Part shown: positions 1 to 64,000 of the stretch, one piece after another
Layout of the letters: each line of letters opens with the position of its first letter
How positions within the stretch are numbered: the first letter of the stretch is position 1
Origin: Methanobacteriota archaeon
GTDB taxonomy: Archaea > JAADCQ01 > Methanopyri > Methanopyrales > Methanopyraceae
DNA: 64,000 nucleotides
Direction of reading: 5' to 3'
NCBI GenBank assembly: GCA_027064425.1
Contig: JAMOPO010000052.1
Span: forward strand, 140,521-204,520
Notes under the pieces: model-generated
Told to the model about the DNA's origin: nothing
Seen by the model: the letters and a program-made list of their open reading frames with translations, nothing else
The model's database searches: none
Made by a program: the position numbers and the translations under genes

Positions 1-1105
1 TGACCCCCACGCACCTCACCCGGTACCTACCGTCCTCGAACCCGATATCCTCCGGGTCGACGCCCACCTCCACCCGGGGAAGCTCCGCCTCCGCCCCCTC
101 GAACTCCGCATCCTCCCTCGGGGTTCCCTCCAGGAAGACCCGCCGGGGTTCGACTTCCTCCAACCCGCTCAGCACGACCACGTCCGCGTGGTAGCCGGGG
201 GCCAACCGACCGGTCCTCAGCCCGTAGCACAGGGACGGGTTCAGGGTCACCGTCCCGAGCGCCTCCAGCGGGTCGAACCCCGCCTCCACGGCCCGCCTGA
301 CCATCTTGGCCAGCGAGACCTCGTCCATGTCGCTCGCGTGGAGATCATCCGTCACGAAGCACACGCCGCTGAGATCGTCCAGCGCCTCGAGGGCGGCCTC
401 CAGGTCCCGGGACGAGGAACCCTCCCGGACGAACGTCCACACGCCCAGCTCACGCCTCCACCGGAACTCCTCCCCCGTCGAGCACTCGTGGTCGGTCTCC
501 GGCCCCGCGGAAAAGTACCGCGCGGCCCCGGGACCCACGAGGCCGGGGGCGTGCCCGTCGACCCTCAGCCCCATCCGCCGGGCCAGCCGCACGAGCTCGT
601 CCTTCCGCCCCTCCAGGACCCCCTCCACGTCCATCATCTCGCCCAGCGCCACCACCATCGGGTGGTCGGCGTACCGCTCCACGATCTCCGGCGTCACCTT
701 CCCCCGAACGGTCTCGAACGGCTCCCCAAGGGCCGGCACGCACGATGGAAGCGCCAGGTAGAACTTGAAAGGTCGGGCCCGCTCGGCGGTTCTCAGAGCC
801 CACCTCAACCCCTCCTCGCCCGCCACGTTCACGACCTCGTGTGGATCCCACACGACCGACGTCACGCCGCGCTCGGAGACGACCCGCGCGTAGCCGGGCG
901 GGCTCAGACCGGAGCTCTCCACGTGCACGTGAGCGTCCACGAAGCCCGGGCAGATAACCCCGTCGACCTCGATCACGTCCACGTCGCCCAGCTCGTCGGG
1001 CAGGTCGGAGAACACGCCCAGGATGCGACCCCTCTCCCAGACGACGTAGCCGGGACGAACGCGCGAGAACCAGGGGTCAACGACGCGACCGTGAAGCGCC
1101 CTCAG
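1..1105 (-). CDS. ade: Adenine deaminase (C-terminus beyond window)
   Basis: Amidohydrolase predicted to convert adenine to hypoxanthine in purine salvage. Translated on the minus strand, the N-terminal part carries GFVDAHVHVESS, the metal-binding HxH with the adenine-deaminase HVESS signature, followed by VWDPHEVVNV. The gene runs off the left window edge, so the C-terminal part is unseen. No ATG, GTG or TTG precedes the conserved region before an in-frame TGA at 1157-1159. A GGGGG at 1113-1117 lies exactly 7 nt before a CTG at 1105, which would give MRALHGRVVDPWF, a normal start for the family. I therefore propose a CTG start. The family call is firm; the start is inferred. Confidence 0.85.
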   Translation of the reverse strand, partial: MRALHGRVVDPWFSRVRPGYVVWERGRILGVFSDLPDELGDVDVIEVDGVICPGFVDAHVHVESSGLSPPGYARVVSERGVTSVVWDPHEVVNVAGEEGLRWALRTAERARPFKFYLALPSCVPALGEPFETVRGKVTPEIVERYADHPMVVALGEMMDVEGVLEGRKDELVRLARRMGLRVDGHAPGLVGPGAARYFSAGPETDHECSTGEEFRWRRELGVWTFVREGSSSRDLEAALEALDDLSGVCFVTDDLHASDMDEVSLAKMVRRAVEAGFDPLEALGTVTLNPSLCYGLRTGRLAPGYHADVVVLSGLEEVEPRRVFLEGTPREDAEFEGAEAELPRVEVGVDPEDIGFEDGRYRVRCVGV

Positions 1106-1302
1106 CGACCGTCCCCCCGAGGGAAGGAGGTACGGCGGGGAGGTAGGCGCGCGGGGTCATCGGTCGGCTCGTCGGCCCACTCCCCCGCGCTTGTGGCCCG
1201 GCGGAGCCCACGCGGGGTCATCCCCGGAGTCTCCGCGTCACCCGCGCCGGTTGGACCGGGCCGTGCCCCGTCCCCAAGTCGCGGCGTATGAAGTTACCGC
1301 CT
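1106..1302. other. 197-bp gap upstream of ade
   Basis: Between ade and the stop of the upstream membrane-protein gene. On the minus strand, an AT-richer patch (TAACTTCATACG, about 1285-1296) could hold the ade promoter. Two copies of ATGACCCCGCG occur on the minus strand but open only short frames. No tRNA or C/D-box pattern was found. Confidence 0.4.
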
Positions 1303-2367
1303 CTAAATCATCGACCCCCGGGCCACGCAGCGCACGTACACCCAGGCCGCCACCAGGAAGTTGTACACGACGGCGCCGTCCAGCAGGGCCCGGGCGAGGG
1401 CCGGGGGAACGTGCACCGCCGGGGTGGGAGGCGGCGGGAGGAACAGATCCTCCAGCCTGTAAAACCGACCATCCTCCGCGTTGAAGTATCCGTGGCTGGC
1501 GGAGACGTGCAGCCCCGCGGCCACGGTGAACAGCGCCCCCGTCGAGAGGAGGAGAAGCCCCAGCCGCTCGGACGCCAGGCACGCGGCCGGACAGCTCACC
1601 GCCCAGTAGTTAGGGTTAACCACCTTGGAGAACGCCAGGAGGGCCGCCCCCACCGCGCACGAGCGACGCTCCGGCTCGCCCGGGGCGACGAGTGGGAGGA
1701 GCATGGCGGCGGCCAACAGCGCCACCGGCAGCTCGGTGGGCGGGGTGACCAGCGTCCAGATGGAGCAGTTCTGCGGCGGGCGGCCCATCTGGAACAGGAC
1801 CACGTCCTGCAGGAACGCCCAGCCGTTGCCAAGGAGGTACGGGACCAGGACGACCGCCGTGACGAGCACGAAAGCGATCAGCGACTCGCGGCGCAGGTGA
1901 GGGAGGGCCAGCAGTCCCGCGGTGGGCTTGGTCCAGAACGCGAGCGCCGCCAGCGTCCCGCCCAGCCAGCGCTCCCGCATGATGATCGCCGCGAGGGCCA
2001 TGGAGACGGGGATGGGATCCAGCTGCCAGAACGCGCACGGGTAGGCCGTGGAGAGCGCCACCACCAGCTGTCCCGTCCGACCCATCCCCACGCGGCGGGC
2101 GCAGTAGACGCACGCCAGGGTCCCGATCCACACGGGGAGCTTCCACAGGAGTCGGAAGCGCCAGTCGAGCGGGTTCAGCCCCAGCAGCCCGTGCCCCAGG
2201 TACCAGACGAGTGCCGGGAGCAGGGAGCCGAGGGGAGGGTAGTGAACGTCGGTCTTAGCGTAGTAAGTCAGCGGGTGGGAGATGATCTTGGGGCACCAGC
2301 TCATCCACTTCTCGTAGTCCGGGGCGTACACGGCCGTCAAGAGCCACCAAATCACGTCCGCCATCAC
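1303..2367 (-). CDS. Polytopic membrane protein, GT-C glycosyltransferase-like
   Basis: A 354-residue protein with roughly eight to ten hydrophobic segments. The N-terminal loop contains DVHYPPLGSLLPALVWYLGHGLLG, and a later segment reads LAALAFWTKPTAGLLALPHL. This arrangement resembles GT-C enzymes (GT39/GT87 type), which transfer sugars from lipid-linked donors outside the membrane. The usual catalytic acidic loop is not clear, so substrate and activity are unknown. A 6-bp hairpin (stem CGGACC/GGTCCG, 2376-2394) sits just before GGAGGTGA and the start. The upstream AT patch at 2471-2480 may be its promoter. The membrane topology is clear; the GT-C label is tentative. Confidence 0.6.
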   Translation of the reverse strand: MMADVIWWLLTAVYAPDYEKWMSWCPKIISHPLTYYAKTDVHYPPLGSLLPALVWYLGHGLLGLNPLDWRFRLLWKLPVWIGTLACVYCARRVGMGRTGQLVVALSTAYPCAFWQLDPIPVSMALAAIIMRERWLGGTLAALAFWTKPTAGLLALPHLRRESLIAFVLVTAVVLVPYLLGNGWAFLQDVVLFQMGRPPQNCSIWTLVTPPTELPVALLAAAMLLPLVAPGEPERRSCAVGAALLAFSKVVNPNYWAVSCPAACLASERLGLLLLSTGALFTVAAGLHVSASHGYFNAEDGRFYRLEDLFLPPPPTPAVHVPPALARALLDGAVVYNFLVAAWVYVRCVARGSMI

Positions 2368-2514
2368 TTCACCTCCGGACCCTGCGACGGTCCGCAGCTC
2401 GTGCCCTCGTCATCGGTTCAACTCAGAGAAGGCCAGATTCTTCATCCCGTCCCCCGATATCGTTACGCGATCTTTAACGATTCGCGGCAAAGAGGAGGAG
2501 GGGGCGTGAGGGGG

Positions 2515-3567
2515 TTAGAGCTTCAGCGTGCCCAGGCTCACCGAGCCCAGGTACTTCACGACCGGCGAGGCCAGCGTCGTCAGCAGCTGGTCCATCGCCT
2601 GGACCACTGGTGCCACGATCTGCGCGGCCTGCTTCACGCCCTTGTCGGCCAGGTACCCCACCAGCGCGGTGATCACCGGCACCGCCAGGCCGGCGGCGCT
2701 GGCGGTCGTGACCACCATCTTGCCCTCGATGCCCAGCTGCTCAGCCAGGTCCACGATCACGTTGTCCAGCGTGGCCACACCGGCCAGGTACATCGCCAGC
2801 GTGACCACCGGCGCCAGCAGCGTGCCGACGTCCAGCATCGTCAGCGTGTTGACGAGCTGCTTGTGGTCCATCGCCCACCCGGCCAGCAGGTCGGTCGCCA
2901 GTGCCGCCGTCAGTCCGGCTCCGACGACGACGTCCTGCTCGACGTACTCACGGATACCCAGCTGGTCCAGCAGGCTCTGCAGCGTGCCCTTCAGGTCCGT
3001 TCCTAGCGCGTCATCGATCGCACTGGTGATCGGGTACCCCATCAGCGCGTCCAGCATGGCGATCGCCGGCACAGCCAGCAGCGCGTCCTTGACCAGCGCT
3101 CCCGTCAGGTGGACCGGCTTCACCGCCGGCGCCACGACCTCGACCGTCACCTCCTTGGTCGCGGTGCCACCCTTGATGCCGTACTGCGGCAGGTCTGGGA
3201 ACCGCGCGGTCACCGTGATCGTGTGCTTACCCGGCGTCAGCTCCAGGGTCGCGGTCACCGTCTTGGTCTCGCCGAGCCGGTACGGTGGGGTGATCTTGGT
3301 CGTGTGGACCACGTTCCCGTCCACGGCGAACGTCACGGTCGTCGGCGTGCGCCGGATCGTGTACGGGTAGTTACCGGACCACGTGATGACCGCGGTTACC
3401 TGGACGGCGGCCTTCTTCTCGCCCGGCTTGAGCTGAACCTTGGCCGGCGCCTGAACCTCCTTGATCTCCGGCTTGATGGTGTACTTAGCACCGTACACCT
3501 TGGCCTCCGCGGCGCCCACTAGGGCGCCCGCCAGAGCCACGAGGAGGGCGAGGAGCAGGCGCTTCAT
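2515..3567 (-). CDS. Secreted surface protein with Ig-like domain
   Basis: A 350-residue protein with a clear signal peptide (MKRLLLALLVALAGALVGAAEA, about residues 1-22). Residues 40-150 are rich in Val and Thr beta-strand pattern, like a CARDB/Ig-type adhesion domain (for example LTPGKHTITVTARFPD). The remaining 200 residues are hydrophobic, Ala- and Leu-rich helices. I recognise no catalytic motif. It probably sits on or in the cell envelope. It is monocistronic, with an AT-rich promoter just upstream. It resembles the 63,077-63,985 protein in being exported and lineage-restricted, but not in sequence. Confidence 0.7.
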   Translation of the reverse strand: MKRLLLALLVALAGALVGAAEAKVYGAKYTIKPEIKEVQAPAKVQLKPGEKKAAVQVTAVITWSGNYPYTIRRTPTTVTFAVDGNVVHTTKITPPYRLGETKTVTATLELTPGKHTITVTARFPDLPQYGIKGGTATKEVTVEVVAPAVKPVHLTGALVKDALLAVPAIAMLDALMGYPITSAIDDALGTDLKGTLQSLLDQLGIREYVEQDVVVGAGLTAALATDLLAGWAMDHKQLVNTLTMLDVGTLLAPVVTLAMYLAGVATLDNVIVDLAEQLGIEGKMVVTTASAAGLAVPVITALVGYLADKGVKQAAQIVAPVVQAMDQLLTTLASPVVKYLGSVSLGTLKL

Positions 3568-3600
3568 GCGAGGTCACCCCGGACCCGCGGGCCGATCAGA

Positions 3601-3617
3601 CTTATTTTACCTTTTTG
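3601..3617 (-). promoter_or_regulatory. TATA-like promoter of the secreted-protein gene
   Basis: The most AT-rich patch in this neighbourhood. On the minus strand it reads AAAAAGGTAAAATAAG, about 35-45 bp before the start at 3567. Transcription would begin about 10 nt before the ATG, leaving room for the GGGGTGACC ribosome-binding site only. Confidence 0.5.
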
Positions 3618-3635
3618 GGAAACCTTGGTCGGTGA

Positions 3636-4616
3636 TTAGTCCTCAAATCCCATCATCTTCCTCAACTTCCGCCCTACCCGCTCGATCTCGTGGTTCTCGA
3701 TCTCCTTGCGCAGCCGCCGGAGCACAATTCGTCCCGACTCGTTCTCCATGGTCCACTCCCGGGCGAACTCGCCGCTGCGGATCTCCTCCAGCACCTTCTT
3801 CATCTCCTCCTTGTTGATGATCCGCTTGCCGCGCGTGAGTCCTCCGTACTCAGCGGTGTTCGAGACGGCCTCCAGCATCCCCGTGAGTCCCTTCTTGTGG
3901 ATCAGGTCCACGATGAGCTTCAGCTCATGCAGCGTCTCGAAGTAGGCTACCTCCGGCTGATAACCCGCCTCCACCAGCGTCTCGAAGGCGTACAGAATCA
4001 GGTACAGCACGCCGCCCACCAGGTCGACCTGCTCTCCGAACAGATCCGTCTCGACCTCCTCCCGGAACGTGGTCTCGATGACGCCCGCGCGGGTGAACCC
4101 CATGGCCTTGGCCATGGCCAGGGCGATGTCCTTCGCCTTGCCCGTGTAGTCCTGGTGCACGGCCACCAGGGCCGGGGTGCCGAACCCCTCCGTGTACAGC
4201 TTGCGCACCATGTCCCCCGGTCCTTTGGGTGCTACTAGGATCACGTCTACGTACTCCGGCGGTTCAATGAGGCCGTAGTGAATGTTGAACGCGTGGCTGA
4301 AGCCCAGCGCGTCTCCCTTGCTCAGGTTGTCGTGAATGTGTTCTCGGTACACCTTGGGCTGGACCTCGTCGGGGATCAGGATGTGCACGATGTCGCCCTG
4401 CTCGGCCGCCTCCGGGATCGGCAGGACCTCGAACCCGTCCTCCTTCGCCCGCTTCCAGGACGGTCCGCCCTCGCGCACGCCGATGATCACGTCGACGCCC
4501 GAGTCCCGGAGGTTCTTGGCCTGAGCCTCGCCCTGATTCCCGTAGCCGATCACCGCAACCGTCTTGCCCTCCAGCACGTCTAGGGAGGCGTCCTCGTCCC
4601 CGTAAATCTTGGCCAA
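3636..4616 (-). CDS. ilvC: Ketol-acid reductoisomerase
   Basis: Catalyses the NADPH- and Mg-dependent isomeroreduction of acetohydroxy acids in valine, leucine and isoleucine synthesis. The 326-residue class I protein has the Rossmann loop [17 protein letters not shown] near residue 25, the conserved KGPGDMVR segment, and the metal/substrate helices with [10 protein letters not shown] and [15 protein letters not shown]. Length and motifs are standard. It follows rpl14e on the same strand after 19 bp, so the two may be cotranscribed. The Gly-Asn-Gln loop and the following residues should set NADPH versus NADH preference, which I cannot predict. Confidence 0.97.
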
Positions 4617-4635
4617 GCCGCCCGCCCCGCTGGCC

Positions 4636-4920
4636 TCAGTCGGACTTAACGATGCCCTCCTTAACCAGGTCCAGGAGGCCGGCCTCCTCCAGCGCCTCCT
4701 TCACCTCCTCGTCCGACGCGCCCCGCTCGATGTCGATCTTCTCCGGCGTCGGCTCCAGGTGCTTCACGTTACACCTTCTCCGACGAACCCCGGTGATCTC
4801 CTTCGGGCCGGTCACGATGACGAAATTCTCATCTATGATGTCCACGACGACGCAGTACCTGCCGGCCTCCCTGCCGGCGGTTTTCACGCAGATTCGACCG
4901 ATCTCGATCGGGGCCGCCAC
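4636..4920 (-). CDS. rpl14e: Ribosomal protein L14e
   Basis: A 94-residue archaeal/eukaryotic large-subunit protein. It begins with the KOW-like SH3 fold ([22 protein letters not shown]) and contains [12 protein letters not shown]. The acidic tail ([12 protein letters not shown]) is typical. The start is GTG at 4920, preceded by GGGGG with 8-nt spacing. That G-run is one arm of the palindrome shared with the divergent gene at 4945. ilvC lies downstream on the same strand. Confidence 0.93.
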
Positions 4921-4944
4921 GGCATCATCCCCCGGGGGTTCCGG
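4921..4944. promoter_or_regulatory. Shared palindromic Shine-Dalgarno element (rpl14e / 4945 gene)
   Basis: The whole gap between two divergent starts is 24 bp. It contains CCCCCGGGGG at 4929-4938. Read leftwards, GGGGG is 8 nt before the rpl14e GTG. Read rightwards, GGGGG is 6 nt before TTG 4945. No promoter fits in the gap, so promoters must lie inside the opposing coding regions. Confidence 0.6.
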
Positions 4945-6405
4945 TTGGCCAGGTTGTTCGGCAGGTCGGCGTGGCTTGCCCTAGCAGCCGGTTTAACAAC
5001 GTTGTTGGCCTACTTGGCGCACCTCGGGCACGAGTCCGTGACCCACGCCCCGAACCGTCACGCGGCCGAAAACGCCCCGCTCCACTACGCGATCTGCGCC
5101 ATCATCGCCGCGTGCGCGGTCCGGCTCACGCCGGGTTATTCAGCCCTGAACGTCCTCCTGAACTGCGCGCTCAGGGAGACGCCGAGACCGCTACCGACCG
5201 GGCCGTGGCTGGCGTGGCAAGGGCTCAAGGTCGGGGCCCTGATCGTCCTCCTGCACGGATTCCCCACGGTCCCCGTCGTGCACTGGATCGCCTCCGGCAA
5301 CCCGGCCCGGGTGGTCCTGGCCCTCGGGATCCTGCTCGGTCCCCCGTTCAAGGTCAGGGCCGCGATGCTCCTGCTCTCTCACCTGGCCAGCGCCGCGCTG
5401 GACGCGCAGGAGTACGCGAACGACCGCGAGCTGCTGGAGTCCGCGATGATCTCGCACGGCCTCCGCATCGCGGCCGTGGTCCTGGGGATCGCCACCGTCA
5501 CCCTCGCCACCTACCCCATTATCTCAATGTACCTCCTCCCACTGCTGGCCTTCCTGGCGGCCCTCAGCCTGCACCTGTGGTCTCAGTCCCGGCTTCCATG
5601 GCGGGAGTACCGCCAACTGAGCGGGCTGATCGACCGGATTAAGCGAGGCCTTATCCTGGCGGTGGCGCTGCTCCCCACCGTTCCGGTCCTGGACCTCCTG
5701 ACCGGCGTCCCCACGGAGCTGACGATCCACGCGTGGGCCACCATGGTCGGAGAGGCCGTCCTGCAGCCCCACTCGGTGAAGCTCGACCCCGCCTCCTACC
5801 TGACCCAAACCCCCGCCCAGCTCTCCCGAGCCTGGAGCGCGGGACGCTCCCCGGTGTGGGGCGTCACCGGAGACCGGCTGCAGGTCGTGGTCAGCGACGG
5901 GCGCGGCCACGGCTGGGTCATCGACCCCAGGTCCGGGGCGATCAGAGGTACTCTCAAGGTTCCCATCGAGGCCATTGAGCGGCAGGAGGACGCGCTCCGG
6001 CGTGCGTTCCCGTACCTCCGACCCGGGGCGCCCGTGCTGAGGGACGGTCGAGTCCGGGTGAGCGCGTGGATCGTCGCCGACGTGTGGCTGCCGTTCCTGG
6101 GGTTCACCCTGGCACTGCCCGTCTCGGGTGATCCGGCCCTCCCGAGGAACGAGTGGGGGCTCGCCTGGTACCCGGCCCGCTGGAGGGGTCGACTGGTGCC
6201 CGTGCTCATCCCGATCGAGACGCTGGCGATGCCGGTCCTTGAGGTGCCGGGCGAGGCCCTGGTCTCGATCCCCCCGCCGCGTTCCCTGAAACTGTGGCTG
6301 CACGGGCCCGGGTTCGTCCGCATCGACCGGGGGAGGGTGATCCTCCTGAGACCGGAGTATCGGTCCGACGGGACGCTGAAGCGCCTGGAAGCGATCAGGG
6401 TGTGA
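4945..6405 (+). CDS. Polytopic membrane protein of unknown function
   Basis: About 486 residues from TTG 4945, chosen because GGGGG precedes it by 6 nt; the frame stays open further upstream but only through rpl14e antisense sequence. The N-terminal half has about seven hydrophobic segments, with a HLGHE...[14 protein letters not shown] stretch. The C-terminal half (from about residue 260) is soluble, beta-rich and lacks Cys, and may be extracytoplasmic. I recognise no family. The downstream helicase gene starts 13 bp later, so the two may share a transcript. Confidence 0.65.
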
Positions 6406-6418
6406 GGGGTACGGTAGC

Positions 6419-8884
6419 GTGAAGGCGGCCGTCTTCCTCGAGCGGAAGGGGAACAAGGTGCGGATCGCGTTCACCGAGGACGATCCCAGGTCCGGGGCGG
6501 AGATAGAAAGGGAGGCTCTGCTGGAGCTGGGCCCGGACGAGCGGCCGGTGAGAGGCGTGCTGGACGGTGATCCGACCCCGCCGGACAAGATCCTCAACCG
6601 GGTCCGGGCGGCGGGCACCGTTCTGGCGCGCGGGGACCTGGCCAAGACCGCCGAGCGACTTCTCGGCGGCAAGGTCGAGCGGGCGGAGTTCTGCCGCCGT
6701 TGCCTGGCCTCGGACAAGATCACGGTCCTTGACGGCGGGTACAAGTTCGGGGACGTGCGCGTCTGCGGGGAGTGCGCCGAGGAGATCCTGGAGGAGGAGC
6801 TGAGGTTCCGCGTCCCGAACTTCTCGCAGACCCTGCTGGAGCGCCTGAAGGAGCTCTTGGACCGGTTCCGCGACGTCGACCGCGTGATCGAGATGGTGGA
6901 CCCCTCGTTCGACCCGGCCCGCGAGGACGAGAAGACGCGGTGGGACGTGGTCGAGGCGGAGGATGAGGAAGAGGAGGAGCGCCTGCCGATCTCGAAGGTG
7001 GACGCCCCGGCCCGACTCATCAGCCTCCTGCGCGAGCTCGGGTACCGCGAGCTGACCCCGGTTCAGACCAAGTGCGTACGCGCGGGCCTGCTGGAGGGCG
7101 AGAACCTGCTGGTGGTGTCTCCCACCGGGTCCGGGAAGACGCTCGTGGCCGAGCTCGCGGGCCTGACCCGGGTGCTCGAGGAAGGGAAGAAGATGGTCTA
7201 CCTGGTGCCCCTCGTGGCGCTGGCCAACCAGAAGTTCCGCGAGTTCCGGGAAAAGTACGGCGAGAGGCTCAACGTCGGCGTCCGACTCCAGGTCGGTGCG
7301 ACCAGGCTGAAGGAGTTCTCGAGACCGGAGCGGGGCCCCGACCCGGAGGAGGCGGACATCATCGTGGGGACGTACGAGGGGTTCGACCTGCTCCTCCGCA
7401 CCCGGGCGATCGACCCGGACGAGATCGGTGTGGTTGTGATCGATGAGGTGCACAGCTTGGCCGACGAGGACCGAGGTCCCCGGCTGGACGGTCTTATTTG
7501 CCGCCTTAAGACCCTGACCGACGCGCAGCTACTGGGCCTGTCGGCCACGGTGGGCAACCCGGAGGAGCTCGCGGAGTACCTCGACGCGCGCCCGGTCATC
7601 CACGAGCGGAGGCCGGTACCGTTGGAGTATCACCTCGTGATCAACCAAGACCGACGGCAGAAGTGGGACCGCATCGCCCGGCTCGTGGAGGCGGAGTGGG
7701 AGACGGAGTACTCCACCGGCTACCGGGGCCAGACGATCGTCTTCACCCACTCCCGGCAGAACACGCACCGCCTGGCCGACTTCCTCCAGGAGCGGACGGG
7801 GCTGGACGTCGCCCCCTACCACGCTGGGCTGCCCTACGACCGGCGCAAGTCGACCGAGCAGGCCTTCGAGCGGGGCGAGCTGGCGGCCGTCGTCACGACC
7901 GCGGCCCTCGGCGCGGGCGTCGATTTCCCAGCCTCTCAGGTGATCTTCGAGAGCCTGGCGATGGGTGTCGAGTGGCTGACGCCCATGGAGTTCCAGCAGA
8001 TGGCGGGGCGGGCTGGACGGCCCGGTTACCACGACCGGGGCAAGGTCGTCCTGATGGTGGAGCCGGGGCGCCGGTACCACTCCGGTCAAGAGGACACCGA
8101 GGACAAGGTCGCCTTCCGACTGCTCGAGTCGGAGCCGGAGCCGGTCGAGGTGGAGTACGACGATGAGGACGAGCGCGAGCAGGTGCTGGCGCACGTGGCC
8201 AGCGGCGCCGCCTCCTCCCCGGAGGAGCTCCGACGGGTCTGCTCCGAATCCTTCGGGTTCGCCGGCGACCCGGAGCGGAGGCTCAAGGAGCTTCGGGAGA
8301 TGGGGTTCGTGAAGGGGTTCAAGCTGACGCGCCGGGGCCGGGTGGCCGCCCGCTACTTCGCCGGACCGCGCACGGTGCACCGGCTCGTCGAGTCCGAGCG
8401 AGAGGATCCACTGCAGGCCGTGGCCGAGGTGTGCCCGTTCGAGCGGCTGCAGCTGTCCCCCTCGATCCGGCGGGCGGTCGAGCGGGTCACGAGGATGTCC
8501 GTGCCCGCCCGCTTCGAGGACGCCCTGGAGGTCATCCACTCCGAGCGCCGCGAGGTGCTTGAGCACCTACCCAAGAAGGAGCGTGACCGACTGATCAAAC
8601 TGATCCGAGCGGTGGACTGCGGGTGCGATGCGTTCCCGCACTGCGATCACGTGCCCGCCAAGGCCTCTGCGCTGCTGCTGAGGACGCGCTTAGAGGGTAA
8701 ATCAGTCTTCGCCATGCCCAGGGAGCTGGAGCGGAGGTACGGTCTAACGGCGTACCCGACCGACGTCGCGAGCTGGCTGGAGGAGGTGATCCGGCTCCTG
8801 GAGTGCGCGGCCGAAATCGCGGAGGAGCCGGGGATGAGGGCGGCGGCGGAGGCCCTCGCCGATCCCTGGTCTACCCGCCGCTGA
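6419..8884 (+). CDS. Ski2-like DExH helicase with N-terminal zinc finger
   Basis: An 821-residue superfamily 2 helicase. Walker A is SPTGSGKT (about residue 234), motif II is the DEVH box (about 341), motif III is SAT, and motif VI is QMAGRAGRPGY. Before the core is a CxxC...CxxC zinc knuckle (Cys92, 95, 116, 119) and an acidic linker. The C-terminus has a second Cys/His cluster (CGCDAFPHCDH). This architecture matches a methanogen-associated Ski2-like family rather than canonical Hel308. RNA or DNA unwinding is inferred. The start is GTG 6419; its role in the cell is unknown. Confidence 0.88.
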   Translation: MKAAVFLERKGNKVRIAFTEDDPRSGAEIEREALLELGPDERPVRGVLDGDPTPPDKILNRVRAAGTVLARGDLAKTAERLLGGKVERAEFCRRCLASDKITVLDGGYKFGDVRVCGECAEEILEEELRFRVPNFSQTLLERLKELLDRFRDVDRVIEMVDPSFDPAREDEKTRWDVVEAEDEEEEERLPISKVDAPARLISLLRELGYRELTPVQTKCVRAGLLEGENLLVVSPTGSGKTLVAELAGLTRVLEEGKKMVYLVPLVALANQKFREFREKYGERLNVGVRLQVGATRLKEFSRPERGPDPEEADIIVGTYEGFDLLLRTRAIDPDEIGVVVIDEVHSLADEDRGPRLDGLICRLKTLTDAQLLGLSATVGNPEELAEYLDARPVIHERRPVPLEYHLVINQDRRQKWDRIARLVEAEWETEYSTGYRGQTIVFTHSRQNTHRLADFLQERTGLDVAPYHAGLPYDRRKSTEQAFERGELAAVVTTAALGAGVDFPASQVIFESLAMGVEWLTPMEFQQMAGRAGRPGYHDRGKVVLMVEPGRRYHSGQEDTEDKVAFRLLESEPEPVEVEYDDEDEREQVLAHVASGAASSPEELRRVCSESFGFAGDPERRLKELREMGFVKGFKLTRRGRVAARYFAGPRTVHRLVESEREDPLQAVAEVCPFERLQLSPSIRRAVERVTRMSVPARFEDALEVIHSERREVLEHLPKKERDRLIKLIRAVDCGCDAFPHCDHVPAKASALLLRTRLEGKSVFAMPRELERRYGLTAYPTDVASWLEEVIRLLECAAEIAEEPGMRAAAEALADPWSTRR

Positions 8885-9203
8885 GCTCCTCGAGCGCCCG
8901 GCGCGCGAGCTCCGCCGCCTTCCTGCCCCGGACGGTTAACGCCCCCTCCACCTCCGTGCCGAGCACCGTGGCGCGAATGCGGGCCTCCACCTCCTCCTCT
9001 CGCACCTCACCCTCAACGTCCACGGAGTATCGATCCTTCGCGTCCTTCAGCCTCACCTGGTAGGAGTCACCCTCTAGCTCGACGTCGATCTCCGCATTCT
9101 TGACGACGTCGACGACGGCCACCACCGACTGCTCCAGCACCTGCATCGCGAGCCGCATGACGTTCTCCGGCGTCATGTACTTCTTCACCAGCTTGTCGAG
9201 CAA
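8871..9203 (-). CDS. Small conserved-looking protein, unknown function
   Basis: A 110-residue acidic protein starting LDKLVKKYMTPENV and ending in RKAAELARRALEEL. The middle is a beta-strand pattern (EIDVELEGDSYQVRLKDAKD) between helices. I recognise no family. The start is placed at TTG 9203, because GGGGG (9211-9215) is exactly 7 nt upstream. An ATG at 9230 would instead overlap the divergent ATG and has no ribosome-binding site. The 3-prime end overlaps the helicase stop by 14 bp. Confidence 0.55.
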   Translation of the reverse strand: MLDKLVKKYMTPENVMRLAMQVLEQSVVAVVDVVKNAEIDVELEGDSYQVRLKDAKDRYSVDVEGEVREEEVEARIRATVLGTEVEGALTVRGRKAAELARRALEELSGG

Positions 9204-9228
9204 GGCGGTGCCCCCGGTGGTGGTACCC

Positions 9229-10101
9229 ATGTCCGGCGAGCGCCGGGAGTACCGGCTGATCCCGGTGAGGGATAAGTACTGGCGGGTAGGCTCCGGGGCG
9301 TTGAAAAACGCGTTGACGGCGCTCGAGGGGGTTGAGCTGCGGGACGGGGACGTGCTGCTGGTCTCCGAGAAGGCGGTGGCCGTGGCCGAGGGAGAGCTCA
9401 TCGACGAGCGCGAGTACGAGCCCGGTCCCCTGGCCAAGCTGCTGGTGACCCTGTGGATGAGGATCGTCTGGGGGCGGATACTGGGGCCGCTGCTGGGACC
9501 GCTGATGGATCCGCCGCTGCGCGAGGAGACCATCCGGAACTTTCGACGCTATCCGAAGCGGGAGGGAGCGATGCACAAGCAGATGATCCTTGAGGAGTTC
9601 GGCCTGCTTCACGCGCTGGAGCCGGTATCGGAGGCCGGCTGCGACGTGGGGAACGTCCCGGGGTACTTCGCCGCGCCCGTCCCGGCCTCGGCCGACCGGT
9701 TCGCGCGACGCTTGAGGGAGCGGCTGCGCGAGGACCGCGGGGTGGACGTGTCCGTCGTCGTGGGAGACACCGACAAGACGTACGAGCTCTTCGGTGTACT
9801 CTTCACGACGATCGCTCGGGCGCACCCGGAGATAATCTCCGGGACGGGCGTCCTAGGGTTCCTAATCGGCCGACTCCTGGCGCGAACCCTGGGCCCGACG
9901 CCCGTCGCCATCGCGGGCGACGTGGAGGTCCGGGAGGCGATTCGGCTCCTGAAAGAGGCCGAGCGGGTCCGGACGAAGGGGGCGGGGCGCACGGTCTACG
10001 ACGCGCTGGACGAGGTGGGCGACCCGGGGCGCCTCGACGAGGACTTCCTGAACAGGTTCGAGCACGTGCCGATCGTGGTGGCTCGCCCCGTCAGCCGGTG
10101 A
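9229..10101 (+). CDS. CofE-like (F420-0 gamma-glutamyl ligase family) protein
   Basis: A 290-residue protein. It starts YRLIPVRDKYWRVGSG and contains LRDGDVLLVSEKAVAVAEGELID, CDVGNVPGYFAAPVP and VVVGDTDKTYELFG, matching the order of motifs in CofE (glutamate addition to F420-0). It carries a long hydrophobic insert (MRIVWGRILGPLLGPLM) not usual in CofE, so it may be a paralog with another substrate rather than the F420 enzyme. The ATG at 9229 has GGTGG 8 nt upstream. The 3-prime end overlaps TBP by 11 bp, convergently. Confidence 0.7.
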   Translation: MSGERREYRLIPVRDKYWRVGSGALKNALTALEGVELRDGDVLLVSEKAVAVAEGELIDEREYEPGPLAKLLVTLWMRIVWGRILGPLLGPLMDPPLREETIRNFRRYPKREGAMHKQMILEEFGLLHALEPVSEAGCDVGNVPGYFAAPVPASADRFARRLRERLREDRGVDVSVVVGDTDKTYELFGVLFTTIARAHPEIISGTGVLGFLIGRLLARTLGPTPVAIAGDVEVREAIRLLKEAERVRTKGAGRTVYDALDEVGDPGRLDEDFLNRFEHVPIVVARPVSR

Positions 10102-10681
10102 GCTTCAGCCCGTACTTCTCGATCTTCTCCGCGACCTTCCGTGCCGCCTTCTCCGGCTCGTCCTCGGTCTTCGCGCCCGTGCACACGGCCTTACCCGAGT
10201 AGAACAGGAGCATCGCCACGTCGGGCTCCTTGAGCCGCAGCACCAGGCCGGGGAACTGCTCGGGCTCGTACTCGATGCCCTCCACGTCCTCGTCCTCCGT
10301 GAGCACCTCCGCGATCATGTCCAGGTCCAGCGAGACGTTGAAGTCAATCGAGGCCACGATGTTCTGGATCTCGATCTCGGGCTCGCCCTCGAACTCGACC
10401 CCGCACTTCTTCTCCAGGTCCTCCCGCACCCGCTCCACGCTCTCGTAGATCTGCTCCCTGGTCTTGGCCCCGGTGCAGACCATCTTTCCGGACCGGAAGA
10501 TCAGCACCACGGTGCCGATGTCCTCCAACCGGTAAACGAGGCCCGGGAACTGCTCAGGCTCGTACTCACCCTGCAGGATCACGGAGCACTCGTCCAGGTT
10601 AACTTCACCCTTCAGATCCACCGAGGCCACGATGTTCTGGATGTCTACCTCGGGCTCGATTTCCTTCGATTCTTCCGCCAT
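10091..10681 (-). CDS. tbp: TATA-binding protein
   Basis: The archaeal general transcription factor that binds TATA boxes with TFB and recruits RNA polymerase. The 196 residues hold the two direct repeats of the saddle, each with EYEPEQFPGLVYRL-type and SGKMVCTGAKT-type motifs. The N-terminus has a short acidic leader (MAEESKEIEPEVDIQN). The ATG at 10681 lies 77 bp inside the end of the upstream kinase gene, so the two are probably cotranscribed. The repeats match the family at full length. Confidence 0.97.
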   Translation of the reverse strand: MAEESKEIEPEVDIQNIVASVDLKGEVNLDECSVILQGEYEPEQFPGLVYRLEDIGTVVLIFRSGKMVCTGAKTREQIYESVERVREDLEKKCGVEFEGEPEIEIQNIVASIDFNVSLDLDMIAEVLTEDEDVEGIEYEPEQFPGLVLRLKEPDVAMLLFYSGKAVCTGAKTEDEPEKAARKVAEKIEKYGLKLTG

Positions 10682-11636
10682 TGGGAGGGGACCCCCCATC
10701 GCATGGTAGTGCCGGGACCGGCTCGCCCTCCAAATACCTCAGCCCCAGCAGGCACAGCCCTCGCGCCTCGAGGTCCTCACCCGCGAAGACGGCCACCTCG
10801 CCACCCCACAGCTCCGACACCCTCCGTTTTAAAAGTTCGTTTTTAACACCACCGCCCGAGAGCACCAGCAGGTCCGCGTCGAACCGGGACGCGTTCCTCA
10901 CGATCGTCTCCGCCACCAGCTCGGTCACCGTCCGCAGCGCGTCCTCCGGCTCCCCCTCGAACTCGGAGAGCACGGGCTTCAGCAGCCGCTCCTGCTCCGG
11001 CGGAACGACGCCTAGACTGCCCTTGACCGGGCCGAACACCGGCTGACCGTCCGCCTCCAACCCCTCCAGCCTCCGCCTCAGCCCTCCGTCCACCTCGCCC
11101 CGGGCCGCGGCCCGCCCGCCCTCGTCGTACTCCTCCCCCAGCAGCTCCCGGGCCGCCAGATCGATGGGAAAGGTGCCGGGGCACACGACCGCCTTCCCGA
11201 AGTCCGGGTCGCCGCCCTCGATCGGCGTCACGACCGCCATCGCGCCCACGTCCACGTGCACGCAGTCCGGGTACTCCTCCGCCACGCAGTACGGCGCGCC
11301 CACGGCGTCACCGTCCGGGGCTCCCCACGGGTCCCCGTACACCGCCAGCGTGGGCACGCCCGTCCGCTCGTGGATCATCGGTCCCAGGATCAGACCCAGC
11401 TCGTCCACGATCGTGCCCACGACGACCAGGTCCGGATCCACCTCCCGGACCCGGCGGACGACCCGGGGGGCGATCTCGCGGCGCAGCGCGCGCCGGCTCT
11501 CCTCGAGCGGGAACACGCACGAGATCTTGCCGAAGACCCCCTCCTCCCGGGCCACGATCTCCCACTCGCCCCGCTCGTTCATCAAGCAGTAGTCCGTGCC
11601 CGTGTTCCCCAGCTGAACCCCCAGCACCCGGACCAA
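10605..11636 (-). CDS. AnmK-family (anhydro-N-acetylmuramate kinase-like) ASKHA kinase
   Basis: About 343 residues with the ASKHA fold. It begins VRVLGVQLGNTGTDY (phosphate loop), has HVDVGAMAVVTPIEGG, and then the AnmK-like DEGGRAAARGEVDGGL, EDALRTVTELVAETIV and LLVLSGGGVKNELL motifs. The bacterial enzyme recycles anhydro-MurNAc. Archaea lack muramic acid, so the substrate here is unknown; a pseudomurein sugar is conceivable. The start is TTG 11636, with GGGGG 9 nt upstream. The last 30 residues are low-complexity and read into the tbp gene. It shares a bidirectional promoter region with rpl22. Confidence 0.75.
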   Translation of the reverse strand: MVRVLGVQLGNTGTDYCLMNERGEWEIVAREEGVFGKISCVFPLEESRRALRREIAPRVVRRVREVDPDLVVVGTIVDELGLILGPMIHERTGVPTLAVYGDPWGAPDGDAVGAPYCVAEEYPDCVHVDVGAMAVVTPIEGGDPDFGKAVVCPGTFPIDLAARELLGEEYDEGGRAAARGEVDGGLRRRLEGLEADGQPVFGPVKGSLGVVPPEQERLLKPVLSEFEGEPEDALRTVTELVAETIVRNASRFDADLLVLSGGGVKNELLKRRVSELWGGEVAVFAGEDLEARGLCLLGLRYLEGEPVPALPCDGGSPPNGGRIEGNRARGRHPEHRGLGGSEG

Positions 11637-11660
11637 GCGCGCCGGCCCCCTTCCCGATGA

Positions 11661-11670
11661 CGATTTAAGA
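11661..11670. promoter_or_regulatory. Bidirectional TATA-like element (rpl22 / AnmK-like gene)
   Basis: The only AT-rich patch in the 77-bp divergent gap: GATTTAAGAG on the plus strand and CTCTTAAATC on the minus strand. It lies about 45 bp from the rpl22 TTG and about 28 bp from the kinase TTG. A single near-symmetrical TATA box could serve both. Confidence 0.45.
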
Positions 11671-11713
11671 GCAGTGAAACCCCGGCCGGGGTCCGGAAAC
11701 GGGGGCGGATCGC

Positions 11714-12193
11714 TTGACGAGGACGAAGAAGTGGCATTACTCGATTCCACCCGAGGAGCTGGACGAGGACCGCACCGCCAAGGCCTTCATCCGCGAGCTG
11801 AGGATCTCGCCCAAGCACGCCCGCGAGATCTGCCGGGCCATCCGCGGCAAGCCGCTCGACGAGGCCAAGGAGTTCCTGAAGCGCGTGATCCGGAAGGAGG
11901 AGGCGGTGCCCTTCAGGAAGCACAAAAAGAAGGTTCCGCACCGCCGGCAGATCCGGCCGGGATGGGACGCCGGTAGGTTCCCGCAGAAGGCCGCGCGCGA
12001 GATCCTACGGGTCCTGGAGCACGCGGAGGCCAACGCCGAGCAGAAGGGCCTGGACACGGACCGCCTCTACATAAAGCACATAGCGGCGCACAAGGGCCGC
12101 GTGATCCGCGGCTGGATCCCGCGAGCCTTCGGGCGAGCGACCCCGTTCAACACGCCCACCACGCACATCGAGGTGATCCTGGAGGAGCGCTAG
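11714..12193 (+). CDS. rpl22: Ribosomal protein L22
   Basis: A large-subunit protein that lines the peptide exit tunnel. The 159 residues show the archaeal form: [16 protein letters not shown] near the N-terminus, the extended basic hairpin ([22 protein letters not shown]), and the C-terminal [17 protein letters not shown]. The start is TTG at 11714. It opens a ribosomal operon fragment L22-S3-L29-SUI1. S19, which normally precedes it, is absent here. Confidence 0.97.
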
Positions 12194-12207
12194 GGGGAGC
12201 CCCCGCC

Positions 12208-12924
12208 ATGGTGATGTACGGTGAGAACGTCCCGGTGCACAAGAAGTTCGTGCAGTACGGCATGCTGAAGACCGAGCTGGACGAGTACCTGGAGAAGGAG
12301 CTGGATCGCGCCGGTTACGGCGGGATGCGGCTCCAGCGCGTGCCGAACGCGACCAAGATCATCGCGTACGTCGAGCGGCCGGCCATCGCCATCGGTCGCC
12401 GCGGGCGCAACATCCGCCGCATCGAGGAGGAGGTGCAGGAGAAGTTCCCGCTCCTGGGCCGCGTCACGATCGAGGTCAAGGAGATCCCAGTACCGGAGCT
12501 CAACCCACGCGTCGTCGCCCGCCGGCTCGCGTCCGCGATCGAGCGCGGCGTCCACTTCCGTCGTGCGGCCTACGGCGCCCTGCGTCGCATCATGAACGCG
12601 GGTGCCAAGGGCGCGCTCATCAAGCTCTCGGGCAAGCTGATCGGCGCTCGGGCCCGGACGGAGAAGTTCATGGACGGCGTGGTCAAGTACTGCGGCGAGC
12701 CCGGTGACGAGTACATGATCGAGGGCTACGTCCAGGCGATCACCAAGCCGGGAGCCATTGGCGTTACCGTAAAGATCATGCCACCCGACGTGGAACTGCC
12801 GGACGAGATCGAGGTCAAGCCGCCGGAGGAGGTGGAGGACAAGCTGAAGGAGCTCGTCGGCGAAAAGGCCGAGGAGGAGAGCGAGGAGGAGAAGCCGGAG
12901 GAGTCCGAGGAGGGGGAGGAGTAG
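12208..12924 (+). CDS. rps3: Ribosomal protein S3
   Basis: A small-subunit head protein at the mRNA entry channel. The 238 residues contain the KH domain (AIAIGRRGRNIRRIEEEVQEKF) and the C-terminal S3 domain (GAKGALIKLSGKLIGARARTEKF). The last 35 residues are an almost pure Glu/Lys tail, typical of archaeal S3. It lies 14 bp after rpl22 and 3 bp before rpl29. Confidence 0.97.
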   Translation: MVMYGENVPVHKKFVQYGMLKTELDEYLEKELDRAGYGGMRLQRVPNATKIIAYVERPAIAIGRRGRNIRRIEEEVQEKFPLLGRVTIEVKEIPVPELNPRVVARRLASAIERGVHFRRAAYGALRRIMNAGAKGALIKLSGKLIGARARTEKFMDGVVKYCGEPGDEYMIEGYVQAITKPGAIGVTVKIMPPDVELPDEIEVKPPEEVEDKLKELVGEKAEEESEEEKPEESEEGEE

Positions 12925-12927
12925 CCC

Positions 12928-13161
12928 ATGGGCAAGTACAAGCTGCACTCGGACGACATCCGCGAGATGTCCCCGGAGGAGCGGCGCGAGAAGCTCAAGG
13001 AGCTTAAGGCGGAGCTGCTCAAGGAGATGACCTCCAAGTCCGTCGCCGGCGTCCCGGAGAATCCCGGGAGGGTAAGAGAAATAAAGAAGAACATCGCCAG
13101 AATTCTCACGATAGAGCGCGAGGAGGAGCTTAAGAAAATCCGAGAGGCCGAAAAACGCTGA
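12928..13161 (+). CDS. rpl29: Ribosomal protein L29
   Basis: 77 residues with the two-helix L29 fold: MSPEERREKLKELKAELLKE, then GRVREIKKNIARILTIERE. It begins 3 bp after the S3 stop and is followed by the SUI1 gene, the conserved euryarchaeal order. Confidence 0.95.
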   Translation: MGKYKLHSDDIREMSPEERREKLKELKAELLKEMTSKSVAGVPENPGRVREIKKNIARILTIEREEELKKIREAEKR

Positions 13162-13179
13162 GGGGAAGGCCCCGGAAAG

Positions 13180-13500
13180 ATGCAGGACGAAGACGTCTGC
13201 CCCGTTTGCGGACTTCCGAAGGAGCTCTGTGTTTGTGAGGAGGTCTCTAAGGAGACCGTTGAGAAGATCAAGATCTACACGGAGCAGGTCCGGCCCGGCA
13301 AGATCGTCACCATCATCGAGGGCCTCGATGACACGGACGTTGACCTCCAGGAGCTCGCGAGCAAGTTGAAGAAGGAGTGCGCCTGCGGAGGCACCGCCAA
13401 GGAGGGCAAGATCATCCTACAGGGCGATCACCGGAACAAGGTCCGGGAGTACCTGATTAAGAAGGAAGGGTTCCCGGAAGACACCATCGAGGTCTCCTAG
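13180..13500 (+). CDS. Translation initiation factor SUI1 (aIF1)
   Basis: A 106-residue aIF1 homolog that helps select the start codon on the small subunit. The N-terminus has a zinc-binding CPVCGLPKELCVC. The SUI1 core contains the conserved strand VTIIEGLDD and the KKECACGGTAKEG...ILQGDHR motif. It sits in the ribosomal cluster as in other Euryarchaeota. Its last 4 bp overlap the convergent methyltransferase gene. Confidence 0.95.
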   Translation: MQDEDVCPVCGLPKELCVCEEVSKETVEKIKIYTEQVRPGKIVTIIEGLDDTDVDLQELASKLKKECACGGTAKEGKIILQGDHRNKVREYLIKKEGFPEDTIEVS

Positions 13501-14225
13501 CCGGCACCGGCCCTGAGCCCGGCGATGAACACCCTCCTACCAGAGACCTCCCGCGGGAACGCCACCCCAACCTTCACCTTGAACCCCTCTTTCTCCAGGA
13601 ACTTGCCCCGGATCCGGCACACGGTCAGCTGGTGACGCACCGAGTCTTCGGCCCGCTTCAGCTCGCGCTTAAGCCACTCGTACTCGCTTTCTTCTTTCAC
13701 GCCGGGCCGCACCCCTAGTTCGTCTATTATCACCCTAGGGCTCGCCCGCCCGTAGCAGCACGGGACCACCAGTGCGACGCGCGCCCCGAGCTCCCGGGCC
13801 AGCTCCAGCATCCGGTCCGTTAGCGTGCCGCAGAGGTGCAGTCCGACCACGACGTCCGCCCGTTTCACGCTGATCCCGACGCGGCCCGAGACCACCTCGT
13901 GCAGGTCCCACGTCTCGAACCTCAGGTTGCTCACACCCACGGACTCCAGGTACTCCTCCAGGACCGGCCACGACTTGAACTCGCGGACGTCGAACCCCAG
14001 CACCTCGCACGAGGGACACGACAGGGCCATCGCGGCGGTCAGCGCCCCGCGACCGCACCCGGCGTCCACGATCACGTCTCCCGGCCTGACCCACGTGCAC
14101 AGGAGCTCCAGCAGCCTCCCCACCTGCTCCCGCTTACGATGGGCGTCCCGGGCCGAGCTGGGGAACGCCTCTCGAGGCAGGTACAGCCGCTCCTCCCCGT
14201 GGGGGCCACGATACTTGACCTCCAC
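13497..14225 (-). CDS. Predicted SAM methyltransferase, TRM13/GSTCD-like
   Basis: A 242-residue Rossmann methyltransferase. Motif I is VIVDAGCGRGALTAAMA. The distinctive VGLHLCGTLTD is followed by ALVVPCCYG, the pair seen in TRM13 (tRNA 2-prime-O-methylation at position 4) and GSTCD-type proteins. The usual TRM13 zinc-finger N-terminus is absent. It is inserted, on the opposite strand, between SUI1 and Rpp29 of the ribosomal cluster. The start is GTG 14225, with a G-run 6-7 nt upstream. An RNA substrate is likely but not shown. Confidence 0.75.
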   Translation of the reverse strand: MEVKYRGPHGEERLYLPREAFPSSARDAHRKREQVGRLLELLCTWVRPGDVIVDAGCGRGALTAAMALSCPSCEVLGFDVREFKSWPVLEEYLESVGVSNLRFETWDLHEVVSGRVGISVKRADVVVGLHLCGTLTDRMLELARELGARVALVVPCCYGRASPRVIIDELGVRPGVKEESEYEWLKRELKRAEDSVRHQLTVCRIRGKFLEKEGFKVKVGVAFPREVSGRRVFIAGLRAGAG

Positions 14226-14469
14226 GGCTCACCCCCCGAGGCCCGAGGACCTCCTTGGCAAAAAATTCAGGGTCGTAAGGGCCCGCTCCCGGCCTCACTA
14301 CGGCACCCGCGGCAGGATCCTTGGCTTCACCAGGAACTGCCTGGTCTACGGCGACCGCCGGGACCAGAAGCTCCTACCGCTCGACGGAGTCATCCTCGAG
14401 GTGGAAACCGAGGAGGGGAGGATCAGGGTGGAGGGGGACCAGCTACTCCGACTCCTTCGCGATCCTTAG
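14215..14469 (+). CDS. rnp1: RNase P protein component 1 (Rpp29/Pop4)
   Basis: 84 residues: an Sm-like barrel with the N-terminal EDLLGKKFRVVRARSRPHYGTRGRILGFTRNCLVY and the C-terminal VEGDQLLRLLRDP, corresponding to Rpp29. It assists RNase P RNA in tRNA 5-prime maturation. Position supports the call, because Rpp29 normally follows SUI1 in euryarchaeal ribosomal operons. The start is TTG 14215 (GGGGG 9 nt upstream), which overlaps the divergent methyltransferase start by 11 bp. It is short and divergent for the family. S17, the usual next gene, is missing. Confidence 0.75.
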   Translation: MTSTAHPPRPEDLLGKKFRVVRARSRPHYGTRGRILGFTRNCLVYGDRRDQKLLPLDGVILEVETEEGRIRVEGDQLLRLLRDP

Positions 14470-15201
14470 CAGCTCAATGGGTACTGGCACGACCAGCGTG
14501 ACGTTCTCCTCCGCGGACACCTCCGAGAGCGTCTGAAGCAGCCGCAGCAGCCCCGGATCCACGCCCAGCTTCTCCGCCGCCTCCTTCAGGTCCTTAGCGG
14601 CCTGGCGCTCGGCCCGGGCCTGGATGATCCTCGCCCGCCGGTCCCGCTCGGCCTCCGCCTGCCGCGCCATCGCCCGCCGCATCTCCTCCGGGAGGACGAC
14701 GTCCCGGATCTCCACGTCCACGATCCTAACGCCCCAGTCCCTCGTCTTCTCGTCGATGATCTCCTTGATCCGCTCGCTCAGCTCCTCCCGCTTGGCCAGC
14801 ACGTCGTCCAGCTCCACCTCGCCCAGGACCGATCGAAGGGTCGTCTGGGCCAGGTTGAACACCGCCCCCTCGTAGTCCCCCACGTTGAGCACCGCGCGGG
14901 CCGGGTCGACCACGCGGTAGTAGATCACGGCGTCCACCTTGATCGGCACGTTGTCCCTCGTGATCACCTCCTGCGGCGGGATCTCCCGGGTGATGACCCG
15001 CAGGTCCACCTTAACCAGCCGGTCGATGACCGGGATGATCAGGTTCAGCCCGGGTGGTCGCGTGCCCACGTACCTGCCCAACCGCAAGAGCACGCCGCGC
15101 TCGTACTCGTTCAACACCCTCACGGACATGGCCAGCAGGACCAGCGCCGCCCCGAGACCGACCGCCAGCCACTTCCACGGGATCGTCGCCCACGAGATCA
15201 T
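14443..15201 (-). CDS. SPFH/stomatin-prohibitin family membrane protein
   Basis: A 252-residue slipin-like protein. A short N-terminal hydrophobic anchor (AVGLGAALVLLAMSVRVL) is followed by the SPFH domain (EYERGVLLRLGRY...PGLNLIIPVIDRL...REIPPQEVITRDNVP). A coiled-coil helix follows (MRRAMARQAEAERDRRARIIQARAERQAA). These proteins form membrane rings and scaffold proteases. The ATG overlaps the stop of the upstream NfeD gene (ATGA), the classical NfeD-stomatin pair. It overlaps rnp1 convergently by 27 bp. Confidence 0.93.
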   Translation of the reverse strand: MISWATIPWKWLAVGLGAALVLLAMSVRVLNEYERGVLLRLGRYVGTRPPGLNLIIPVIDRLVKVDLRVITREIPPQEVITRDNVPIKVDAVIYYRVVDPARAVLNVGDYEGAVFNLAQTTLRSVLGEVELDDVLAKREELSERIKEIIDEKTRDWGVRIVDVEIRDVVLPEEMRRAMARQAEAERDRRARIIQARAERQAAKDLKEAAEKLGVDPGLLRLLQTLSEVSAEENVTLVVPVPIELLRIAKESE

Positions 15202-15635
15202 CGCTCTTTAACCCCCTCCCGCGAGGGTTCCGCCGGCTCGACCTCGAGCCGGCTCCCCAGCACCCTTCTCACGACGACGCGGTCACCCTCGCCGAGATCC
15301 GCCTCGGACACGGCGTCCCAGACCTCGCCTCGCACCTCCACTCGGAGCGGATCCGAGGACACCACCACTCCCTCCTCACCGCGCAGCTGGCTCGCGTCCG
15401 CGGGGCCGCCCTCCGCCGACCCGGCCCGCCGGCGCCCGACCAGTCCCCAAACCTGCATCACCAAGATCAGCGCGCCAGGCGGCCCGGTGACCAGGAGGAG
15501 CTTGGGATCTCGGAGCCAGCTTCCCAGCCATAGGAGCCCGACTCCCACCGCGGAGACGACCCCGGTGTTGGCCAGGCAGTCCGCGGCGATCATGGTCCCA
15601 CCCGAAAGCATGAGGACGTGCGGGAGCCAGTCCAC
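15198..15635 (-). CDS. NfeD-like protein (short form)
   Basis: 145 residues with three hydrophobic segments and a C-terminal OB fold (LRGEEGVVVSSDPLRVEVRGEVWDA...LGEGDRVVVRRVLG). The OB region matches the NfeD C-terminal domain that partners stomatins. It lacks the ClpP-like protease domain of long NfeD. The start is GTG 15635, with GGGG 8 nt upstream. It shares an operon with the SPFH gene through a 4-bp overlap. Confidence 0.85.
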   Translation of the reverse strand: MDWLPHVLMLSGGTMIAADCLANTGVVSAVGVGLLWLGSWLRDPKLLLVTGPPGALILVMQVWGLVGRRRAGSAEGGPADASQLRGEEGVVVSSDPLRVEVRGEVWDAVSEADLGEGDRVVVRRVLGSRLEVEPAEPSREGVKER

Positions 15636-15692
15636 GGCCCGGACCCCGCTACCTCTATTTCCACTACGAGCGTGAACCGAGTGGGGAGCACC

Positions 15693-17003
15693 GTGGACGT
15701 CATCGTGGGTGCCGGTCCGGCGGGGCGGACCTGCGCGCTAGTGCTGGGCCGGGCGGGTAGAAAAGTCCTGCTAATTGACCGGAAGGGTAAGAAGGGGGTC
15801 GGTGGGAAGTGCCTCAACGAGGCGTGCATGGTGGTGGGCGCGCTGGTCGAGGTCGCGCGGTTGGTGGCCTGGTCCAGGCTGGGGATCCCCGGGGTTGAGC
15901 TGTCGGTGGACGTGGATTACAGGGAGCTGACGCGCGGGGTGAAAAAGACGCTCGCCAAGATCAGGTCCAAGCTGCTCAGGGAGGTGCGAGACGCCGGCGT
16001 CGAGGTGGTCAGGGGCGAGGTGGATCGGGTCGAGGAGGGTCCGGCGGTTCGGGTGAACGGTGAGCGGCTGGAGGCGGATCACGTCCTCCTCGCGACCGGC
16101 TCCGTGCCCAAGGTCCCCGACGTGGACGGCGTGGAGCTGGACGACGTGGTGACCTACCGGGAGCTCTTGGACATCGACCTCCCGGGAGAGGCGTGCGTGG
16201 TCGGGGGCGGCCCGACGGCCCTGGAGCTAGCGTTCGTCTTCGCGGCGCTCGGGTCCGAGGTCACCCTGACCTACCGGTCGCAGCTGCTGCCGGGCTACCC
16301 GCGTGAGGTGGTCAAGGAGGCGGTCCGGGACCTGAAGTTGGTCGGCGTCGAGGTGGTGCGCGGGGGCGAGCTGAGGGAGATCCGGGAGACGACCAACGGG
16401 CTGGAGTGCGAGTTCGAGTGCGGCTTCGTGGTGGCGGACGTCGTGCTGCTGGGCACGGGGCTGCGCCCGAACTCCGAGGTGGCGGCCAGGTCCGGGATCG
16501 AGGTGGGTGAGGATGGGGAGGTCGTGGTTGACGACCGGATGAGGACCTCCATGCCGGGGGTGTACGCGGCGGGCGACGTCACCGGCCCTCCCTACCTGGC
16601 CCCGGTGGCGAGGTACGAGGGGCTGGTGGCGGCCCTGAACATGCTCGGGCGCGATGCGCGGCGCGAGCACCCCTCAATACCTCGGGTCGTGAGACTCTTC
16701 CGCGACATCGGGCGCACGGAGGTTAAGGCGGCGTGGGAGGGGCGTCGCGAGGCTCCGGCCGGCGGCTCGGCCTTCTGGCTGTTCGCCCGCGGGTTTGAGG
16801 GGAAGCTGGTGGGGAGAAGGAGAGGCAAGACGTCCGAGCTGTTCACGGTGGGCCCGAACGCGTCGGAGTTCCTCCACTACGCCGGCCTCGTGCTGGACGA
16901 GAACTCCGGCGGATCGGAGGTCATCGAGGTGCACCCGACGGCCGATCCCGTCATCCACCTGGTGAAGGAGCTCAGGCTGGAGGACCTAATGAACCGCTCT
17001 TAA
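15693..17003 (+). CDS. Dihydrolipoamide dehydrogenase-like flavoprotein
   Basis: A 436-residue class I pyridine nucleotide-disulfide oxidoreductase. It has the FAD motif VIVGAGPAGRTCAL, the redox pair Cys40-LNEA-Cys45, the NAD(P) motif CVVGGGPTALELAFVFAALGSEV, and the second FAD motif GVYAAGDVTG. The C-terminal dimer region ends EVHPTADPVIHL: the catalytic His is present, but the partner Glu appears replaced by Asp-Pro. No 2-oxoacid dehydrogenase genes are nearby, so the substrate may be another disulfide or metal. The start is GTG 15693, following GGGG. Confidence 0.88.
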   Translation: MDVIVGAGPAGRTCALVLGRAGRKVLLIDRKGKKGVGGKCLNEACMVVGALVEVARLVAWSRLGIPGVELSVDVDYRELTRGVKKTLAKIRSKLLREVRDAGVEVVRGEVDRVEEGPAVRVNGERLEADHVLLATGSVPKVPDVDGVELDDVVTYRELLDIDLPGEACVVGGGPTALELAFVFAALGSEVTLTYRSQLLPGYPREVVKEAVRDLKLVGVEVVRGGELREIRETTNGLECEFECGFVVADVVLLGTGLRPNSEVAARSGIEVGEDGEVVVDDRMRTSMPGVYAAGDVTGPPYLAPVARYEGLVAALNMLGRDARREHPSIPRVVRLFRDIGRTEVKAAWEGRREAPAGGSAFWLFARGFEGKLVGRRRGKTSELFTVGPNASEFLHYAGLVLDENSGGSEVIEVHPTADPVIHLVKELRLEDLMNRS

Positions 17004-18658
17004 CCCTCCGGGAGCAGGTTCCTGGCCCTCTCCAGGTCCTCCTCGGTCACCTTCGGGAACACGGGCTCCGGCTCGGGTATCGAGCCGGCGCGCACGTCCC
17101 GGAGCGCCTCCTCCCACTCCTGATCGTGAACCGAGCTCTCGTAACCCAGGCTCCGCCACAGCTTGTCCGCGCTCTCCGGTAGGAACGGGGCCAGCATCAC
17201 GGCTAGCGCCTTCACGATCCTCGCGCAGCCCTTCAGGACGCGCCTGCACTCCTCCGGGTCCTCCTTCCGCAGGTTCCACGGCTCCCGCTCCTGGAAGTAC
17301 TCGTTCCCGAAGCTGGACAGGTCCAGGACCGCGTACAGTGCCTCCCGGAACTTGAAGTCCTCCAGCAGCTCCGTCACCCGCTCATGGTGCTCCTCGATCT
17401 CCTCGACGACCTCCTCCTCCGCCTCCACGCCCGGAATCTCACCGTCCAGGAACCGGTGGATGAACGAGAGCGTGCGGTACGCGAAGTTGCCCAGGTTGGC
17501 GATCAGCTCGTTGTTGATCTTGTCGCGGAACTCGTCCCAGGAGAAGTCCGCGTCCTTCGTCAGCGGGCTCATCGTGATCAGGTAGTACCGCAGGTAGTCC
17601 GCCGGGAACAGCTCCACGAAGTCTCGCACCCAGACGACCCAGCCCCGACTGGTGCTCATCTTCCGACCCTCGAGGGTCAGGTACTCACCCGCCACGACCG
17701 TGTGCGGCAGGTTCGCACCGACGCCCATCAGCATGGCCGGCCAGAACAGGACGTGGTGCACGATGATGTCCTTCCCGATGAAGTGGATGATCTTAGTGTC
17801 ACCATCGAACCAGTACTCCCTCCAGTCCCGACCCTCCCGCTCGCAGTACTGCTTCGTGAACGTGACGTACCCGATCGGTGCGTCGAACCACACGTAAAAC
17901 ACCTTGTCCTCGTAGCCCTCGAGCGGGATGGGCACGCCCCAGTCGATGTCGCGAGTGATGTCCCAGTCTCGGAGCCCCTCCTTAATCCACTCCAGCGCGT
18001 AGTTCCGGACGTTCCTGGGCAGGTTCTCGTTGGACTCTATCCACTCCTTCAGGTCCTCCTCGAACTCGCTGAGCTTGAAGAACAGGTGCTTTACCCTCCG
18101 CACCTCCGGCTCGGAGTTACAGATCACGCACCGCGGGTCCTCGAGCTGCGTGGGCTCGAGGTGCCGCCCGCACGCCTCGCAGTGATCACCCCGCGCTCCC
18201 TCCTCACCGCAGTACGGGCACCGACCCTCCACGTACCGGTCCGGCAGGGGCCGCTCGCACTTCGGGCAGTACAGCTGCTCAACCTCACGCTCCTCGATGT
18301 ACCCCTTCTCGTGCAACCGCTCGAAGAACCAGTGGGTCATCTTCACGTGCTCCTCGTTGAACTCCCGGCACGTGCACGAGAACTCGTCGAACTCAATGTT
18401 CAGCCGCTCCAGGTCCTCCTTGATCCTCTCGTGGTACTTGCGGACGATCTCCTCCGGCTCCTTGCCCTCGAGCTCGGCCTGCAGCGCGATCGGGACCCCG
18501 TGGTTATCCGTGCCGCCGATGTGGACCGCGTCCACGCCTCGCATCTTGAGGAACCGGGTGTACACGTCCGCGGGCAGGTAGGTGCTGCGCACGTGCCCGA
18601 TGTGCAGTGGTCCGTTGGTGTAGGCGAGGGCCGTCGTCACCAGGACCCGCTCGCTCAC
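17000..18658 (-). CDS. metG: Methionyl-tRNA synthetase
   Basis: A class I synthetase that charges tRNA-Met. The 552 residues include the HIGH motif (YTNGPLHIGHVRS), two zinc knuckles in the connective peptide (CPKCERPLP...CPYCGEEG...CEACGRHL...CVICNSEP) and KMSTS in GRKMSTSRG. The C-terminal helical anticodon domain is present. The extra C-terminal tRNA-binding OB domain is absent from this polypeptide. The start is GTG, 12 bp after the upstream gene. The 3-prime end overlaps the flavoprotein gene by 4 bp. Confidence 0.97.
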   Translation of the reverse strand: MSERVLVTTALAYTNGPLHIGHVRSTYLPADVYTRFLKMRGVDAVHIGGTDNHGVPIALQAELEGKEPEEIVRKYHERIKEDLERLNIEFDEFSCTCREFNEEHVKMTHWFFERLHEKGYIEEREVEQLYCPKCERPLPDRYVEGRCPYCGEEGARGDHCEACGRHLEPTQLEDPRCVICNSEPEVRRVKHLFFKLSEFEEDLKEWIESNENLPRNVRNYALEWIKEGLRDWDITRDIDWGVPIPLEGYEDKVFYVWFDAPIGYVTFTKQYCEREGRDWREYWFDGDTKIIHFIGKDIIVHHVLFWPAMLMGVGANLPHTVVAGEYLTLEGRKMSTSRGWVVWVRDFVELFPADYLRYYLITMSPLTKDADFSWDEFRDKINNELIANLGNFAYRTLSFIHRFLDGEIPGVEAEEEVVEEIEEHHERVTELLEDFKFREALYAVLDLSSFGNEYFQEREPWNLRKEDPEECRRVLKGCARIVKALAVMLAPFLPESADKLWRSLGYESSVHDQEWEEALRDVRAGSIPEPEPVFPKVTEEDLERARNLLPEG

Positions 18659-18670
18659 CTCGCCTCCCCC

Positions 18671-19285
18671 CTACAGGACGTAGCCCCACTTCACTGGGGT
18701 GACGTTGGCCAGCGAGACCGGCTTCAAATCCTCCGCCTTCAGCACTCCCGTGATCGAGTAGGCCACCGGGTACTCGTCGTCCAGCGACGCCACCTCGAAC
18801 TCGTAGATCGATCCCCGCTTCTCGGCCCGGAACACCGCCAGGATCGCCGGCGCCCGCTCCAGCCTCCTCGCCAGCCGCTCCGGGTCGACCCACGGGTTCC
18901 TGACCTGCACCTCCACGACGTACGCCTCCACCTGGTCGAGGAAAACCGCCGGCGCCCTGCCCAGCCCCTCCCGACGCAGCGTCCGGCTGATCAGCTGCCC
19001 CAGCTCCCACTTGGACATGGGCCTCGGAAGCCGCACGATTATGCACGCCTCCACGGACGAGGGGGCCGTCTTAACGCCGCCCACCCTCACGACGTACGGG
19101 ACCCGGAGCAGCGCTCGATGGACGTCCTTCGGCTTGAGCCCCGGCCTCAGGTTGCAGATGACGACGTGGTAGCACGCCACCTGGGCCCCCTTGGACGAGA
19201 TGGCCCACTGGTACGCCAGGATCCCCGCCACCGAGCCCGTCAGGGCGGCCGCCAAAACGACGATCGCCACCCTGCCCGCCCGCAC
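18671..19285 (-). CDS. Membrane-anchored protein, unknown function
   Basis: About 204 residues. One N-terminal membrane helix (VAIVVLAAALTGSVAGILAYQW) is followed by an external domain with two alpha/beta repeats (PKDVHRALLRVPYVVRV... and DPERLARRLERAPAILAVF). The repeats resemble ferredoxin-like modules but have no recognised motif. GTG 19285 is chosen because GGGGG lies 8 nt before it; GTG 19291 would overlap the upstream stop. It is the middle gene of the run hisB, GT-B, membrane protein, this gene, metG. Confidence 0.6.
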   Translation of the reverse strand: MRAGRVAIVVLAAALTGSVAGILAYQWAISSKGAQVACYHVVICNLRPGLKPKDVHRALLRVPYVVRVGGVKTAPSSVEACIIVRLPRPMSKWELGQLISRTLRREGLGRAPAVFLDQVEAYVVEVQVRNPWVDPERLARRLERAPAILAVFRAEKRGSIYEFEVASLDDEYPVAYSITGVLKAEDLKPVSLANVTPVKWGYVL

Positions 19286-19287
19286 GC

Positions 19288-20181
19288 TCACAGCCCCCTG
19301 CTCACCGCCACGGTCATCAGTATCGACATCCCCGTCACCCAGGCGACGGAGTTCGGCGCCACCGGCTGCGCGAGGTAGCCCAGCACCCGGATCAGCGCCT
19401 GTACCAGCATCGGGAGCACCCCGACCACCGCGGCACCGACCAGCCACCGCTTACACCACCGCGGCCTCACCGCCCAGACCAGGTAGAGGCCCAATCCCGC
19501 CACCAGCGGCTTGCACATGAACCCGCCGTCAACGGCCCCGAGCACGGTGAGGAACCCGGCGACGGAGAGCATGATCGGCTCCAGCACCGTCCCGCGCCGC
19601 TCGTGCACGCTCAGCGGGTGGAGGAACCCCAGCGCGACGTAAGCGGCCACCGTGATCAGCGCGAGGGGGACGGCGAGAGGCCAGGGGACGTACTTCGCCA
19701 GCACCGAGCCGTAATGGTACTTGGTGCGGACGTGGCGGAGCGCCAGGTCCAGAATCTTACCCACGCACGCCTTCAGCGCGTGGGTGTGCGTGAGGGACGT
19801 CGTCTCCCCGACCGAGCCTCCACCCGTGATGACGACGAGGGTGCCGGCCTTCATCCGGTACGGCGTGTTCAGCTGGATGACCAGCTGGCCGAGGTAGGGA
19901 AGCAGGGCGATGCCGACCACCGTCGCGCCCGCCGCGCGGTTCCCAACCTCGAGCACGGGCCGACCGTGGCCCGCCAGCAGCAGGCACATCAGCCCAACGT
20001 GAGCGAGCAGGAGCGCGGGTTTAGCCTCCGTGGACCCCGTCAGTACCGGGTAGAAGAACTCGCGCACCAGGGCGTCGAGTGGCGTGTCCGTAGCGACCAG
20101 GAGCGCCGCGATTCCCAGCAGGAACGCTCCCGCGAGCCGGAGGTACCGGTCAACCCTCGACCGCCTCGAGGATGCGGTCAA
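19288..20181 (-). CDS. Polytopic membrane protein, unknown function
   Basis: 297 residues with about seven membrane segments. A hydrophilic loop (VITGGGSVGETTSLTHTHALKAC) lies near residue 120, with conserved-looking His and Thr. I know no family with this loop. The TTG at 20181 overlaps the end of the upstream glycosyltransferase by 32 bp and has GGAGGGG 9-11 nt upstream. A role in envelope sugar or lipid metabolism is only suggested by its GT-B neighbour. Confidence 0.6.
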   Translation of the reverse strand: MTASSRRSRVDRYLRLAGAFLLGIAALLVATDTPLDALVREFFYPVLTGSTEAKPALLLAHVGLMCLLLAGHGRPVLEVGNRAAGATVVGIALLPYLGQLVIQLNTPYRMKAGTLVVITGGGSVGETTSLTHTHALKACVGKILDLALRHVRTKYHYGSVLAKYVPWPLAVPLALITVAAYVALGFLHPLSVHERRGTVLEPIMLSVAGFLTVLGAVDGGFMCKPLVAGLGLYLVWAVRPRWCKRWLVGAAVVGVLPMLVQALIRVLGYLAQPVAPNSVAWVTGMSILMTVAVSRGL

Positions 20182-21118
20182 CAGCCTCGGCCCCTCCGCG
20201 GACCAGCCACCTGCCGTCCGGGCGCTCGGCGACCTCCACCGGGTCGGTCTCCTCCACCTCGTCCAGGCTCAGCACGGGAACCCCCGACTCCCGGGCGATC
20301 CAGTGACTTAAGTGCCTCGGATGCAGCTCCCACACCTTGACCGCCCTGTTGCCCACCACGCACGCCTCAATGGTCACCCCGAACCCCCCGGAGAAGACGA
20401 CCGTGTCGGCCACCATCATCGCGCCGGGCAGGTCCACGAATCCGCGCAGGCGGTCGAACCCCGGGGGCGCGCCGACGCGGAACGGAACGACGAGCGGGTC
20501 GTGCTCGGACAGCCGCCTCAGGAGCCGCCTCGCCCCCTCCTCCGTCACGTCCCCTCCCAGGCAGACCAGCACACGATCCCGGCACTCCTCGGGCACCGGG
20601 CCCGGGATCTCACCCCTGAGGTGCCGCTCGGCGAGGTACTGGGCCAGCGGCGGCCCCGGGATGACCCTCGCCCGCGCGCCCGACCTCCGCTCCAGCTCCC
20701 TCGCGAACTCCCGGGAGAAGGGAACCAGTACCTCGGAGGCGAACCGGACCACCTCCACCGGGTTGTACACGTCCATTTCCACGTGCACGGACCTGACGCG
20801 CAGCGCCGCGGCCGCGAGCAGGGACTTCCGCGCGTCCCCGGTGTTGCCGGAGGATAGCACGACCGAGGGCCGATCCCGAGCCATCCGCGCCAGCACCCGG
20901 GTCAGGTCCACCGCGAAGCCGAGGTAGCCGCGCCACCCCTCCCGTCGCCTAGACCTGCCGAGCGTGCGCGCGTCCCGCCCCTCCCACCGTAGCACCTCGG
21001 AGCCGCGCCCGTGCCCGTACACCCGAACGTCCCAGCCCTCGCGCTCGAGCCGCTCGAGGACCGGGAGCAGGTTCTTCGCCGGCGAGGGTTCTACAAGGGC
21101 GAACGCCCGCTCACCCAC
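20150..21118 (-). CDS. GT-B fold (MurG-like) glycosyltransferase-like protein
   Basis: 322 residues from GTG 21118. The N-terminal half carries an NLLPVLERLEREGWDVRVYG Rossmann start and SVVLSSGNTGDARKSLLAAAALRVRSVHVEMDVY. The C-terminal half has VLVCLGGDVTEEG and the acceptor-site VADTVVFSGGFGVTIEACVVGN, as in MurG and DUF354-type transferases. The donor and acceptor are unknown. It overlaps hisB by 8 bp, so it is translationally coupled to it, without an obvious functional link. Confidence 0.65.
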   Translation of the reverse strand: MGERAFALVEPSPAKNLLPVLERLEREGWDVRVYGHGRGSEVLRWEGRDARTLGRSRRREGWRGYLGFAVDLTRVLARMARDRPSVVLSSGNTGDARKSLLAAAALRVRSVHVEMDVYNPVEVVRFASEVLVPFSREFARELERRSGARARVIPGPPLAQYLAERHLRGEIPGPVPEECRDRVLVCLGGDVTEEGARRLLRRLSEHDPLVVPFRVGAPPGFDRLRGFVDLPGAMMVADTVVFSGGFGVTIEACVVGNRAVKVWELHPRHLSHWIARESGVPVLSLDEVEETDPVEVAERPDGRWLVRGGAEAVDRILEAVEG

Positions 21119-21710
21119 GTCCCAGCCTCCCCTTGGTGGACGGGACGCCCTCCTCGACCACCTCCACCGCCTCCCGCAGGGCCCGAGCCACCGCCTTGAA
21201 CATTGCCTCCACGGCGTGATGATCGTTGTCCCACGCCCGGAACTCCACGTGCATCGTGGTCCCGGAGTTCTCGCAGAAGCTGCGCCAGAAGTGCGGTACG
21301 TTCTCCAGCGAGAGCGGTGGATCGCCGATCCCGGGTCGGGAGGGATTGAACCCGCTGACCCGGAGGTAGGCCCGACCGGACAAGTCCAGGGCGCAGAGGA
21401 CCAGGGAGCCATCCATGGGTACCATGGACCAGGCCATCCGGCGGATCCCGGACCGGTCGCCCAGAGCCTCGTCGAGCGCCTTGCCCAGGCAGATGCCCAC
21501 GTCCTCCACCACGTGGTGATCGTCCACCTCCAGGTCGCCCACCACCTCGACCTCCAGGTCCAGTCCACCGTGAAGCGCCAGCTGTTCCAGCAGGTGGTCA
21601 AAGAACGGGAGCCCGGTGTCAACGTCGGCGGAGCCCTCCCCGTCGAGATCCATCCGGACGCTGACGTCCGTCTCCTCGGTCCTCCGCCGGACCTCTCCCA
21701 CCCTGCTCAA
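21111..21710 (-). CDS. hisB: Imidazoleglycerol-phosphate dehydratase
   Basis: Sixth step of histidine synthesis. The 199 residues contain the internal repeat of Mn-binding motifs: FFDHLLEQLALHGGLDLEVE...DDHHVVEDVGICLG in the first half, and RAWDNDHHAVEAMFKAVARAL in the second. This is the monofunctional form without the phosphatase domain. The start is TTG 21710. No other his gene is nearby. A TATA-like patch at 21,737-21,744 probably drives it. Confidence 0.96.
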   Translation of the reverse strand: MSRVGEVRRRTEETDVSVRMDLDGEGSADVDTGLPFFDHLLEQLALHGGLDLEVEVVGDLEVDDHHVVEDVGICLGKALDEALGDRSGIRRMAWSMVPMDGSLVLCALDLSGRAYLRVSGFNPSRPGIGDPPLSLENVPHFWRSFCENSGTTMHVEFRAWDNDHHAVEAMFKAVARALREAVEVVEEGVPSTKGRLGRG

Positions 21711-21736
21711 CGCGACTCTCCCCGCCGATCGATCCG

Positions 21737-21744
21737 TCTAAAAG
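21737..21744. promoter_or_regulatory. TATA-like element between hisB and the 21776 gene
   Basis: TCTAAAAG in a 65-bp divergent gap that is otherwise GC-rich. It lies about 28-32 bp from both starts, so it could direct leaderless or near-leaderless transcripts in either direction. Confidence 0.4.
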
Positions 21745-21775
21745 GCCGGCTCGGGGCATCGGGCCGGGCGATCGC

Positions 21776-22174
21776 GTGGAGCGCGCGCTGGCGGCTGCGT
21801 GCGTGCTGCTGGGCGCGGTGCTGCTGTGGGCGTCCCACGGGGTGCCAGAGGATAAGGTTACGGCCGCGAGCCTTCGCGGGCTTCCGGACGGAACGCTGGT
21901 GCTCGTGGACGGGAAGGTCTCACGGCTTGTCACGCTCCGGCGCGGGTGCTTGGTGGAGGTGCGGGTTAGGGACGGCACGGTGCCGGTGTACCTCACGGAG
22001 TCCGCCGGTCGGGAGCGTGTGCCGGCCCCGGGCGAAAGGTTTCGAGCCCTGGGCCGAGTGGAATCCTACGAGGGTAGGAAGGAGGTGAGGGTTGATGCGT
22101 CGGGGCTACGTGCTGCCGGTGGCGGTGGGCGTTCTGGTGGCCCTGATCCTGCCGTACGTGGTGTACGGTGGTAA
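21776..22174 (+). CDS. Small exported or anchored OB-fold-like protein
   Basis: 132 residues. The N-terminus is a hydrophobic signal or anchor (ALAAACVLLGAVLLWASHG). The core (DGTLVLVDGKVSRLVTLRRGCLVEVRV...VPVYLTE) has the strand order of OB-fold nucleic-acid or ligand-binding modules. The last 27 residues overlap the next gene out of frame and are low-complexity. The start is GTG 21776. It is probably cotranscribed with the gene at 22095. Confidence 0.6.
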   Translation: MERALAAACVLLGAVLLWASHGVPEDKVTAASLRGLPDGTLVLVDGKVSRLVTLRRGCLVEVRVRDGTVPVYLTESAGRERVPAPGERFRALGRVESYEGRKEVRVDASGLRAAGGGGRSGGPDPAVRGVRW

Positions 22175-22898
22175 GCCGGAGGGTCCGGGCTACCCGACGG
22201 AGCTTTACGGGTTCAGGGTCAGCCTGGCGAGTCCCGATCTGGCCGTCACGGACATCGTACCCAGGAAGACGCTGCTGATGGAGCACGAGCTGCGGGTCGA
22301 CTCGCCGGGCTGGTCGGTGCACTTCGTGCCGGACTGGCCTCCCGTCGTTCTGGTTCACGCGGTGAGAATGAGCGACGAAGAACTGGCGGTTAGGAACCTG
22401 TGGGCGGTCGTCCTCCAGGAGGGTGCCGGGCGGATCTTCATGCCGGACGAGTTCGTGGAGGGCGGCGTGCCGGGGCTGATCACGGGGATCGCCGGCCAGG
22501 CGTGGGCGTGGAAGCACCTGAAGTGGGCCCGGAAGTACGGGGTGATCCACGGGCTGCGGAGGTACGCGCGGGAGGTGGGCCCGAGCCGGGTAAGTCGAGA
22601 GATCCGTCGGGAGTACGGGAAGGAGCCGTGGCGGGCCCTGCTGGACTTCTGTGAGATGATGCGGTGCAGCGACGTGGGGCGCTTCCTGCGCTCCAAGCGC
22701 CTGTCCTTCCGGGACTTCTTAACCAGCCGGGATCCGGAGTTAGTCGCCCAGGTCCTGACGGTGCTGGACCTGGGCAGACTGGACCCGGAGGTGGCTAAGA
22801 AGAGGATCCGGTACGTGTTGGACGCTCGGGCGTACCCGCTGCCAAAAAGTGAGGAGTGGGCGTTGAGGGAGGCGGCGCGGAGGCTGCTTCACGGGTGA
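22095..22898 (+). CDS. Membrane-anchored protein, unknown function
   Basis: 267 residues. One N-terminal membrane helix (VLPVAVGVLVALILPYVVYG) is followed by a soluble domain. An AVVLQEGAGRIFMPDEFVEGGVPGLITG segment and several basic helices follow. I recognise no family. A full GGAGGTGA lies just upstream; ATG 22095 and TTG 22092 are both possible. The 3-prime end overlaps TFB convergently by 10 bp. Confidence 0.6.
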   Translation: MRRGYVLPVAVGVLVALILPYVVYGGKPEGPGYPTELYGFRVSLASPDLAVTDIVPRKTLLMEHELRVDSPGWSVHFVPDWPPVVLVHAVRMSDEELAVRNLWAVVLQEGAGRIFMPDEFVEGGVPGLITGIAGQAWAWKHLKWARKYGVIHGLRRYAREVGPSRVSREIRREYGKEPWRALLDFCEMMRCSDVGRFLRSKRLSFRDFLTSRDPELVAQVLTVLDLGRLDPEVAKKRIRYVLDARAYPLPKSEEWALREAARRLLHG

Positions 22899-23806
22899 AG
22901 GTCGATGCCCAGGGCCTCGCAGATCTCCTTGTACCGGTTGCGGATGGTGACCTCGGTTACCTTGGCGACCTCGGCGATCTCCCGCTGCGTCCGGCGTTCG
23001 CCCTCGAGGATGCAGGCGATGTAGAGGGCCGCGGCGGCGATGCCGGCGGGACCCTTGCCCACGGTGATGCCCTTCTCCTTCGCCTTCTCGATGATCTCCT
23101 GCGCCTTCGCCTCGACGTCCTCCGAGACGTTCAGCTTGGACGCGAAGCGTGGCAGGTGGTCCGAGGGCTCGGTCGGGCGCTGGTTGAGTCCGAGCTTGCG
23201 CTGCAGGACCCGGTAGGCGCGGAGGATCTCGTTCTCGTCGGGCATGTTCAGCGCCTCGGCGATCTCGCGGGCCGTGCGTGGGTGCCTCGTCTCCTTGCAC
23301 GCGGCGAAGACGGCCGCTCCGAGCACGCTCTCGATCCCGCGCCCGCGGACGATTCCCTTCTCGTACGCCTTCCGGTAGATCGCGGCGGCGCGCTCCTTCG
23401 CCGGCTCGGGGAGCTGCAGCTTGGAGGCCAGCACCTCGAGCTCTTGGAACGCCTGCTGGAAGTTACGCTCCCGGCTGCTGGAGGCCTTGATCCGGTTGTC
23501 CCAGGTTCTCAGCCGCTGCATGTGCGGGTTCTTCCGTCCGGAGGAGTCGCGCAGCTCGCGGTCGATGATCGTGGACAGGCCCTTATCCGGCAGCCGGACC
23601 TTCGCGGGCTCCCCGGTCCGGGAGCGGCGCTGCCGCTGGTCGGAGTTGAAGTGGCGCCACTCCGGGCCGGGGTCGATCACGGGTTCCTCGTTCACGAGCC
23701 CGCACTTCTCGCAAACGTACTCACCGCGCTCCTCATCGAAGACGATCTCGCGGGACCCGCAGGCCGGGCAGACCATCTCCCCAGCATCCTTCTCAGAATT
23801 AGCCAT
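22889..23806 (-). CDS. tfb: Transcription factor B (TFIIB homolog)
   Basis: Bridges TBP-DNA and RNA polymerase. The 305 residues hold an N-terminal zinc ribbon (CPACGSREIVFD...CEKCGLV), the B-reader/linker region (GPEWRHFNSDQRQRRSRTGEP), and two cyclin folds (AAAIYRKAYEKGIVRGRGIESVLGAAVFAACK and the second repeat with ALYIACILEGERRTQREIAEV). GAR1 is the adjacent upstream gene, a common euryarchaeal pairing. The start is ATG 23806. Confidence 0.97.
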   Translation of the reverse strand: MANSEKDAGEMVCPACGSREIVFDEERGEYVCEKCGLVNEEPVIDPGPEWRHFNSDQRQRRSRTGEPAKVRLPDKGLSTIIDRELRDSSGRKNPHMQRLRTWDNRIKASSSRERNFQQAFQELEVLASKLQLPEPAKERAAAIYRKAYEKGIVRGRGIESVLGAAVFAACKETRHPRTAREIAEALNMPDENEILRAYRVLQRKLGLNQRPTEPSDHLPRFASKLNVSEDVEAKAQEIIEKAKEKGITVGKGPAGIAAAALYIACILEGERRTQREIAEVAKVTEVTIRNRYKEICEALGIDLHP

Positions 23807-23822
23807 GCCTCGGCACACCCCA

Positions 23823-24101
23823 TTACCTCCGCCGGGGTCGCCTACGCCTTCTCCTCGGGGGCCTACGCCTGCGTCTGGGCGGGATGAACAGCTCCTTGCC
23901 CACGAATCTCTCCAACCGCTCCTTCGACTTGTCCCGGATCGCCACGTAGGGCTTGTCCGCAGGCCCGAACACGTCGACGATGATGCCCACACGCTCCCGG
24001 CGGCGGGTCACCACGGGCGCGCCCAGCGGCGGTACCTCCTCGGCTCGGGCGATCAGGTTCCCCCGAGGGGTTACGTGCAGGGCCTTCCCGAGCCTGCGCA
24101 T
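23823..24101 (-). CDS. gar1: GAR1-like H/ACA snoRNP protein
   Basis: A component of the H/ACA guide RNP that makes pseudouridine in rRNA. The 92 residues comprise the beta-barrel core (LHVTPRGNLIARAEEVPPLGAPVV...RVGIIVDVFGPADKPYVAIRD). The 20-residue tail is almost pure Arg and Pro, replacing the RGG tail of eukaryotic GAR1. Adjacency to tfb supports the call. Confidence 0.88.
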   Translation of the reverse strand: MRRLGKALHVTPRGNLIARAEEVPPLGAPVVTRRRERVGIIVDVFGPADKPYVAIRDKSKERLERFVGKELFIPPRRRRRPPRRRRRRPRRR

Positions 24102-24140
24102 GGTGACACCGCCTCCATGTTCGATGTTGAGGCTCCGGCT

Positions 24141-24665
24141 TTATCCTTTACGCGTGAACCTCCGGCTAACGCGCTCCTGACGCGACCGCTTGTTGGCACA
24201 CTCAGAGCACACGTCGACTTTCTTGTTGCTCTTAAACCTCTTACCACACAGTTTGCACCTGCACTCGTAGAGGCGCGCCCGCTTCCCCTCCCGCCTCGCC
24301 ATCCGCTTGATCCGGCTCGTCCGCTCCACCTCCCGGGTCAGGTAGAACCAGGTATCACCGAACACGTCTCGGCCCCGCATGACCACCTTCCTCGCCACCT
24401 CCAGCCCGGACGGGTCCCCCCTCATGGCCCGGACCATCGCGCTTAAGAACTGCCTCTCCCGGTACCGGTAGATGTCGATGGCGTCGTTCGGGCAGACGCG
24501 GACGCACTCGTCGCACGCGTCGCAGGCCTCCAGGTTTACGATCACGACCTCGTCGCCCTTCACATCCAGCACGCCGCGGTCGCACACCTCCACGCAGAGC
24601 GCGCAGGAGGGACCCTCGCAGCGCTCCCGATCGATCTCGATCCTTCGGACCGCCAACTCCTCCAC
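24141..24665 (-). CDS. 2x[4Fe-4S] ferredoxin fused to a C-terminal zinc ribbon
   Basis: 174 residues. The N-terminal ferredoxin has two clusters of cysteines (Cys16, 21, 24, 28 and Cys48, 51, 54, 58; CDECVRVCP). A 70-residue basic linker follows. The C-terminus has CRCKLCGKRFKSNKKVDVCSEC, a zinc-ribbon or Fpg-like finger, and an Arg/Lys-rich tail. The combination suggests a redox-active nucleic-acid- or ribosome-binding protein. The start is GTG 24665, or TTG 24656, which fits the G-run spacing better. No characterised homolog is known to me. Confidence 0.75.
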   Translation of the reverse strand: MEELAVRRIEIDRERCEGPSCALCVEVCDRGVLDVKGDEVVIVNLEACDACDECVRVCPNDAIDIYRYRERQFLSAMVRAMRGDPSGLEVARKVVMRGRDVFGDTWFYLTREVERTSRIKRMARREGKRARLYECRCKLCGKRFKSNKKVDVCSECANKRSRQERVSRRFTRKG

Positions 24666-24673
24666 CCCAGGGG

Positions 24674-25078
24674 ATGAAACGCTTGAACGTGCATGTTAGG
24701 GAGCGGGAAGGAGACGTCGTGCTGGAGTTCTGCGGGGAGGACGGGTGCATCCAGGTGTCGGCCCGGGCCTTCTACACCGCGGTGATAATGAGCGGCGAGG
24801 ACACCGTGGAGAAGACCAAGGAGCTCCTCACCAAGCCCTTCGAGCTGCTCGGGGAGGATCCCCCCGAGGTGCGCGTCCGCAGGTCGGAGGATCCGGAGGG
24901 TACCCTGCTGAACCCTTGGGTGACCTCGTCGCACGAGGAGGTCGAGTTCTTTACGTTCGAGCTGGAACGGGGAGGCGAGACTTTAAAACTCTCCTTGGCA
25001 GTCCCGCGCGGCTCTCGGGGCGGCACCTCAAAAATCAAGGAGGTCATTAACCTATTGAAGTCTCGACTCCCGTGGTGA
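24674..25078 (+). CDS. Hypothetical protein
   Basis: 134 residues, mixed alpha/beta. The N-terminus is strand-rich (LNVHVREREGDVVLEFCGEDGCIQV). The centre reads GEDTVEKTKELLTKPFELLGEDPPEVRVR, and the end reads SKIKEVINLLKSRLPW. I recognise no motif. ATG 24674 directly follows GGGG, so TTG 24683 (spacing 9) may be the true start. It precedes the PhoU-like regulator by 18 bp and is probably cotranscribed with it. Confidence 0.55.
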   Translation: MKRLNVHVREREGDVVLEFCGEDGCIQVSARAFYTAVIMSGEDTVEKTKELLTKPFELLGEDPPEVRVRRSEDPEGTLLNPWVTSSHEEVEFFTFELERGGETLKLSLAVPRGSRGGTSKIKEVINLLKSRLPW

Positions 25079-25096
25079 GCCGGAGGTGAGCTCGTC

Positions 25097-26026
25097 TTGT
25101 ACCCGCGGGGTAGAAAGGCCACCCTGGCCGCGATCCTGCGCACGATCCTGAAGGATCAGCCCTCAACGCAGAAAGAGATAGCCGAGAAGGTGGGCGTCTC
25201 GCGGCGGTACGTGACGGAGCTGCTTCAGCCGCTGATGGAGAAGGGGGCCGTTTTCCGGACGTACGCCGTCGACATGACCAAGCTCCGCCGGCACTTCCCC
25301 GAGCTGTTCGAGGAGCTCGGTCGACACATCTACGAGGACATCGAGTCGCACCTGGAGAGCGTCCGCCCCTACTTCGAGCGGATGATCGACCTGACGGAGT
25401 CACAGGTGGAGAGCGCGATCCTGGCCATCGAGGAGGACCCGAGCCTCGCCCAGAAGATCGTGAAGATGGACGAGGAGGTCAACCGGCTGGACGAGGAGAT
25501 CCGGCTGTACGTTCGAGCGCTTCCAACGTTCCACCCGTGCGAGGAGGCGGGGAAAGTCTCGACGCTCCTCCTCGAGATCTCGCACTGCATCGAGCGGATC
25601 GGAGACTACGCGTGCAACATCGCGGAGGTGGCGGACAGGATCGGAACGCTCTCCGACCTGGGGTGCTGGGAGGAGCTCAAGGAGGCCGCGGAGCGGGCCC
25701 GGTCGATGGTCTCGACCTCGTACGACGCGTTCCTATCCCTGTCCAAGCGTCGGGTCAAGAAGGCCGCGGAGGACGTGTACCGGCAGGAGGAGCGCGTCCA
25801 CGATAGCATAATAAAGGCCTGCGACGATGCGATCAAGGAAACGGAGGAGTTTCCGTCCCGCGCCCGGTACCTCTTCGCCGTGTCACGCGTGACGAAGGAC
25901 GTCGAGCGCATCGCGGACAAGGCCGTCGATATCGTCGACTACACGCGAGAGCTGGTCGAGGGTCGACCGCGCGACCTGACCCCGGAGCAGGAGGTGAGGG
26001 GAACCATCCCGGCCGACACCGCGTAA
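25097..26026 (+). CDS. PhoU-like regulator with N-terminal HTH
   Basis: 309 residues. Residues 5-60 form a winged helix (STQKEIAEKVGVSRRYVTELLQPLMEKGAV). Two PhoU three-helix bundles follow, each with the E...IGDYACNIAE or DVERIADKAVDIVDY metal-binding signature. PhoU proteins regulate phosphate transport; the fused HTH suggests direct transcriptional control. No Pst transporter genes are nearby. The start is TTG 25097 after GGAGGTGA. Confidence 0.88.
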   Translation: MYPRGRKATLAAILRTILKDQPSTQKEIAEKVGVSRRYVTELLQPLMEKGAVFRTYAVDMTKLRRHFPELFEELGRHIYEDIESHLESVRPYFERMIDLTESQVESAILAIEEDPSLAQKIVKMDEEVNRLDEEIRLYVRALPTFHPCEEAGKVSTLLLEISHCIERIGDYACNIAEVADRIGTLSDLGCWEELKEAAERARSMVSTSYDAFLSLSKRRVKKAAEDVYRQEERVHDSIIKACDDAIKETEEFPSRARYLFAVSRVTKDVERIADKAVDIVDYTRELVEGRPRDLTPEQEVRGTIPADTA

Positions 26027-26042
26027 GGGGGGTGCCGGGACG

Positions 26043-26768
26043 GTGCACTACGTCGGGCTGGGCGGCTTCGGATGCCGGTTCTCCTCCCACGCTTCCAACG
26101 CCGGCTTCCGAGTGCTCGCCTGCGTCGGCTCCAAGGGTGACCTCCTGCGGGTCTCGGAGGGCAAGACCGTCGAGGTAGCACCGGACATCGGCTACAACCG
26201 CGACTGGCGTCGAGCCTCCGAGGAGCTCGCGGATCACGAGAAGGCCATGAACACGATCCGCAAGTGCCTCGAGCAGCACCTGGACGGCCCCACGCTCATG
26301 GCGTTCGGACTGGGCGGAGCAGTGGGGTTCGCGCTCGCCCGACCCTTCCTCGAGGACCCTCCCGTCCCCTTCGTCCTCCTCGTCACGATCCCGGGCGAGT
26401 CCGAGGATCCCCAGGTCCGACGCAACGCGCGCGAGCAGGTGGACGTGGTGCTGAAGGTCTCCTCCAAGCTCCCGATCCTCTGGGTGGACAACGATATTGG
26501 TGGAGGCTACGACCGGGTCAACCGGATGCTCGAGAAGACGCTCTCCGAGTTCCGGGAGTTCCTGAACGTCCCGGTCGAGGAGCTCCCGAACATGGCCGGG
26601 AACTACGCGGTCTCCCCCTCCCTACCCGGCGAGCGCGTGACCGAGGAGATCGTCAAGACGAACCCCAGCGAGATCCGTCGGCTCGTGAGCGATCGGGAGC
26701 CCGAGGAGCGCGTGATCAAGGAGGAGCGGAAGGGGCCGGACCCGGACTCACTGAGGGAGCTGTTCTAG
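26043..26768 (+). CDS. Divergent FtsZ/tubulin-like protein
   Basis: 241 residues. The order of elements matches the FtsZ GTPase fold: the N-terminal VGLGGFGCRFSSHASNAGFRV (first glycine loop), the tubulin-signature-like GLGGAVGFALARPF (residues 89-102, replacing GGGTGSG), PFVLLVTIPGESEDPQVRRNA, and LPILWVDND. It lacks the T7 catalytic loop and most of the C-terminal domain, so polymerisation is doubtful. It may be a nucleotide-binding relative. The start is GTG 26043. Its neighbours are a PhoU regulator and a small RHH-like protein. Confidence 0.6.
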   Translation: MHYVGLGGFGCRFSSHASNAGFRVLACVGSKGDLLRVSEGKTVEVAPDIGYNRDWRRASEELADHEKAMNTIRKCLEQHLDGPTLMAFGLGGAVGFALARPFLEDPPVPFVLLVTIPGESEDPQVRRNAREQVDVVLKVSSKLPILWVDNDIGGGYDRVNRMLEKTLSEFREFLNVPVEELPNMAGNYAVSPSLPGERVTEEIVKTNPSEIRRLVSDREPEERVIKEERKGPDPDSLRELF

Positions 26769-26781
26769 GGGGCGGCCTCCG

Positions 26782-27009
26782 ATGACTCGGAAGGCCAGGG
26801 TCACGCTCACGCTCTCAGAGGACGCCCTGGCCCGGGTCCTGGCGGCCAAGGACGCGCTGGAGGGGGAGAGCATCTCCTCCACGGTCGGCAAGCTGGTGAA
26901 GTTCGGGTTCGCCTACCTACGAGAGAAGTTCCCCGAGCTCTTCGAAGGCATCGACCTGGAGGAGTACCGCCACAAGGCCCGAGAGCGCTGGTTCAGCGAG
27001 CGGTCATAA
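26782..27009 (+). CDS. Small ribbon-helix-helix-like protein
   Basis: 75 residues. RKARVTLTLSEDALARVLAAKDALEGESISSTVGKLVKFGFAYLREK has the strand-helix-helix pattern of RHH DNA-binding proteins. The acidic C-terminal helix is not typical. It lies 13 bp after the FtsZ-like gene and is probably cotranscribed. DNA binding is inferred only. Confidence 0.55.
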   Translation: MTRKARVTLTLSEDALARVLAAKDALEGESISSTVGKLVKFGFAYLREKFPELFEGIDLEEYRHKARERWFSERS

Positions 27010-27018
27010 CTTTTAACT
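27009..27018 (+). promoter_or_regulatory. TATA-like promoter of argJ
   Basis: AACTTTTAAC overlaps the stop of the RHH gene and ends about 28 bp before the argJ ATG at 27047. Initiation about 25 bp downstream would give an almost leaderless argJ mRNA. Confidence 0.45.
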
Positions 27019-27046
27019 CCCCGCCTCCCCACGCCCGGGGCGCCGC

Positions 27047-28210
27047 ATGGAGGTTCCCTCGGGCTTCCTGCTTGGCGGCGTGAAGCGGGACGTAGGCGTG
27101 GGCCTGCTGTTCTCCGAGACCAGGTGCTCGGTCGCGGGCGTATTCACGCGGAACACCCTCCGCGCCGCTCCCGTCGAATACTCCGAGGAGGTGTGCTCCC
27201 GCGGGCGCGCCCGTGGAGTGATCGTCAACAGTGGCCACGCGAACGCTCTCACCGGCGAGGAGGGGATGCAGGACGTCCTCCGGATGGCCGACGGCGCCTC
27301 ACGGCTGTTCGGGGTGCCCGACGACGAGGTTCTAGTGTGCTCGACCGGAGTCATCGGCGAGCGGCCGCCCGTGGACAGGATCCTGAAGCTGGCCGAGGAG
27401 GTCTGGGAGTCCCGGATGGGGTCCGATCCGGAGCACGTCCGCGCCTTCAACGAGGCCATCATGACGACGGACACTCGGGAGAAGGTCTCGTCGTACTCCG
27501 GCGGCGACTGGTGCCTCCTCGGGGTGGCGAAGGGCGCCGGCATGATCCACCCGCGGATGTCGACCATGCTGGCCTTCCTGATCACGGACGTCCGGGCCGC
27601 GTCCCACGATCTCCAGCCCGTGCTGCGAGACGCCGTCGAGGACACGTTCAACATGATCAGCGTGGACGCCGACGAGAGCACCAACGACACCGTCCTCCTG
27701 ATGGCCAACGGGGCGTCCGGGCTCGAGGTGGGCAGGGACGTGCCGGAGTCTGAGTTCGAGAAGGCCGTGAGGAAGGTGTGCGAGGACTTGGCCCGGGAGA
27801 TCGCTCGGGACGGTGAGGGATCGACCAAGCTCCTGGAGGTGGAGGTGCGCGGGGCTCGGTCCCGGAAGGAGGCCAGAAGGGCTGCCAGGGCGGTGGTCTC
27901 CTCCAACCTGGTGAAGGCCGCCCTCTTCGGCGAGGACCCGAACTGGGGGAGGGTGGGCGCGGCGATCGGCGCCGCGCGGGTCGATGTCGACCCGAGCTCC
28001 CTCAAGATCATCTTCGAAAGCTCGGAGGGAAGGGTGGTAACCTACGACGGCGGTCCCGTCAAGTTCGATGAGGAGGAGGCGGCGCGGATTTTATCCGACC
28101 GAGAGGTCCGGATCGTGGTGGACCTGGGAGTGGGTGACGAGTCCGCCCGCGCCTGGGGGTGCGACCTGACCTACGATTACGTCAAGATAAATGCCGAGTA
28201 CCGCACGTGA
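27047..28210 (+). CDS. argJ: Glutamate N-acetyltransferase / ornithine acetyltransferase
   Basis: Recycles the acetyl group from N-acetylornithine to glutamate in arginine synthesis. The 387-residue precursor self-cleaves before Thr173 in [17 protein letters not shown] to give alpha and beta chains. [10 protein letters not shown] and [14 protein letters not shown] (substrate and dimer motifs) are present. Whether it is bifunctional with acetyl-CoA cannot be read from the sequence. Its stop overlaps the start of the ornithine cyclodeaminase gene (GTGA). Confidence 0.96.
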
Positions 28211-29472
28211 AGATCGGGCGCGCACAGGGGAAGCCCGCCGTGCCGGAGGAGATCATCGAGCTCAAGGGTCACATCATCGACTCCCTGATCCTGTCCAAGG
28301 TGCTAGACACGATCATGGAGATGGGCGGGGACTTCGAGATCCTAGAGTTCGAGGTCGGAAAGCGCAAGACGGACCCCAGCTACGCCAAGATCCTTGTGAA
28401 GGCGGACGACCCCGACCACCTCAGCGAGATCATCACGGAGCTGAGAAAGTACGGCGCGGTGCCCGTCGAGTCGGACGAGGTCCGGGTGGAACCGGCCCCC
28501 GCCGACGGTGTCTGCCCGCGCGGCTTCTACACCACCACCAACCACCCGACCTTCGTGAAGTTCGACGGCGAGTGGATTGAGGTGGAAAACATCGAGATGG
28601 ACTGCGCGATCGTGATCTACCCGGAGGAGAAGCGGGCCGTGGCCAAGCCCATCCGGGAGGTAAAGAAGGGCGAGCTGGTGGTGGTCGGGGACCGCGGGGT
28701 CAAGGTCAAGCCGCCGGAGCGACCGCGCGGTAGGACCGGCATCTTCGGGTTCATGGAGAGCGACGTGTCGCCCGAGAAGCCCACGCCCACCCTGATCCGT
28801 CAGATCGCCGAGGAGCTCGAGGAGCACCGGAAGAACGGCAAAATCGTCGTGGTGGTGGGGCCGGCCGTCATCCACGCCGGGGCCCGGGACCACCTCGCGT
28901 GGATGATCCGGAACGGATACGTGGACGTTCTCTTCGCGGGCAACGCGGTGGCCGTGCACGACGTGGAGGCGAGCCTGTTCGGGACCTCGCTGGGCGTGGA
29001 CCTGGAGACGGGGGAGCCCGTGAAGGGCGGGCACAGCCACCACCTGTACGCGATCAACGAGATCCGCCGCGTGGGCGGCCTCAAGCAGGCGGTGGAGAAG
29101 GGGATTCTGAAGGACGGGATCATGTACGAGTGCATCGTGAACGACGTGCCCTACGTCCTGGCGGGCTCGATCCGGGACGACGGACCCATCCCGGACGTGA
29201 TCACCGACGTCATGGAGGCGCAGAAGGAGATGCGGCGCCACCTGCGCGGAGCCACGCTGGTCCTCATGCTCGCCACGATGCTGCACTCGATCGCCACCGG
29301 GAACCTGCTGCCGTCCTGGGTGAAGACCATCTGCGTGGACATCAACCCGGCCGTGGTCACGAAGCTCATGGATCGAGGCACGGCGCAGGCGCTGGGGATA
29401 GTGTCGGACGTGGGGGTGTTCCTGCCGGAGCTGGTGAAGGAGCTCAAGAAGATTCGGAACGACGGCGAGTAG
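28207..29472 (+). CDS. Archaeal ornithine cyclodeaminase (LOR/SDH-type, TIGR00300-like)
   Basis: 421 residues. The N-terminal half has the LOR/SDH-type module ([19 protein letters not shown]...[22 protein letters not shown]). The C-terminal half is a Rossmann-like domain ([49 protein letters not shown]). This family converts ornithine to proline with ammonia release and is unrelated to bacterial mu-crystallin-type cyclodeaminases. The 4-bp overlap with argJ supports a role in ornithine use. The start is GTG 28207. Confidence 0.85.
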
Positions 29473-29731
29473 GTCGCCCCGGGCCGGAGAACTCCTCCAC
29501 TCTCTTCTCGAGAAGCTCCTCCATCACTTTTTTAGCCTCTTTTAACGCCTCTTTGGTGCCCCTGAACGCCAGTACGGTGGTCTTCATACCTCCCCGCTCC
29601 AGCTCCCGCTGGACGACTTTCACGTCGCACCTCCGCTCGACTTCGGCGATGATGTCAGCCGGCACGCCTAATGGGATGATCATGTCGTACTTTTTGGCGT
29701 CCTTCTCCTCACCATCGCCGTTCTCGCTCAC
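29444..29731 (-). CDS. Small acidic protein, unknown function
   Basis: 95 residues. [30 protein letters not shown] and [31 protein letters not shown] give a compact beta-alpha pattern, possibly KH-like or ferredoxin-like. The N- and C-termini are charged and disordered. The start is GTG 29731, with GGGG 8 nt upstream in a shared palindrome. It overlaps the cyclodeaminase 3-prime end by 29 bp. Confidence 0.55.
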
Positions 29732-29760
29732 GGCGAGATCCCCGACGGGGGTGTGAAAGG
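29732..29760. promoter_or_regulatory. Shared palindromic Shine-Dalgarno element (29731 / 29761 genes)
   Basis: CCCCGACGGGGG at 29740-29751. The left arm read on the minus strand is GGGG, 8 nt before GTG 29731. The right arm GGGGG is 9 nt before TTG 29761. The gap is only 29 bp. Confidence 0.5.
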
Positions 29761-30729
29761 TTGGCGGAAAAAGGTAGCGGGCCCAAGAAGAAGGGCGGAA
29801 AGGAGGACCGCGAGCGCGAGCGGATCACGGTGAAGTCCAGGCACTACGAGATGCCATTCTCACGCGGGGTCTTGGCCCGATCACTCACGGCCATCGGCGT
29901 GGAACCGCACAAAGCCTACGAGATCGCCCTGAAGATCAAGCGCGAGCTGCAGAAGGAGGGAGTCCGCGAGATCACCACGGACGAGCTGGCCGAGATCATC
30001 CGGGAGAAGCTCGAGGAGATCGACGAGTCGCTGGCCGAGCGGTACGAGCTCTGGCGCCGGATCAAGAAGCGCGAGGAGCCGATCATCGTGCTGATCGGCG
30101 GTGCTTCCGGCGTCGGGACCTCCACGATCGCCGCCGAGGTCGGCCACCGACTCGGCATCACGAACGTGATCGGCACGGACGCCATCCGCGAGGTCATGCG
30201 CCGCGTGCTGGCCGAGGAGCTGTACCCGACCCTCTACGAGTCCTCGTACACCGCCTGGAAGCGGCTACGGTACAAGCCCGCCGAGGACCCCGTGATCACC
30301 GGGTTCCTGGACCACTCGGAGCCCGTCGTCGTGGGCATTGAAGGCGTTGTCAACCGCTCGATCAACGAGGGCATCCACGTGATCATCGAGGGCGTGCACA
30401 TCGTCCCACGGCTCCTCAAGAAGGAGATCCTCAACTACCCGAACGTGTTCGCCTTCATGCTGGCCGTGGAGGACGAGGAGGCGCACAAGTGGCGATTCTA
30501 CGCGAGGTCCCGTGACACCAAGCTGTCCCGCCCGGCCGAGCGGTACCTGAAGTACTTCGAGGAGATCCGGAAGATCCACGACTTCCTGGTCGAGGACGCG
30601 GAGGAGCACGACATCCCGGTGATCAACAACGAGCATATCGACGAGACGGTCGACCAGATCGTGAGCTACATATCATCCAAGCTGCTGAAGGGTGAGAAGG
30701 AGCTGTCGAAGAGCACATCCTGGTGGTGA
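29761..30729 (+). CDS. 2-phosphoglycerate kinase
   Basis: Phosphorylates 2-phosphoglycerate to 2,3-diphosphoglycerate, the precursor of cyclic 2,3-diphosphoglycerate, a thermoprotectant in Methanopyrus and Methanothermus. The 322 residues have an N-terminal ATP-cone-like domain (MPFSRGVLARSLTAIGVEPHKAYEIA), the P-loop IGGASGVGTST (about residue 113), GTDAIREVMR and IEGVHIVPRLL. The start is TTG 29761. The neighbouring CBS gene may be coregulated. The cyclic synthetase gene is not in this window. Confidence 0.9.
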   Translation: MAEKGSGPKKKGGKEDRERERITVKSRHYEMPFSRGVLARSLTAIGVEPHKAYEIALKIKRELQKEGVREITTDELAEIIREKLEEIDESLAERYELWRRIKKREEPIIVLIGGASGVGTSTIAAEVGHRLGITNVIGTDAIREVMRRVLAEELYPTLYESSYTAWKRLRYKPAEDPVITGFLDHSEPVVVGIEGVVNRSINEGIHVIIEGVHIVPRLLKKEILNYPNVFAFMLAVEDEEAHKWRFYARSRDTKLSRPAERYLKYFEEIRKIHDFLVEDAEEHDIPVINNEHIDETVDQIVSYISSKLLKGEKELSKSTSWW

Positions 30730-30733
30730 GCCC

Positions 30734-31156
30734 ATGAGCCTGCTGGAGGACCTCGAGCGGTGCCGGGCCGAGGATCTCATGACGGAGGACCCGATCACCG
30801 CCTCCCCGGACGACGGGGTCATCGAGGCCTTCGAGACCATGCTCAGGAACGACATCGGGGCGCTCCCCGTCACGGACGACGAGAACCACCTGCTGGGCAT
30901 CGTCACTCGCACCGACCTCGGGAAGGCGCTCCTCGAGGACCGGTACGAGCCGGGGACCACCGTCGAAGAGGTCATGGAGGAGGACGTGGTGGTGGCGCAC
31001 CCCGACGACGATCTCCGTACCGTCCTGAAAAAGATGTGTTCCGCGCCCGAGGGCATCTACAACCAGCTGCCCGTGGTGGACGATAACGGACGGCTCTTAG
31101 GTATCATCGCGGATGGGGACATCATCAGGTGGCTCGCCAGTCGAGTGGAGAAGTAG
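30734..31156 (+). CDS. CBS-domain pair protein
   Basis: 140 residues made of two CBS motifs: AEDLMTEDPITASPDDGVIEAFETMLRNDIGALPVTD and VEEVMEEDVVVAHPDDDLRTVLKKM...LPVVDDNGRLLGIIADGDI. Such modules bind adenosyl ligands (AMP, ATP, SAM) as sensors. No effector domain is attached. It lies 4 bp after the 2-phosphoglycerate kinase stop, so an energy-sensing role for that pathway is possible but unproven. Confidence 0.9.
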   Translation: MSLLEDLERCRAEDLMTEDPITASPDDGVIEAFETMLRNDIGALPVTDDENHLLGIVTRTDLGKALLEDRYEPGTTVEEVMEEDVVVAHPDDDLRTVLKKMCSAPEGIYNQLPVVDDNGRLLGIIADGDIIRWLASRVEK

Positions 31157-31158
31157 AA

Positions 31159-31377
31159 GTGAAGCTGAGCGAGCGGCCCCCGAGGGAGCTCTCAGAGCTG
31201 CTTCAAGATCACGGTCTTACGGTGCGGGACGACGGTCGGACCGTGCTCATCCGTGGGTCCAAGGACGATCTGCTGGAGGCCCTGCTGAACGTCCCACCGA
31301 AGCTGTCCATGTCTTCCCGAAAAGTCATCAAAGAGCTGTGGAGGGCGCTGGGAGCGGACCGACCGCGGCTCCGCTAG
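31159..31377 (+). CDS. Small hypothetical protein
   Basis: 72 residues from GTG 31159, which has GGAG 8 nt upstream; GTG 31129 would overlap the CBS gene. The pattern ELSELLQDHGLTVRDDGRTVLIRGSKDDLLEALLNVP is alpha/beta and basic at the end. I recognise no family. It is in one run with the 2-phosphoglycerate kinase and CBS genes and meets the next gene convergently with a 4-bp overlap. Confidence 0.5.
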   Translation: MKLSERPPRELSELLQDHGLTVRDDGRTVLIRGSKDDLLEALLNVPPKLSMSSRKVIKELWRALGADRPRLR

Positions 31378-32261
31378 AACACCGAGTAGCTACCCTTCAC
31401 CACCGAATTGTCCACCAGGAAGACCCGCTGCCGGCCCCCCATGTTGGACATCCAGAGCCAGAGCTCAACGCTGCCGCTCTTGGCGTGTTCCGGCAGGACC
31501 ATCGCGGGCACCGTTCGACCCTCGAAGTTCACCGTCCGGCTCCCGATCTTCTCCTCGCCCGGGCCCAGCAGGGTGACGCTCACCCTACCCAGCTGTACCG
31601 TAAGCTGCTCTAGCACCAGACAGCCTCTGGCCCCCGTCTCCTTCAGCGCCCGCTCGATCTGCCGCTTGACCTCCACGTGCTTCCCGTCGCTAACGTTGCA
31701 CAGGACCCGCCCGATCACCGCGTTGTATCGGACTTTAACGTCCGGACCGTCCATGACCCGGCGGCCGAGCTCCCGCCTAACCGCCTCCTTCACGCGCTTC
31801 GCGTCGGGCTTGCCGTCGTACGAGGCCTGGAACATGAACACGGATCCCTTGATTACCACGCTCCGCTGCGCCATCACCTTGTCCTTCAGCGCCTTCTCCA
31901 CGTCCTTCCTGGCCTGATTGGGGTCCATCGTGATCGGCACCAGGGCGTCAACGATCACGACCTCCTGGCCGGCCAGCTTCGTTTTCTGCGCGGAGACTCT
32001 CTCCACGCCCTCGACGCCCTCCACCACCTTCTTCAGGTCCCGCTCCGACACCCCGGGCTTAGGTACGGTCAGGACCCGGACGATCGACACCTGATAGTCG
32101 CGCACGATCCTCGCCTTCACGACGCCCTCCGCCGCGGCCACCTGGGTCGCCTGCCCGGTGAGGGTGAACGTGGGGATGGCGGACAGAACCATCATCGCGG
32201 CCAGGAACAGGATGCCGCCCACCACGATCGTGCGTCGGTGTCGGCGAATCCAGTCGAACAC
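31374..32261 (-). CDS. Membrane-anchored extracytoplasmic protein, unknown function
   Basis: 295 residues. A basic N-terminus and one membrane helix (TIVVGGILFLAAMMVLSAIPTF) anchor a long external part with Val-rich strands. Two similar modules of DLKKVVEGVEGVERV and DAKRVKEAVRRELGRRV type are followed by a beta-rich C-terminus. I recognise no catalytic motif. The start is GTG 32261, with GGGGG 8 nt upstream. The CYTH gene ends 3 bp before it. Confidence 0.6.
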   Translation of the reverse strand: MFDWIRRHRRTIVVGGILFLAAMMVLSAIPTFTLTGQATQVAAAEGVVKARIVRDYQVSIVRVLTVPKPGVSERDLKKVVEGVEGVERVSAQKTKLAGQEVVIVDALVPITMDPNQARKDVEKALKDKVMAQRSVVIKGSVFMFQASYDGKPDAKRVKEAVRRELGRRVMDGPDVKVRYNAVIGRVLCNVSDGKHVEVKRQIERALKETGARGCLVLEQLTVQLGRVSVTLLGPGEEKIGSRTVNFEGRTVPAMVLPEHAKSGSVELWLWMSNMGGRQRVFLVDNSVVKGSYSVF

Positions 32262-32264
32262 GGC

Positions 32265-32813
32265 TCACTCCCCCGCGCGCTCCATGAGCATCTCCAGGTA
32301 GGACTTCCGGATCCGCTCGCCCTCGGCCCCCAGCTCCTCCGCCAGCCGACGGAGGTCCTTCTCCGCCCGCTCAATCTCGGAGCGGTCCTTCACGGAGCAC
32401 TCCAGCTCCAGGAACGTCCCCAACCCCTCGACCTCGTCCAGCGTCACCTCAACCTCCCGTCCCGCGAACTTCACCCGGTACACCTCCCGTCGTTTCTTAA
32501 CCTTCACCCGCTCCAGCGGCTCGAACCCTAGTTTTCGCAAAATTTTGTCCATGGCCCCGAAGTCCTCCACCTCGACCTCCACCTCCTCCCGGGACTTCTC
32601 CTCCCCCACCCGGGGCCCCTTGTACGTCAGGACGGTCCGATCGCCCGCCCGGCGCAGGCGTAGCGCCTCGTCCGTCTCCCCGAAGTCCCTGCACGGGTGC
32701 TGGTAGTACAGGTCCACCTGCTCCACCTCGCCCTCAGGCTCGCCCATCTCCCGGAGCCTCTCCCTGACCTCCTCCGGGTTCTCGACCGCTATCTTCACCT
32801 CCACCTCGAACAC
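32265..32813 (-). CDS. CYTH-domain protein (CyaB/thiamine-triphosphatase-like)
   Basis: 182 residues. The CYTH signature EVEVK follows the start directly, then LRRAGDRTVLTYKGP, EEVEVEVED and EVTLDEVEGLGTFLELE. These Glu/Lys/Arg residues bind triphosphate and metals in a tunnel fold. Archaeal members may be class IV adenylate cyclases or triphosphatases; the sequence does not decide. GTG 32813 is chosen because GGGGG is exactly 7 nt upstream. It overlaps the CLC gene by 80 bp. Confidence 0.85.
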   Translation of the reverse strand: MFEVEVKIAVENPEEVRERLREMGEPEGEVEQVDLYYQHPCRDFGETDEALRLRRAGDRTVLTYKGPRVGEEKSREEVEVEVEDFGAMDKILRKLGFEPLERVKVKKRREVYRVKFAGREVEVTLDEVEGLGTFLELECSVKDRSEIERAEKDLRRLAEELGAEGERIRKSYLEMLMERAGE

Positions 32814-33978
32814 GCCCACTCCCCCGCAACAGCTCGGTCAGGAACCCCGGATTAACGGAAAGGTAGCCCAGGACCGCGCCGAGCGCCGCCGGCACGGCGC
32901 AGTCGATCCCGAAGAGCTCCATCACCAGCACCGCGGCCGAGACCGGGGCGTCGAAGGCCACCGCCAGGAACGCGGACATGGAGGCTGCGACCGCCGCCGG
33001 TGCGGGCAGCCCCACCGCCTCGCGGACGGCGGACCCGAAGAAGGCCGACGCGCACACGACTGGCGAGACGAAGCCCGCCGGCACGCCGCTCCCCAGGGTG
33101 AGCGACGTGGCCGCGACCTTGCCCAGGAACGCCAGCAGCGACTCGGCCGGCCCCATCCGCCCCATCGCCGCCGAGGACGCCCAGTCCAGTCCTAACCCCG
33201 TGGCCTGCGGGACCACCAACCCCAGCGCCGCCACCGACAGTCCGGCGAGCAGTGATCGGGCCTCCGACCTGGGGATCCTGTGCAGCCATCGGTAAACGAC
33301 CTGGACCGCGAGCACCAGCCCCCGTGCGGCCGCGGCCGAGACCAGCCCCACGACTGTCAATTTAGGCAGGTCCACCCAGGAGTAAGCGTACGGGGCGTGG
33401 GCCGTCAGCAGGTAGCGCTTCCCCAGGATCAGGCAGTAGACCGTGTACCCGGTGACGCTGGCGACGACGGCGGGCGGCAGGCACGCGTACCTCAGCCTCC
33501 CCGTGAGCGCCTCCAGCGCGAACAGGGCGGCGGCGACCGGGGCGCAGAGGACGCCGGCCACGCCGCCGGACGCGGCCGCGGCCACCAGCCACTCCCGCCG
33601 CAGCCCGGTCAGGCCCCACCGATCCGCGCACCACCGACCCAGGGACACGCAGGATTGCACGCAGGGGCCCACCTGGCCCCCGCTACCGCCCGCCCCGATC
33701 ACGACCCCGGCCAGCAGGAGCTTGAGCGCGCCGGCCACCGGGTTCCTGGCCTCTCCGCGCCGAGCGACGTCCAGGCCCGTGCCTGGGAGCTCCGGATGCA
33801 GCGAGCTCAGGGCTCCGGCAAGCGCCATTACCACCGGCGTCAGCCACCCTGATCCGCCCGACAGCCGGCTCACGACCGCGATGGTCCAGGTGATGGCGGA
33901 GGCGCACAGTCCGCCGGCAGCCCCCAGGGCCAGGGTCGCCGCCGTCCACCGCACCGCTAACGTTAGATCGGTCCGCAG
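32734..33978 (-). CDS. CLC-family chloride channel
   Basis: 414 residues, about 11 membrane helices. The selectivity-filter motifs are recognisable: LPGTGLD (for GSGIP), GSGGQVGPCVQSC (for GREGPxVQ) and SGVPAGFVSP (for GxFxP). The gating glutamate position reads Val, which suggests a channel rather than a proton exchanger. No CBS domains are attached. No good ATG, GTG or TTG lies near the N-terminus; CTG 33978 has GGAGG 8 nt upstream, whereas GTG 33954 has no ribosome-binding site. The last 27 residues overlap the CYTH gene. Confidence 0.82.
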   Translation of the reverse strand: MRTDLTLAVRWTAATLALGAAGGLCASAITWTIAVVSRLSGGSGWLTPVVMALAGALSSLHPELPGTGLDVARRGEARNPVAGALKLLLAGVVIGAGGSGGQVGPCVQSCVSLGRWCADRWGLTGLRREWLVAAAASGGVAGVLCAPVAAALFALEALTGRLRYACLPPAVVASVTGYTVYCLILGKRYLLTAHAPYAYSWVDLPKLTVVGLVSAAAARGLVLAVQVVYRWLHRIPRSEARSLLAGLSVAALGLVVPQATGLGLDWASSAAMGRMGPAESLLAFLGKVAATSLTLGSGVPAGFVSPVVCASAFFGSAVREAVGLPAPAAVAASMSAFLAVAFDAPVSAAVLVMELFGIDCAVPAALGAVLGYLSVNPGFLTELLRGSGRVRGGGEDSGREPGGGQGEAPGDGRA

Positions 33979-34003
33979 GGCCGACCCCTCCCGGGGCCGG
34001 GTG
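33979..34003. promoter_or_regulatory. Shared palindromic Shine-Dalgarno element (CLC / cupin)
   Basis: CCCCTCCCGGGG at 33985-33996. On the minus strand GGAGG is 8 nt before the proposed CLC CTG. On the plus strand GGGG is 7 nt before the cupin ATG 34004. The gap is 25 bp. Confidence 0.5.
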
Positions 34004-34333
34004 ATGGGGTGGGAGCTGAGGGTCGAGCGGCGCTGGGATGAGACCGTCTGCGGTCGGGTCCGGGAGCTGTACTCCAACGAGGACTTCTCACTAGCGGAGG
34101 TCGTGGTGGATGGGGAGGGTGAGGAGCACTACCACGAGCGGACTCTGGAGGTCTATTACGTGCTCGAGGGGCGCGGTCGCGTTCACGTGAACGGGCGCCC
34201 CGTGGACGTGCGGCCTGGGGACGTGATCGTCCTGGAACCTGGGGTAAGGCATAAGGTGGAGGGCAAGCTCAGGCTCCTCGTCGCGTGCTCGCCCCCGTTC
34301 GATCCGGACGACGTGCACGTGGAGGAGGGATGA
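34004..34333 (+). CDS. Small cupin-fold protein
   Basis: 109 residues. The first cupin motif EEHYHERTLEVYYVLEGRGRV supplies the metal-binding His, His and Glu. The second, RPGDVIVLEPGVRHKVEG, supplies the last His. Single-domain cupins include isomerases, dioxygenases and sugar-binding proteins; the substrate is unknown here. The start is ATG 34004 with GGGG 7 nt upstream. Confidence 0.85.
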   Translation: MGWELRVERRWDETVCGRVRELYSNEDFSLAEVVVDGEGEEHYHERTLEVYYVLEGRGRVHVNGRPVDVRPGDVIVLEPGVRHKVEGKLRLLVACSPPFDPDDVHVEEG

Positions 34334-34367
34334 TGAGCTAAGCCTACGCCGACCCGGGCCGGGAGTG

Positions 34368-34667
34368 ATGGAACGGGTGAGCTGCCTGACCTCCCGGGTT
34401 CGAGTCATCCTGCGGCTCCGGGTACCGGAGGAGGTGATCCGATCCCTCGACCCGGACTCGGACCCCTGGTGCTCCGTGCGCGACCGAACGATCCGGATTC
34501 GAGGGGACGGGTTCGGGCCCGTGAAGCACGCCACCGACGACGTGCTCCGGTGCGTGAAGGCTGGCCTGTCGGCGGTGAGGGTGGCGGAGGATGCAGCCGC
34601 TGACGAGGAGGAACAAGGACGAGCACCCGGCCGTGACCGATCCGGACACGACGATCATCCTGGGTGA
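34368..34667 (+). CDS. pcc1: KEOPS subunit Pcc1-like protein
   Basis: 99 residues. TSRVRVILRLRVPEEVIRSLDPD, then RTIRIRGDGFGPVKHATDDVLRCVKAGLSAVRVAE, match the CTAG/Pcc1 strand-helix pattern. Pcc1 is the dimerising subunit of KEOPS, which makes the t6A modification of tRNA. The last 25 residues overlap the next gene and are probably not conserved. GTG 34365 is an alternative start. The match is moderate because Pcc1 is short and divergent. Confidence 0.6.
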   Translation: MERVSCLTSRVRVILRLRVPEEVIRSLDPDSDPWCSVRDRTIRIRGDGFGPVKHATDDVLRCVKAGLSAVRVAEDAAADEEEQGRAPGRDRSGHDDHPG

Positions 34668-35298
34668 CGTTCAGGCGACCCCGGACTGCGTGATCGGCGA
34701 GCGCGTCCGGCTGGGTCCCGACGTGGAGATGCGCGGGGCGTTGATCTCCGGGGAGTCCGTGGTCTACAACTCGGAGCTCGAGGGGTGCGCGGTGGGCAAG
34801 AGGACGACCGTCACGGGCCGGGTTTCGGAGGGCGTCACGATCCACCACGGCTCCGTCCTCGGGCAGCTGAAGGTCAGTGGGGACATCGAACCCCCCGTCA
34901 TCGGGTCCGGAGCCTTCGTGGGACCGGGGGTCTCTCTGCTTCCCGGCACCGAGGTGGGCGAGGAGGCCGTGCTCCTCCCGAACAGCGTGGTGACCGAGCG
35001 CGTCCCCCGCCGCGGCGTGGTGGGCGGGAACCCCGCGATGCCTCGCGGCGTGGTCGTGGACGTGGAGCGGGTGGAGGTCGAGTTCGACGGATCGGAGTTC
35101 GAGGTCGAGGGACGCCGGGGGCGCGCCTTCGATCTCAGGCTAACTGACGGCGGGCTGGAGGTCGAGGAGGACCGCCCCCACGAGTTCGGGGTGATCGCCG
35201 AGAAGCGGCCGAGGATCGTCCGGCTGGGACACGCGATCGAGCTGCCGCGGCGGCCCTTCACCTTCCCCCTCTACGTGCTCCAGCTGAAGACCAAGTAG
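34591..35298 (+). CDS. Left-handed beta-helix (hexapeptide-repeat) protein
   Basis: 235 residues. Residues 20-140 are hexapeptide repeats (VIGERVRLGPDVEMRGALISGESVVYNSELEG...GSGAFVGPGVSLLPGTEVGEEAVLLPNSVV), as in gamma-carbonic anhydrases and acyltransferases. NPAMPRGV follows, as in sugar acetyltransferases. The C-terminal 90 residues are a separate strand-rich domain. I see no complete carbonic-anhydrase His triad. The start is ATG 34591, overlapping pcc1 by 77 bp. Confidence 0.75.
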   Translation: MQPLTRRNKDEHPAVTDPDTTIILGDVQATPDCVIGERVRLGPDVEMRGALISGESVVYNSELEGCAVGKRTTVTGRVSEGVTIHHGSVLGQLKVSGDIEPPVIGSGAFVGPGVSLLPGTEVGEEAVLLPNSVVTERVPRRGVVGGNPAMPRGVVVDVERVEVEFDGSEFEVEGRRGRAFDLRLTDGGLEVEEDRPHEFGVIAEKRPRIVRLGHAIELPRRPFTFPLYVLQLKTK

Positions 35299-35309
35299 GG
35301 GGACCGCCG

Positions 35310-35915
35310 GTGCCCGTCCGCGACTCGGTCCTCATTGACACGGAGGTGGAGGAGGGCCTGGTCATTGGGAGCGTCCTGGAGGGTTGCGAGGTTCGGAGGG
35401 CGGCGGTCGTAGGAACCGTGGCCCACGGGGAGCGGTTCGAGGGGACGGTGGTGGTCGGCGGACGGCCCACCGACGGTGAGGTGACGGTTGTTCCCGTCCG
35501 CGCCGGTGAGTGGGGGGCCGCGTCCGGCGAGGACGAGGTGAGCGTCCCGGACTCGGACGGTGAGGACGTTCTCGCGATCGTGGCGGACGTGAGCGCGATG
35601 GGGCTGCTCCGCGATCTCCTGAAGATCGAGCCGCGACGGGTGGGGCACCACGCTCTCTTCACGTTCTCGGGCTCGCTGCCGGCCCGGCTCAGGAGGCGCC
35701 TGGTGGGGAACCTGGACCTGTTCCGGGAGTGCTGCCCGTGCGCCTACCTGCGAGTTAGCGGCACCGTCATCGCTTTCCGGGGCGGCAAGCAGGTCTTCGA
35801 TGAGCCCGGGGAGGTCGAGTATCGGGACGTGCTGGTCGTGCGGGACGGCAGGCCGGTGCTGTCGGCCTGGAAGGCGGCGACGAAGAGCGTGATCTCCGAG
35901 CTGGGGGCCGGGTGA
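35310..35915 (+). CDS. Hypothetical protein with hexapeptide-like N-terminus
   Basis: 201 residues. The first 60 resemble degenerate left-handed helix rungs (DSVLIDTEVEEGLVIGSVLEGCEVRRAAVVG). The rest is globular, with LLRDLLKIEPRRVGHHALFTFSG and a Cys pair in FRECCPCAYLRV. I recognise no family. GTG 35310 has GGGGG exactly 7 nt upstream. It follows the hexapeptide gene and overlaps the CitG-like gene by 4 bp, so the three form an operon. Confidence 0.6.
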   Translation: MPVRDSVLIDTEVEEGLVIGSVLEGCEVRRAAVVGTVAHGERFEGTVVVGGRPTDGEVTVVPVRAGEWGAASGEDEVSVPDSDGEDVLAIVADVSAMGLLRDLLKIEPRRVGHHALFTFSGSLPARLRRRLVGNLDLFRECCPCAYLRVSGTVIAFRGGKQVFDEPGEVEYRDVLVVRDGRPVLSAWKAATKSVISELGAG

Positions 35916-36826
35916 CTCGCGTGGCCGGTCTCCGCGAGCTCCCGGACCTCTTCTGTCGGGCCGTCGTGGTGGAGGTCCTGTCGGGCCCGAAGCCGGGGCT
36001 CGTGGATCCCGTCTCACCGAGCCCGCACCGGGACATGGGGCCCGGCGAGTTCTTCTCCTGTCTTCCCGAGCTGAACCGGTGCCTGCGCGAGGCACTGGAG
36101 CTGGGGCTAGACCGCGAGCCGGTGGAAGAGGTCGTGGATCTGATCCCCGCCTGGAACGTGGACGTGCTGACGGCGTCCTCCGGCCCGAACTCCGTGCGCG
36201 GGGTGCTGTTCCTGGGCGCCGTGTACTGCTACTCGGCCGGGTGGGAGGGGGACGTCTTCCCGTTCTCTCGGATCCGCGAGGTCGGGAGGCTCTGCGCGGA
36301 GAAGCTGTGGGACAGGACGGAGACGAAGTGCGGTCGAAGGCGAGTCCGAGAGGGATTAGCGGGAATCTTCGGCGAGGCGGCGTCCGGGCTTATGACCGCG
36401 AGGACGGTGTCGTTGTCCACCCTGGTCTCGGTGCTGCGCCGGGGCGGAACGCTTGAGGAGGCCGTCGTGCAGTCGGTCCTGGCCTGCATGTCCGTTCTGG
36501 AGGACGCCGGGCTCCCCCCGCGGACGCGGGAGTGGGTGAGGCGAAGGTCCCGCGAGGTGTTGGAGATGGGAGGGGTGTTGACCCGGCGGGGTCGGGAGGA
36601 GCTCTGGTCCTTTGTGGAGGAGTGCGCACGGAGGGAGGTCAGCCCGGGCGCGTCGGGGGACGTGACGATCGTTGGGCTCGTGCTGCTCTTCCTCCGGTGG
36701 GGGAGGGACCTTTCCTCCCCGTATCTTGATCCTCCGGGACGGTGGGGTCGGGGAGCAGGTGGGGAGGACCGTTCGGGTCCTGGTGCGCGGGGACGGGACG
36801 CGGGTCGTGGCCTCTCGAGGGGATAG
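35912..36826 (+). CDS. CitG/MdcB-like triphosphoribosyl-dephospho-CoA synthase family protein
   Basis: 304 residues. The N-terminus EVLSGPKPGLVDPVSPSPHRDM is the CitG signature (PKPGxVD...HxDM), followed by EFFSCLPELNRCLREALELG. Bacterial CitG makes the prosthetic-group precursor of citrate and malonate lyases. Methanogens keep homologs without those lyases, so the product here is unknown. The C-terminal 35 residues are low-complexity and overlap the next gene. The start is GTG 35912. Confidence 0.75.
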   Translation: MTRVAGLRELPDLFCRAVVVEVLSGPKPGLVDPVSPSPHRDMGPGEFFSCLPELNRCLREALELGLDREPVEEVVDLIPAWNVDVLTASSGPNSVRGVLFLGAVYCYSAGWEGDVFPFSRIREVGRLCAEKLWDRTETKCGRRRVREGLAGIFGEAASGLMTARTVSLSTLVSVLRRGGTLEEAVVQSVLACMSVLEDAGLPPRTREWVRRRSREVLEMGGVLTRRGREELWSFVEECARREVSPGASGDVTIVGLVLLFLRWGRDLSSPYLDPPGRWGRGAGGEDRSGPGARGRDAGRGLSRG

Positions 36827-37343
36827 GAAGTTTTTTAAGCGAAGCGAGGTCGGGGTCGAGCGAGAGTTAACGCCGTGGGAGGCCTACCGGGAGATTTGTA
36901 CCCGGCTGGAGCTTAACTCGCTGGAACCTCCCGAGGACGTCGGGCACCCGGTCGACCCCGAGACGGGGTACCGGGTGCTGGAGCTCCTGGACCTGTTATG
37001 GCGGTCCGGGATCGAGGGGCTGGGCGTAACCGGCACGGTGGGCTGCGCGGCACCCCTCCACGACCTTACGGTGGGGAATCCGGTCGGGTGGACGAGCCTC
37101 CGGGTGGCGAACCCCGGCTCCGACCTCGACTTAATAATCAGGGAGAAGGGAACTCTACGGGAGCTCCTGAACCTGGGCTTTAGAGTCGTCAGGCGACGGG
37201 GTGACGGGGCGCTCCTGTCCCCGGAGCGGGTCACGGGTTTCCGTACTCCTCTACTCGACGTGAGGTGGGGGTGCGACGTTGGCGGACGACCTGGACAGCC
37301 TCCTGCCGAAGACCTCAGAGAGCACCAGCCTGAGCACCCTTAA
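36759..37343 (+). CDS. Predicted nucleotidyltransferase-like protein
   Basis: About 194 residues. [20 protein letters not shown] followed by [27 protein letters not shown] resembles the Pol-beta-type nucleotidyltransferase core, with the acidic pair in SDLDL. The N-terminus is a small basic strand region ([24 protein letters not shown]). The start is uncertain; GTG 36759 follows GGGGAG. The last 20 residues read out of frame into PAN and are probably incidental. Confidence 0.55.
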
Positions 37344-38742
37344 GAGCCTGAAGAACGCGCTCGAGGAGCTGGCTGGTAAGTCGGACTCGAACATCGAGGG
37401 ACTGGTGGAGGCGCTGGACGACCTGATCACGCTGATGGAGAAGACCGGGGTGAAGGACCTCCGCGACCTCATCGAGGAGTTCAAGGACCTCAAGCAGGAG
37501 AAGAAGCGCCTGGAGGAGCTCCTGCAGGAGTACTTCAAGCGGCTTGAGGAGCTGGAGCGGAAGCTGAAGGCGCAGGAGGAGAAGCTCAGGATCGAGGCGC
37601 GGCGCCGGAAGACGCTGGAGAAGGAGCTGGAGATGGAGCGGGACGAGAAGGCCGAGCTGCGGGAGGAGCTCCGGCGGAAGGAGGTGATGATCGAGAAGCT
37701 CCGGAACGACCTGCAGCGGCTGAAGAAGCCGCCGCTGATCGTGGGCACGGTGGAGGAGGTGCTCGACGACGGCCGCGTCATCGTCAAGAGCTCGACCGGG
37801 CCGAAGTTCGTCTCGAACGTCAGCCCAACCGTGGACAAGGACAAGATCGAGCCGGGCGCGAACGTGGCGCTGAACCAGCAGAGCATGGCCGTCGTCGACG
37901 TGCTGCCCTCGGAGAAGGACCCGCGGGTCACGGCCATGGAGGTGGAGGAGGATCCGGACGTCACGTACGACGACATCGGCGGCCTCGACAAGCAGATCCA
38001 AGAGATCCGAGAGGTCGTGGAGAAGCCGCTCAAGGAGCCCGAGCTGTTCGAGAAGGTCGGCGTCGAGCCGCCGAAGGGCGTGCTCCTGTACGGACCGCCC
38101 GGCACGGGTAAGACCCTGCTCGCCCGCGCGGTCGCTCACCACGCGGACGCGACGTTCATCCGGCTCGCCGCGCCCGAGCTCGTCCAGAAGTTCATCGGCG
38201 AGGGTGCCCGGCTGGTGCGCGAGCTGTTCGAGCTGGCTCGGGAGAAGGCTCCGAGCATCATCTTCATCGACGAGATCGACGCCATCGGCGCCCGACGCAT
38301 GCGGGACGCCACGAGCGGCGACCGCGAGGTGCAGCGGACGCTGACGCAGCTCCTGGCCGAGATGGACGGCTTCGACCCGCTCGACGACATCAAGGTCATC
38401 GCCGCGACCAACCGGAAGGACATCCTGGACCCGGCACTGCTCCGGCCCGGCCGGTTCGACCGGCACATCAAGATCCCGCTGCCGGACGAGGAGGGCCGCT
38501 ACGAGATCTTCAAGATCCACACGCGGGACATGAACCTCGCCGACGACGTCGACCTGCGGAAGCTGGCCAAGATGACGGAGGGCGCCTCGGGCGCCGACAT
38601 CAAGGCGATCTGCACCGAGGCCGGTATGATGGCCATCCGCGAGGACCGGGACGTCGTCACCATGCGCGACTTCGTGAAGGCCGTCGAGCGCGTCCTGGGC
38701 CAGCGAGAGGAGGAGGGAGAGTACAAGCGGGCGTACCACTAA
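37279..38742 (+). CDS. pan: Proteasome-activating nucleotidase
   Basis: The AAA ATPase that unfolds substrates for the archaeal 20S proteasome. The 487 residues include a long N-terminal helical extension, a coiled coil (about residues 70-145), an OB domain ([26 protein letters not shown]), Walker A GPPGTGKT (about 272), Walker B IIFIDEID, and the arginine-finger region [10 protein letters not shown]. The C-terminus ends AYH, a plausible HbYX gate-opening motif. TTG 37279 has GGGGG exactly 7 nt upstream, giving a protein 50-80 residues longer than typical PAN. Confidence 0.95.
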
Positions 38743-38832
38743 GGCACCACCGGCCCCCGCTCACCCAACGCCCCTCCGGAACACCGGGAATGAAGAGGCG
38801 GTTGCTGGCGGACCGGGAAGGGATGATGAGTA
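38743..38832. other. 90-bp gap after pan
   Basis: Contains two imperfect copies of ACCGGGAA-plus-ATGA (38781-38793 and 38812-38827), the second including ATGATGA. A C/D-box reading fails because no well-spaced CTGA follows. It may hold the promoter of the GNAT gene. Nothing else is seen. Confidence 0.3.
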
Positions 38833-39513
38833 GTGGGCGAGCGGACCTACCTGCGCGTCGGAAACCTCACCATCCGAGCCTACCCGCCGGATGAGGCCGT
38901 CGAGACCGTGCGCCGACTAGCCTCCGAGCTCGACACCGACGCCCCGGGTGAGCTGAAGGAGGCCGTCCCGGTCGACCTCCTCCAGTCCGACTTCTTCTCG
39001 CCCGAGGCCCGCGTTCTGATCGCCCACTCCGACCGCGGTCCCATCGGCTGCGTCGGCGCCGACCCCGACACCTCCAGGCACCCGCACAACGTCTTCGGCC
39101 TGGTCGTCTCACCACGGGTCCGCAACCGTTACCAGACGGGGCATCTGCTCCTCGCCGCCGCGCTGCGCTTCCTGCGAGAGTCCGGGACCGAGGTCGCCCG
39201 GACCACCCCCATTCGGAGGGCCCTACCGTTCTTCACGGGGATCCGCGCCGACCCGACCCACGTCTGGAAGGAACTCGACCTTCGAGTAAAGTGGTACCGG
39301 CGGACCCGCGACGACGCCTTCTTGGACCTGTCCAGGGTGCCCGAGGAGCTGCGCGAGGAGCTCCTCTTGATGCGAGTAGAGACCGTGGACGCCCCGCGGG
39401 AGCCCACACCGTTCCACCGCCTGGACCCGGAGAGGCCCGTGCACACCTTCCGGTCGGGCGTGAGAGGATTCACCCTCACGGCCCGGCTGGGGGGAGCCGG
39501 AGGTGGAGGTTAG
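38833..39513 (+). CDS. GNAT-family acetyltransferase-like protein
   Basis: 226 residues. ARVLIAHSDRGPIGCVGADPDTS and NVFGLVVSPRVRNRYQTGHLLLAAALRFLRESG carry the GNAT strand 4, the motif A turn and the following helix. The acetyl-CoA loop (RNRYQTG) is degenerate compared with the usual RGxGxG/A. The substrate is unknown. It overlaps the GT2 gene by 11 bp. Confidence 0.65.
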   Translation: MGERTYLRVGNLTIRAYPPDEAVETVRRLASELDTDAPGELKEAVPVDLLQSDFFSPEARVLIAHSDRGPIGCVGADPDTSRHPHNVFGLVVSPRVRNRYQTGHLLLAAALRFLRESGTEVARTTPIRRALPFFTGIRADPTHVWKELDLRVKWYRRTRDDAFLDLSRVPEELREELLLMRVETVDAPREPTPFHRLDPERPVHTFRSGVRGFTLTARLGGAGGGG

Positions 39514-40222
39514 CATCATCCTGCCGACGTACAACGAGCGCGAGAACCTGCCCAGGATCGTCCCGGAGATCGAGCGGGTGATCGACCGCGAAGGTTGGGA
39601 CGCGGAGATCCTAGTCGTGGACGATGACTCACCGGACGGGACCGCGGAGGTGGCCAAGGAGCTGGCGGAGGAGTACGGCAACATCCGCGTCATCGTTCGC
39701 AAGGAGCGGCCCGGGCTGGGACTCGCCTACCGCCGAGGCTTCCGGGAGGCGGAGGGTGACGTCGTCGTCTGCATGGACGCCGACGGTCAGCACCCGCCCG
39801 AGCACCTGCCGGACATCGTGAACCCGGTCCTCGACGGAGAGTGTGACTTCGGGCTGGGTTCTCGGTACGTGGAGGGGGCTCGGGTCGAAAACTTCCCGTG
39901 GTACCGCCGGCTGAACTCCTGGGGCGCGCGGCTCGTAGCCAAGCTCCTCCTGAGGCTCCCCTACCGCGACCCTACCAGCGGCTTCCGGGCCATTCGGCGG
40001 GAGATCCTGGAGGAGGGGAGACCGTTCGTCTCCGAGGGCTTCGAGATCCAGGTGGAGACGCTGGCCAAGGCTCACCACCTCGGGTACGAGGTTCGGGAGG
40101 TCCCATTCACGTTCAAGCCCCGGGAGCGGGGGTCCTCGAACGTCGACCTCCAGCAGATCCTGCGCTACCTGCGCGGCGTGCTGAGAATCCGCAGGGACCT
40201 TCGTCAGCGGGGTCTCCTGTAA
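39503..40222 (+). CDS. Dolichol-phosphate mannosyltransferase-like GT2
   Basis: 239 residues. VSIILPTYNERENLPRIVPEI begins the GT-A fold, VDDDSPDGTAEVA follows, VCMDADGQHPPEHLPDI carries the DxD-type metal site, and LGSRYVEG, PTSGFRAIRR and RERGSSNV complete the DPM1 signature. It transfers a hexose from a nucleotide sugar to dolichyl phosphate on the cytoplasmic face, for glycosylation or the cell wall. There is no C-terminal membrane domain. The start is GTG 39503. Confidence 0.9.
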   Translation: MEVSIILPTYNERENLPRIVPEIERVIDREGWDAEILVVDDDSPDGTAEVAKELAEEYGNIRVIVRKERPGLGLAYRRGFREAEGDVVVCMDADGQHPPEHLPDIVNPVLDGECDFGLGSRYVEGARVENFPWYRRLNSWGARLVAKLLLRLPYRDPTSGFRAIRREILEEGRPFVSEGFEIQVETLAKAHHLGYEVREVPFTFKPRERGSSNVDLQQILRYLRGVLRIRRDLRQRGLL

Positions 40223-40264
40223 ACGATATATCAGGCGTCCCCGTCGGCCCGCCCGGGCCCCGCG

Positions 40265-41602
40265 ATGCGCGTGGTGGTCGTCGGCGGAGGGGCGGCCGGC
40301 ATCACCGCCGCCCGAACCGCCCGGGAGCTGGGCGCGGAGGTCACGCTGATCACCGAGGACGATCGAGTCGCGTACTCCCCCTGCGCCATCCCGTTCGTTC
40401 TTTCGGGTGAGATCGAGGACGCCGATTCCATCGTCATGCGAGACCCGGAGTACTACGAGCGGCTGGGCATCAACCTGAGGCTCGAGACGAGGGTTGAGGA
40501 GGTGGACCCGGAGGAGGGGATCGTTGAGACCGAGGACGAGACGTTCGAGTTCGACGCGGCGGTCCTGGCCGTGGGTGGGGAGCCACTGATCCCTCCCATC
40601 GAGGGGTCGGACCTCGACGGCGTCCTCACCGTCCGCTGGTTCTCGGACATCGAGCGGCTGGAGCGGGCCGTTCAGTCCGCCGAGCGGGCGGTGGTGGTCG
40701 GGGCCGGCCCCATCGGCGTTGAGATGGCGCACGCGCTGCGCAGCCGCGGGCTCGAAGTAACCCTGGTCGAGATGCTGGATCGAGTCCTCCCCCAGCTGCT
40801 GGACGGCGACACCGCCGCGGAGCTGCAAGAGGTGATGGAGAAGGAGGGCGTCCGGGTCCTGCTGGGCGACCCCGTCGAGAGGATCGAGGGCGACGAGTCG
40901 GTGGAGGCGGTGGTGGTGGGCGGCGAGGAGATCGAGGCGGATCTCGTGGTCATGGCGGCGGGGGTTCGTCCTCGAACCGAGCTCTTTGAGGCGATGGGCG
41001 CCTCGGTTACCCCGTTCGGCGTCGAGGTTGACCCGGCCCTCCGGGTCAAGTCCGAGGATGGGGGCGTCATGGAGGGCGTTTACGCGGCCGGAGACTGCGT
41101 GGCCGACTGGTGCCCGATCACCGGAGAAACCGTGCCCAGCCAGCTCGGGACGGTGGCCGTGCGTCAGGGCCGCATCGCCGGCAGGAACGCCGTCGAGGGG
41201 CCGAAGATCACCTGGCCCGGGACGCTCAACACCGCGGTGGTCTGCGCGTTCGGTCTGGAGGCGGCCGGGTGCGGTCTCACGGAGGCCAGGGCTGAGGAGG
41301 TCGGGATGGAGGTGGTCTCGGCGACCGTCAGCACGACGACTCGGGCCCGGTACTACCCGGGCGGTGAGGAGATCACGGTGAAGCTCATCGCCGACGCTTA
41401 CACCCACCGGATCGTGGGCGCGCAGGCGGTGGGGGGAGAGCGGGTCAGGGAGCGCGTGGACGCGATCGCGCTGGCGATCCGGCTGGGAGCGAAGGTGGAG
41501 GACCTCCTATCGTGGGACTACTCGTACTCGCCCCCGGTCGCCCGGGTGGTGGAACCCTTCTACGAGGCCGCGGAGCGGCTCCGGGAGGAGCTCAAGGGAT
41601 GA
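40265..41602 (+). CDS. NADH oxidase / CoA-disulfide reductase-like flavoprotein
   Basis: 445 residues. The FAD loop VVVGGGAAGITAARTA is followed by YSPCAIPFVLSGE, whose single Cys40 is the redox residue of the Nox/CoADR family. The NAD loop VVVGAGPIGVEMAHALRSRG and GVYAAGDCVADW follow. The C-terminal dimer domain starts near residue 320. It may reduce oxygen, polysulfide or CoA disulfide. Its stop overlaps the MgtE-like gene (ATGA). Confidence 0.9.
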   Translation: MRVVVVGGGAAGITAARTARELGAEVTLITEDDRVAYSPCAIPFVLSGEIEDADSIVMRDPEYYERLGINLRLETRVEEVDPEEGIVETEDETFEFDAAVLAVGGEPLIPPIEGSDLDGVLTVRWFSDIERLERAVQSAERAVVVGAGPIGVEMAHALRSRGLEVTLVEMLDRVLPQLLDGDTAAELQEVMEKEGVRVLLGDPVERIEGDESVEAVVVGGEEIEADLVVMAAGVRPRTELFEAMGASVTPFGVEVDPALRVKSEDGGVMEGVYAAGDCVADWCPITGETVPSQLGTVAVRQGRIAGRNAVEGPKITWPGTLNTAVVCAFGLEAAGCGLTEARAEEVGMEVVSATVSTTTRARYYPGGEEITVKLIADAYTHRIVGAQAVGGERVRERVDAIALAIRLGAKVEDLLSWDYSYSPPVARVVEPFYEAAERLREELKG

Positions 41603-42111
41603 ACCTGCGCCGTGATCTCCTCGCCGCCTTTTCCTCGCTGATGGCGCTGGTCGTGATGGAATCATTCACGGGGTTCACCCTGGAGGCGCTGAAGGCCAAG
41701 TGGGCCAGGCACCCGGAGCTGCTGGCGATGCTGCCCGCGCTGATGGACTTTCGCGGGAACGTCGCCCTGGCTCACTCCGCCAGGATGACCACCGCGGAGC
41801 ACCTGGGAGACTCGCGCCGGGTCATGATGGGCTCCGCGGCCGCGCTCCTAACGAGCTTCTTCGTGCCGCCCATCATCGCGCTCGTGACGCACTGGTCCTA
41901 CGGTGGCAGTCTCAGCACGCTGGTCGCGGTGGCGCTGCTGACGGTCCTCTCCGTGGCCGCCGCGGTGACCCCGGCCACGATCGGCGTGGTGAGGATCGCC
42001 GTGAGGTGGGGCGTGGACCCGGACAGGGTGGCGCCCGCCGTGACGACGGCGCTGTCCGACGTACTCACCGTCGTCCTCCTGTTCACCCTGGCGGAGGTGA
42101 TCTTCCGTTGA
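41599..42111 (+). CDS. MgtE/SLC41-type transporter, first half
   Basis: 170 residues with five hydrophobic segments. LLAMLPALMDFRGNVALAHSARMTTAEHLG is the SLC41 motif of MgtE-type Mg channels. The acidic residues in the third and fifth helices are retained. It covers a single MgtE membrane unit without N or CBS domains. The next gene encodes a homologous half with a 4-bp overlap, so the two should assemble as a heteromer. Confidence 0.85.
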   Translation: MNLRRDLLAAFSSLMALVVMESFTGFTLEALKAKWARHPELLAMLPALMDFRGNVALAHSARMTTAEHLGDSRRVMMGSAAALLTSFFVPPIIALVTHWSYGGSLSTLVAVALLTVLSVAAAVTPATIGVVRIAVRWGVDPDRVAPAVTTALSDVLTVVLLFTLAEVIFR

Positions 42112-42620
42112 GGCGGGAACTGCTGAGCGTCCTGGCCTCGATGCTTCTGGTGTCCGCCCTGCTGGCCGCCTGGAGCTCCTACGTGGGGTCCTTTTTGGCC
42201 CGGCTCGAGGCCAAGCTGGAGCACAACCCCGGGCTGGCGGCCGTGCTGCCGGTGCTTATGGCCACCACCGGGGCGGCGGCCGCGTCCTTCGGCAGCAAGC
42301 TCTCCACCCGCGTCCACCTCGGCACGGTCAGCGCCCGCAGGCTGGTGTACGACGCCGCCGTTCAGGCACTCGCGCTGATCCTGGCCATGTCCGCGTACAC
42401 GACCCTGGTCACGACCGTCTTCTCGGGCCAGCTGTCCCTCGTGCGCACGGTTCTAGAGTCCACGGTCCTGACGTACCTGCTCGCGGTGTTCGTTGCGCTG
42501 GTCTCCACTTTCGCGAGCGTGAAGCTGGGCCTCGACCCGGACGACGTGGTGGGTCCCATCGTGACCACGGCGGCCGACTCCGCGGGCATCGTGATCACGC
42601 TACTCCTCTCGCCGGGGTAG
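42108..42620 (+). CDS. MgtE/SLC41-type transporter, second half
   Basis: 170 residues with five hydrophobic segments. LAAVLPVLMATTGAAAASFGSKLSTRVHLGTV parallels the preceding protein, with the central RGN changed to TGA. The C-terminus has DDVVGPIVTTAADSAGIVITLLL, the usual last-helix acidic motif. The start is TTG 42108, overlapping the previous stop (TTGA). The cytoplasmic PhoU/TrkA-C protein encoded next probably regulates it. Confidence 0.85.
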   Translation: MRRELLSVLASMLLVSALLAAWSSYVGSFLARLEAKLEHNPGLAAVLPVLMATTGAAAASFGSKLSTRVHLGTVSARRLVYDAAVQALALILAMSAYTTLVTTVFSGQLSLVRTVLESTVLTYLLAVFVALVSTFASVKLGLDPDDVVGPIVTTAADSAGIVITLLLSPG

Positions 42621-42625
42621 GGACG

Positions 42626-43243
42626 TTGAGCGAGGCCGAGGAGAAGGACATGGAGCGCATCGAGGAGATCCTCAAGCGCCGGACCGTCGTCGACCTGCTG
42701 ACCGAGATGAAGAACCTGGCGCAGCTCTCCGTGGACCTGGCCTACGCCGTGCTGCTGTTCGGCAGCGAGGAGCTGGCCGAGGAGGTGAAGAGGATCGAGT
42801 CCAGGATCGACGAGCTCTCGCTGTCGCTGAAGGCCAAGCTGGCCCTGGCGGTCCGCAGCGTCGAGGACGTGCGGAAACTGCTCCCGCTCATGGAGCTGGC
42901 CCAGTCCATGGAGGTCATCACCGACGCGGCCAACGACGTCGCCGAGACCGTCGCGATGGGCGCCGAGCCGCACCCGATCGTTAAGGAGGCGATCGCGAAG
43001 TCCGAGGAGAAGTTCAAGCTCGTACGCGTGGAGGAGGGGTCCGAGCTCGACGGGCGAACCCTCGGCGAGCTGAAGCTGGCCAGCAAGACGGGGATGCACG
43101 TGGTCGCCATCCGGCGCGGGCGGACCTGGATCGTGGGTCCCGACAAGCACACCGAGATCCGCGCCGGGGACGTGCTCATCGTCCGGGGCCGGGAGGAGGG
43201 GTTCAAGAGGTTGAAGCGCATGGCCCGGGGGTCACCCGAGTGA
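42626..43243 (+). CDS. PhoU-TrkA_C domain regulator
   Basis: 205 residues. Residues 15-115 are a PhoU-like three-helix bundle (VVDLLTEMKNLAQLSVDLAYAVLLF). Residues 125-200 form a TrkA-C/RCK-C ligand-binding module (LVRVEEGSELDGRTLGELKLASKTGMHVVAIRRGRTWIVGPDKHTEIRAGDVLIVRG). This architecture often accompanies MgtE-like transporters in archaea. The start is TTG 42626, with GGGG 8 nt upstream, 5 bp after the transporter stop. Confidence 0.92.
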   Translation: MSEAEEKDMERIEEILKRRTVVDLLTEMKNLAQLSVDLAYAVLLFGSEELAEEVKRIESRIDELSLSLKAKLALAVRSVEDVRKLLPLMELAQSMEVITDAANDVAETVAMGAEPHPIVKEAIAKSEEKFKLVRVEEGSELDGRTLGELKLASKTGMHVVAIRRGRTWIVGPDKHTEIRAGDVLIVRGREEGFKRLKRMARGSPE

Positions 43244-43536
43244 GCGAGTGGGAGACTCGACGTGAGAAGATCATCCGACTGCTGACGGAGTCCAAGGAGC
43301 CTCTAACCCTGGACGAGATTGCGGCGATGGTGGGAGAAGAGGACCGCCGCAAGGTCATCGAGGATCTGGAGCACATCGCCAAGACCGTCCGGAAGGAGGG
43401 TAAGCGGCTTCTAATGGAGCCCGCCCGGTGCAACAAGTGCGGCTACGTGTTCAAGAGCGCCCGGGTCCGGCCCCCATCCAGGTGCCCGCGCTGCAAGTCC
43501 GAGTGGATCCAGCCTCCGCGATTCACGATCAGGTAA
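43240..43536 (+). CDS. Predicted HTH transcriptional regulator with zinc ribbon
   Basis: 98 residues. An N-terminal winged helix (LTLDEIAAMVGEEDRRKVIEDLEHIAKTV) is followed by a rubredoxin-type ribbon CNKCGYVFKSARVRPPSRCPRCKSEWI. This small HTH-ribbon family is common in methanogens. The GTGA overlap places it at the end of the MgtE operon, so it may regulate that operon. Confidence 0.85.
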   Translation: MSEWETRREKIIRLLTESKEPLTLDEIAAMVGEEDRRKVIEDLEHIAKTVRKEGKRLLMEPARCNKCGYVFKSARVRPPSRCPRCKSEWIQPPRFTIR

Positions 43537-43538
43537 CG

Positions 43539-44123
43539 CTAGGACTCGTGCAGCAGCCTCAGATGGTACTCCAGCTGCCGCCCCCCGACGGGCACGTGCA
43601 GGTAATCCCCGACCACCCGGGCCCGGCCCAAGGTCTCAACACCCGACTCGGTGGCCTTGACGACCTCCAGCTCCTCCGTCACCGCAACCATCTCACCGGG
43701 CCGGGTGAACCCCAGGGGTCGGCACCTCACGCCATCGACCTCCAGGTACCCGGACTGCATGTTGAAGGCGATCCGGTCCCACCGGATCCAAACACCGTCC
43801 CGCTCCCCGGTCACGATCAGGCTCTCGTACGTCCTGACCTCGAAGTTCCGGCCGAAGAACGCCAGGACGTATCTCCCGCGAACCCGCCGGACGTCCAGGT
43901 AGACCTCTCCGACCCGTCGGTGCGGGACCACCGACGGGACCACGATCCCGCGGCCCACCTTCCGCACGCGCACCGGCTCGACCAGCGCACCCTCCTCTGC
44001 GCGCACGGGTACCACGTAATACCCGGCCTTAGACTCTACGGAGACTAAACACATCGTTCCGAACTTCTCCAGCCCCGCCACCCGGCCCAGCTTGACGTAA
44101 TCGTCGTGGGAGCGGGTCATCAC
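43539..44123 (-). CDS. Hypothetical beta-rich protein
   Basis: 194 residues dominated by short strands (VRVRKVGRGIVVPSVVPHRRVGEVYLDVRRVRGRYVLAFFGRNFEV). No Cys cluster, P-loop or other motif is visible. The GTG 44123/ATG 44120 start follows GGAGG closely. It overlaps the upstream gene by 4 bp and is third in the run truA, 44932 gene, this gene. I do not recognise it. Confidence 0.5.
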   Translation of the reverse strand: MMTRSHDDYVKLGRVAGLEKFGTMCLVSVESKAGYYVVPVRAEEGALVEPVRVRKVGRGIVVPSVVPHRRVGEVYLDVRRVRGRYVLAFFGRNFEVRTYESLIVTGERDGVWIRWDRIAFNMQSGYLEVDGVRCRPLGFTRPGEMVAVTEELEVVKATESGVETLGRARVVGDYLHVPVGGRQLEYHLRLLHES

Positions 44124-44932
44124 CTCCTATTTCCAACCCCCTGCACCGCACCGGAGGCTCCTGCACGTTCTTGGGGACGTACATCATCGAGCACGGCCCC
44201 CTCCACCTCCACGACCCGCTCCACGAGACCCGTCACGATCTCCGAGGTCCTACCCAGCACCACCGCGGGGCTCCAGCTGAACATCCGATAGCCCGTGTTC
44301 CGGGAGGTCAGCACGCCGGCCGCTTCCAGCGCGTCGAGTATCCTCGTCCCCAGGCTGAACCGGCGCAGGTCGGGGCACAGGTCTCGGAGGATCTCCGTGG
44401 CTGAGAGGTAGTCGGAGCGTACCTTCCTCACGTCCCACTCCGCGATCTTGGCCAGGATCCTGGACTTAACCTGCCCCACGAACGAGCGGACGTTCTCCTC
44501 CATCGCGTCCGCCCTCACACCCTCCGCGGCCGGACACTTCCCGTGAGGCGGCCAGGACGTCAGCTCGTCGCCGTCCTCTCCCGACCTTACAAACTCGACC
44601 TCCACTTCGCGGCGCAGGCTGGCCGGGAGGAAGTCCAGGAACACCTGGGAGTACACCAGGAGGGTCGCCTCCTGGGCTCGATCCGCGATCGTAGAGACCA
44701 CGTTGTAAACCTTCGATCGCAGGGTGCGCAGAGGATCCCCATCCGCGCAGCCCAGCCACTCGTGGGCGGCGGGCACGTCGATGTGAGCCACCACCAGCCG
44801 CTCTACATCGGGCTCGATCCCGGCGGTGATCCCCGACAGGGAGGTCGCGTCCGACACGTCGAGGAGCTCACAGTTCTCGGGCAGCGCGCCCTCGGGGTCG
44901 TAACACGGCGGGCAGACTATTACTCTTAGCAC
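44120..44932 (-). CDS. Hypothetical protein with possible winged-helix C-terminus
   Basis: 270 residues. The N-terminal half is alpha/beta (LRVIVCPPCYDPEGALPENCELLDVSDATSLSG; VERLVVAHIDVPAAHEWLG). Residues 180-240 (YLSATEILRDLCPDLRRFSLGTRILDALEAAGVLTSRNTGYRMFSW) look like a winged helix. I recognise no family. The start is GTG 44932, 2 bp after the truA stop. Confidence 0.5.
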   Translation of the reverse strand: MLRVIVCPPCYDPEGALPENCELLDVSDATSLSGITAGIEPDVERLVVAHIDVPAAHEWLGCADGDPLRTLRSKVYNVVSTIADRAQEATLLVYSQVFLDFLPASLRREVEVEFVRSGEDGDELTSWPPHGKCPAAEGVRADAMEENVRSFVGQVKSRILAKIAEWDVRKVRSDYLSATEILRDLCPDLRRFSLGTRILDALEAAGVLTSRNTGYRMFSWSPAVVLGRTSEIVTGLVERVVEVEGAVLDDVRPQERAGASGAVQGVGNRR

Positions 44933-44934
44933 GG

Positions 44935-45705
44935 TTAGCCCTCCCCACCCGTCCTCAGTAACAACTTGCCTCCGTGCAGTATTACATCTTCGCTTGAGAA
45001 CCAGTCCTCCTCCTCATCCAGACGGTCCAAGTTGACGTTCCGGTACTCCACCTTCCAGAGCACCAGCCCGCCCGCGGGCATGCACCTGGGCTTCTCGTCC
45101 GGCCGGTAGTCGCCGGAGAGCAGGCGGTCCGCATCCTCCGGCTCCCGGTCCCCCCGCCCCACCTCCCACACGAACCCCGCCATCCTCCGGACCATCTCCC
45201 ACAGGAACCGCTCGGCCCGGACGCGTAGAACGTAGCGACCGGGAACCCACTCCACGACCTCGCACTCCTCAACGCGCACGCGCGGGTCCCGGCCGTCCTC
45301 CCGCCTGAAGGCCGAGAAGTCGTGCTCACCGACCAGCCTCTCCGCGGCCTCCCGGGCCTCCTCCGGGCGGTCCAGCGGGCCCAGGAAGTACCGGTACTCC
45401 TTAGCCACGGCGTCCCGCCGGGGGTCGAAGCCCGAGGGCACGCGCGCGGTCGCCACCACCCGGATGTCCTCCGGTAGCCGGGCGTTGAGGGCGCCGGGCA
45501 CCGCCCTCTCGATCTCGCCCCTCACCGTCACGACCTGGTAACGCGCGTGAGCTCCGGCGTCCGTCCTCGAGGCGTACCCGACCAGCTCGAGCTTCAGGTC
45601 CGACAGCGCCCGCCTCAGCTCCCCTTCCACCGTGGGCACGTCGGGCTGATACTGAAACCCGTGGTAATTCGTCCCGTCGTAGGCGACTCGGAGGGCCGCG
45701 AGCAC
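44935..45705 (-). CDS. truA: tRNA pseudouridine synthase A
   Basis: Makes pseudouridine 38-40 in the anticodon arm of tRNAs. The 256 residues show VAYDGTNYHGFQYQPDVPTVEGEL, the catalytic Asp49 in SRTDAGAHA, AKEYRYFL, and FLWEMVRRMAGFVWEVGRG. Length and motifs are standard for the archaeal enzyme. The SelD-like gene ends 6 bp upstream, so the genes from 47,783 to 43,539 may form one transcript. Confidence 0.95.
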   Translation of the reverse strand: MLAALRVAYDGTNYHGFQYQPDVPTVEGELRRALSDLKLELVGYASRTDAGAHARYQVVTVRGEIERAVPGALNARLPEDIRVVATARVPSGFDPRRDAVAKEYRYFLGPLDRPEEAREAAERLVGEHDFSAFRREDGRDPRVRVEECEVVEWVPGRYVLRVRAERFLWEMVRRMAGFVWEVGRGDREPEDADRLLSGDYRPDEKPRCMPAGGLVLWKVEYRNVNLDRLDEEEDWFSSEDVILHGGKLLLRTGGEG

Positions 45706-45711
45706 CTCGGC

Positions 45712-46611
45712 CTACCCCGGCGGCTTGTAGGGCAGCCGCTTGAAGACCTCGATCATCTCGTCCCGGGAGACGATCTCCCGATCACCGAACCGCACGCAGG
45801 GCTCCTCGATGATCTCACCCGCCACGGTGAACGGGCAGTTCTCCTCGAAGGCGATCTCGGCCGCTCGCTCCACGTCGTCCGGGTGAATGCACACCATGAA
45901 AATTCCGAGGTAGCCGGTCCACGTCGAGTACGGCATGGAGCGCAGCACGGCGCCCTTCCGGGCCTTGCCCAGCATCTCCAGCAGGTTACCTAATATCCCG
46001 CCCCGGCTCGCGTCCTTCGCCGCGCTGATGTCGATGCCCTCCCGGATGAACCGAAGGAAGGCGTTGAACTTCACCTTCGCCCGCCGAACCCGCTCGCCCA
46101 CCTCGCCTCGCACCGGTTCACCCAGGAAGACCAGCTTGTCCCCGGGCCGCGCCGTTCCGTCCGGGATCGGCTCCTTGGAGATCAGTCGACCAACCACCGC
46201 CACGGACACGCACGGAACCAGCTCCGGGTGCGACTGCGTGTTCCCGCCCAGGATCTGAATCCCCAGCCCTTCCGCCTGCTTGCGCAGGTCCTCCAGAATC
46301 TCCTCCGCCTGCTCCTCGTCCTCCGCCTGCACGGAGTCGAAAGCCACCAGCGGCTCGCCGCCCGTCACCACCACGTCCGCGGCCGAGTGGATGATCGCCG
46401 TCTTGCGCCCGATCTTCGCCGGGTACGGCCCCTCCATATTGATAACCAGACGCTCGCCGTCCACCTCTATGACCGTCGCGTCGTCTCCCTGGAGCGGCCC
46501 GAGGATCACGTTCCACTCCTCGGGCACCTCGCGAAACAGCCGCCGACAGAAGTTCGTCTCCTCGATGTGCTCCAGCAGCCGCTCCAGGTCCACCTCTGGG
46601 ACCTCGCTCAA
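45712..46611 (-). CDS. AIR-synthase/SelD-like protein (COG2144-type)
   Basis: 299 residues of the PurM/SelD/ThiL superfamily. LQGDDATVIEVDGERLVINMEG provides the metal and ATP Asp residues, SAADVVVTGGEPLVAF the second motif, and ILGGNTQSHPE the third. The Sec/Cys and glycine-rich N-terminus of true selenophosphate synthetase is missing. Methanogens carry this relative with an unknown substrate. TTG 46611 has GGGG exactly 7 nt upstream and overlaps the upstream stop. Confidence 0.85.
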   Translation of the reverse strand: MSEVPEVDLERLLEHIEETNFCRRLFREVPEEWNVILGPLQGDDATVIEVDGERLVINMEGPYPAKIGRKTAIIHSAADVVVTGGEPLVAFDSVQAEDEEQAEEILEDLRKQAEGLGIQILGGNTQSHPELVPCVSVAVVGRLISKEPIPDGTARPGDKLVFLGEPVRGEVGERVRRAKVKFNAFLRFIREGIDISAAKDASRGGILGNLLEMLGKARKGAVLRSMPYSTWTGYLGIFMVCIHPDDVERAAEIAFEENCPFTVAGEIIEEPCVRFGDREIVSRDEMIEVFKRLPYKPPG

Positions 46612-47783
46612 CCCGCAACCCCCGCGAGCTTCAGCGCCGTTGGTACGGCGAGCGCCGCGCTGCACACCGACGGATCGACGCCCCTCCTCAGCGCGTAAAT
46701 CCCTATTCCCGAGCAGAGCAGGCAGAGCCCCAGCGCGCCCGGGCCCCGGTGAGCCGCCAGCGCCAGGAGCGCCGCGGTGACGATCGCGGTCGCCACCTGG
46801 GCGCGGACGCCCGTCAGCACACTCCCAAAGACCCGGGACGAGTACACCAGGAGCCACGTCCCGAGCGGGAGGGAGGCCGCGTAAAGGCCGGCCGCGGTCA
46901 GCGCCTCCCCCAACGTCAGCTCCCCTACGTGCTCCTGCAGGAACACCGAGGCACCGCTCCTCGGGTTGCCAAGGGCGTGGAGGGCGAGAATGGACGAGAG
47001 ATTATCTGAGGCGTCGACCCCGGAGACAACCATGATGTACTCGTCCTCGCCCCTCACCCCGAGCCGCCGCAAAAGCGAGATGACGTTGGCCGGACCCAAG
47101 CCGAGCAGGAGCCCCAGGACCACCCCGGTGAACGTCCCCAGCAGTCCGCATCTCACCAGCTTGGCGCCCGGGACGCTGGCTCTCGCCCTCGCCTGCCTCG
47201 GCACCTCCGGCCGGTTGAGGGCGCAAGACACGCCCGGTCCCACCGCGTAGAACCCCGTCAGCATCGACTCGATCGGTCCCGGGACGCTGACGCCGGCGCC
47301 CAGCAGGGCCAGACAGCCCGCGCCCGCGCTGGCCCCCGCGATCAGGAAGCCGTCGAGGCCGTTGTCTAGGATCTGGAGCCCGATCACCGCCAGGATCAGG
47401 ATCGGGACGATCGGCCGGAGGGCGTCGTAAGCCGTCGCGATAACCCCGGAGAGAATCGGTAGGAGCGGGGCGGTGATTAAGGCCGCCGCTAGGGTGCCGA
47501 GGGCGGAGAGCCTGGCGGCCTCCTCCGCCCGCCCGGCGAGTGTGTACCGCTGGAACGGGATCAGGACGACCGTCGTCGTCTGGTCGTCCGGTACTCCCAG
47601 AAACATACTTTCAAGCTTGGATACCGGAGTGTTGATCGCGGAGGACACCACGGCGAACGATAACAGGTCGTCCCGCCGCAGCGGGCCGGGATCGAACTCT
47701 GAGAAAAATGTGTTCGGGTGGAGGCCCGGGACGTACCCGGAGATTATACCCGTCAGCACCCCTAGGCAGGCTCCACCGATCAA
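46608..47783 (-). CDS. Archaeal TctA-like polytopic membrane protein
   Basis: About 391 residues with 10 or more hydrophobic segments. The N-terminal GVLTGIISGYVPGLHPNT corresponds to the GxxxGxxPG motif of TctA-type carriers, here in the archaeal DUF112-like form. A second copy appears as GVVLGLLLGLGPANV. The substrate is unknown. TTG 47783 gives an N-terminus matching the family; ATG 47825 is the alternative and would overlap the divergent gene. The spacing to GGGG is short (4 nt), so the start is uncertain. Confidence 0.75.
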   Translation of the reverse strand: MIGGACLGVLTGIISGYVPGLHPNTFFSEFDPGPLRRDDLLSFAVVSSAINTPVSKLESMFLGVPDDQTTTVVLIPFQRYTLAGRAEEAARLSALGTLAAALITAPLLPILSGVIATAYDALRPIVPILILAVIGLQILDNGLDGFLIAGASAGAGCLALLGAGVSVPGPIESMLTGFYAVGPGVSCALNRPEVPRQARARASVPGAKLVRCGLLGTFTGVVLGLLLGLGPANVISLLRRLGVRGEDEYIMVVSGVDASDNLSSILALHALGNPRSGASVFLQEHVGELTLGEALTAAGLYAASLPLGTWLLVYSSRVFGSVLTGVRAQVATAIVTAALLALAAHRGPGALGLCLLCSGIGIYALRRGVDPSVCSAALAVPTALKLAGVAG

Positions 47784-47811
47784 CGCACCCCGTCGGGGAG
47801 TGTCGTCGGAG

Positions 47812-48357
47812 ATGCTGAAACACATTTGGAACTCGTTTGCGATAGGGATGGGAGCGGCCTGGATCCTCGGGACACTGGCCCTCTCGATCGCGGTGCTGGG
47901 CCCCTTCACGACCCTAGCCGCCTTCCTGGCCCTATCAGCGGTGCTGGGGGTGTCCGTCTACCGGTCCGTGTCCCCGGCGGCGCTGGTGCGGGGGGCCGGG
48001 CTGTTGCTGCTCCTGGTGCTGAACGTCGCGCGGCTGTCGTACCTGACGCCAATCCTGGCGGCCTCGGTCCTGGTACCACTCTTCTACGTCAACCGGCTGT
48101 GGTTCCTGGCGGTCATGGCCCTGTCCGGCGTCGTTTTGATCCTTCGGGCTATCGTGGAGTTCCACCGAGCGATGCTGGAGGTGGACCCAGAGTACAGGGC
48201 CCGCGTGAGCGCGCTGGCCGCGGCGCTGACCCACGTCTGGCAGAGGATGGTGGAGGGACTGAGAGCGGTGGCGGCGGCGTCCGTGGAGCGCGGTGAGGAG
48301 CTTCGAGGGTCCCTTACCGTGTGGGGTAAGCGCCTGCTGCGGTGGGTGATGAGCTGA
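47812..48357 (+). CDS. Membrane protein, unknown function
   Basis: About 181 residues. Four or five hydrophobic segments (ILGTLALSIAVLGPFTTLAAFLAL and others) are followed by a 60-residue amphipathic basic tail. I recognise no family. ATG 47812 and ATG 47848 are both possible starts. It diverges from the TctA-like gene, and a CCCCGTCGGGG palindrome lies just upstream at 47,788-47,798. Confidence 0.55.
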   Translation: MLKHIWNSFAIGMGAAWILGTLALSIAVLGPFTTLAAFLALSAVLGVSVYRSVSPAALVRGAGLLLLLVLNVARLSYLTPILAASVLVPLFYVNRLWFLAVMALSGVVLILRAIVEFHRAMLEVDPEYRARVSALAAALTHVWQRMVEGLRAVAAASVERGEELRGSLTVWGKRLLRWVMS

Positions 48358-48360
48358 ACC

Positions 48361-48414
48361 GCGTCCGCGGTCCAATCGTCATCACCGCTCAGCAGCGCGG
48401 GACGTCGTCATCCG
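48361..48414 (-). ncRNA. Candidate C/D-box sRNA (imperfect boxes)
   Basis: Minus strand, in the gap between two convergent genes. Box C ATGACGA (48411-48405) has one mismatch. A 12-nt guide leads to D-prime CTGA (48392-48389). A 3-nt spacer leads to C-prime GTGATGA (48385-48379). An 11-nt guide leads to CGGA (48367-48364) in place of CTGA. Flanking GCG/CGC segments can pair. Box C overlaps the stop codon of the GlmU-like gene, so it could be processed from that mRNA. The spacing is good; two boxes are non-consensus. Confidence 0.4.
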
Positions 48415-49682
48415 CGTCCGTCCCAGTCCACGAGCACCCCGTCCTCGATCAGCATTTTGCCCTCCGGGACGTTCTTGCGCACGACCGTGGACGGGGCCGT
48501 GGCCGAGTAGGGACCGAGCTTCCGACCCGGCAGGATCGAGGTGTTAACACCCGTCTTCACGCCGTCCCCGATCACCGCGCCGAACTTCCGCCGTCCGGTA
48601 TCCTCCAGCTCGCCCTTCACGACCACCTTCACGTTGCGCTCGTCGTGCCGGAGGTTGGCGATCACGGTCCCCGCGCCGAGGTTGCACTCGGCCCCGATGA
48701 CGCTGTCCCCGACGTAGGACAGGTGGCTCACGTTCGTGTCCTCCATGATGATTGAGTTCTTGATCTCCACGGCTTGCCCCACGCGGACGTTCCCTACGAG
48801 CGTCGTGGCGGGTCGGATGTAGCAGTTGGGACCCAGCTCGCACCCGGGTCCGATGTACGCGGGACCCTCCACAACCGTGCCCGGCTTGAGTACGGCGCCC
48901 TCCGCCACCCACACCGGGCCCCGGAGCTCGACGCCCTCCTCCACGATCCCTTCAACCTCAGGGCGGTCCATGACGTTCCTGAGCGCCCACTCGTTCGCGT
49001 CCAGTAGGTCCCACGGTCGGCCCACGTCCGACCAGTACACGTCCTGCGGAACGCCCTTGACCTCCTCCTCGCGCGCCGCCGTCAGCAGCGCGTCCGTGAT
49101 CTCGAACTCCCCGCGCGGGGACAGCTTCACGTCCTCCAGGTAGCGCTCGAACTCGGGCTCCAGCACGTAGACTCCCGCGTTCGCGAGGTTCGAGGGGGCC
49201 TCCTCCGGGTCCGGCTTCTCCACCAGGCTCCGGACGTAGCCATCCTCCAGCTCCACCACGCCGAACTCCGAGGGGTCGTCGACCTCAACCAGCGCCATCG
49301 AGGCGACTCCTTCGTGCTCCTTCACCGTCCGCTCCACGAGCTTCGGGTCGAAGACCAGGTCACCGTTGGCCACGACCACGGGCTCGTCCGGCTCGATCTC
49401 GCGCCACGCCACGTACACGGCGTGCGCGGTGCCGAGCGGCTTACCCTGCCGGACGAACGAGAGCTCGACCTCCCCGCCCCACCGGTCCTCAACGTACTCC
49501 TCCACCGCCCCCGCCTTGTACTCCGTCACCACGACCAGCCGCTCTACGCCCGCCCGGACCAGCGCCTCGATCGAGAAGTCGATGAGCCGCCGGTCCGCCA
49601 CCGGTAGCAGGACCTTGGGGCGCGTCCGCGTCAGCGGCCTCATCCTCGTGCCCTCACCGGCCGCGAGCACGATGCCGATCAT
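48408..49682 (-). CDS. GlmU-like bifunctional sugar-1-phosphate nucleotidylyltransferase/acetyltransferase
   Basis: 424 residues. The nucleotidyltransferase domain starts MIGIVLAAGEGTRMRPLTRTRPKVLLPV, with VVANGDLVF and LVEKPD downstream. From about residue 245 a left-handed beta helix follows (GPVWVAEGAVLKPGTVVEGPAYIGPGCELGPNCYIRP...NSIIMEDTNVSHLSYVGDSVIG). Archaeal GlmU-type enzymes make UDP-GlcNAc from glucosamine-1-phosphate. The ATG overlaps the GlmM-like stop (ATGA), so consecutive steps are coupled. GGGG lies 7 nt upstream. Confidence 0.9.
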   Translation of the reverse strand: MIGIVLAAGEGTRMRPLTRTRPKVLLPVADRRLIDFSIEALVRAGVERLVVVTEYKAGAVEEYVEDRWGGEVELSFVRQGKPLGTAHAVYVAWREIEPDEPVVVANGDLVFDPKLVERTVKEHEGVASMALVEVDDPSEFGVVELEDGYVRSLVEKPDPEEAPSNLANAGVYVLEPEFERYLEDVKLSPRGEFEITDALLTAAREEEVKGVPQDVYWSDVGRPWDLLDANEWALRNVMDRPEVEGIVEEGVELRGPVWVAEGAVLKPGTVVEGPAYIGPGCELGPNCYIRPATTLVGNVRVGQAVEIKNSIIMEDTNVSHLSYVGDSVIGAECNLGAGTVIANLRHDERNVKVVVKGELEDTGRRKFGAVIGDGVKTGVNTSILPGRKLGPYSATAPSTVVRKNVPEGKMLIEDGVLVDWDGRG

Positions 49683-51037
49683 CCTCTCACCCCGCGCAGG
49701 CACTCCTCCACCAGGCTCACGAACTCATCCCGCAGCTCCCTCGCCCGCTCCTCCGACTCCGCCTCGACCGTGACCCTTACCACGGGCTCCGTGCCCGAGG
49801 GCCGGATCAGGGCCCAACCGTCCTCCAGCTCGACCCGGACGCCGTCCACGGTGTCGATCTCGTCGTAGTTCTCCCGGACTCGGCGCTCCACGCACTCCAT
49901 CACCTTCGGCTTCAGCTCGTCCGGGCACTCCACGTTCTCGCGCAGCGTTGGGTACCTCGGCACCTCCTCCAGCAGCTCCGACAGTGGCCTCCCCTCCTCC
50001 GCGAGTAGACTCACCATCCAGGCCGCGGAGAGCGGACCGTCCGGGCACATGTGCGCGTCCGGGTGGATCCACGTCCCGTTGGGCTCGCCGCCGAAAACGC
50101 AACCCTCCCGCTTGATCGCCTCCGCCACGTACACGTCGCCCACCTTGGTTCGGACCACCTCACCGCCCAGCTCCCGCACGACCTCGTCCACGACCATCGA
50201 GGCATCCACGTTGACCGCCACCTTGCCCGCGCCCTTCTCCTCCAGGATCCGCCGGCACACGAGCGCCAGCACCTCGTCGTACCCGGCGAACTCGCCCTCT
50301 TCCGTCACGAACACGACCCGATCCGCGTCCCCGTCGTGCGCGATGCCGAGGTCCGCGTCGACCGACCTCACCGTTCGCATGAGCTCCCTCAAGTGCTCCG
50401 GCCGGGGCTCCGGGTGTCGGCCCGGGAAGTGACCGTCCAGGTGCGCGTTGATCGTGATCACCTCGCAGCCCATCTCCCGAAGCACGGTCGGGGTGACCAG
50501 GGACGAGGGACCGTTCGCACAGTCCACCACGACGCGCAGGCCCTCGCCGTCCGCCTCCACCTCCCTCAGGATCCTCTCCACGTGCACCTCCGGCGCGCCC
50601 TCCTCCCGCGTGACCCCCTTAAACTCGCGCCAGTCCGGGTACTCCGGCTCCCCGTCCATGATCTCCTCGATCTCCCGCTCCTGATCCGGCGTGAACGCCA
50701 TGCCGTCCGAGTTCCAGAACTTGATCCCGTTGTACTCCGGCGGGTTGTGCGACGCCGTCACCATCACGCCCGCGTCGAGGCCCTCCTCGGACACGTAGCA
50801 GCCCAGGGTGGGCGTGCAGACCACGCCCACGTCGACGACCTCACACCCCTGCGAGAGCAGGCCCGCGATCACCGCCGAGGCGATGGCGTCCCCGTGGACC
50901 CGCGTATCGCGGCCCACGGCTACCCTCCCACCGCCCAGGTACTCACCCAGCGCTCGACCCGCTCGGAGCGCGAGCTCCGGCGTCAGAAACTCACCTACCT
51001 TGCCCCGGATGCCCGAGGTGCCGAAGTACTTACCCAC
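49679..51037 (-). CDS. Phosphoglucosamine/phosphohexomutase (GlmM-like)
   Basis: 452 residues of the alpha-D-phosphohexomutase family. FGTSGIRGKVGE opens the protein, TASHNPPEYNGIKFW contains the catalytic Ser96, DGDADRVVFVTEEG is the Mg loop, GGEPNGTW the sugar loop, and RPSGTEPVVRV the phosphate loop. Its pairing with the GlmU-like gene favours glucosamine-phosphate over mannose-phosphate. GTG 51037 has GGGGG exactly 7 nt upstream, inside the 12-bp gap shared with the tRNA methylase gene. Confidence 0.9.
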   Translation of the reverse strand: MGKYFGTSGIRGKVGEFLTPELALRAGRALGEYLGGGRVAVGRDTRVHGDAIASAVIAGLLSQGCEVVDVGVVCTPTLGCYVSEEGLDAGVMVTASHNPPEYNGIKFWNSDGMAFTPDQEREIEEIMDGEPEYPDWREFKGVTREEGAPEVHVERILREVEADGEGLRVVVDCANGPSSLVTPTVLREMGCEVITINAHLDGHFPGRHPEPRPEHLRELMRTVRSVDADLGIAHDGDADRVVFVTEEGEFAGYDEVLALVCRRILEEKGAGKVAVNVDASMVVDEVVRELGGEVVRTKVGDVYVAEAIKREGCVFGGEPNGTWIHPDAHMCPDGPLSAAWMVSLLAEEGRPLSELLEEVPRYPTLRENVECPDELKPKVMECVERRVRENYDEIDTVDGVRVELEDGWALIRPSGTEPVVRVTVEAESEERARELRDEFVSLVEECLRGVRG

Positions 51038-51049
51038 GGGGGAACCCCC
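51038..51049. promoter_or_regulatory. Shared palindromic Shine-Dalgarno element (GlmM-like / tRNA methylase)
   Basis: The entire gap between two divergent start codons is GGGGGAACCCCC. On the plus strand GGGGG is 7 nt before TTG 51050. On the minus strand GGGGG is 7 nt before GTG 51037. The spacings are identical, and no other intergenic base remains. Confidence 0.7.
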
Positions 51050-51856
51050 TTGCACGCGTTCCTTCTCGCCGGCGATAACGTCGAGCTGGCGCTGATGGAA
51101 TTAAAGGGCGCGCTCCGGGCGGAGGTGGGCGAGAGGGAGGTCGAGGTCCACGACCGGGTCGCGGTGGTCGAGGGACTCACCGACGATGAGGCGGAGCGGG
51201 TCGTTCGGCGGCTCGCCCGGACGCACGCGGTTTACCGGCTCGGTGAAGGGAACGCCAGGCTCGAGATCGGGGGCGAGCGCAGGCGGGCCCGACTCCTCGC
51301 GGAGCGCGAGAAGCTGTCCGACCGTAAGCCGCACAAGCGCCCCGAGTTCATGCCCGACTCCACGGAGCCCTTCCTGGCCCGAGCCCTGGTCAACCTGGCC
51401 GAGGCACGGCGCGGGGAGCGCCTGCTGGACCCGATGTGCAACGTGGGTGGGATCCTCATCGAGGCGGGGCTGATCGGGTGCGTACCCGTCGGAGTCGAGG
51501 TCCGGGAGGAGCTCGTGGAGCGGGCGGAGCGTAACCTGCGGCACTACGGGATCAAGGAGTACGAGCTGCACGCGGGCCGGGCGGAGGAAGTGGACGAGAT
51601 TCTGGATGAACCTGTGCAGGCGGCCGCCGTGGACCCACCGTACGGTAGGTCCTCCTACATTGAGGGGGGCCCGGTCGAGCGGCTGCTGCTGAACACCCTG
51701 GACGCGCTGTCCGAGGTCGTCGAGGGTAAGGTCTCGCTGACCGCGCCCGTGGACGCCTGGGAAGAAGTTAAAGGGAGCGTGAGAAGGGTGGAGGGCGAGA
51801 CCCGGGACCGCGTTCACCGCAGTCTCACCCGAGTCATCGCCGTTGTCGTGCCCTAG
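51050..51856 (+). CDS. tRNA (guanine-10-N2) methyltransferase (Trm11 family)
   Basis: 268 residues. A reduced N-terminal THUMP-like region (residues 1-75) precedes the methyltransferase core: RPEFMPDSTEPFLARALVNLAEARRGERLLDPMCNVGGILIEAGLIG (SAM loop) and AAVDPPYGRSSYIEGG, with the DPPYG catalytic motif of N2-guanine methylases. It forms m2G or m2,2G at tRNA position 10. TTG 51050 is fixed by the GGGGG 7 nt upstream. Confidence 0.9.
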   Translation: MHAFLLAGDNVELALMELKGALRAEVGEREVEVHDRVAVVEGLTDDEAERVVRRLARTHAVYRLGEGNARLEIGGERRRARLLAEREKLSDRKPHKRPEFMPDSTEPFLARALVNLAEARRGERLLDPMCNVGGILIEAGLIGCVPVGVEVREELVERAERNLRHYGIKEYELHAGRAEEVDEILDEPVQAAAVDPPYGRSSYIEGGPVERLLLNTLDALSEVVEGKVSLTAPVDAWEEVKGSVRRVEGETRDRVHRSLTRVIAVVVP

Positions 51857-51858
51857 CG

Positions 51859-51908
51859 GTGATGACCGCGGACCGCTCCTGACCTGTGATGAGTTTTCGG
51901 GGAGCTGA
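51859..51908 (+). ncRNA. C/D-box guide sRNA
   Basis: A consensus archaeal C/D sRNA in the 60-bp gap between two convergent genes. Box C is GTGATGA (51859-51865), followed by a 13-nt guide. Box D-prime is CTGA (51879-51882), then a 3-nt spacer. C-prime is GTGATGA (51886-51892), followed by a 12-nt guide. Box D is CTGA (51905-51908). By the N+5 rule the D guide would direct methylation of a C within CTCCCCGAAAAC, and the D-prime guide a G within GAGCGGTCCGCGG. All four boxes are perfect and evenly spaced. Confidence 0.8.
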
Positions 51909-51916
51909 CCCCCGCC

Positions 51917-53293
51917 TCACAGGCGCTGCCGCAGGTACGCTATCACCGCCCGGGCCCCGGACGCGATTATCCTTTTGAACAGGAACAGGTTGCCCTCGCG
52001 CAGGGCGCTCAGCAAGTACCTAGGGTTAAGGTAGTACGAGATGTACGCCCACTGCAGCAGCCGGCTCAGCTCCTTCCGACTCAAATGTTCGGTCCTCATC
52101 ACCGGATCCAGCGTTGTGTACCTCGACCAGTCGCGCACCTCAATTAGCCCCTTCTCCTCGGCCATGTCGTACAGAGGCGTGCCCGGATATGGGGTGCACA
52201 CTGTGAACTGCACGTAATCTGGTCTGATCCGGCGGGCGAACTTGATCGTCCTCAAGACGTCCTCCCGATCCTCCCATGGAAACCCCAATATGAACGACAG
52301 CAGTATCCTTAAGCCGTGCCGTTTTGCCACCTTCCGGCACCCAATAATGTCTCGTACCGTAATCCCCTTGTTGATCCTTTTCAGCGTCTCATTACTAGCC
52401 GACTCGGCCCCCACGTAAACCGTGGTGCACCCATGGTCACGCAGAATTTTGGCGACCTCGGGCGTGAGTAAATCCGCCCTCGCTCCGCAATCCCACGGGA
52501 CGTCGATTCCCTCCTCCCGCATCTTTTCACAGATCTCTCTCAACCGGCGCTTGTGCACGGTGAACACGTCGTCCACGAACTCGATTCGATCCACTTTGAG
52601 CTCCTCCACCAGGTACCGCAGCTCCTCCACCACGAGCTCCGGGCTCTTCCCCCTCCATCTAGGGAACAGTCGAGAGGAGGCGCAGAAGATGCATCGGAAC
52701 GGGCATCCGCGGCTCGTGATCACCGGGGCGAACCTGACCCCGTCCGCCGCGTAGTTGTCCAGGTCGACCTTGTCGTACGCCGGGATCGGCAGCCGATCCA
52801 GGTCCTCCGGCTCCTTCCGGTCCGGGTTTCGCACGATCCGGGAGCCGTCCCGGTACGTGATTCCATCGATATCTGAGAAGTCGGGCTCATCCCACCCGTC
52901 CACCTCTTCCAGTACCCGGGTAGTCGGCGTCTCCCCCTCACCGCGGATGATCACGTCGGCCCGGCCCTCTCTCAGGGCTTCTCGGTCCATGAAGGTGGGG
53001 TGCGGGCCCCCCAGGAACACGAACTTGCCCAGCTCCTTCGCCATCCTGGCGACCCGGTAGGCCGACGGGGCCACCGGGGTGGTGGCCGTGACGCCGATCG
53101 CGTCGTACTTCTTCAGCACTCCGGGTAAGTCCTCCATGCCGACGCCCTCGGCGGGGCAGTCCAGGATGTCCACGTGGAACCCTTCCTCCTCGAGCTTGGC
53201 GGCCAGGTGCACCAGCCCGAGCGGGAACGAGGAGACCCCGAGCACCCGGGCGATGTTGTCCTCAAACGGCGGCTGGACCAGCAGCACTTTCAC
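51917..53293 (-). CDS. B12-binding radical SAM protein
   Basis: 458 residues. The N-terminus is a cobalamin-binding-like Rossmann domain (VLLVQPPFEDNIARVLGVSSFPLGLVHLAAKLEEEGF), without an obvious DxHxxG. The radical SAM cluster is Cys197-xxx-Cys201-xx-Cys204 in SRGCPFRCIFCASS. A VEELKVDRIEFVDDVFTV segment follows, and the C-terminus is helical (YISYYLNPRYLL). It resembles BchE/hopanoid-type methylases and cyclases. The substrate is unknown. The GTGA overlap with the SPASM gene upstream suggests a joint pathway. Confidence 0.88.
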   Translation of the reverse strand: MKVLLVQPPFEDNIARVLGVSSFPLGLVHLAAKLEEEGFHVDILDCPAEGVGMEDLPGVLKKYDAIGVTATTPVAPSAYRVARMAKELGKFVFLGGPHPTFMDREALREGRADVIIRGEGETPTTRVLEEVDGWDEPDFSDIDGITYRDGSRIVRNPDRKEPEDLDRLPIPAYDKVDLDNYAADGVRFAPVITSRGCPFRCIFCASSRLFPRWRGKSPELVVEELRYLVEELKVDRIEFVDDVFTVHKRRLREICEKMREEGIDVPWDCGARADLLTPEVAKILRDHGCTTVYVGAESASNETLKRINKGITVRDIIGCRKVAKRHGLRILLSFILGFPWEDREDVLRTIKFARRIRPDYVQFTVCTPYPGTPLYDMAEEKGLIEVRDWSRYTTLDPVMRTEHLSRKELSRLLQWAYISYYLNPRYLLSALREGNLFLFKRIIASGARAVIAYLRQRL

Positions 53294-54699
53294 TCGCCGG
53301 TGCCCCCAGCGGCCATGACGCACCCGGGGTCCGGGCCGCGCACACCGCCCTCGATCGCGTAGGCGCGCGCTCTGCACCCGCCGCACACGTACCGGAACTC
53401 GCACTCGCCGCACGGACCTTCCAACTCGTCGCGGTCCCGACACGCCCAAAGCACCTCGTGGTCCCAGAGCTCCTCCGGGTCGTCCTCCAGGATGTTCCCG
53501 ATTTTAATCGGAAGGAACACGCACGGCTGGACGTCGCCGTTCGGTCGGATAGCCAGCAGGAATCGGCCGGCGCCGCACCCACCCAGGAACTCCACCAGGG
53601 GCTCGACCCACCGACCCTCCCCGGAGTACGCGAAGTGGGTGCCGTAAAGCACGCCCCCCTCCCCGGACTCGGACATTTGGAGGCTCACTCGGGCCATCTG
53701 TGGTGCGGTGGAGTAGACCATCAAGTCCCGGTCCAAAGCCTCTCGAACGAGCGTCTTGAGCACCTCCTCGCGGACCTCCGGCGGCAGGTCCAGCTCCGGA
53801 CGGAACCGGCCCTGCCCCGTGGGTATGAAGTTGAACACGGCGACCCCGTCGGCCCCGAGCTCCTCGGCGAGGTCCAGCATCTGCGGGAGCTCGTCCACGT
53901 TGTTCCGGTGCACGGTGAACGCGATCACCGTCATCATGTCCGTCTCGGCGCAGTGGCGGACGCCCTCCACCGCCCGCTCCCAGGCGCCCTTGACCCCGCG
54001 GAACTTGTCGTGCGTCTCGGGGCGTGCCCCGTCCAAGCTGATCTCAACGTACTCCACGCCGGCGGCCTCCAGCCGCTCCGCCGTGTCCCGATCGATCAGG
54101 GTGCCGTTCGTGGCGAGCGCCGTGAACATTCCCTCGCTCGCGGAGGCCTCGGCCAGCTCGAAGAAGTCGTCCCGCATCAGGGGCTCACCGCCGGAGAACG
54201 CCAGCCCGGGGACGTTCCACTCCGAGAGCCGCTCGATGACCTCCAGCGCCCGCTCGGTGTCCAGCTCGCCCGGCGCGGGCTTGCCCGCCTCCGAGTAGCA
54301 GTGCTCGCACCGCAGGTTGCACAGCCCCGTCACGTCCCACACCACGAGGTACGGGGCGGCCGGGACGAAGGGCTTCCGAACCCCGTATCGGTAGATTCCG
54401 AGTAAGGTGACCGCGACGCCCCTCCGGTAGGCGTCCATCGACATTATCTCTCGGAGGGTCTCCTCCTCCACCCCGACCGCTCCCGCCGCCTTCTCCACGA
54501 ACTTCCTCACGGTCTTGGCCGCAACCTTGCACTTCCAGCACGCATCCTCACGTCCTCCGTAGGCCACGTCTAACGCGACTTTCACCCTTACATCTCCACA
54601 CGATTCACACTCCTTGGTGGCCACTTTCATCAGTTTCTTACCCACTCTCGAATCCAGAATACGGTTCAGCACGCGTATGAACTCAGCAACCCTAGCCAT
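53290..54699 (-). CDS. Radical SAM/SPASM protein with N-terminal Cys motif
   Basis: 469 residues. The radical SAM motif is Cys127, 131 and 134 in GLCNLRCEHCYSEAG, followed by AFSGGEPLMRDD. The C-terminal SPASM-like cluster includes CGECEFRYVCGGCRARAYA. An extra N-terminal domain holds CESC (31-34) and CWKC (54-57). SPASM enzymes mature peptides or tetrapyrroles (AhbC/AhbD); the added Cys pairs could bind zinc or another cluster. It lies between the B12 radical SAM gene and cofH on one strand. Confidence 0.88.
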   Translation of the reverse strand: MARVAEFIRVLNRILDSRVGKKLMKVATKECESCGDVRVKVALDVAYGGREDACWKCKVAAKTVRKFVEKAAGAVGVEEETLREIMSMDAYRRGVAVTLLGIYRYGVRKPFVPAAPYLVVWDVTGLCNLRCEHCYSEAGKPAPGELDTERALEVIERLSEWNVPGLAFSGGEPLMRDDFFELAEASASEGMFTALATNGTLIDRDTAERLEAAGVEYVEISLDGARPETHDKFRGVKGAWERAVEGVRHCAETDMMTVIAFTVHRNNVDELPQMLDLAEELGADGVAVFNFIPTGQGRFRPELDLPPEVREEVLKTLVREALDRDLMVYSTAPQMARVSLQMSESGEGGVLYGTHFAYSGEGRWVEPLVEFLGGCGAGRFLLAIRPNGDVQPCVFLPIKIGNILEDDPEELWDHEVLWACRDRDELEGPCGECEFRYVCGGCRARAYAIEGGVRGPDPGCVMAAGGTGE

Positions 54700-54714
54700 A
54701 TCGTGCAGTCCCTC

Positions 54715-55803
54715 CTAATACATCTTCACCGGCTCGTAGAGGGTCGTGCGCTGCACCGGGGTGAAGCCGGCCTCCCGGATTATTTCTACCATTTCTTCGG
54801 GTTCCAACCGTTCCCCCTCGGTTGCTCCAGCCTCTCTGGATATATTCTCTTCCATTAACGTCCCGCCCAGGTCGTTGGCGCCCGCGTGCAGGGCGGCCTG
54901 AGCGAGCTTAACCCCGAGCTTGACCCACGAGGCCTGTATGTTCGGAATGACGGGTCCGAAGTACAGGCGGGCAACGGCGTGAACCAGCAGGTCCGTCATC
55001 CCGGAAACGCCCGGTCGAACGTCACCCTCCTTGTACAGCGGCGAGTTCGCGTGGACGAATGATAACGGTACGAACTCCGTGAAACCACCCGTGTCCTCCT
55101 GAATCCGCCGAAGACGCTTCATATGGTCGATCCAGTCGTGGGGTGAGTCCACGTGACCGTACATCATCGTGCACGTGGTCGGGATGCCCATCTCGTGGGC
55201 CGTCCGGATGATCCGCTCCCACTCGTCCGCGTCGATCTTGTCCGGGCAGATCCGCTTGCGGACCCGGGGCGAGAAGATCTCGGCCGCCGTCCCCGGCATT
55301 GAGTCCAGCCCGGCCTGCTTCAGCTCCCGCAGCACCTCCTCGAGCTCCTCACCCGCCAGCTCGCAGCAGTACTTGACCTCCATGGGAGAGTAACCGTGGA
55401 TGTGGATGTCCGGAGCCTGCGACTTGATCTCCTCCAGGATCTCCAGGTAGTACTCGAACGTGGCGTCCGGGTGCAGCGCGCCCTGCACGCAGACCTCCGT
55501 CGCCCCCTTGTCCCGGGCCTCGGCCGCCTTCTCGCCGACCTCCTCGGGCGACATCATGTAGGCGTCCGGGTCGTCCGGGTCCCGGCGGAAGGCGCAGAAC
55601 TTGCACCGGTTGATGCACACGTTGGTGAAGTTGATGTTCCGGTTGACGACGAACGTGACCTGCTCGCCGACCAGCTTCAGCCGGGCCTCGTGCGCCGCCT
55701 CCAGCACCTTGTACGGGTTGATCTTACCCTCCAGCGCCTTCAGCGCGGTCCCCTCGTCGATCCCACCGGAAACGGCCATGTTGACCAGCTCGTCCACGCT
55801 CAC
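54715..55803 (-). CDS. cofH: FO synthase subunit 2
   Basis: Joins tyrosine to 5-amino-6-ribitylaminouracil in F420 synthesis. The 362 residues have the cluster motif Cys63-INR-Cys67-KF-Cys70, with CVQGALHPD, GTAAEIFSPRVRKRICPDK and TTCTMMYGHVD typical of CofH. The start is GTG 55803, just after the cofG stop; an upstream extension would overlap cofG. FO is the chromophore precursor of the hydride carrier F420. Confidence 0.95.
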   Translation of the reverse strand: MSVDELVNMAVSGGIDEGTALKALEGKINPYKVLEAAHEARLKLVGEQVTFVVNRNINFTNVCINRCKFCAFRRDPDDPDAYMMSPEEVGEKAAEARDKGATEVCVQGALHPDATFEYYLEILEEIKSQAPDIHIHGYSPMEVKYCCELAGEELEEVLRELKQAGLDSMPGTAAEIFSPRVRKRICPDKIDADEWERIIRTAHEMGIPTTCTMMYGHVDSPHDWIDHMKRLRRIQEDTGGFTEFVPLSFVHANSPLYKEGDVRPGVSGMTDLLVHAVARLYFGPVIPNIQASWVKLGVKLAQAALHAGANDLGGTLMEENISREAGATEGERLEPEEMVEIIREAGFTPVQRTTLYEPVKMY

Positions 55804-55810
55804 GTCGTCG

Positions 55811-56890
55811 TCATCCCGCCGCGAATCCCTCCTCGTCCGCGAGCTCTTCGATGACGTCGGCGAGGTTCGCATGGTACCAGCCCCGGCGGACGTACTCCGG
55901 GTATATGGGCAGCCGCTCCCGGAGCCGTAGTCCCACCTCTTCGGTGAGTCTTTTCAGCTCTTCAATCTCCGGCCACGGCGCCTCCGGGTTCACGTAGTCC
56001 TTCGTGACCGGGGAGACGCCGCCCCAGTCGTTGGCACCCGCCAGCAGCGCCAGCTGCCCGGTCTCCCGGTTCAGGTTAGGCGGGACCTGAATCGGCACGT
56101 CCGGGAGCATGAGCCGGGCCTTCGCCACCGTCCTGAGCAGGTCCGCCGGCGTCGGCTCCGGGTGGTCCTCCATCGGAATCCCCGGCTTGGCCCGGAAGTT
56201 CTGGACGATCACCTCCTGCACGTGACCGTACCGCTCGTGCAGCTCCCGGATCTTCTCCAGCGTCTCCACGCGCTCCCTCCACGTCTCCCCGATCCCGATC
56301 AGGATGCCCGTCGTGAAGGGGACCTTCAGCTGCCCCGCGTACTTGAGCACCTTCAGCCGCTCCTCCGGCCGCTTGCCCGGTGAGTGCTCGTGCGGCCCAC
56401 CCTCCTCGCACAGCCGGTCCGAGAGGATCTCCATCATCAGACCCAAGCTCGCGTTCCACCGGCGCAGCTTCCGCATCTCCGACTTGGTGACCACCCCGGG
56501 GTTGCTGTGCGGGAGCATCCCGTACTCCTCCACGCACCGCCGACACAGGTCGACCAGGTACTCGATCGTGCTCGAGTACCCGTGCTCCTCCAGCCACTCC
56601 AGCGCCTCGTCGTACCGCTCCTCGGGCCGCTCCCCGAACGTGAACAGCACCTCCTTGCAGCCGGCGCGCCGGCCCGCCTCCACTATCTTGAAAACCTCCT
56701 CCGGAGGGAGGTAGGGGGAGTCCACCTCGTCCGGCTCCCGGCGGAACGTGCAGTACCGGCACCGGTTCCTGCAGAGCCTCGTCAGCGGCACGAATACGTT
56801 CTTCGAGTAGGAGACCACGCTACCGAACCTTTTTCGAGCCACCTCGTTGGCGCGCCGCATGAGGTCCAACAGCTCGCCTCCGAGGTTCAA
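55811..56890 (-). CDS. cofG: FO synthase subunit 1
   Basis: Radical SAM partner of CofH that closes the deazaflavin ring. The 359 residues contain LCRNRCRYCTFRREP (Cys40, 44 and 47), LFTFGERPEERYDEALEWLEEHGY, LPHSNPGVV and NDWGGVSPVTKDYVNPEAPWP. TTG 56890 has GGGGG exactly 7 nt upstream. It heads the minus-strand run cofG-cofH-SPASM-B12 radical SAM and diverges from ileS. Confidence 0.96.
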   Translation of the reverse strand: MNLGGELLDLMRRANEVARKRFGSVVSYSKNVFVPLTRLCRNRCRYCTFRREPDEVDSPYLPPEEVFKIVEAGRRAGCKEVLFTFGERPEERYDEALEWLEEHGYSSTIEYLVDLCRRCVEEYGMLPHSNPGVVTKSEMRKLRRWNASLGLMMEILSDRLCEEGGPHEHSPGKRPEERLKVLKYAGQLKVPFTTGILIGIGETWRERVETLEKIRELHERYGHVQEVIVQNFRAKPGIPMEDHPEPTPADLLRTVAKARLMLPDVPIQVPPNLNRETGQLALLAGANDWGGVSPVTKDYVNPEAPWPEIEELKRLTEEVGLRLRERLPIYPEYVRRGWYHANLADVIEELADEEGFAAG

Positions 56891-56916
56891 GGATCCGCCC
56901 CCTCGGGGGTCCCAGG
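56891..56916. promoter_or_regulatory. Shared palindromic Shine-Dalgarno element (cofG / ileS)
   Basis: The 26-bp gap contains CCCCCTCGGGGG at 56898-56909. Each arm provides GGGGG exactly 7 nt before a TTG start (56890 minus, 56917 plus). No TATA-like sequence fits between the genes. Confidence 0.7.
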
Positions 56917-59900
56917 TTGGAGCCCGGCCCGGAGCTGGAGCGCGAGATCCAGGAGCGTTGGGAGGAGGAGAACCTGCTGGAGAAGGTCCGTGAGAAGAAC
57001 CGTGACGGGCCGGTCTTTTACTTCCTAGACGGCCCCCCGTACGCCAGCGGCTCGATCCACCTGGGCACCGCCTGGAACAAGGTCATCAAGGACGCCGTCA
57101 ACCGGTACAAGCTCATGCGCGGCTACCGGGTCCGCCTGCAGCCCGGCTGGGACTGTCACGGCCTCCCGATCGAGGTGAAGGTGGAGCAGGAGGTTCTCTC
57201 GGACGAGATCGAGTGCAAGAAGGACATCGAGGAGAAGATCGGCGTCGACAGGTTCGTCGAGAAGTGCAAGGAGTTCGCCCTCAAGCACGTCGAGATCATG
57301 ACGGAGCAGTTCAAGCGCCTCGGCGTCCTGATGGACTGGGACAACCCGTACATGACCCTTGACAACGAGTACATCGAGGGCGCGTGGTACACGCTCAAGC
57401 GCGCCCACGAGCGCGGTCTCCTAACCCGAGACGTGCGCATCGTGAACTGGTGCCCGCGGTGCGAGACCGCCCTCGCCGACCACGAGGTCGAGTACAAGGA
57501 GATCGAGGATCCGTCCATCTTCGTCCTGTTCCCCGTCGAGGACGACTCGGAGGCCGAGGCGGATCTGCCCGACAACGCCGCCCTGTTGATCTGGACGACC
57601 ACGCCCTGGACCCTGCCGGCCAACCTGGCCGTCGCCGTGCACCCCGAGGAGGAGTACGTGCTCGCGCGCGCCGAGGTGAACGGCGAGGAGTGGCACCTGA
57701 TCGTCGCGGACAAGCTCAAAGTCGTGCTCTCCACCGTGGCGGACTCGTACGAGATCGTGGACAAGTTCTCGGGCGAGGAGCTCGAGGGCGTGCGCTACCG
57801 GCCCGCCCTCTGGGACGAGGTGCCCAAGCTGCGCGAGCTGCACGAGGAGAACGACCGCGTTCACCGGGTCTACGCCGCCGAGTGGGTCACGATGGAGGAG
57901 GGTACGGGCTGCGTCCACGTCGCCCCCGGTCACGGTGAGGAGGACTTCGAGCTGGGCCGCGAGGTCGGCCTGCCGGCGCACTGCCCGGTGGCCGACGACG
58001 GGACGTTCACCGAGGACGGGGGCAAGTACGAGGGTCTCTACGTGCGTGACGCGAACGAGGAGATCATCGAGGACCTGCGAAAGAAGGGTCTCCTCGCGCA
58101 CGAGGACACGGTCAAGCACCGGTACGGCCACTGCTGGCGGTGCAAGACTCCCATCATTTACCGGGCCACCGAGCAGTGGTTCCTGAAGGTGACCGAGGTC
58201 AAGGACGAGATGCTCGACTGGATCGAAAAGGTCGAGTGGATTCCCGAGTGGGCGGGCCACTCGCGCTTCAGGGACTGGGTCGAGAACGCGCGCGACTGGT
58301 GCATCTCCCGGCAGCGGTACTGGGGCATCCCGCTGCCCGTCTGGGAGTGCGAGGAGTGCGGGCACATCGAGGTCGTCGGCTCGCTCGACGAGCTGAAGGA
58401 GAAGGCCGAGAAGCTCCCCGAGGGTGAGCCCGATCTGCACCGGCCCTGGGTCGATAAGGTGATCCTCGAGTGCCCGGAGTGCGGCGGCGAGATGCGGCGC
58501 GTGCCGGACGTGCTGGACGTGTGGGTCGACTCCGGCGTCGCCGCCTGGGCCTCCCTGGGCTATCCCAAGCGCAGGAAGGAGTTCGAGGAGTGGTTCCTCA
58601 AGGAGGGCTCCTGCGACCCGGACGAGGAGGCGGCCGGGGCGGACTTCATCACCGAGGGTCACGACCAGACCCGCGGCTGGTTCTACTCGCAGCTCGGCTG
58701 CGGCGTGATCACGTTCGGCACGTGCCCGTACCGGACCGTCCTGATGCACGGGTTCACGCTGGACGAGGAAGGCCGCAAGATGAGCAAGTCGCTCGGCAAC
58801 GTGGTCGACCCGATGGACATCGTGGATAAGTACGGCGCCGACACGCTCCGGTGGTACGTCCTGCGGTCCAACGCCCCGTGGCGCGACATGCACTTCAGCT
58901 GGAAGGACGTGCGCGACACGCACCGCGCCCTCAACGTGCTCTGGAACGCCTACCGGTTCACCAAGATGTACTCCGAGCTGGACGAGTTTGACCCGGAGGA
59001 GCACCCGCTGGAGGAGCTTGAGGAGCACCTGCAGCCGGAGGACCGGTGGCTCCTGTCCCGGATCAACACCCTCGTCCGCGAGGTCACGGACGCGATGGAG
59101 CGGTACCACGTGCACGAGGCCGCGCGCGCCCTGTACGAGTTCGTGACCGAGGACCTGAGCCGCTGGTACATTCGGCTGGTCCGGGAGCGGGTGTGGCTCG
59201 AGCGCGACGACCCGCGCAAGCTCGCCGTGTACGCGGTGCTGTACTACGCGTTCGACCGCCTCGTGAGGCTGCTGAACCCGATCATCCCGCACGTGGCCGA
59301 GCACATCTACCGGGACCTGCTCCGGGGCGAGGACGATCCGGAGAGCGTCCAGCTCCTCGACTGGCCCGAGCCCGAGGAGAGGTGGATCGACGAGGACCTG
59401 GAGGAGGCCATGAAGACCGTGCGCGACGCCGCCGAGGCGGCGCTCTCCCTGCGGCAGAAGGCCGGCGTCAAGACCCGGTGGCCGCTGCGGAGGCTGTTCG
59501 TGGAGGTCGAGGAGCCGGACCGGCTCGAGGGGCTCGAGGACGTCCTGGCCCGGATCGTGAACGTCAAGGAGGTCGAGCTGGGCGAGGAGTTCGAGGAGAA
59601 GGTCCCGGTCGCGCGGCCCCGACCGGACAAGATCGGACCCGAGTTCCGGGACCTCGCCGGGCGGGTCATCCGGCACGTGGAGGAGCACGGCGAGGAGGTC
59701 GCGAGGGAGATCCGCGAGTCGGGCGAGTACCGGCTGGAGGTGGACGGGGAGGAGGTCGTGCTCACGGAGGAGCACGTGGAGATCGAGGAGCGGCTGCCCG
59801 AGGGCTGGGAGTCCGCCGAGTTCGAGGGTGGCCGAGTGTACCTGTACACCGAGATGGACGAGGAACTGCGCCGGGAGGCGTGGGCGCGGGAGGTCATCCG

Positions 59901-60135
59901 GCGGATCCAGGAGATGCGTAAGGAGCTGGATCTGGACCTGGAGGAGCGGATCGAGGTGTGGGTCGAGGGCGATGAGGAGATCCTGAAGGCCGTGCGAGAG
60001 CACCTGGACGAGGTCGCGCGGGAGGTGCGCGCCCGGGAGCTCAACCTCGAGGAGCCGCCGGAGGGGTGCGACCTCGAGCGCGAGTGGGAGGTCGAAGACA
60101 GGGAGGTCGTGATCGGCATCCGCCGGGGGTCCTAA
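56917..60135 (+). CDS. ileS: Isoleucyl-tRNA synthetase
   Basis: 1072 residues, class I. The HIGH motif is HLGT in GSIHLGTAWN (about residue 48). The editing domain includes LIWTTTPWTLPANLAVAV and GTGCVHVAPGHGEEDF. KMSKS is in EEGRKMSKSLGNV (about 621). The anticodon and C-terminal domains match the archaeal/eukaryotic type. TTG 56917 is set by the G-run. alaS follows after 3 bp, so the two synthetases are cotranscribed. Confidence 0.97.
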   Translation: MEPGPELEREIQERWEEENLLEKVREKNRDGPVFYFLDGPPYASGSIHLGTAWNKVIKDAVNRYKLMRGYRVRLQPGWDCHGLPIEVKVEQEVLSDEIECKKDIEEKIGVDRFVEKCKEFALKHVEIMTEQFKRLGVLMDWDNPYMTLDNEYIEGAWYTLKRAHERGLLTRDVRIVNWCPRCETALADHEVEYKEIEDPSIFVLFPVEDDSEAEADLPDNAALLIWTTTPWTLPANLAVAVHPEEEYVLARAEVNGEEWHLIVADKLKVVLSTVADSYEIVDKFSGEELEGVRYRPALWDEVPKLRELHEENDRVHRVYAAEWVTMEEGTGCVHVAPGHGEEDFELGREVGLPAHCPVADDGTFTEDGGKYEGLYVRDANEEIIEDLRKKGLLAHEDTVKHRYGHCWRCKTPIIYRATEQWFLKVTEVKDEMLDWIEKVEWIPEWAGHSRFRDWVENARDWCISRQRYWGIPLPVWECEECGHIEVVGSLDELKEKAEKLPEGEPDLHRPWVDKVILECPECGGEMRRVPDVLDVWVDSGVAAWASLGYPKRRKEFEEWFLKEGSCDPDEEAAGADFITEGHDQTRGWFYSQLGCGVITFGTCPYRTVLMHGFTLDEEGRKMSKSLGNVVDPMDIVDKYGADTLRWYVLRSNAPWRDMHFSWKDVRDTHRALNVLWNAYRFTKMYSELDEFDPEEHPLEELEEHLQPEDRWLLSRINTLVREVTDAMERYHVHEAARALYEFVTEDLSRWYIRLVRERVWLERDDPRKLAVYAVLYYAFDRLVRLLNPIIPHVAEHIYRDLLRGEDDPESVQLLDWPEPEERWIDEDLEEAMKTVRDAAEAALSLRQKAGVKTRWPLRRLFVEVEEPDRLEGLEDVLARIVNVKEVELGEEFEEKVPVARPRPDKIGPEFRDLAGRVIRHVEEHGEEVAREIRESGEYRLEVDGEEVVLTEEHVEIEERLPEGWESAEFEGGRVYLYTEMDEELRREAWAREVIRRIQEMRKELDLDLEERIEVWVEGDEEILKAVREHLDEVAREVRARELNLEEPPEGCDLEREWEVEDREVVIGIRRGS

Positions 60136-60138
60136 CCC

Positions 60139-62883
60139 GTGCGGGCCGACCCGTCCGAGTTCGAGCTGGAGTTCTTCGAGGAGATCGGGTTCGAGCGGAA
60201 GAGGTGCCCGAAGTGCGGTGAGTACTTCTGGGCCCCTCCCGACGTGGAGGTCTGCAACGAGGCCCCGTGCGTCGAGTACTCCTTCATCGGCGACCCGCCA
60301 GCGAGTCGAGAGCTGGACGTCCGCGAGGCGGGCGAGCGGTTCCTCAAGTTCTTCGAGCGGCACGATCACGAGGTCATCGACCGGTACCCCGTCGTGGCCC
60401 GCTGGCGCGAGGATATCCACCTGACCATCGCCTCCATCGCCTGCTTCCAGCCCTGGGTGACCTCCGGCGAGGTGCCGCCGCCCGCCAACCCCCTCGTCAT
60501 CAACCAGCCCTGCATTCGGCTCAACGACATCGACAACGTGGGCCGGACGGGCCGTCACTTCACGCTCTTCCACATGGGCGGCCACCACGCCTTCAACGAG
60601 CACCCACACGACCGGCGGCGCGTGTACTGGAAGGAGGAGACCGTCCGGCTGTGCTACGAGTTCACCGTGGAGGAGCTGGGCATCCCGGAGGAGAAGATCG
60701 CGTTCAAGGAGTCCTGGTGGGAGGGCGGAGGCAACGCCGGCCCCTGCTTCGAGGTCGTGGTCGACGGCCTCGAGCTCGCCACCCTGGTCTTCATGCAGTA
60801 CGAGCAGGTCGGCGGCGAGTACCGGGAGCTCGCCCAGAAGATCGTGGACACGGGCTACGGCATCGAGCGCTACGCCTGGATCACCACGGGCGAGCCCACG
60901 GCTTACGACGCCGTCTTCGGCGACCTGGTGAACCGCGTAGCCTCCGACCTGGGCGTGAAGCCCGACCGCGAGGCCCGGCGCGTCCTCGGCGAGCTGGCCC
61001 GCATCGCCGGGCTCTTCGACCTCGAGGGCGAGTCCGACCTGGAGCGTCTGCGCGAGCGTGCCGCGGAGCGGCTCGGCCTGGACGTGGGGGAGCTGAAGCG
61101 CATCGCCGAGCCCGTGGAGAGCGTTTACGCCCTGCTGGACCACGCCCGCTGCCTGACCTTCATGCTCGGTGACGGCGTCGTCCCGTCCAACGCCGGCGAG
61201 GGCTACCTGGCCCGACTGGTCCTGAGGCGCGCCCTGCGCCTGCTGGAGACGCTCGGCGCCGAGCACGAGTACCTGCTGGACCTCGTAGACCTGATGCTCG
61301 AGGAGCACGCCGAGGAGTACCCGGAGCTGAAGGAGCGGTCCGACTACGTGCGAGACGCAATCGAGTGCGAGATCGACCGGTACCAGCGCACGCTGAAGCG
61401 CGGCCGGAAGGAGGTCCGGCGGCGGCTCCGCGAAAAGAAGGAGCTCACGTTCGAGGACCTGGTGGAGCTGTACGACTCGCACGGCGTGCCGCCGGAGATG
61501 GTCCGGGAGATCGCGGAGGAAGAGGGGGTCGAGGTCGAGGTCCCCGACGACTTCTACTCCCGAGTCGCTGAGCGGCACGAGGGCGTGGAAGAGGAGGAAC
61601 CCGAGACCCTGCGCGAGCTCGAGCGGGCCGCCGTCGACCGGGACCTCCCGGAGACGCCGCTCAAGTTCTACGAGGACGAGCGGCGCTACGAGTTCGAGGC
61701 CGAGGTCGTCGACGTGGTGGAGACCGAGGACGGCAGCTGGGTGGTCCTCGACGAGACGTACTTCTACCCGGAGGGCGGCGGCCAGGAGGCCGACCGGGGC
61801 GAGCTCAGGTGGGATGGCGGCGAGGCGAGGGTCGTCGACGTCCAGAAGGTGCGAGGCGTGGTCTTCCACAGGGTAGAAGGCGACGTCCCCGAGCCGGGGA
61901 CGAAGGTCGAGGCCAGGATCGACCGCGAGCGGCGCGAGCGGCTCACCCGGCACCATACGGCCACGCACATCATCCTGGAGGCCGCCCGCCGGGTTCTGGG
62001 GGACCACGTCTGGCAGGCGGGCGTGCACAAGGCCCCGGACGAGGCCCGGCTGGACATCACCCACCACCGGCGCGTGACGGAGGAGGAACTCCGGGAAATC
62101 GAGCGGCTGGCGAACGAGATCGTCATGCGCGACCTGCCGGTCCGGAAGTCGTTCATGGACCGGAACGAGGCCGAGCGCCGGTACGGCCTCGAGCTGTACC
62201 AGGGCGGCGTGGTACCGGGTCGGAAGATCCGGGTCGTCGAGATCGAGGACTGGAACGTGCAGGCCTGCGCCGGCACGCACTGCGACCGGACCGGCGAGGT
62301 TGGCCCGATCAAGATCCTGGGTCGGGAGCGGATTCAGGACGGCGTCGAGCGGATCCGGTTCGCCGCGGGTGAGGCCGCGCTCGAGCGGGTTTGGGAGCTT
62401 GAGGACACGCTGAAGGAGGCATGCGGCGTGCTCAAGGTCGATCCGGAGAGCCTGCCCAAGACCGTGGAACGGTTCTTCAACGAGTGGAAGGAGCAGCGGA
62501 AGCGGATCCAGGAGCTCGAGCAGCGGCTGGTGGAGGCCGAGCTGCTGGCCGCCCCGGAGCGCGCCGAATCGGTCGACGACCTCCGCGTCGCCTACCTGGA
62601 GCTGGAGGAGGTGGAGCTCAAGCCGGTCGCGAGCGCGGTGAAGGAGCTGGTCGAGGAGCACTCGGACCTCGTCGTGGTGGTCAAGATCACCGCCGGGGAC
62701 TCATGCCAGGTCGTGGTCGGCAGCGGTGAAGACGCCCCGCCGGCCGTCGAGCTGATCCAGGAGATCGGCAAGATCGTGCGCGGGGGCGGCGGTGGTGACG
62801 AGCTCGTGGCTCAGGGCGGCGGCTCGGAACCCGACAAGCTCACGAAGGAGAAGGTCCTGGAGGTGGTCCGGGAGGCGGGATGA
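60139..62883 (+). CDS. alaS: Alanyl-tRNA synthetase (archaeal type)
   Basis: 914 residues, class II. The archaeal N-terminal zinc motif (CPKCGEYFW...CNEAPC) precedes the aminoacylation core (PCIRLNDIDNVGRTGRHFTLFHMGGHHAFN). The editing domain has HHTATHIILEAARRVLGDHVWQAG and CAGTHCDRTGEVG, which carry the zinc-binding His and Cys. The C-Ala-like end contains GGGGGDELVAQGG. The start is GTG 60139. It removes mischarged Ser and Gly. Confidence 0.97.
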   Translation: MRADPSEFELEFFEEIGFERKRCPKCGEYFWAPPDVEVCNEAPCVEYSFIGDPPASRELDVREAGERFLKFFERHDHEVIDRYPVVARWREDIHLTIASIACFQPWVTSGEVPPPANPLVINQPCIRLNDIDNVGRTGRHFTLFHMGGHHAFNEHPHDRRRVYWKEETVRLCYEFTVEELGIPEEKIAFKESWWEGGGNAGPCFEVVVDGLELATLVFMQYEQVGGEYRELAQKIVDTGYGIERYAWITTGEPTAYDAVFGDLVNRVASDLGVKPDREARRVLGELARIAGLFDLEGESDLERLRERAAERLGLDVGELKRIAEPVESVYALLDHARCLTFMLGDGVVPSNAGEGYLARLVLRRALRLLETLGAEHEYLLDLVDLMLEEHAEEYPELKERSDYVRDAIECEIDRYQRTLKRGRKEVRRRLREKKELTFEDLVELYDSHGVPPEMVREIAEEEGVEVEVPDDFYSRVAERHEGVEEEEPETLRELERAAVDRDLPETPLKFYEDERRYEFEAEVVDVVETEDGSWVVLDETYFYPEGGGQEADRGELRWDGGEARVVDVQKVRGVVFHRVEGDVPEPGTKVEARIDRERRERLTRHHTATHIILEAARRVLGDHVWQAGVHKAPDEARLDITHHRRVTEEELREIERLANEIVMRDLPVRKSFMDRNEAERRYGLELYQGGVVPGRKIRVVEIEDWNVQACAGTHCDRTGEVGPIKILGRERIQDGVERIRFAAGEAALERVWELEDTLKEACGVLKVDPESLPKTVERFFNEWKEQRKRIQELEQRLVEAELLAAPERAESVDDLRVAYLELEEVELKPVASAVKELVEEHSDLVVVVKITAGDSCQVVVGSGEDAPPAVELIQEIGKIVRGGGGGDELVAQGGGSEPDKLTKEKVLEVVREAG

Positions 62884-63076
62884 AGAGCACCCCCGGCACC
62901 GACCGTCAGGGATGACGAGGGTGGTCCTTACAGCCTGACCGCCACCAACCGGTCCAGGGTCACAGCCCCCACCGACCGCCCACCGGCGACGCACGTGACC
63001 CTTCTTGCGCCGCCCTCCGGGGATCGTAACGATGTTCGTAACGTTTCGATGGAGGAAGGAAACCGGCGGCGTGGCG
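62884..63076. other. 193-bp convergent gap with direct repeats
   Basis: Between alaS and the last gene. It contains CGTAACG twice (63025-63031 and 63037-63043) and a purine tract at 63051-63062. On the minus strand that tract is TTTCCTTCCTCC, a possible transcript-end signal for the surface-protein gene. A single ATGACGA...CTGA pair near 62912-62937 is not enough for a C/D sRNA. No tRNA is seen. Confidence 0.4.
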
Positions 63077-63985
63077 TTAGCGACGCCGGCGTAGGACCGG
63101 CAGCACCGCCGCCAGCGCCGCCACCACCGGCGACACTGGGATCTTCTCGAAGAGGCTCTTGGCCGTCCGCGCCACGGTCACCAGGTCGCTCAGGTGCCGC
63201 TTGACGAAGTCCAGCGCCGCCTGCGCCGTGTTGACCAGCTCCTCCAGGTTCTCCCGCTTCGAGAAGAACTCCAGGATCTCTCGCGCCACCTCGCCGCCCG
63301 CCTTAGCCAGCTCCTGGAACTCCGACCGGTTCAGCTCGAAGAAGTCGCTGGCGTTCACGTTCACCGTGGCCTGGACGTCCACGGTGACGCGGACCCGCTG
63401 GCTGGGCTGCTGGGGCACGACGGCCTCCGTAACCCACACGATCGTCTGAGCACTCCGCTCCCACCGCTTCGGCGTGACCACGCCCTCAACGCGCTTGCAC
63501 ACGGCCTTGACCCACTCCGGCGTTAGGTAGCGCTCCTCCGTCTTGACCTGGTTGGGCCCGGTGACCACCTTGACTTTAACGCACCGGTTCTCGATCTCCG
63601 ACCACTTGGGGACCACCATCTCGCCGATCGGGTGACGACCGGACGGGTTCAGACAGTACCCCGGGAACGTGTCGCCTACGACCTTCTCCGAGAAGGAGAC
63701 CCTGGTCCCCTCGATCTTCACGAGCTCCTTAGGAATCGGCACCAGGAACGGCTGAGTCTTGAACGCTCCCGAGCCCTGCTGCAGGTCGTCCTTCTCGACC
63801 ATGATCAGGGTCACGTACTTGTCCCCGATGATCACCGCGTACTCGCTGGCGTCCAGCGGCTCGGCACGCGTGATTCTCACCTTGAACGGTCCGGTGACTT
63901 CGCCCGCCACCGGGTACTCCTGCGCTACCGCGGCACCCAGGCTCGCCAGGAGGGCCGCGGTGAGGAGAAGCAGCGCGCGCCTCAT
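63077..63985 (-). CDS. Secreted, C-terminally anchored surface protein
   Basis: 302 residues. A signal peptide (MRRALLLLTAALLASLGAAVAQ) precedes a strand-rich domain to about residue 215 (YPVAGEVTGPFKVRITRAEPLD; CVKVKVVTGPNQVKTEERYL). A helical stalk follows (SEFQELAKAGGEVAREILEFF...). The C-terminus is a membrane helix ending in Arg residues (VVAALAAVLPVLRRRR), like S-layer or pilin-type anchored proteins. Two Cys are widely spaced in the domain. I recognise no family. Confidence 0.7.
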   Translation of the reverse strand: MRRALLLLTAALLASLGAAVAQEYPVAGEVTGPFKVRITRAEPLDASEYAVIIGDKYVTLIMVEKDDLQQGSGAFKTQPFLVPIPKELVKIEGTRVSFSEKVVGDTFPGYCLNPSGRHPIGEMVVPKWSEIENRCVKVKVVTGPNQVKTEERYLTPEWVKAVCKRVEGVVTPKRWERSAQTIVWVTEAVVPQQPSQRVRVTVDVQATVNVNASDFFELNRSEFQELAKAGGEVAREILEFFSKRENLEELVNTAQAALDFVKRHLSDLVTVARTAKSLFEKIPVSPVVAALAAVLPVLRRRR

Positions 63986-64000
63986 CCCCGGAGCCCCCGG

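What the first reader, a model, noticed from the sequence alone, without database searches (positions are those of the whole stretch)
4921..56916. Recurrent bidirectional Shine-Dalgarno palindromes between divergent genes
At several divergent pairs the intergenic gap is only 12-29 bp and consists mainly of a C-run/G-run palindrome whose two arms are the ribosome-binding sites of both genes: 4929-4938 (CCCCCGGGGG), 29740-29751, 33985-33996, 51038-51049 and 56898-56909. Weaker cases are 9211-9220, 24665-24673 and 47788-47798. Spacing to the start codon is 6-9 nt on each side. No promoter can fit, so each promoter must lie in the neighbour's coding region and the two mRNAs would have complementary 5-prime ends covering both ribosome-binding sites. 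That could allow mutual antisense control or concerted translation. I know no description of this arrangement as a class.
Basis: partly seen in the sequence, partly recalled or inferred. Interest (0 to 1): 0.75.

Follow-up and report, generated by a model that had tools for sequence, protein, structure and literature searches.

The report
Back-to-back ribosome sites pack divergent genes
In the heat-loving archaeon Methanopyrus about a quarter of head-to-head gene pairs are squeezed so tightly that little more than the two genes' ribosome-binding sites fits between them, which makes a CCCCC/GGGGG palindrome and leaves open where these genes' promoters are.

Summary
The window is a Methanopyrus genome. 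Seven of the eight listed sites are ribosome-binding sites of divergent gene pairs; 47788 is doubtful. Without using ribosome sites to choose starts, 34 of 61 C4+N0-4G4+ palindromes in divergent regions have in-frame start codons 5-10 nt away on both sides, against 0.1 for shifted controls (M. kandleri: 21 of 33, against 0.2).

Divergent gaps come in two narrow classes. At 24-29 bp the Shine-Dalgarno (SD) runs lie back to back, CCCCC.GGGGG. At 12-15 bp they are crossed, GGGGG.CCCCC. Gaps between these are rare, because a G-run and a C-run cannot share bases. One SD module measures 12.9 nt, so two predict 25.7±2.5; observed 26.7±2.0. Arm lengths do not covary. Co-directional genes pile up at 12-15 bp, one module. 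The palindrome is best read as a by-product of compaction down to two ordinary G-run SDs.

No promoter fits: TATA boxes sit near -39 at roomier pairs but are not clearly detectable here. Antisense control or coupling is untested; mRNA overlap is forced only in the crossed class. What stands out is a divergent spacing peak near 26 bp, against a published mode of 135 bp over 530 genomes.

The parts
4921..4944 (.). 24-bp gap, back-to-back SDs CCCCC|GGGGG (4929-4938); left GTG 4920, right TTG 4945
   Evidence: CCCCGGGG at the same place in M. kandleri and G001, CCCCCGGGGG in G003
9204..9228 (.). 25-bp gap; left SD GGGGG good, right SD weak (GGTGGTGG); left TTG 9203, right ATG 9229 (conserved with M. 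kandleri) rather than GTG 9217
24657..24682 (.). 26-bp gap, CCCCAGGGG; left TTG 24656, right TTG 24683
   Evidence: orthologous M. kandleri gap 26 bp with CCCCCGGGG
29732..29760 (.). 29-bp gap, CCCCGACGGGGG; left GTG 29731 (95-aa gene), right TTG 29761
33979..34003 (.). 25-bp gap, CCCCTCCCGGGG; left start probably CTG 33978, right ATG 34004 (or GTG 34001)
   Evidence: left start inferred from frame and orthologue
47788..47798 (.). CCCCGTCGGGG; spacings 4 (left TTG 47783) and 13 (right ATG 47812), doubtful member
51038..51049 (.). 12-bp gap, crossed SDs GGGGGAACCCCC; left GTG 51037 (phosphomannomutase family), right TTG 51050 (methyltransferase family)
   Evidence: conserved with gap 12-13 in five of five Methanopyrus genomes
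56891..56916 (.). 26-bp gap, CCCCCTCGGGGG; left TTG 56890 (radical SAM), right TTG 56917 (class I tRNA synthetase, Ile/Val/Leu type)
   Evidence: 29 bp in G003, about 112-118 bp in M. kandleri and G001

Best explanation
Methanopyrus uses a G-run (GGGG, GGGGG, GGGGTGA) as its SD, with its 5' edge about 13 nt before the start codon. Deletion and selection for compactness have shrunk the gaps between genes until they hit these SD modules: none at convergent pairs (gap about 0), one at co-directional pairs (12-15 bp), and at divergent pairs either two end to end (24-29 bp) or two crossed over the same 12-15 bp. Because the two SDs of a divergent pair are on opposite strands, G-run against C-run, packing them automatically makes a palindrome and makes gaps of about 17-23 bp hard to occupy. 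Shown: the two gap classes, the module size, the lack of arm covariation, conservation across species. Inferred: compaction as the cause; transcription starting at or just before the G-run (from TATA near -39 at roomier genes); promoters, where they exist, lying in the neighbour's coding sequence and so competing for RNA polymerase.
For: Start-agnostic test: 34 of 61 (own) and 21 of 33 (M. kandleri) back-to-back palindromes have in-frame starts on both sides against 0.1 and 0.2 in shifted controls; crossed type 10 and 8 against 0.1 and 0. Module 12.9 nt, two modules 25.7 +/- 2.5, observed 26.7 +/- 2.0; arms abut with 0 nt in 26 of 48; arm lengths uncorrelated; both SDs present in 45 of 60 pairs at 24-31 bp and 14 of 18 at 12-15 bp but 5 of 22 at 16-23 bp. 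Co-directional peak at 12-15 bp, convergent near 0. A C4 run directly before the SD is seen in 43 of 56 and 37 of 49 genes of the 23-32 bp class but 1-9% of other classes. Arms kept while flanks diverge between species.
Against: The sharp gap peak appears only when starts are chosen with SD information. Some palindromes sit before one gene only, with no partner gene. Compaction does not explain how these genes are transcribed. That the cause is deletion or selection for compactness is not tested.
Confidence: 0.8

Rival explanations
1. Mutual antisense or coupled control: both mRNAs start inside the neighbour gene, overlap at their 5' ends and cover each other's ribosome sites, so each can block or tune the other.
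For: No promoter room in the gap; no TATA at -39 that would set a short leader. In the crossed class, mRNAs that carry their own SD must be complementary over the gap. Crossed site 51038 is conserved in five genomes.
Against: No arm covariation; same packing at co-directional genes; the 56898 pair is 26-29 bp in two genomes and about 112-118 bp in two others, so close spacing is not needed for its function; a duplex of about 12 bp should be weak near 98 C (inference).
Confidence: 0.12
2. The palindrome is the operator of a DNA-binding protein that controls both genes.
For: Palindromes are concentrated between divergent genes; some lie before only one gene.
Against: Both arm orders occur (CCCC..GGGG and GGGG..CCCC), the inter-arm spacer varies from 0 to 9, arm lengths are uncorrelated, and every feature follows distance to the start codons.
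Confidence: 0.04
3. A leader hairpin or RNA thermometer: the C-run folds onto the SD and hides it at lower temperature.
For: If the mRNA starts upstream of the C-run, predicted SD opening at 37-80 C is lower than at other genes.
Against: At 98 C the predicted difference is small (0.53 against 0.58 with a 30-nt leader, 0.44 against 0.55 with 50 nt), and a start at the G-run removes the hairpin. Energies are extrapolated far from the measured range.
Confidence: 0.04

Closest known systems
Adaptation of short co-directional spacers to the Shine-Dalgarno motif (Palleja et al. 2009, PMC2784483)
   Same: Intergenic length is shaped by the room an SD needs, with preferred lengths (9-15 bp) and avoided ones (5-8 bp).
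   Different: Described for co-directional pairs. There divergent spacers rise gradually to about 100 bp, mode 135 bp, attributed to upstream regulatory signals; here divergent gaps peak at 24-29 and 12-15 bp.
Prokaryotic bidirectional promoters (E. coli, PMC12825309)
   Same: Two genes transcribed outward from nearly one spot; opposing polymerases would exclude each other.
   Different: There the symmetry is in promoter elements. Here the symmetry is in ribosome-binding sites, and no promoter element is seen in the gap.
Short-leader archaeal promoters (Thermococcus kodakarensis primary transcriptome, PMC4247193)
   Same: Median leader 16 nt with TATA 23 bp upstream predicts TATA near -39, as found at roomier Methanopyrus genes.
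   Different: Close divergent Methanopyrus pairs show little or no TATA there.

Membership tests
SD-constrained intergenic spacers | SD at a fixed short distance before the start codon, at both genes | tested here: met
   spacing mostly 6-10 nt in every class; both-sided in-frame starts 34 of 61 against 0.1
SD-constrained intergenic spacers | preferred and avoided gap lengths predicted by SD size | tested here: met
   two modules predict 25.7, observed 26.7; both SDs in only 5 of 22 pairs at 16-23 bp
SD-constrained intergenic spacers | co-directional orientation, as described in the literature | tested here: not met
   these pairs are divergent; the co-directional form is also present in the same genome. 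Hence filed as a variant, not a member.
bidirectional promoter | shared or symmetric promoter elements between the two genes | tested here: not met
   gap holds little more than the SDs; no TATA in it
bidirectional promoter | divergent transcription start sites close together | not testable with these tools
   no transcript data
operator palindrome of a regulator | fixed half-sites, spacing and order, with covarying arms | tested here: not met
   both arm orders occur, spacer mostly 0-4, arm lengths uncorrelated
RNA thermometer or SD-sequestering leader | SD paired at low and open at growth temperature, in a leader that holds both arms | tested here: inconclusive
   small predicted effect at 98 C; leader length unknown

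The most novel reading that the evidence does not exclude
In Methanopyrus about a quarter of divergent gene pairs, including essential genes, are expressed without a recognisable promoter between them. Transcription starts back to back so that the two genes exclude each other at initiation, or, in the crossed 12-15 bp pairs, the mRNAs carry complementary ribosome sites and interact.
Probability: 0.2. Interest if true: 0.75.

Novelty: new variant of a known kind. Interest (0 to 1): 0.5.

Why it matters
It conflicts with the general reading that upstream signals keep divergent genes about 100 bp or more apart. It also makes a question testable: where archaeal promoters sit when almost no intergenic DNA is left, and whether two back-to-back initiation complexes exclude each other.

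Tried and rejected
Changed anti-SD as the reason for G-runs: rejected, the 16S gene ends GGATCACCTCC in own and M. kandleri. Genome-wide count of C5..G5 palindromes as proof: rejected, total counts are at or below Markov expectation (own) or similar to it (M. kandleri); only placement is unusual. Gap peak as a gene-caller artefact: SD-free calls blur the peak, so a test using only stop-defined frames, start codons and shifted controls was run and is the main evidence. TATA in the neighbour's coding sequence: no clear signal. Hairpin or thermometer: weak at growth temperature. Central shared TATA at gaps of 74-80 bp: only in some pairs. Papers: nothing found on SD palindromes between divergent genes in the open-access library; most subscription journals are not covered.

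Full report
WHAT THE WINDOW IS. The window is C52:140521-204520 of a 1.54-Mb archaeal assembly. Its proteasome ATPase matches records titled Euryarchaeota archaeon (93%) and Methanopyri archaeon (81%), and a same-genus genome of 1,694,969 bp has, from my own knowledge, the size of M. kandleri AV19. I worked with 1.236 Mb of the window's genome and 1.44 Mb of M. kandleri.

CHECKING THE OBSERVATION. All eight sequences are at the stated coordinates. With gene frames, orthologues and family hits, seven of the eight make sense as SD pairs of divergent genes with gaps of 12-29 bp. Site 33985 needs a CTG start, 9211 has one weak arm, and 47788 does not fit. Site 51038 differs from the others: its arms are reversed (GGGGGAACCCCC), so each SD lies right beside the other gene's start codon.

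IS IT MORE THAN CHANCE? The total number of C5N0-4G5 palindromes is not raised (31 against 36-60 in Markov simulations), but 20 of the 31 lie in divergent gaps, where 0.5 are expected by area. A test that takes only frames from the gene stops and start codons from the sequence, with shifted palindromes as control, finds in-frame starts 5-10 nt away on both sides for 34 of 61 palindromes against 0.1 (own) and 21 of 33 against 0.2 (M. kandleri). The crossed type gives 10 and 8 against 0.1 and 0. Across the genus, site 51038 is kept in five of five genomes with gap 12-13, while its proteins are 60-93% identical in the relatives; 4929 and 29740 are largely kept.

WHAT IT IS. Methanopyrus starts carry a G-run SD genus-wide: GGGG before 39-77% of starts in the larger gene classes, 7% at random in-gene sites, with an ordinary anti-SD. 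The module from start codon to SD 5' edge is 12.9 +/- 1.7 nt at co-directional genes. Two modules predict 25.7 +/- 2.5; the back-to-back class has 26.7 +/- 2.0, and in 26 of 48 pairs the arms abut with no base between. Arm lengths are uncorrelated (rho -0.13, p 0.39), and the bases after the G-run are like those of other genes. Gaps of 16-23 bp, where a G-run and a C-run would have to share bases, carry both SDs in only 5 of 22 pairs. The same logic holds for co-directional pairs (peak at 12-15 bp, one module) and convergent pairs (peak near 0, none). The simplest account is compaction down to the ribosome-binding sites, with the palindrome as by-product. That compaction is the cause is inference.

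WHERE ARE THE PROMOTERS? At divergent gaps of 56 bp and more, a BRE/TATA motif lies near -39, which fits a leader of roughly 12-16 nt by analogy with T. kodakarensis (PMC4247193). M. kandleri CRISPR promoters have TTTAAA and start with G (PMC3695527). In the close classes the signal is missing: over the -54..-30 window TATA scores of the 23-32 bp class do not exceed the antisense-CDS control (p 0.41 own, 0.56 M. kandleri). One of the nine scanned windows has a small excess, uncorrected for the number of windows: 8% against 2% and 14% against 5%. The matrix finds only about a third of promoters even at roomy gaps, so weak promoters in the neighbour are not excluded. Gaps of 33-55 bp also lack TATA at -39. 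The tRNA-synthetase/radical SAM pair is a natural experiment: 26-29 bp in own and G003, about 112-118 bp with a GTTTAATCC box in M. kandleri and G001.

Complementary mRNA 5' ends are forced only in the crossed class. In the back-to-back class, mRNAs that begin at their G-run would abut. A leader reaching past the C-run would form a hairpin, which matters at 37-80 C but little at 98 C in the extrapolated model. Antisense control or coupling is thus possible but unsupported.

KNOWN AND NEW. SD-shaped spacers are known for co-directional genes; the same paper reports divergent spacers with mode 135 bp over 530 genomes (PMC2784483). Small samples of other archaea here have 3 of 86 divergent gaps in 11-32 bp (several are orthologous, so not independent), against 52 of 207 and 49 of 233 in Methanopyrus. 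I found no description of the divergent form in the papers searched; the library holds open-licence papers only.

LIMITS. Starts are predicted, not measured. The gap histogram peak depends on SD-aware start choice, although the palindrome test does not. About 0.3 Mb of own and 0.25 Mb of M. kandleri were not read. One-sided palindromes are not explained.

Noticed in passing
genome-wide, own and M. kandleri: The SD is a G-run (GGGG/GGGGG), although the 16S gene ends with the ordinary CACCTCC, so the pairing would include a G-U wobble; GGAG/GAGG is much less enriched over random in-gene sites.
   Followed up: partly
own C52:13788, 56882, 82364, 131736; C15:124561; C57:88190; C3:79244: One-sided palindromes: a C5 run directly before the SD of one gene with no partner gene using the other arm. 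About 10 in own; few at SDs in M. kandleri. Former pairs, wrong starts or something else.
   Followed up: partly
divergent gaps of 33-55 bp: These pairs also lack TATA at -39, although gaps of 56-80 bp have it clearly. Their promoters are not located.
   Followed up: no
divergent gaps of 76-79 bp in the window's genome: A small excess (13 pairs) at about twice the TATA distance; some, not all, have an A/T-rich centre that could be a shared TATA box. Not repeated in M. kandleri.
   Followed up: partly
own C57:193198 and 193241; M. kandleri 516836 and 516879: Two C5/G5 palindromes at corresponding places beside the 16S rRNA gene end in both genomes; possibly rRNA processing stems.
   Followed up: no
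33976-33978 (-): Possible CTG start codon of a CLC-type channel gene, with SD GGGG six nt before it; the M. kandleri orthologue appears to start with TTG near the same place.
   Followed up: partly
56891-56916 and orthologous gaps: The tRNA-synthetase/radical SAM gap is 26-29 bp in two Methanopyrus genomes and about 112-118 bp with a TTTAAT box in two others; the direction of change is unknown.
   Followed up: partly

Follow-up and report, generated by a model that had tools for sequence, protein, structure and literature searches.

Divergent genes are normally held apart by the promoters that they need, and an archaeal promoter requires a box A located ~25 nt ahead of the transcript start. 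In a survey of 530 genomes, divergent spacers exceeded all other kinds in length, with a mode of 135 bp and a mean of 273 bp, which was ascribed to upstream signals (PMC2784483). The same study describes short spacers and overlaps, the intergenic space having shrunk to the ribosome-binding site or fused with it, but does so for co-directional genes.

The gap described here lies in a 64,000-nt stretch of a contig (hereafter, the window) from Methanopyrus, a thermophilic, methane-producing archaeon, and shares features with each of these arrangements. As in divergent pairs that share a promoter region, the two genes are read outward from adjoining starts, yet there is no room in the gap for the promoter elements (box A/BRE) of either gene. 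As in the co-directional case, the intergenic space is reduced to ribosome-binding sites, but the pair is divergent. The sites themselves resemble other archaeal Shine-Dalgarno sites in being G-rich, complementary to the CCUCC of 16S rRNA and located 7 nt before the start. They differ in that the main form in Methanopyrus is GGGGG, not GGAGG or GGTGA, and in that two copies on opposite strands are interlocked, each being the spacer of the other.

Two Shine-Dalgarno sites in a 12-bp gap

The sequence GGGGGAACCCCC constitutes the entire intergenic space between glmM and a tRNA methyltransferase gene (Table 1). It is bordered on the left by CAC, the minus-strand GTG of glmM, and on the right by the TTG of the methyltransferase. 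The plus strand reads GGGGG, AACCCCC (7 nt) and TTG, while the minus strand reads GGGGG, TTCCCCC (7 nt) and GTG. The central AA serves as spacer for both genes, and all other bases belong to the ribosome-binding site of one gene and the spacer of the other. A previous sequence-only reading of this locus had taken the 12 bp for the complete intergenic region, with both spacings at exactly 7 nt and every base acting as binding site or spacer for both genes; inspection of the two strands, base by base, bears this description out. The 12-mer occurs once in the window, the mean for shuffled sequence being 0.06.

Table 1. Features at the glmM/methyltransferase junction (positions in the window)
Feature	Position	Strand	Basis or remark
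glmM, archaeal phosphoglucosamine mutase, 452 aa	49679..51037	-	TIGR03990, E 8.4e-180
glmM GTG start	51035..51037	-	residue-1 alignment, TIGR03990, conservation
Gap GGGGGAACCCCC, two interlocked Shine-Dalgarno sites	51038..51049	unstranded	sequence; 5/5 genus genomes
Methyltransferase Shine-Dalgarno site GGGGG	51038..51042	+	spacer 51043-51049 (7 nt)
glmM Shine-Dalgarno site GGGGG (CCCCC on plus strand)	51045..51049	-	spacer 51038-51044 (7 nt)
Methyltransferase TTG start	51050..51052	+	N-terminus kept from codon 2 in five species
Trm-G10/Trm11-like tRNA guanine-N2 methyltransferase, 268 aa	51050..51856	+	PF01170, E 5.9e-20
Speculative candidate box A for glmM, TTTAAT	51100..51105	-	~63 nt upstream of GTG, in methyltransferase coding region

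A covariance search identified the 16S rRNA 3′ end as GGATCACCTCCA in four members of the genus; in the window's own assembly, the same search detected no 16S 3′ end. Matches to GGATCACCTCCT were discarded as 16S 3′ ends, their loci not being 16S genes; the covariance search located the true ends. GGGGG pairs with the terminal ..ATCACCTCCA, forming 5 bp with CCUCC that include one G-U pair. Across called Methanopyrus starts, GGGGG is found upstream of 33-36%, compared with 0% of internal control codons. The modal spacing in 1.2 Mb of Methanopyrus sequence is 7, the value seen at both focal genes, and it remains 7 in gene calls made without regard to Shine-Dalgarno sites. No Shine-Dalgarno site is commoner in the genus than GGGGG at a spacing of 7. 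It is no special element: the parts are ordinary, while the packing of two of them into 12 bp is not.

In folding calculations, GGGGGAACCCCC can also pair with itself in a hairpin that hides the site at 37 C but does so less near 98 C. We considered temperature-dependent hairpin masking as a form of regulation and rejected it, since folding of this kind follows from the G and C runs and gives no indication of regulation.

Conservation of the gap and of both starts

We compared five Methanopyrus genomes, namely the window's own assembly (G000; 57 contigs, 68% G+C in the sampled contig), G001, G002, G003 and G004. G002 we take to be strain AV19, with a genome of 1,694,969 bp, from which the window's assembly is distinct. 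All five carry a gap of 12 or 13 bp (GGGGGAACCCCC, GGGGGACCCCCC, GGGGGGTCCCCCT, AGGGGGTCCCCCG and GGGGGGACCCCCC), made up of G and C save for one to three bases. Despite the difference in gap length, every position from -12 to -8 is occupied by G in 10/10 cases, i.e., at both starts in all five species. The Shine-Dalgarno position of each gene has thus stayed fixed relative to its start in evolution, even as the start codons themselves switched among ATG, GTG and TTG: glmM begins with GTG in G000, G001 and AV19, TTG in G003 and ATG in G004, and the methyltransferase with TTG in G000, G001, AV19 and G004 and GTG in G003. Conservation in other Methanopyrus genomes had been proposed as a check on the original observation, and the layout is kept in five of five species.

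Ten invariant positions would be unexpected without selection, because, of the 32 fourfold-degenerate sites of glmM in the five-species alignment, 30 have changed and only 2 are invariant. Treating sites as independent, the probability of ten invariant positions is ~1e-12 if the fourfold rate is applied and 5e-9 if the rate of third codon positions is used; of the latter, 5/29 are invariant in the methyltransferase and 11/79 in GlmM. Such conservation argues that the 12-bp layout is not due to chance.

The two starts are supported by homology and conservation. An in-frame GTG upstream of the glmM start, at 51055 in this strain, raises the alternative that at least one of the two starts has been wrongly assigned, the true gap being wider or the genes overlapping. 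This GTG has no counterpart in AV19 or G001 in an alignment read by eye. Moreover, the first residues of GlmM and of archaeal relatives with solved structures (e.g., 1wqa, 2f7l and 9du5) align with each other, the TIGR03990 match of GlmM starts at residue 3, and both proteins, the methyltransferase N-terminus included, are conserved from the second codon onward in five species. We consider misplaced starts highly improbable.

The methyltransferase itself is UPF0020/Trm-G10-like and matches PDB 5e71 from residue 87 (E 3e-32). With ~86 residues ahead of the catalytic domain, compared to ~146 in Thermococcus Trm11 (5e71), the THUMP part in this shortened N-terminal portion seems to be reduced or absent. 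A 238-aa open frame runs antisense to the gene (51101-51817, minus strand) and is scored as coding by a composition-based caller; it is likely a by-product of high G+C content. AV19 looks mosaic in this region, its glmM side resembling G001 (0.89-0.98 identity) and its methyltransferase resembling G000 (0.80-0.94), with the changeover just past the 12-bp gap, ~40 nt into the methyltransferase gene. Further downstream, G001 carries different DNA.

Short divergent gaps in Methanopyrus

A search of 101 archaeal genomes for the exact layout (a start, G5, 1-2 intervening bases, C5 and a start) returned Methanopyrus only, with the focal junction recovered in 5/5 species; there was no match in the 96 non-Methanopyrus archaea, and none to a reversed control pattern. 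The layout is not unique to glmM and the methyltransferase. A second, unrelated pair, encoding a PRC-barrel protein and a carbamoyltransferase, shows it in AV19 and G001, where the gap is CACGGGGGATCCCCCGTG, both genes start with GTG and the whole forms a perfect 18-bp palindrome. In G000 and G003, the same pair has interlocked gaps of 15 and 13 bp, respectively.

This palindrome, like the near-palindrome between the focal genes, could be taken to mean that the dyad GGGGG-N-CCCCC is a regulator's operator or a shared promoter element, its likeness to ribosome-binding sites being secondary. The operator of a dimeric regulator would call for constant half-site spacing, yet the inner spacing changes between N1 and N2 by species, whereas each G run keeps the same distance from the start codon of its gene. 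In addition, GGGGG precedes about one-third of all genes at the same spacing, co-directional ones included, and Methanopyrus genomes show no excess of the dyad itself. An operator therefore strikes us as very unlikely. That the gap is a chance product of a 68% G+C genome, with no function beyond general composition, is barely credible: although GGGGG-N1-3-CCCCC is seen 8-21 times per Methanopyrus genome, all five species have kept the gap while synonymous change has reached saturation, and the layout is never seen in archaea whose genomes contain as many such runs or more.

Rather, the focal pair exemplifies a tendency, found across the genus, toward very short divergent gaps. In sampled stretches analyzed with a home-made gene caller, which relies in part on Shine-Dalgarno sites to choose its starts, gaps of 10-30 bp separate 16/93 divergent pairs in AV19 (600 kb) and 20/96 in G000 (605 kb). 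Pooled, this makes 36/189 (~19%) for Methanopyrus vs 0/76 for eight other archaea of 35-71% G+C run through the same caller (Fisher p 2e-6). The caller missed the focal methyltransferase in the window, picking an antisense frame; without its Shine-Dalgarno term, it still finds short gaps at 11/91 and 16/94 pairs. Their distribution along AV19 is uneven (13/33 pairs in 200 kb, 3/60 in the next 400 kb), and the clustering includes the region that holds the window.

By length, the short gaps cluster at 24-29 bp, with the two sites back to back and pointing outward (CCCCC-GGGGG), and near 13 bp, with the sites interlocked; several are kept between species. Further gaps consisting of two Shine-Dalgarno sites only were seen at G000:C52:100600-100612 and 120024-120036 and at AV19 G002:C1:89201-89218, and within the window at 24657-24682, 29732-29760 and 56891-56916. 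Seemingly, such gaps are a class particular to Methanopyrus. They are unusual because divergent spacers are otherwise the longest kind (PMC2784483), and our literature search found no published description of short divergent gaps in Methanopyrus.

Transcription starts and the meaning of the gap

Since 12 bp cannot hold an archaeal promoter, we infer that transcription of both genes starts inside or beyond the coding sequence of the partner. Elements described in M. kandleri include TTTAAA as box A at CRISPR leaders (PMC3695527) and the palindrome CGTTA-N9-TAACG, located ~10 bp downstream of about half of the tRNA genes (PMC5217627). The TTTAAT listed in Table 1 is a speculative box A for glmM and is absent from G001 and G004. 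The block of TTA codons in the methyltransferase gene, AATTAAAGG, was rejected as a conserved box A, being shared by G000, G003 and AV19 only; we leave it as speculative because AV19 looks mosaic there and G001 and G004 are without the block. When the regions upstream of divergent starts with short gaps were scanned strictly for box A (TTTAAA, one mismatch), no enrichment was seen (1/76), and AT-rich octamers were weakly enriched in the first 65 nt of short-gap coding sequences (7/62 vs 17/404, p 0.03). On these two results, we therefore infer the placement of the promoters rather than assign it.

Our reading of the observed sequence, geometry, conservation and start homology is that the 12 bp very probably represent two ordinary Methanopyrus Shine-Dalgarno sites in the shortest space that keeps both at 7 nt. 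The 5′ end of each mRNA would lie upstream of its GGGGG, within the coding sequence of the partner gene or past it. Each GGGGG would then pair with the 16S CCUCC, including one G-U pair, in its own mRNA, the complement of each site forming the spacer of the other gene, and both sites would be used in translation. These are sites of a known type in a new packing that is conserved through the genus. The earlier claims of a double ribosome-binding site and of extreme compaction find support in sequence, geometry and genus-wide conservation, so that the sequence-only reading was right in essence; it was incomplete in that GGGGG is ordinary, other pairs are alike and the promoter puzzle had been missed. 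For the genus at large, the evidence leaves it evenly balanced whether there is a lineage-specific class of two-Shine-Dalgarno gaps (~13 and 24-29 bp) with promoters in the partner genes and 5′ antisense overlap of the mRNAs as the usual state.

For annotation, the findings offer a rule for choosing starts in Methanopyrus, namely GGGGG at 7 nt, mostly followed by GTG or TTG. A gap of 12 bp also forces the question of where transcription starts, and Methanopyrus offers about 20 such pairs per 0.6 Mb on which to ask it. As the conserved 12-bp gap illustrates, translation signals alone can fill a divergent intergenic space.
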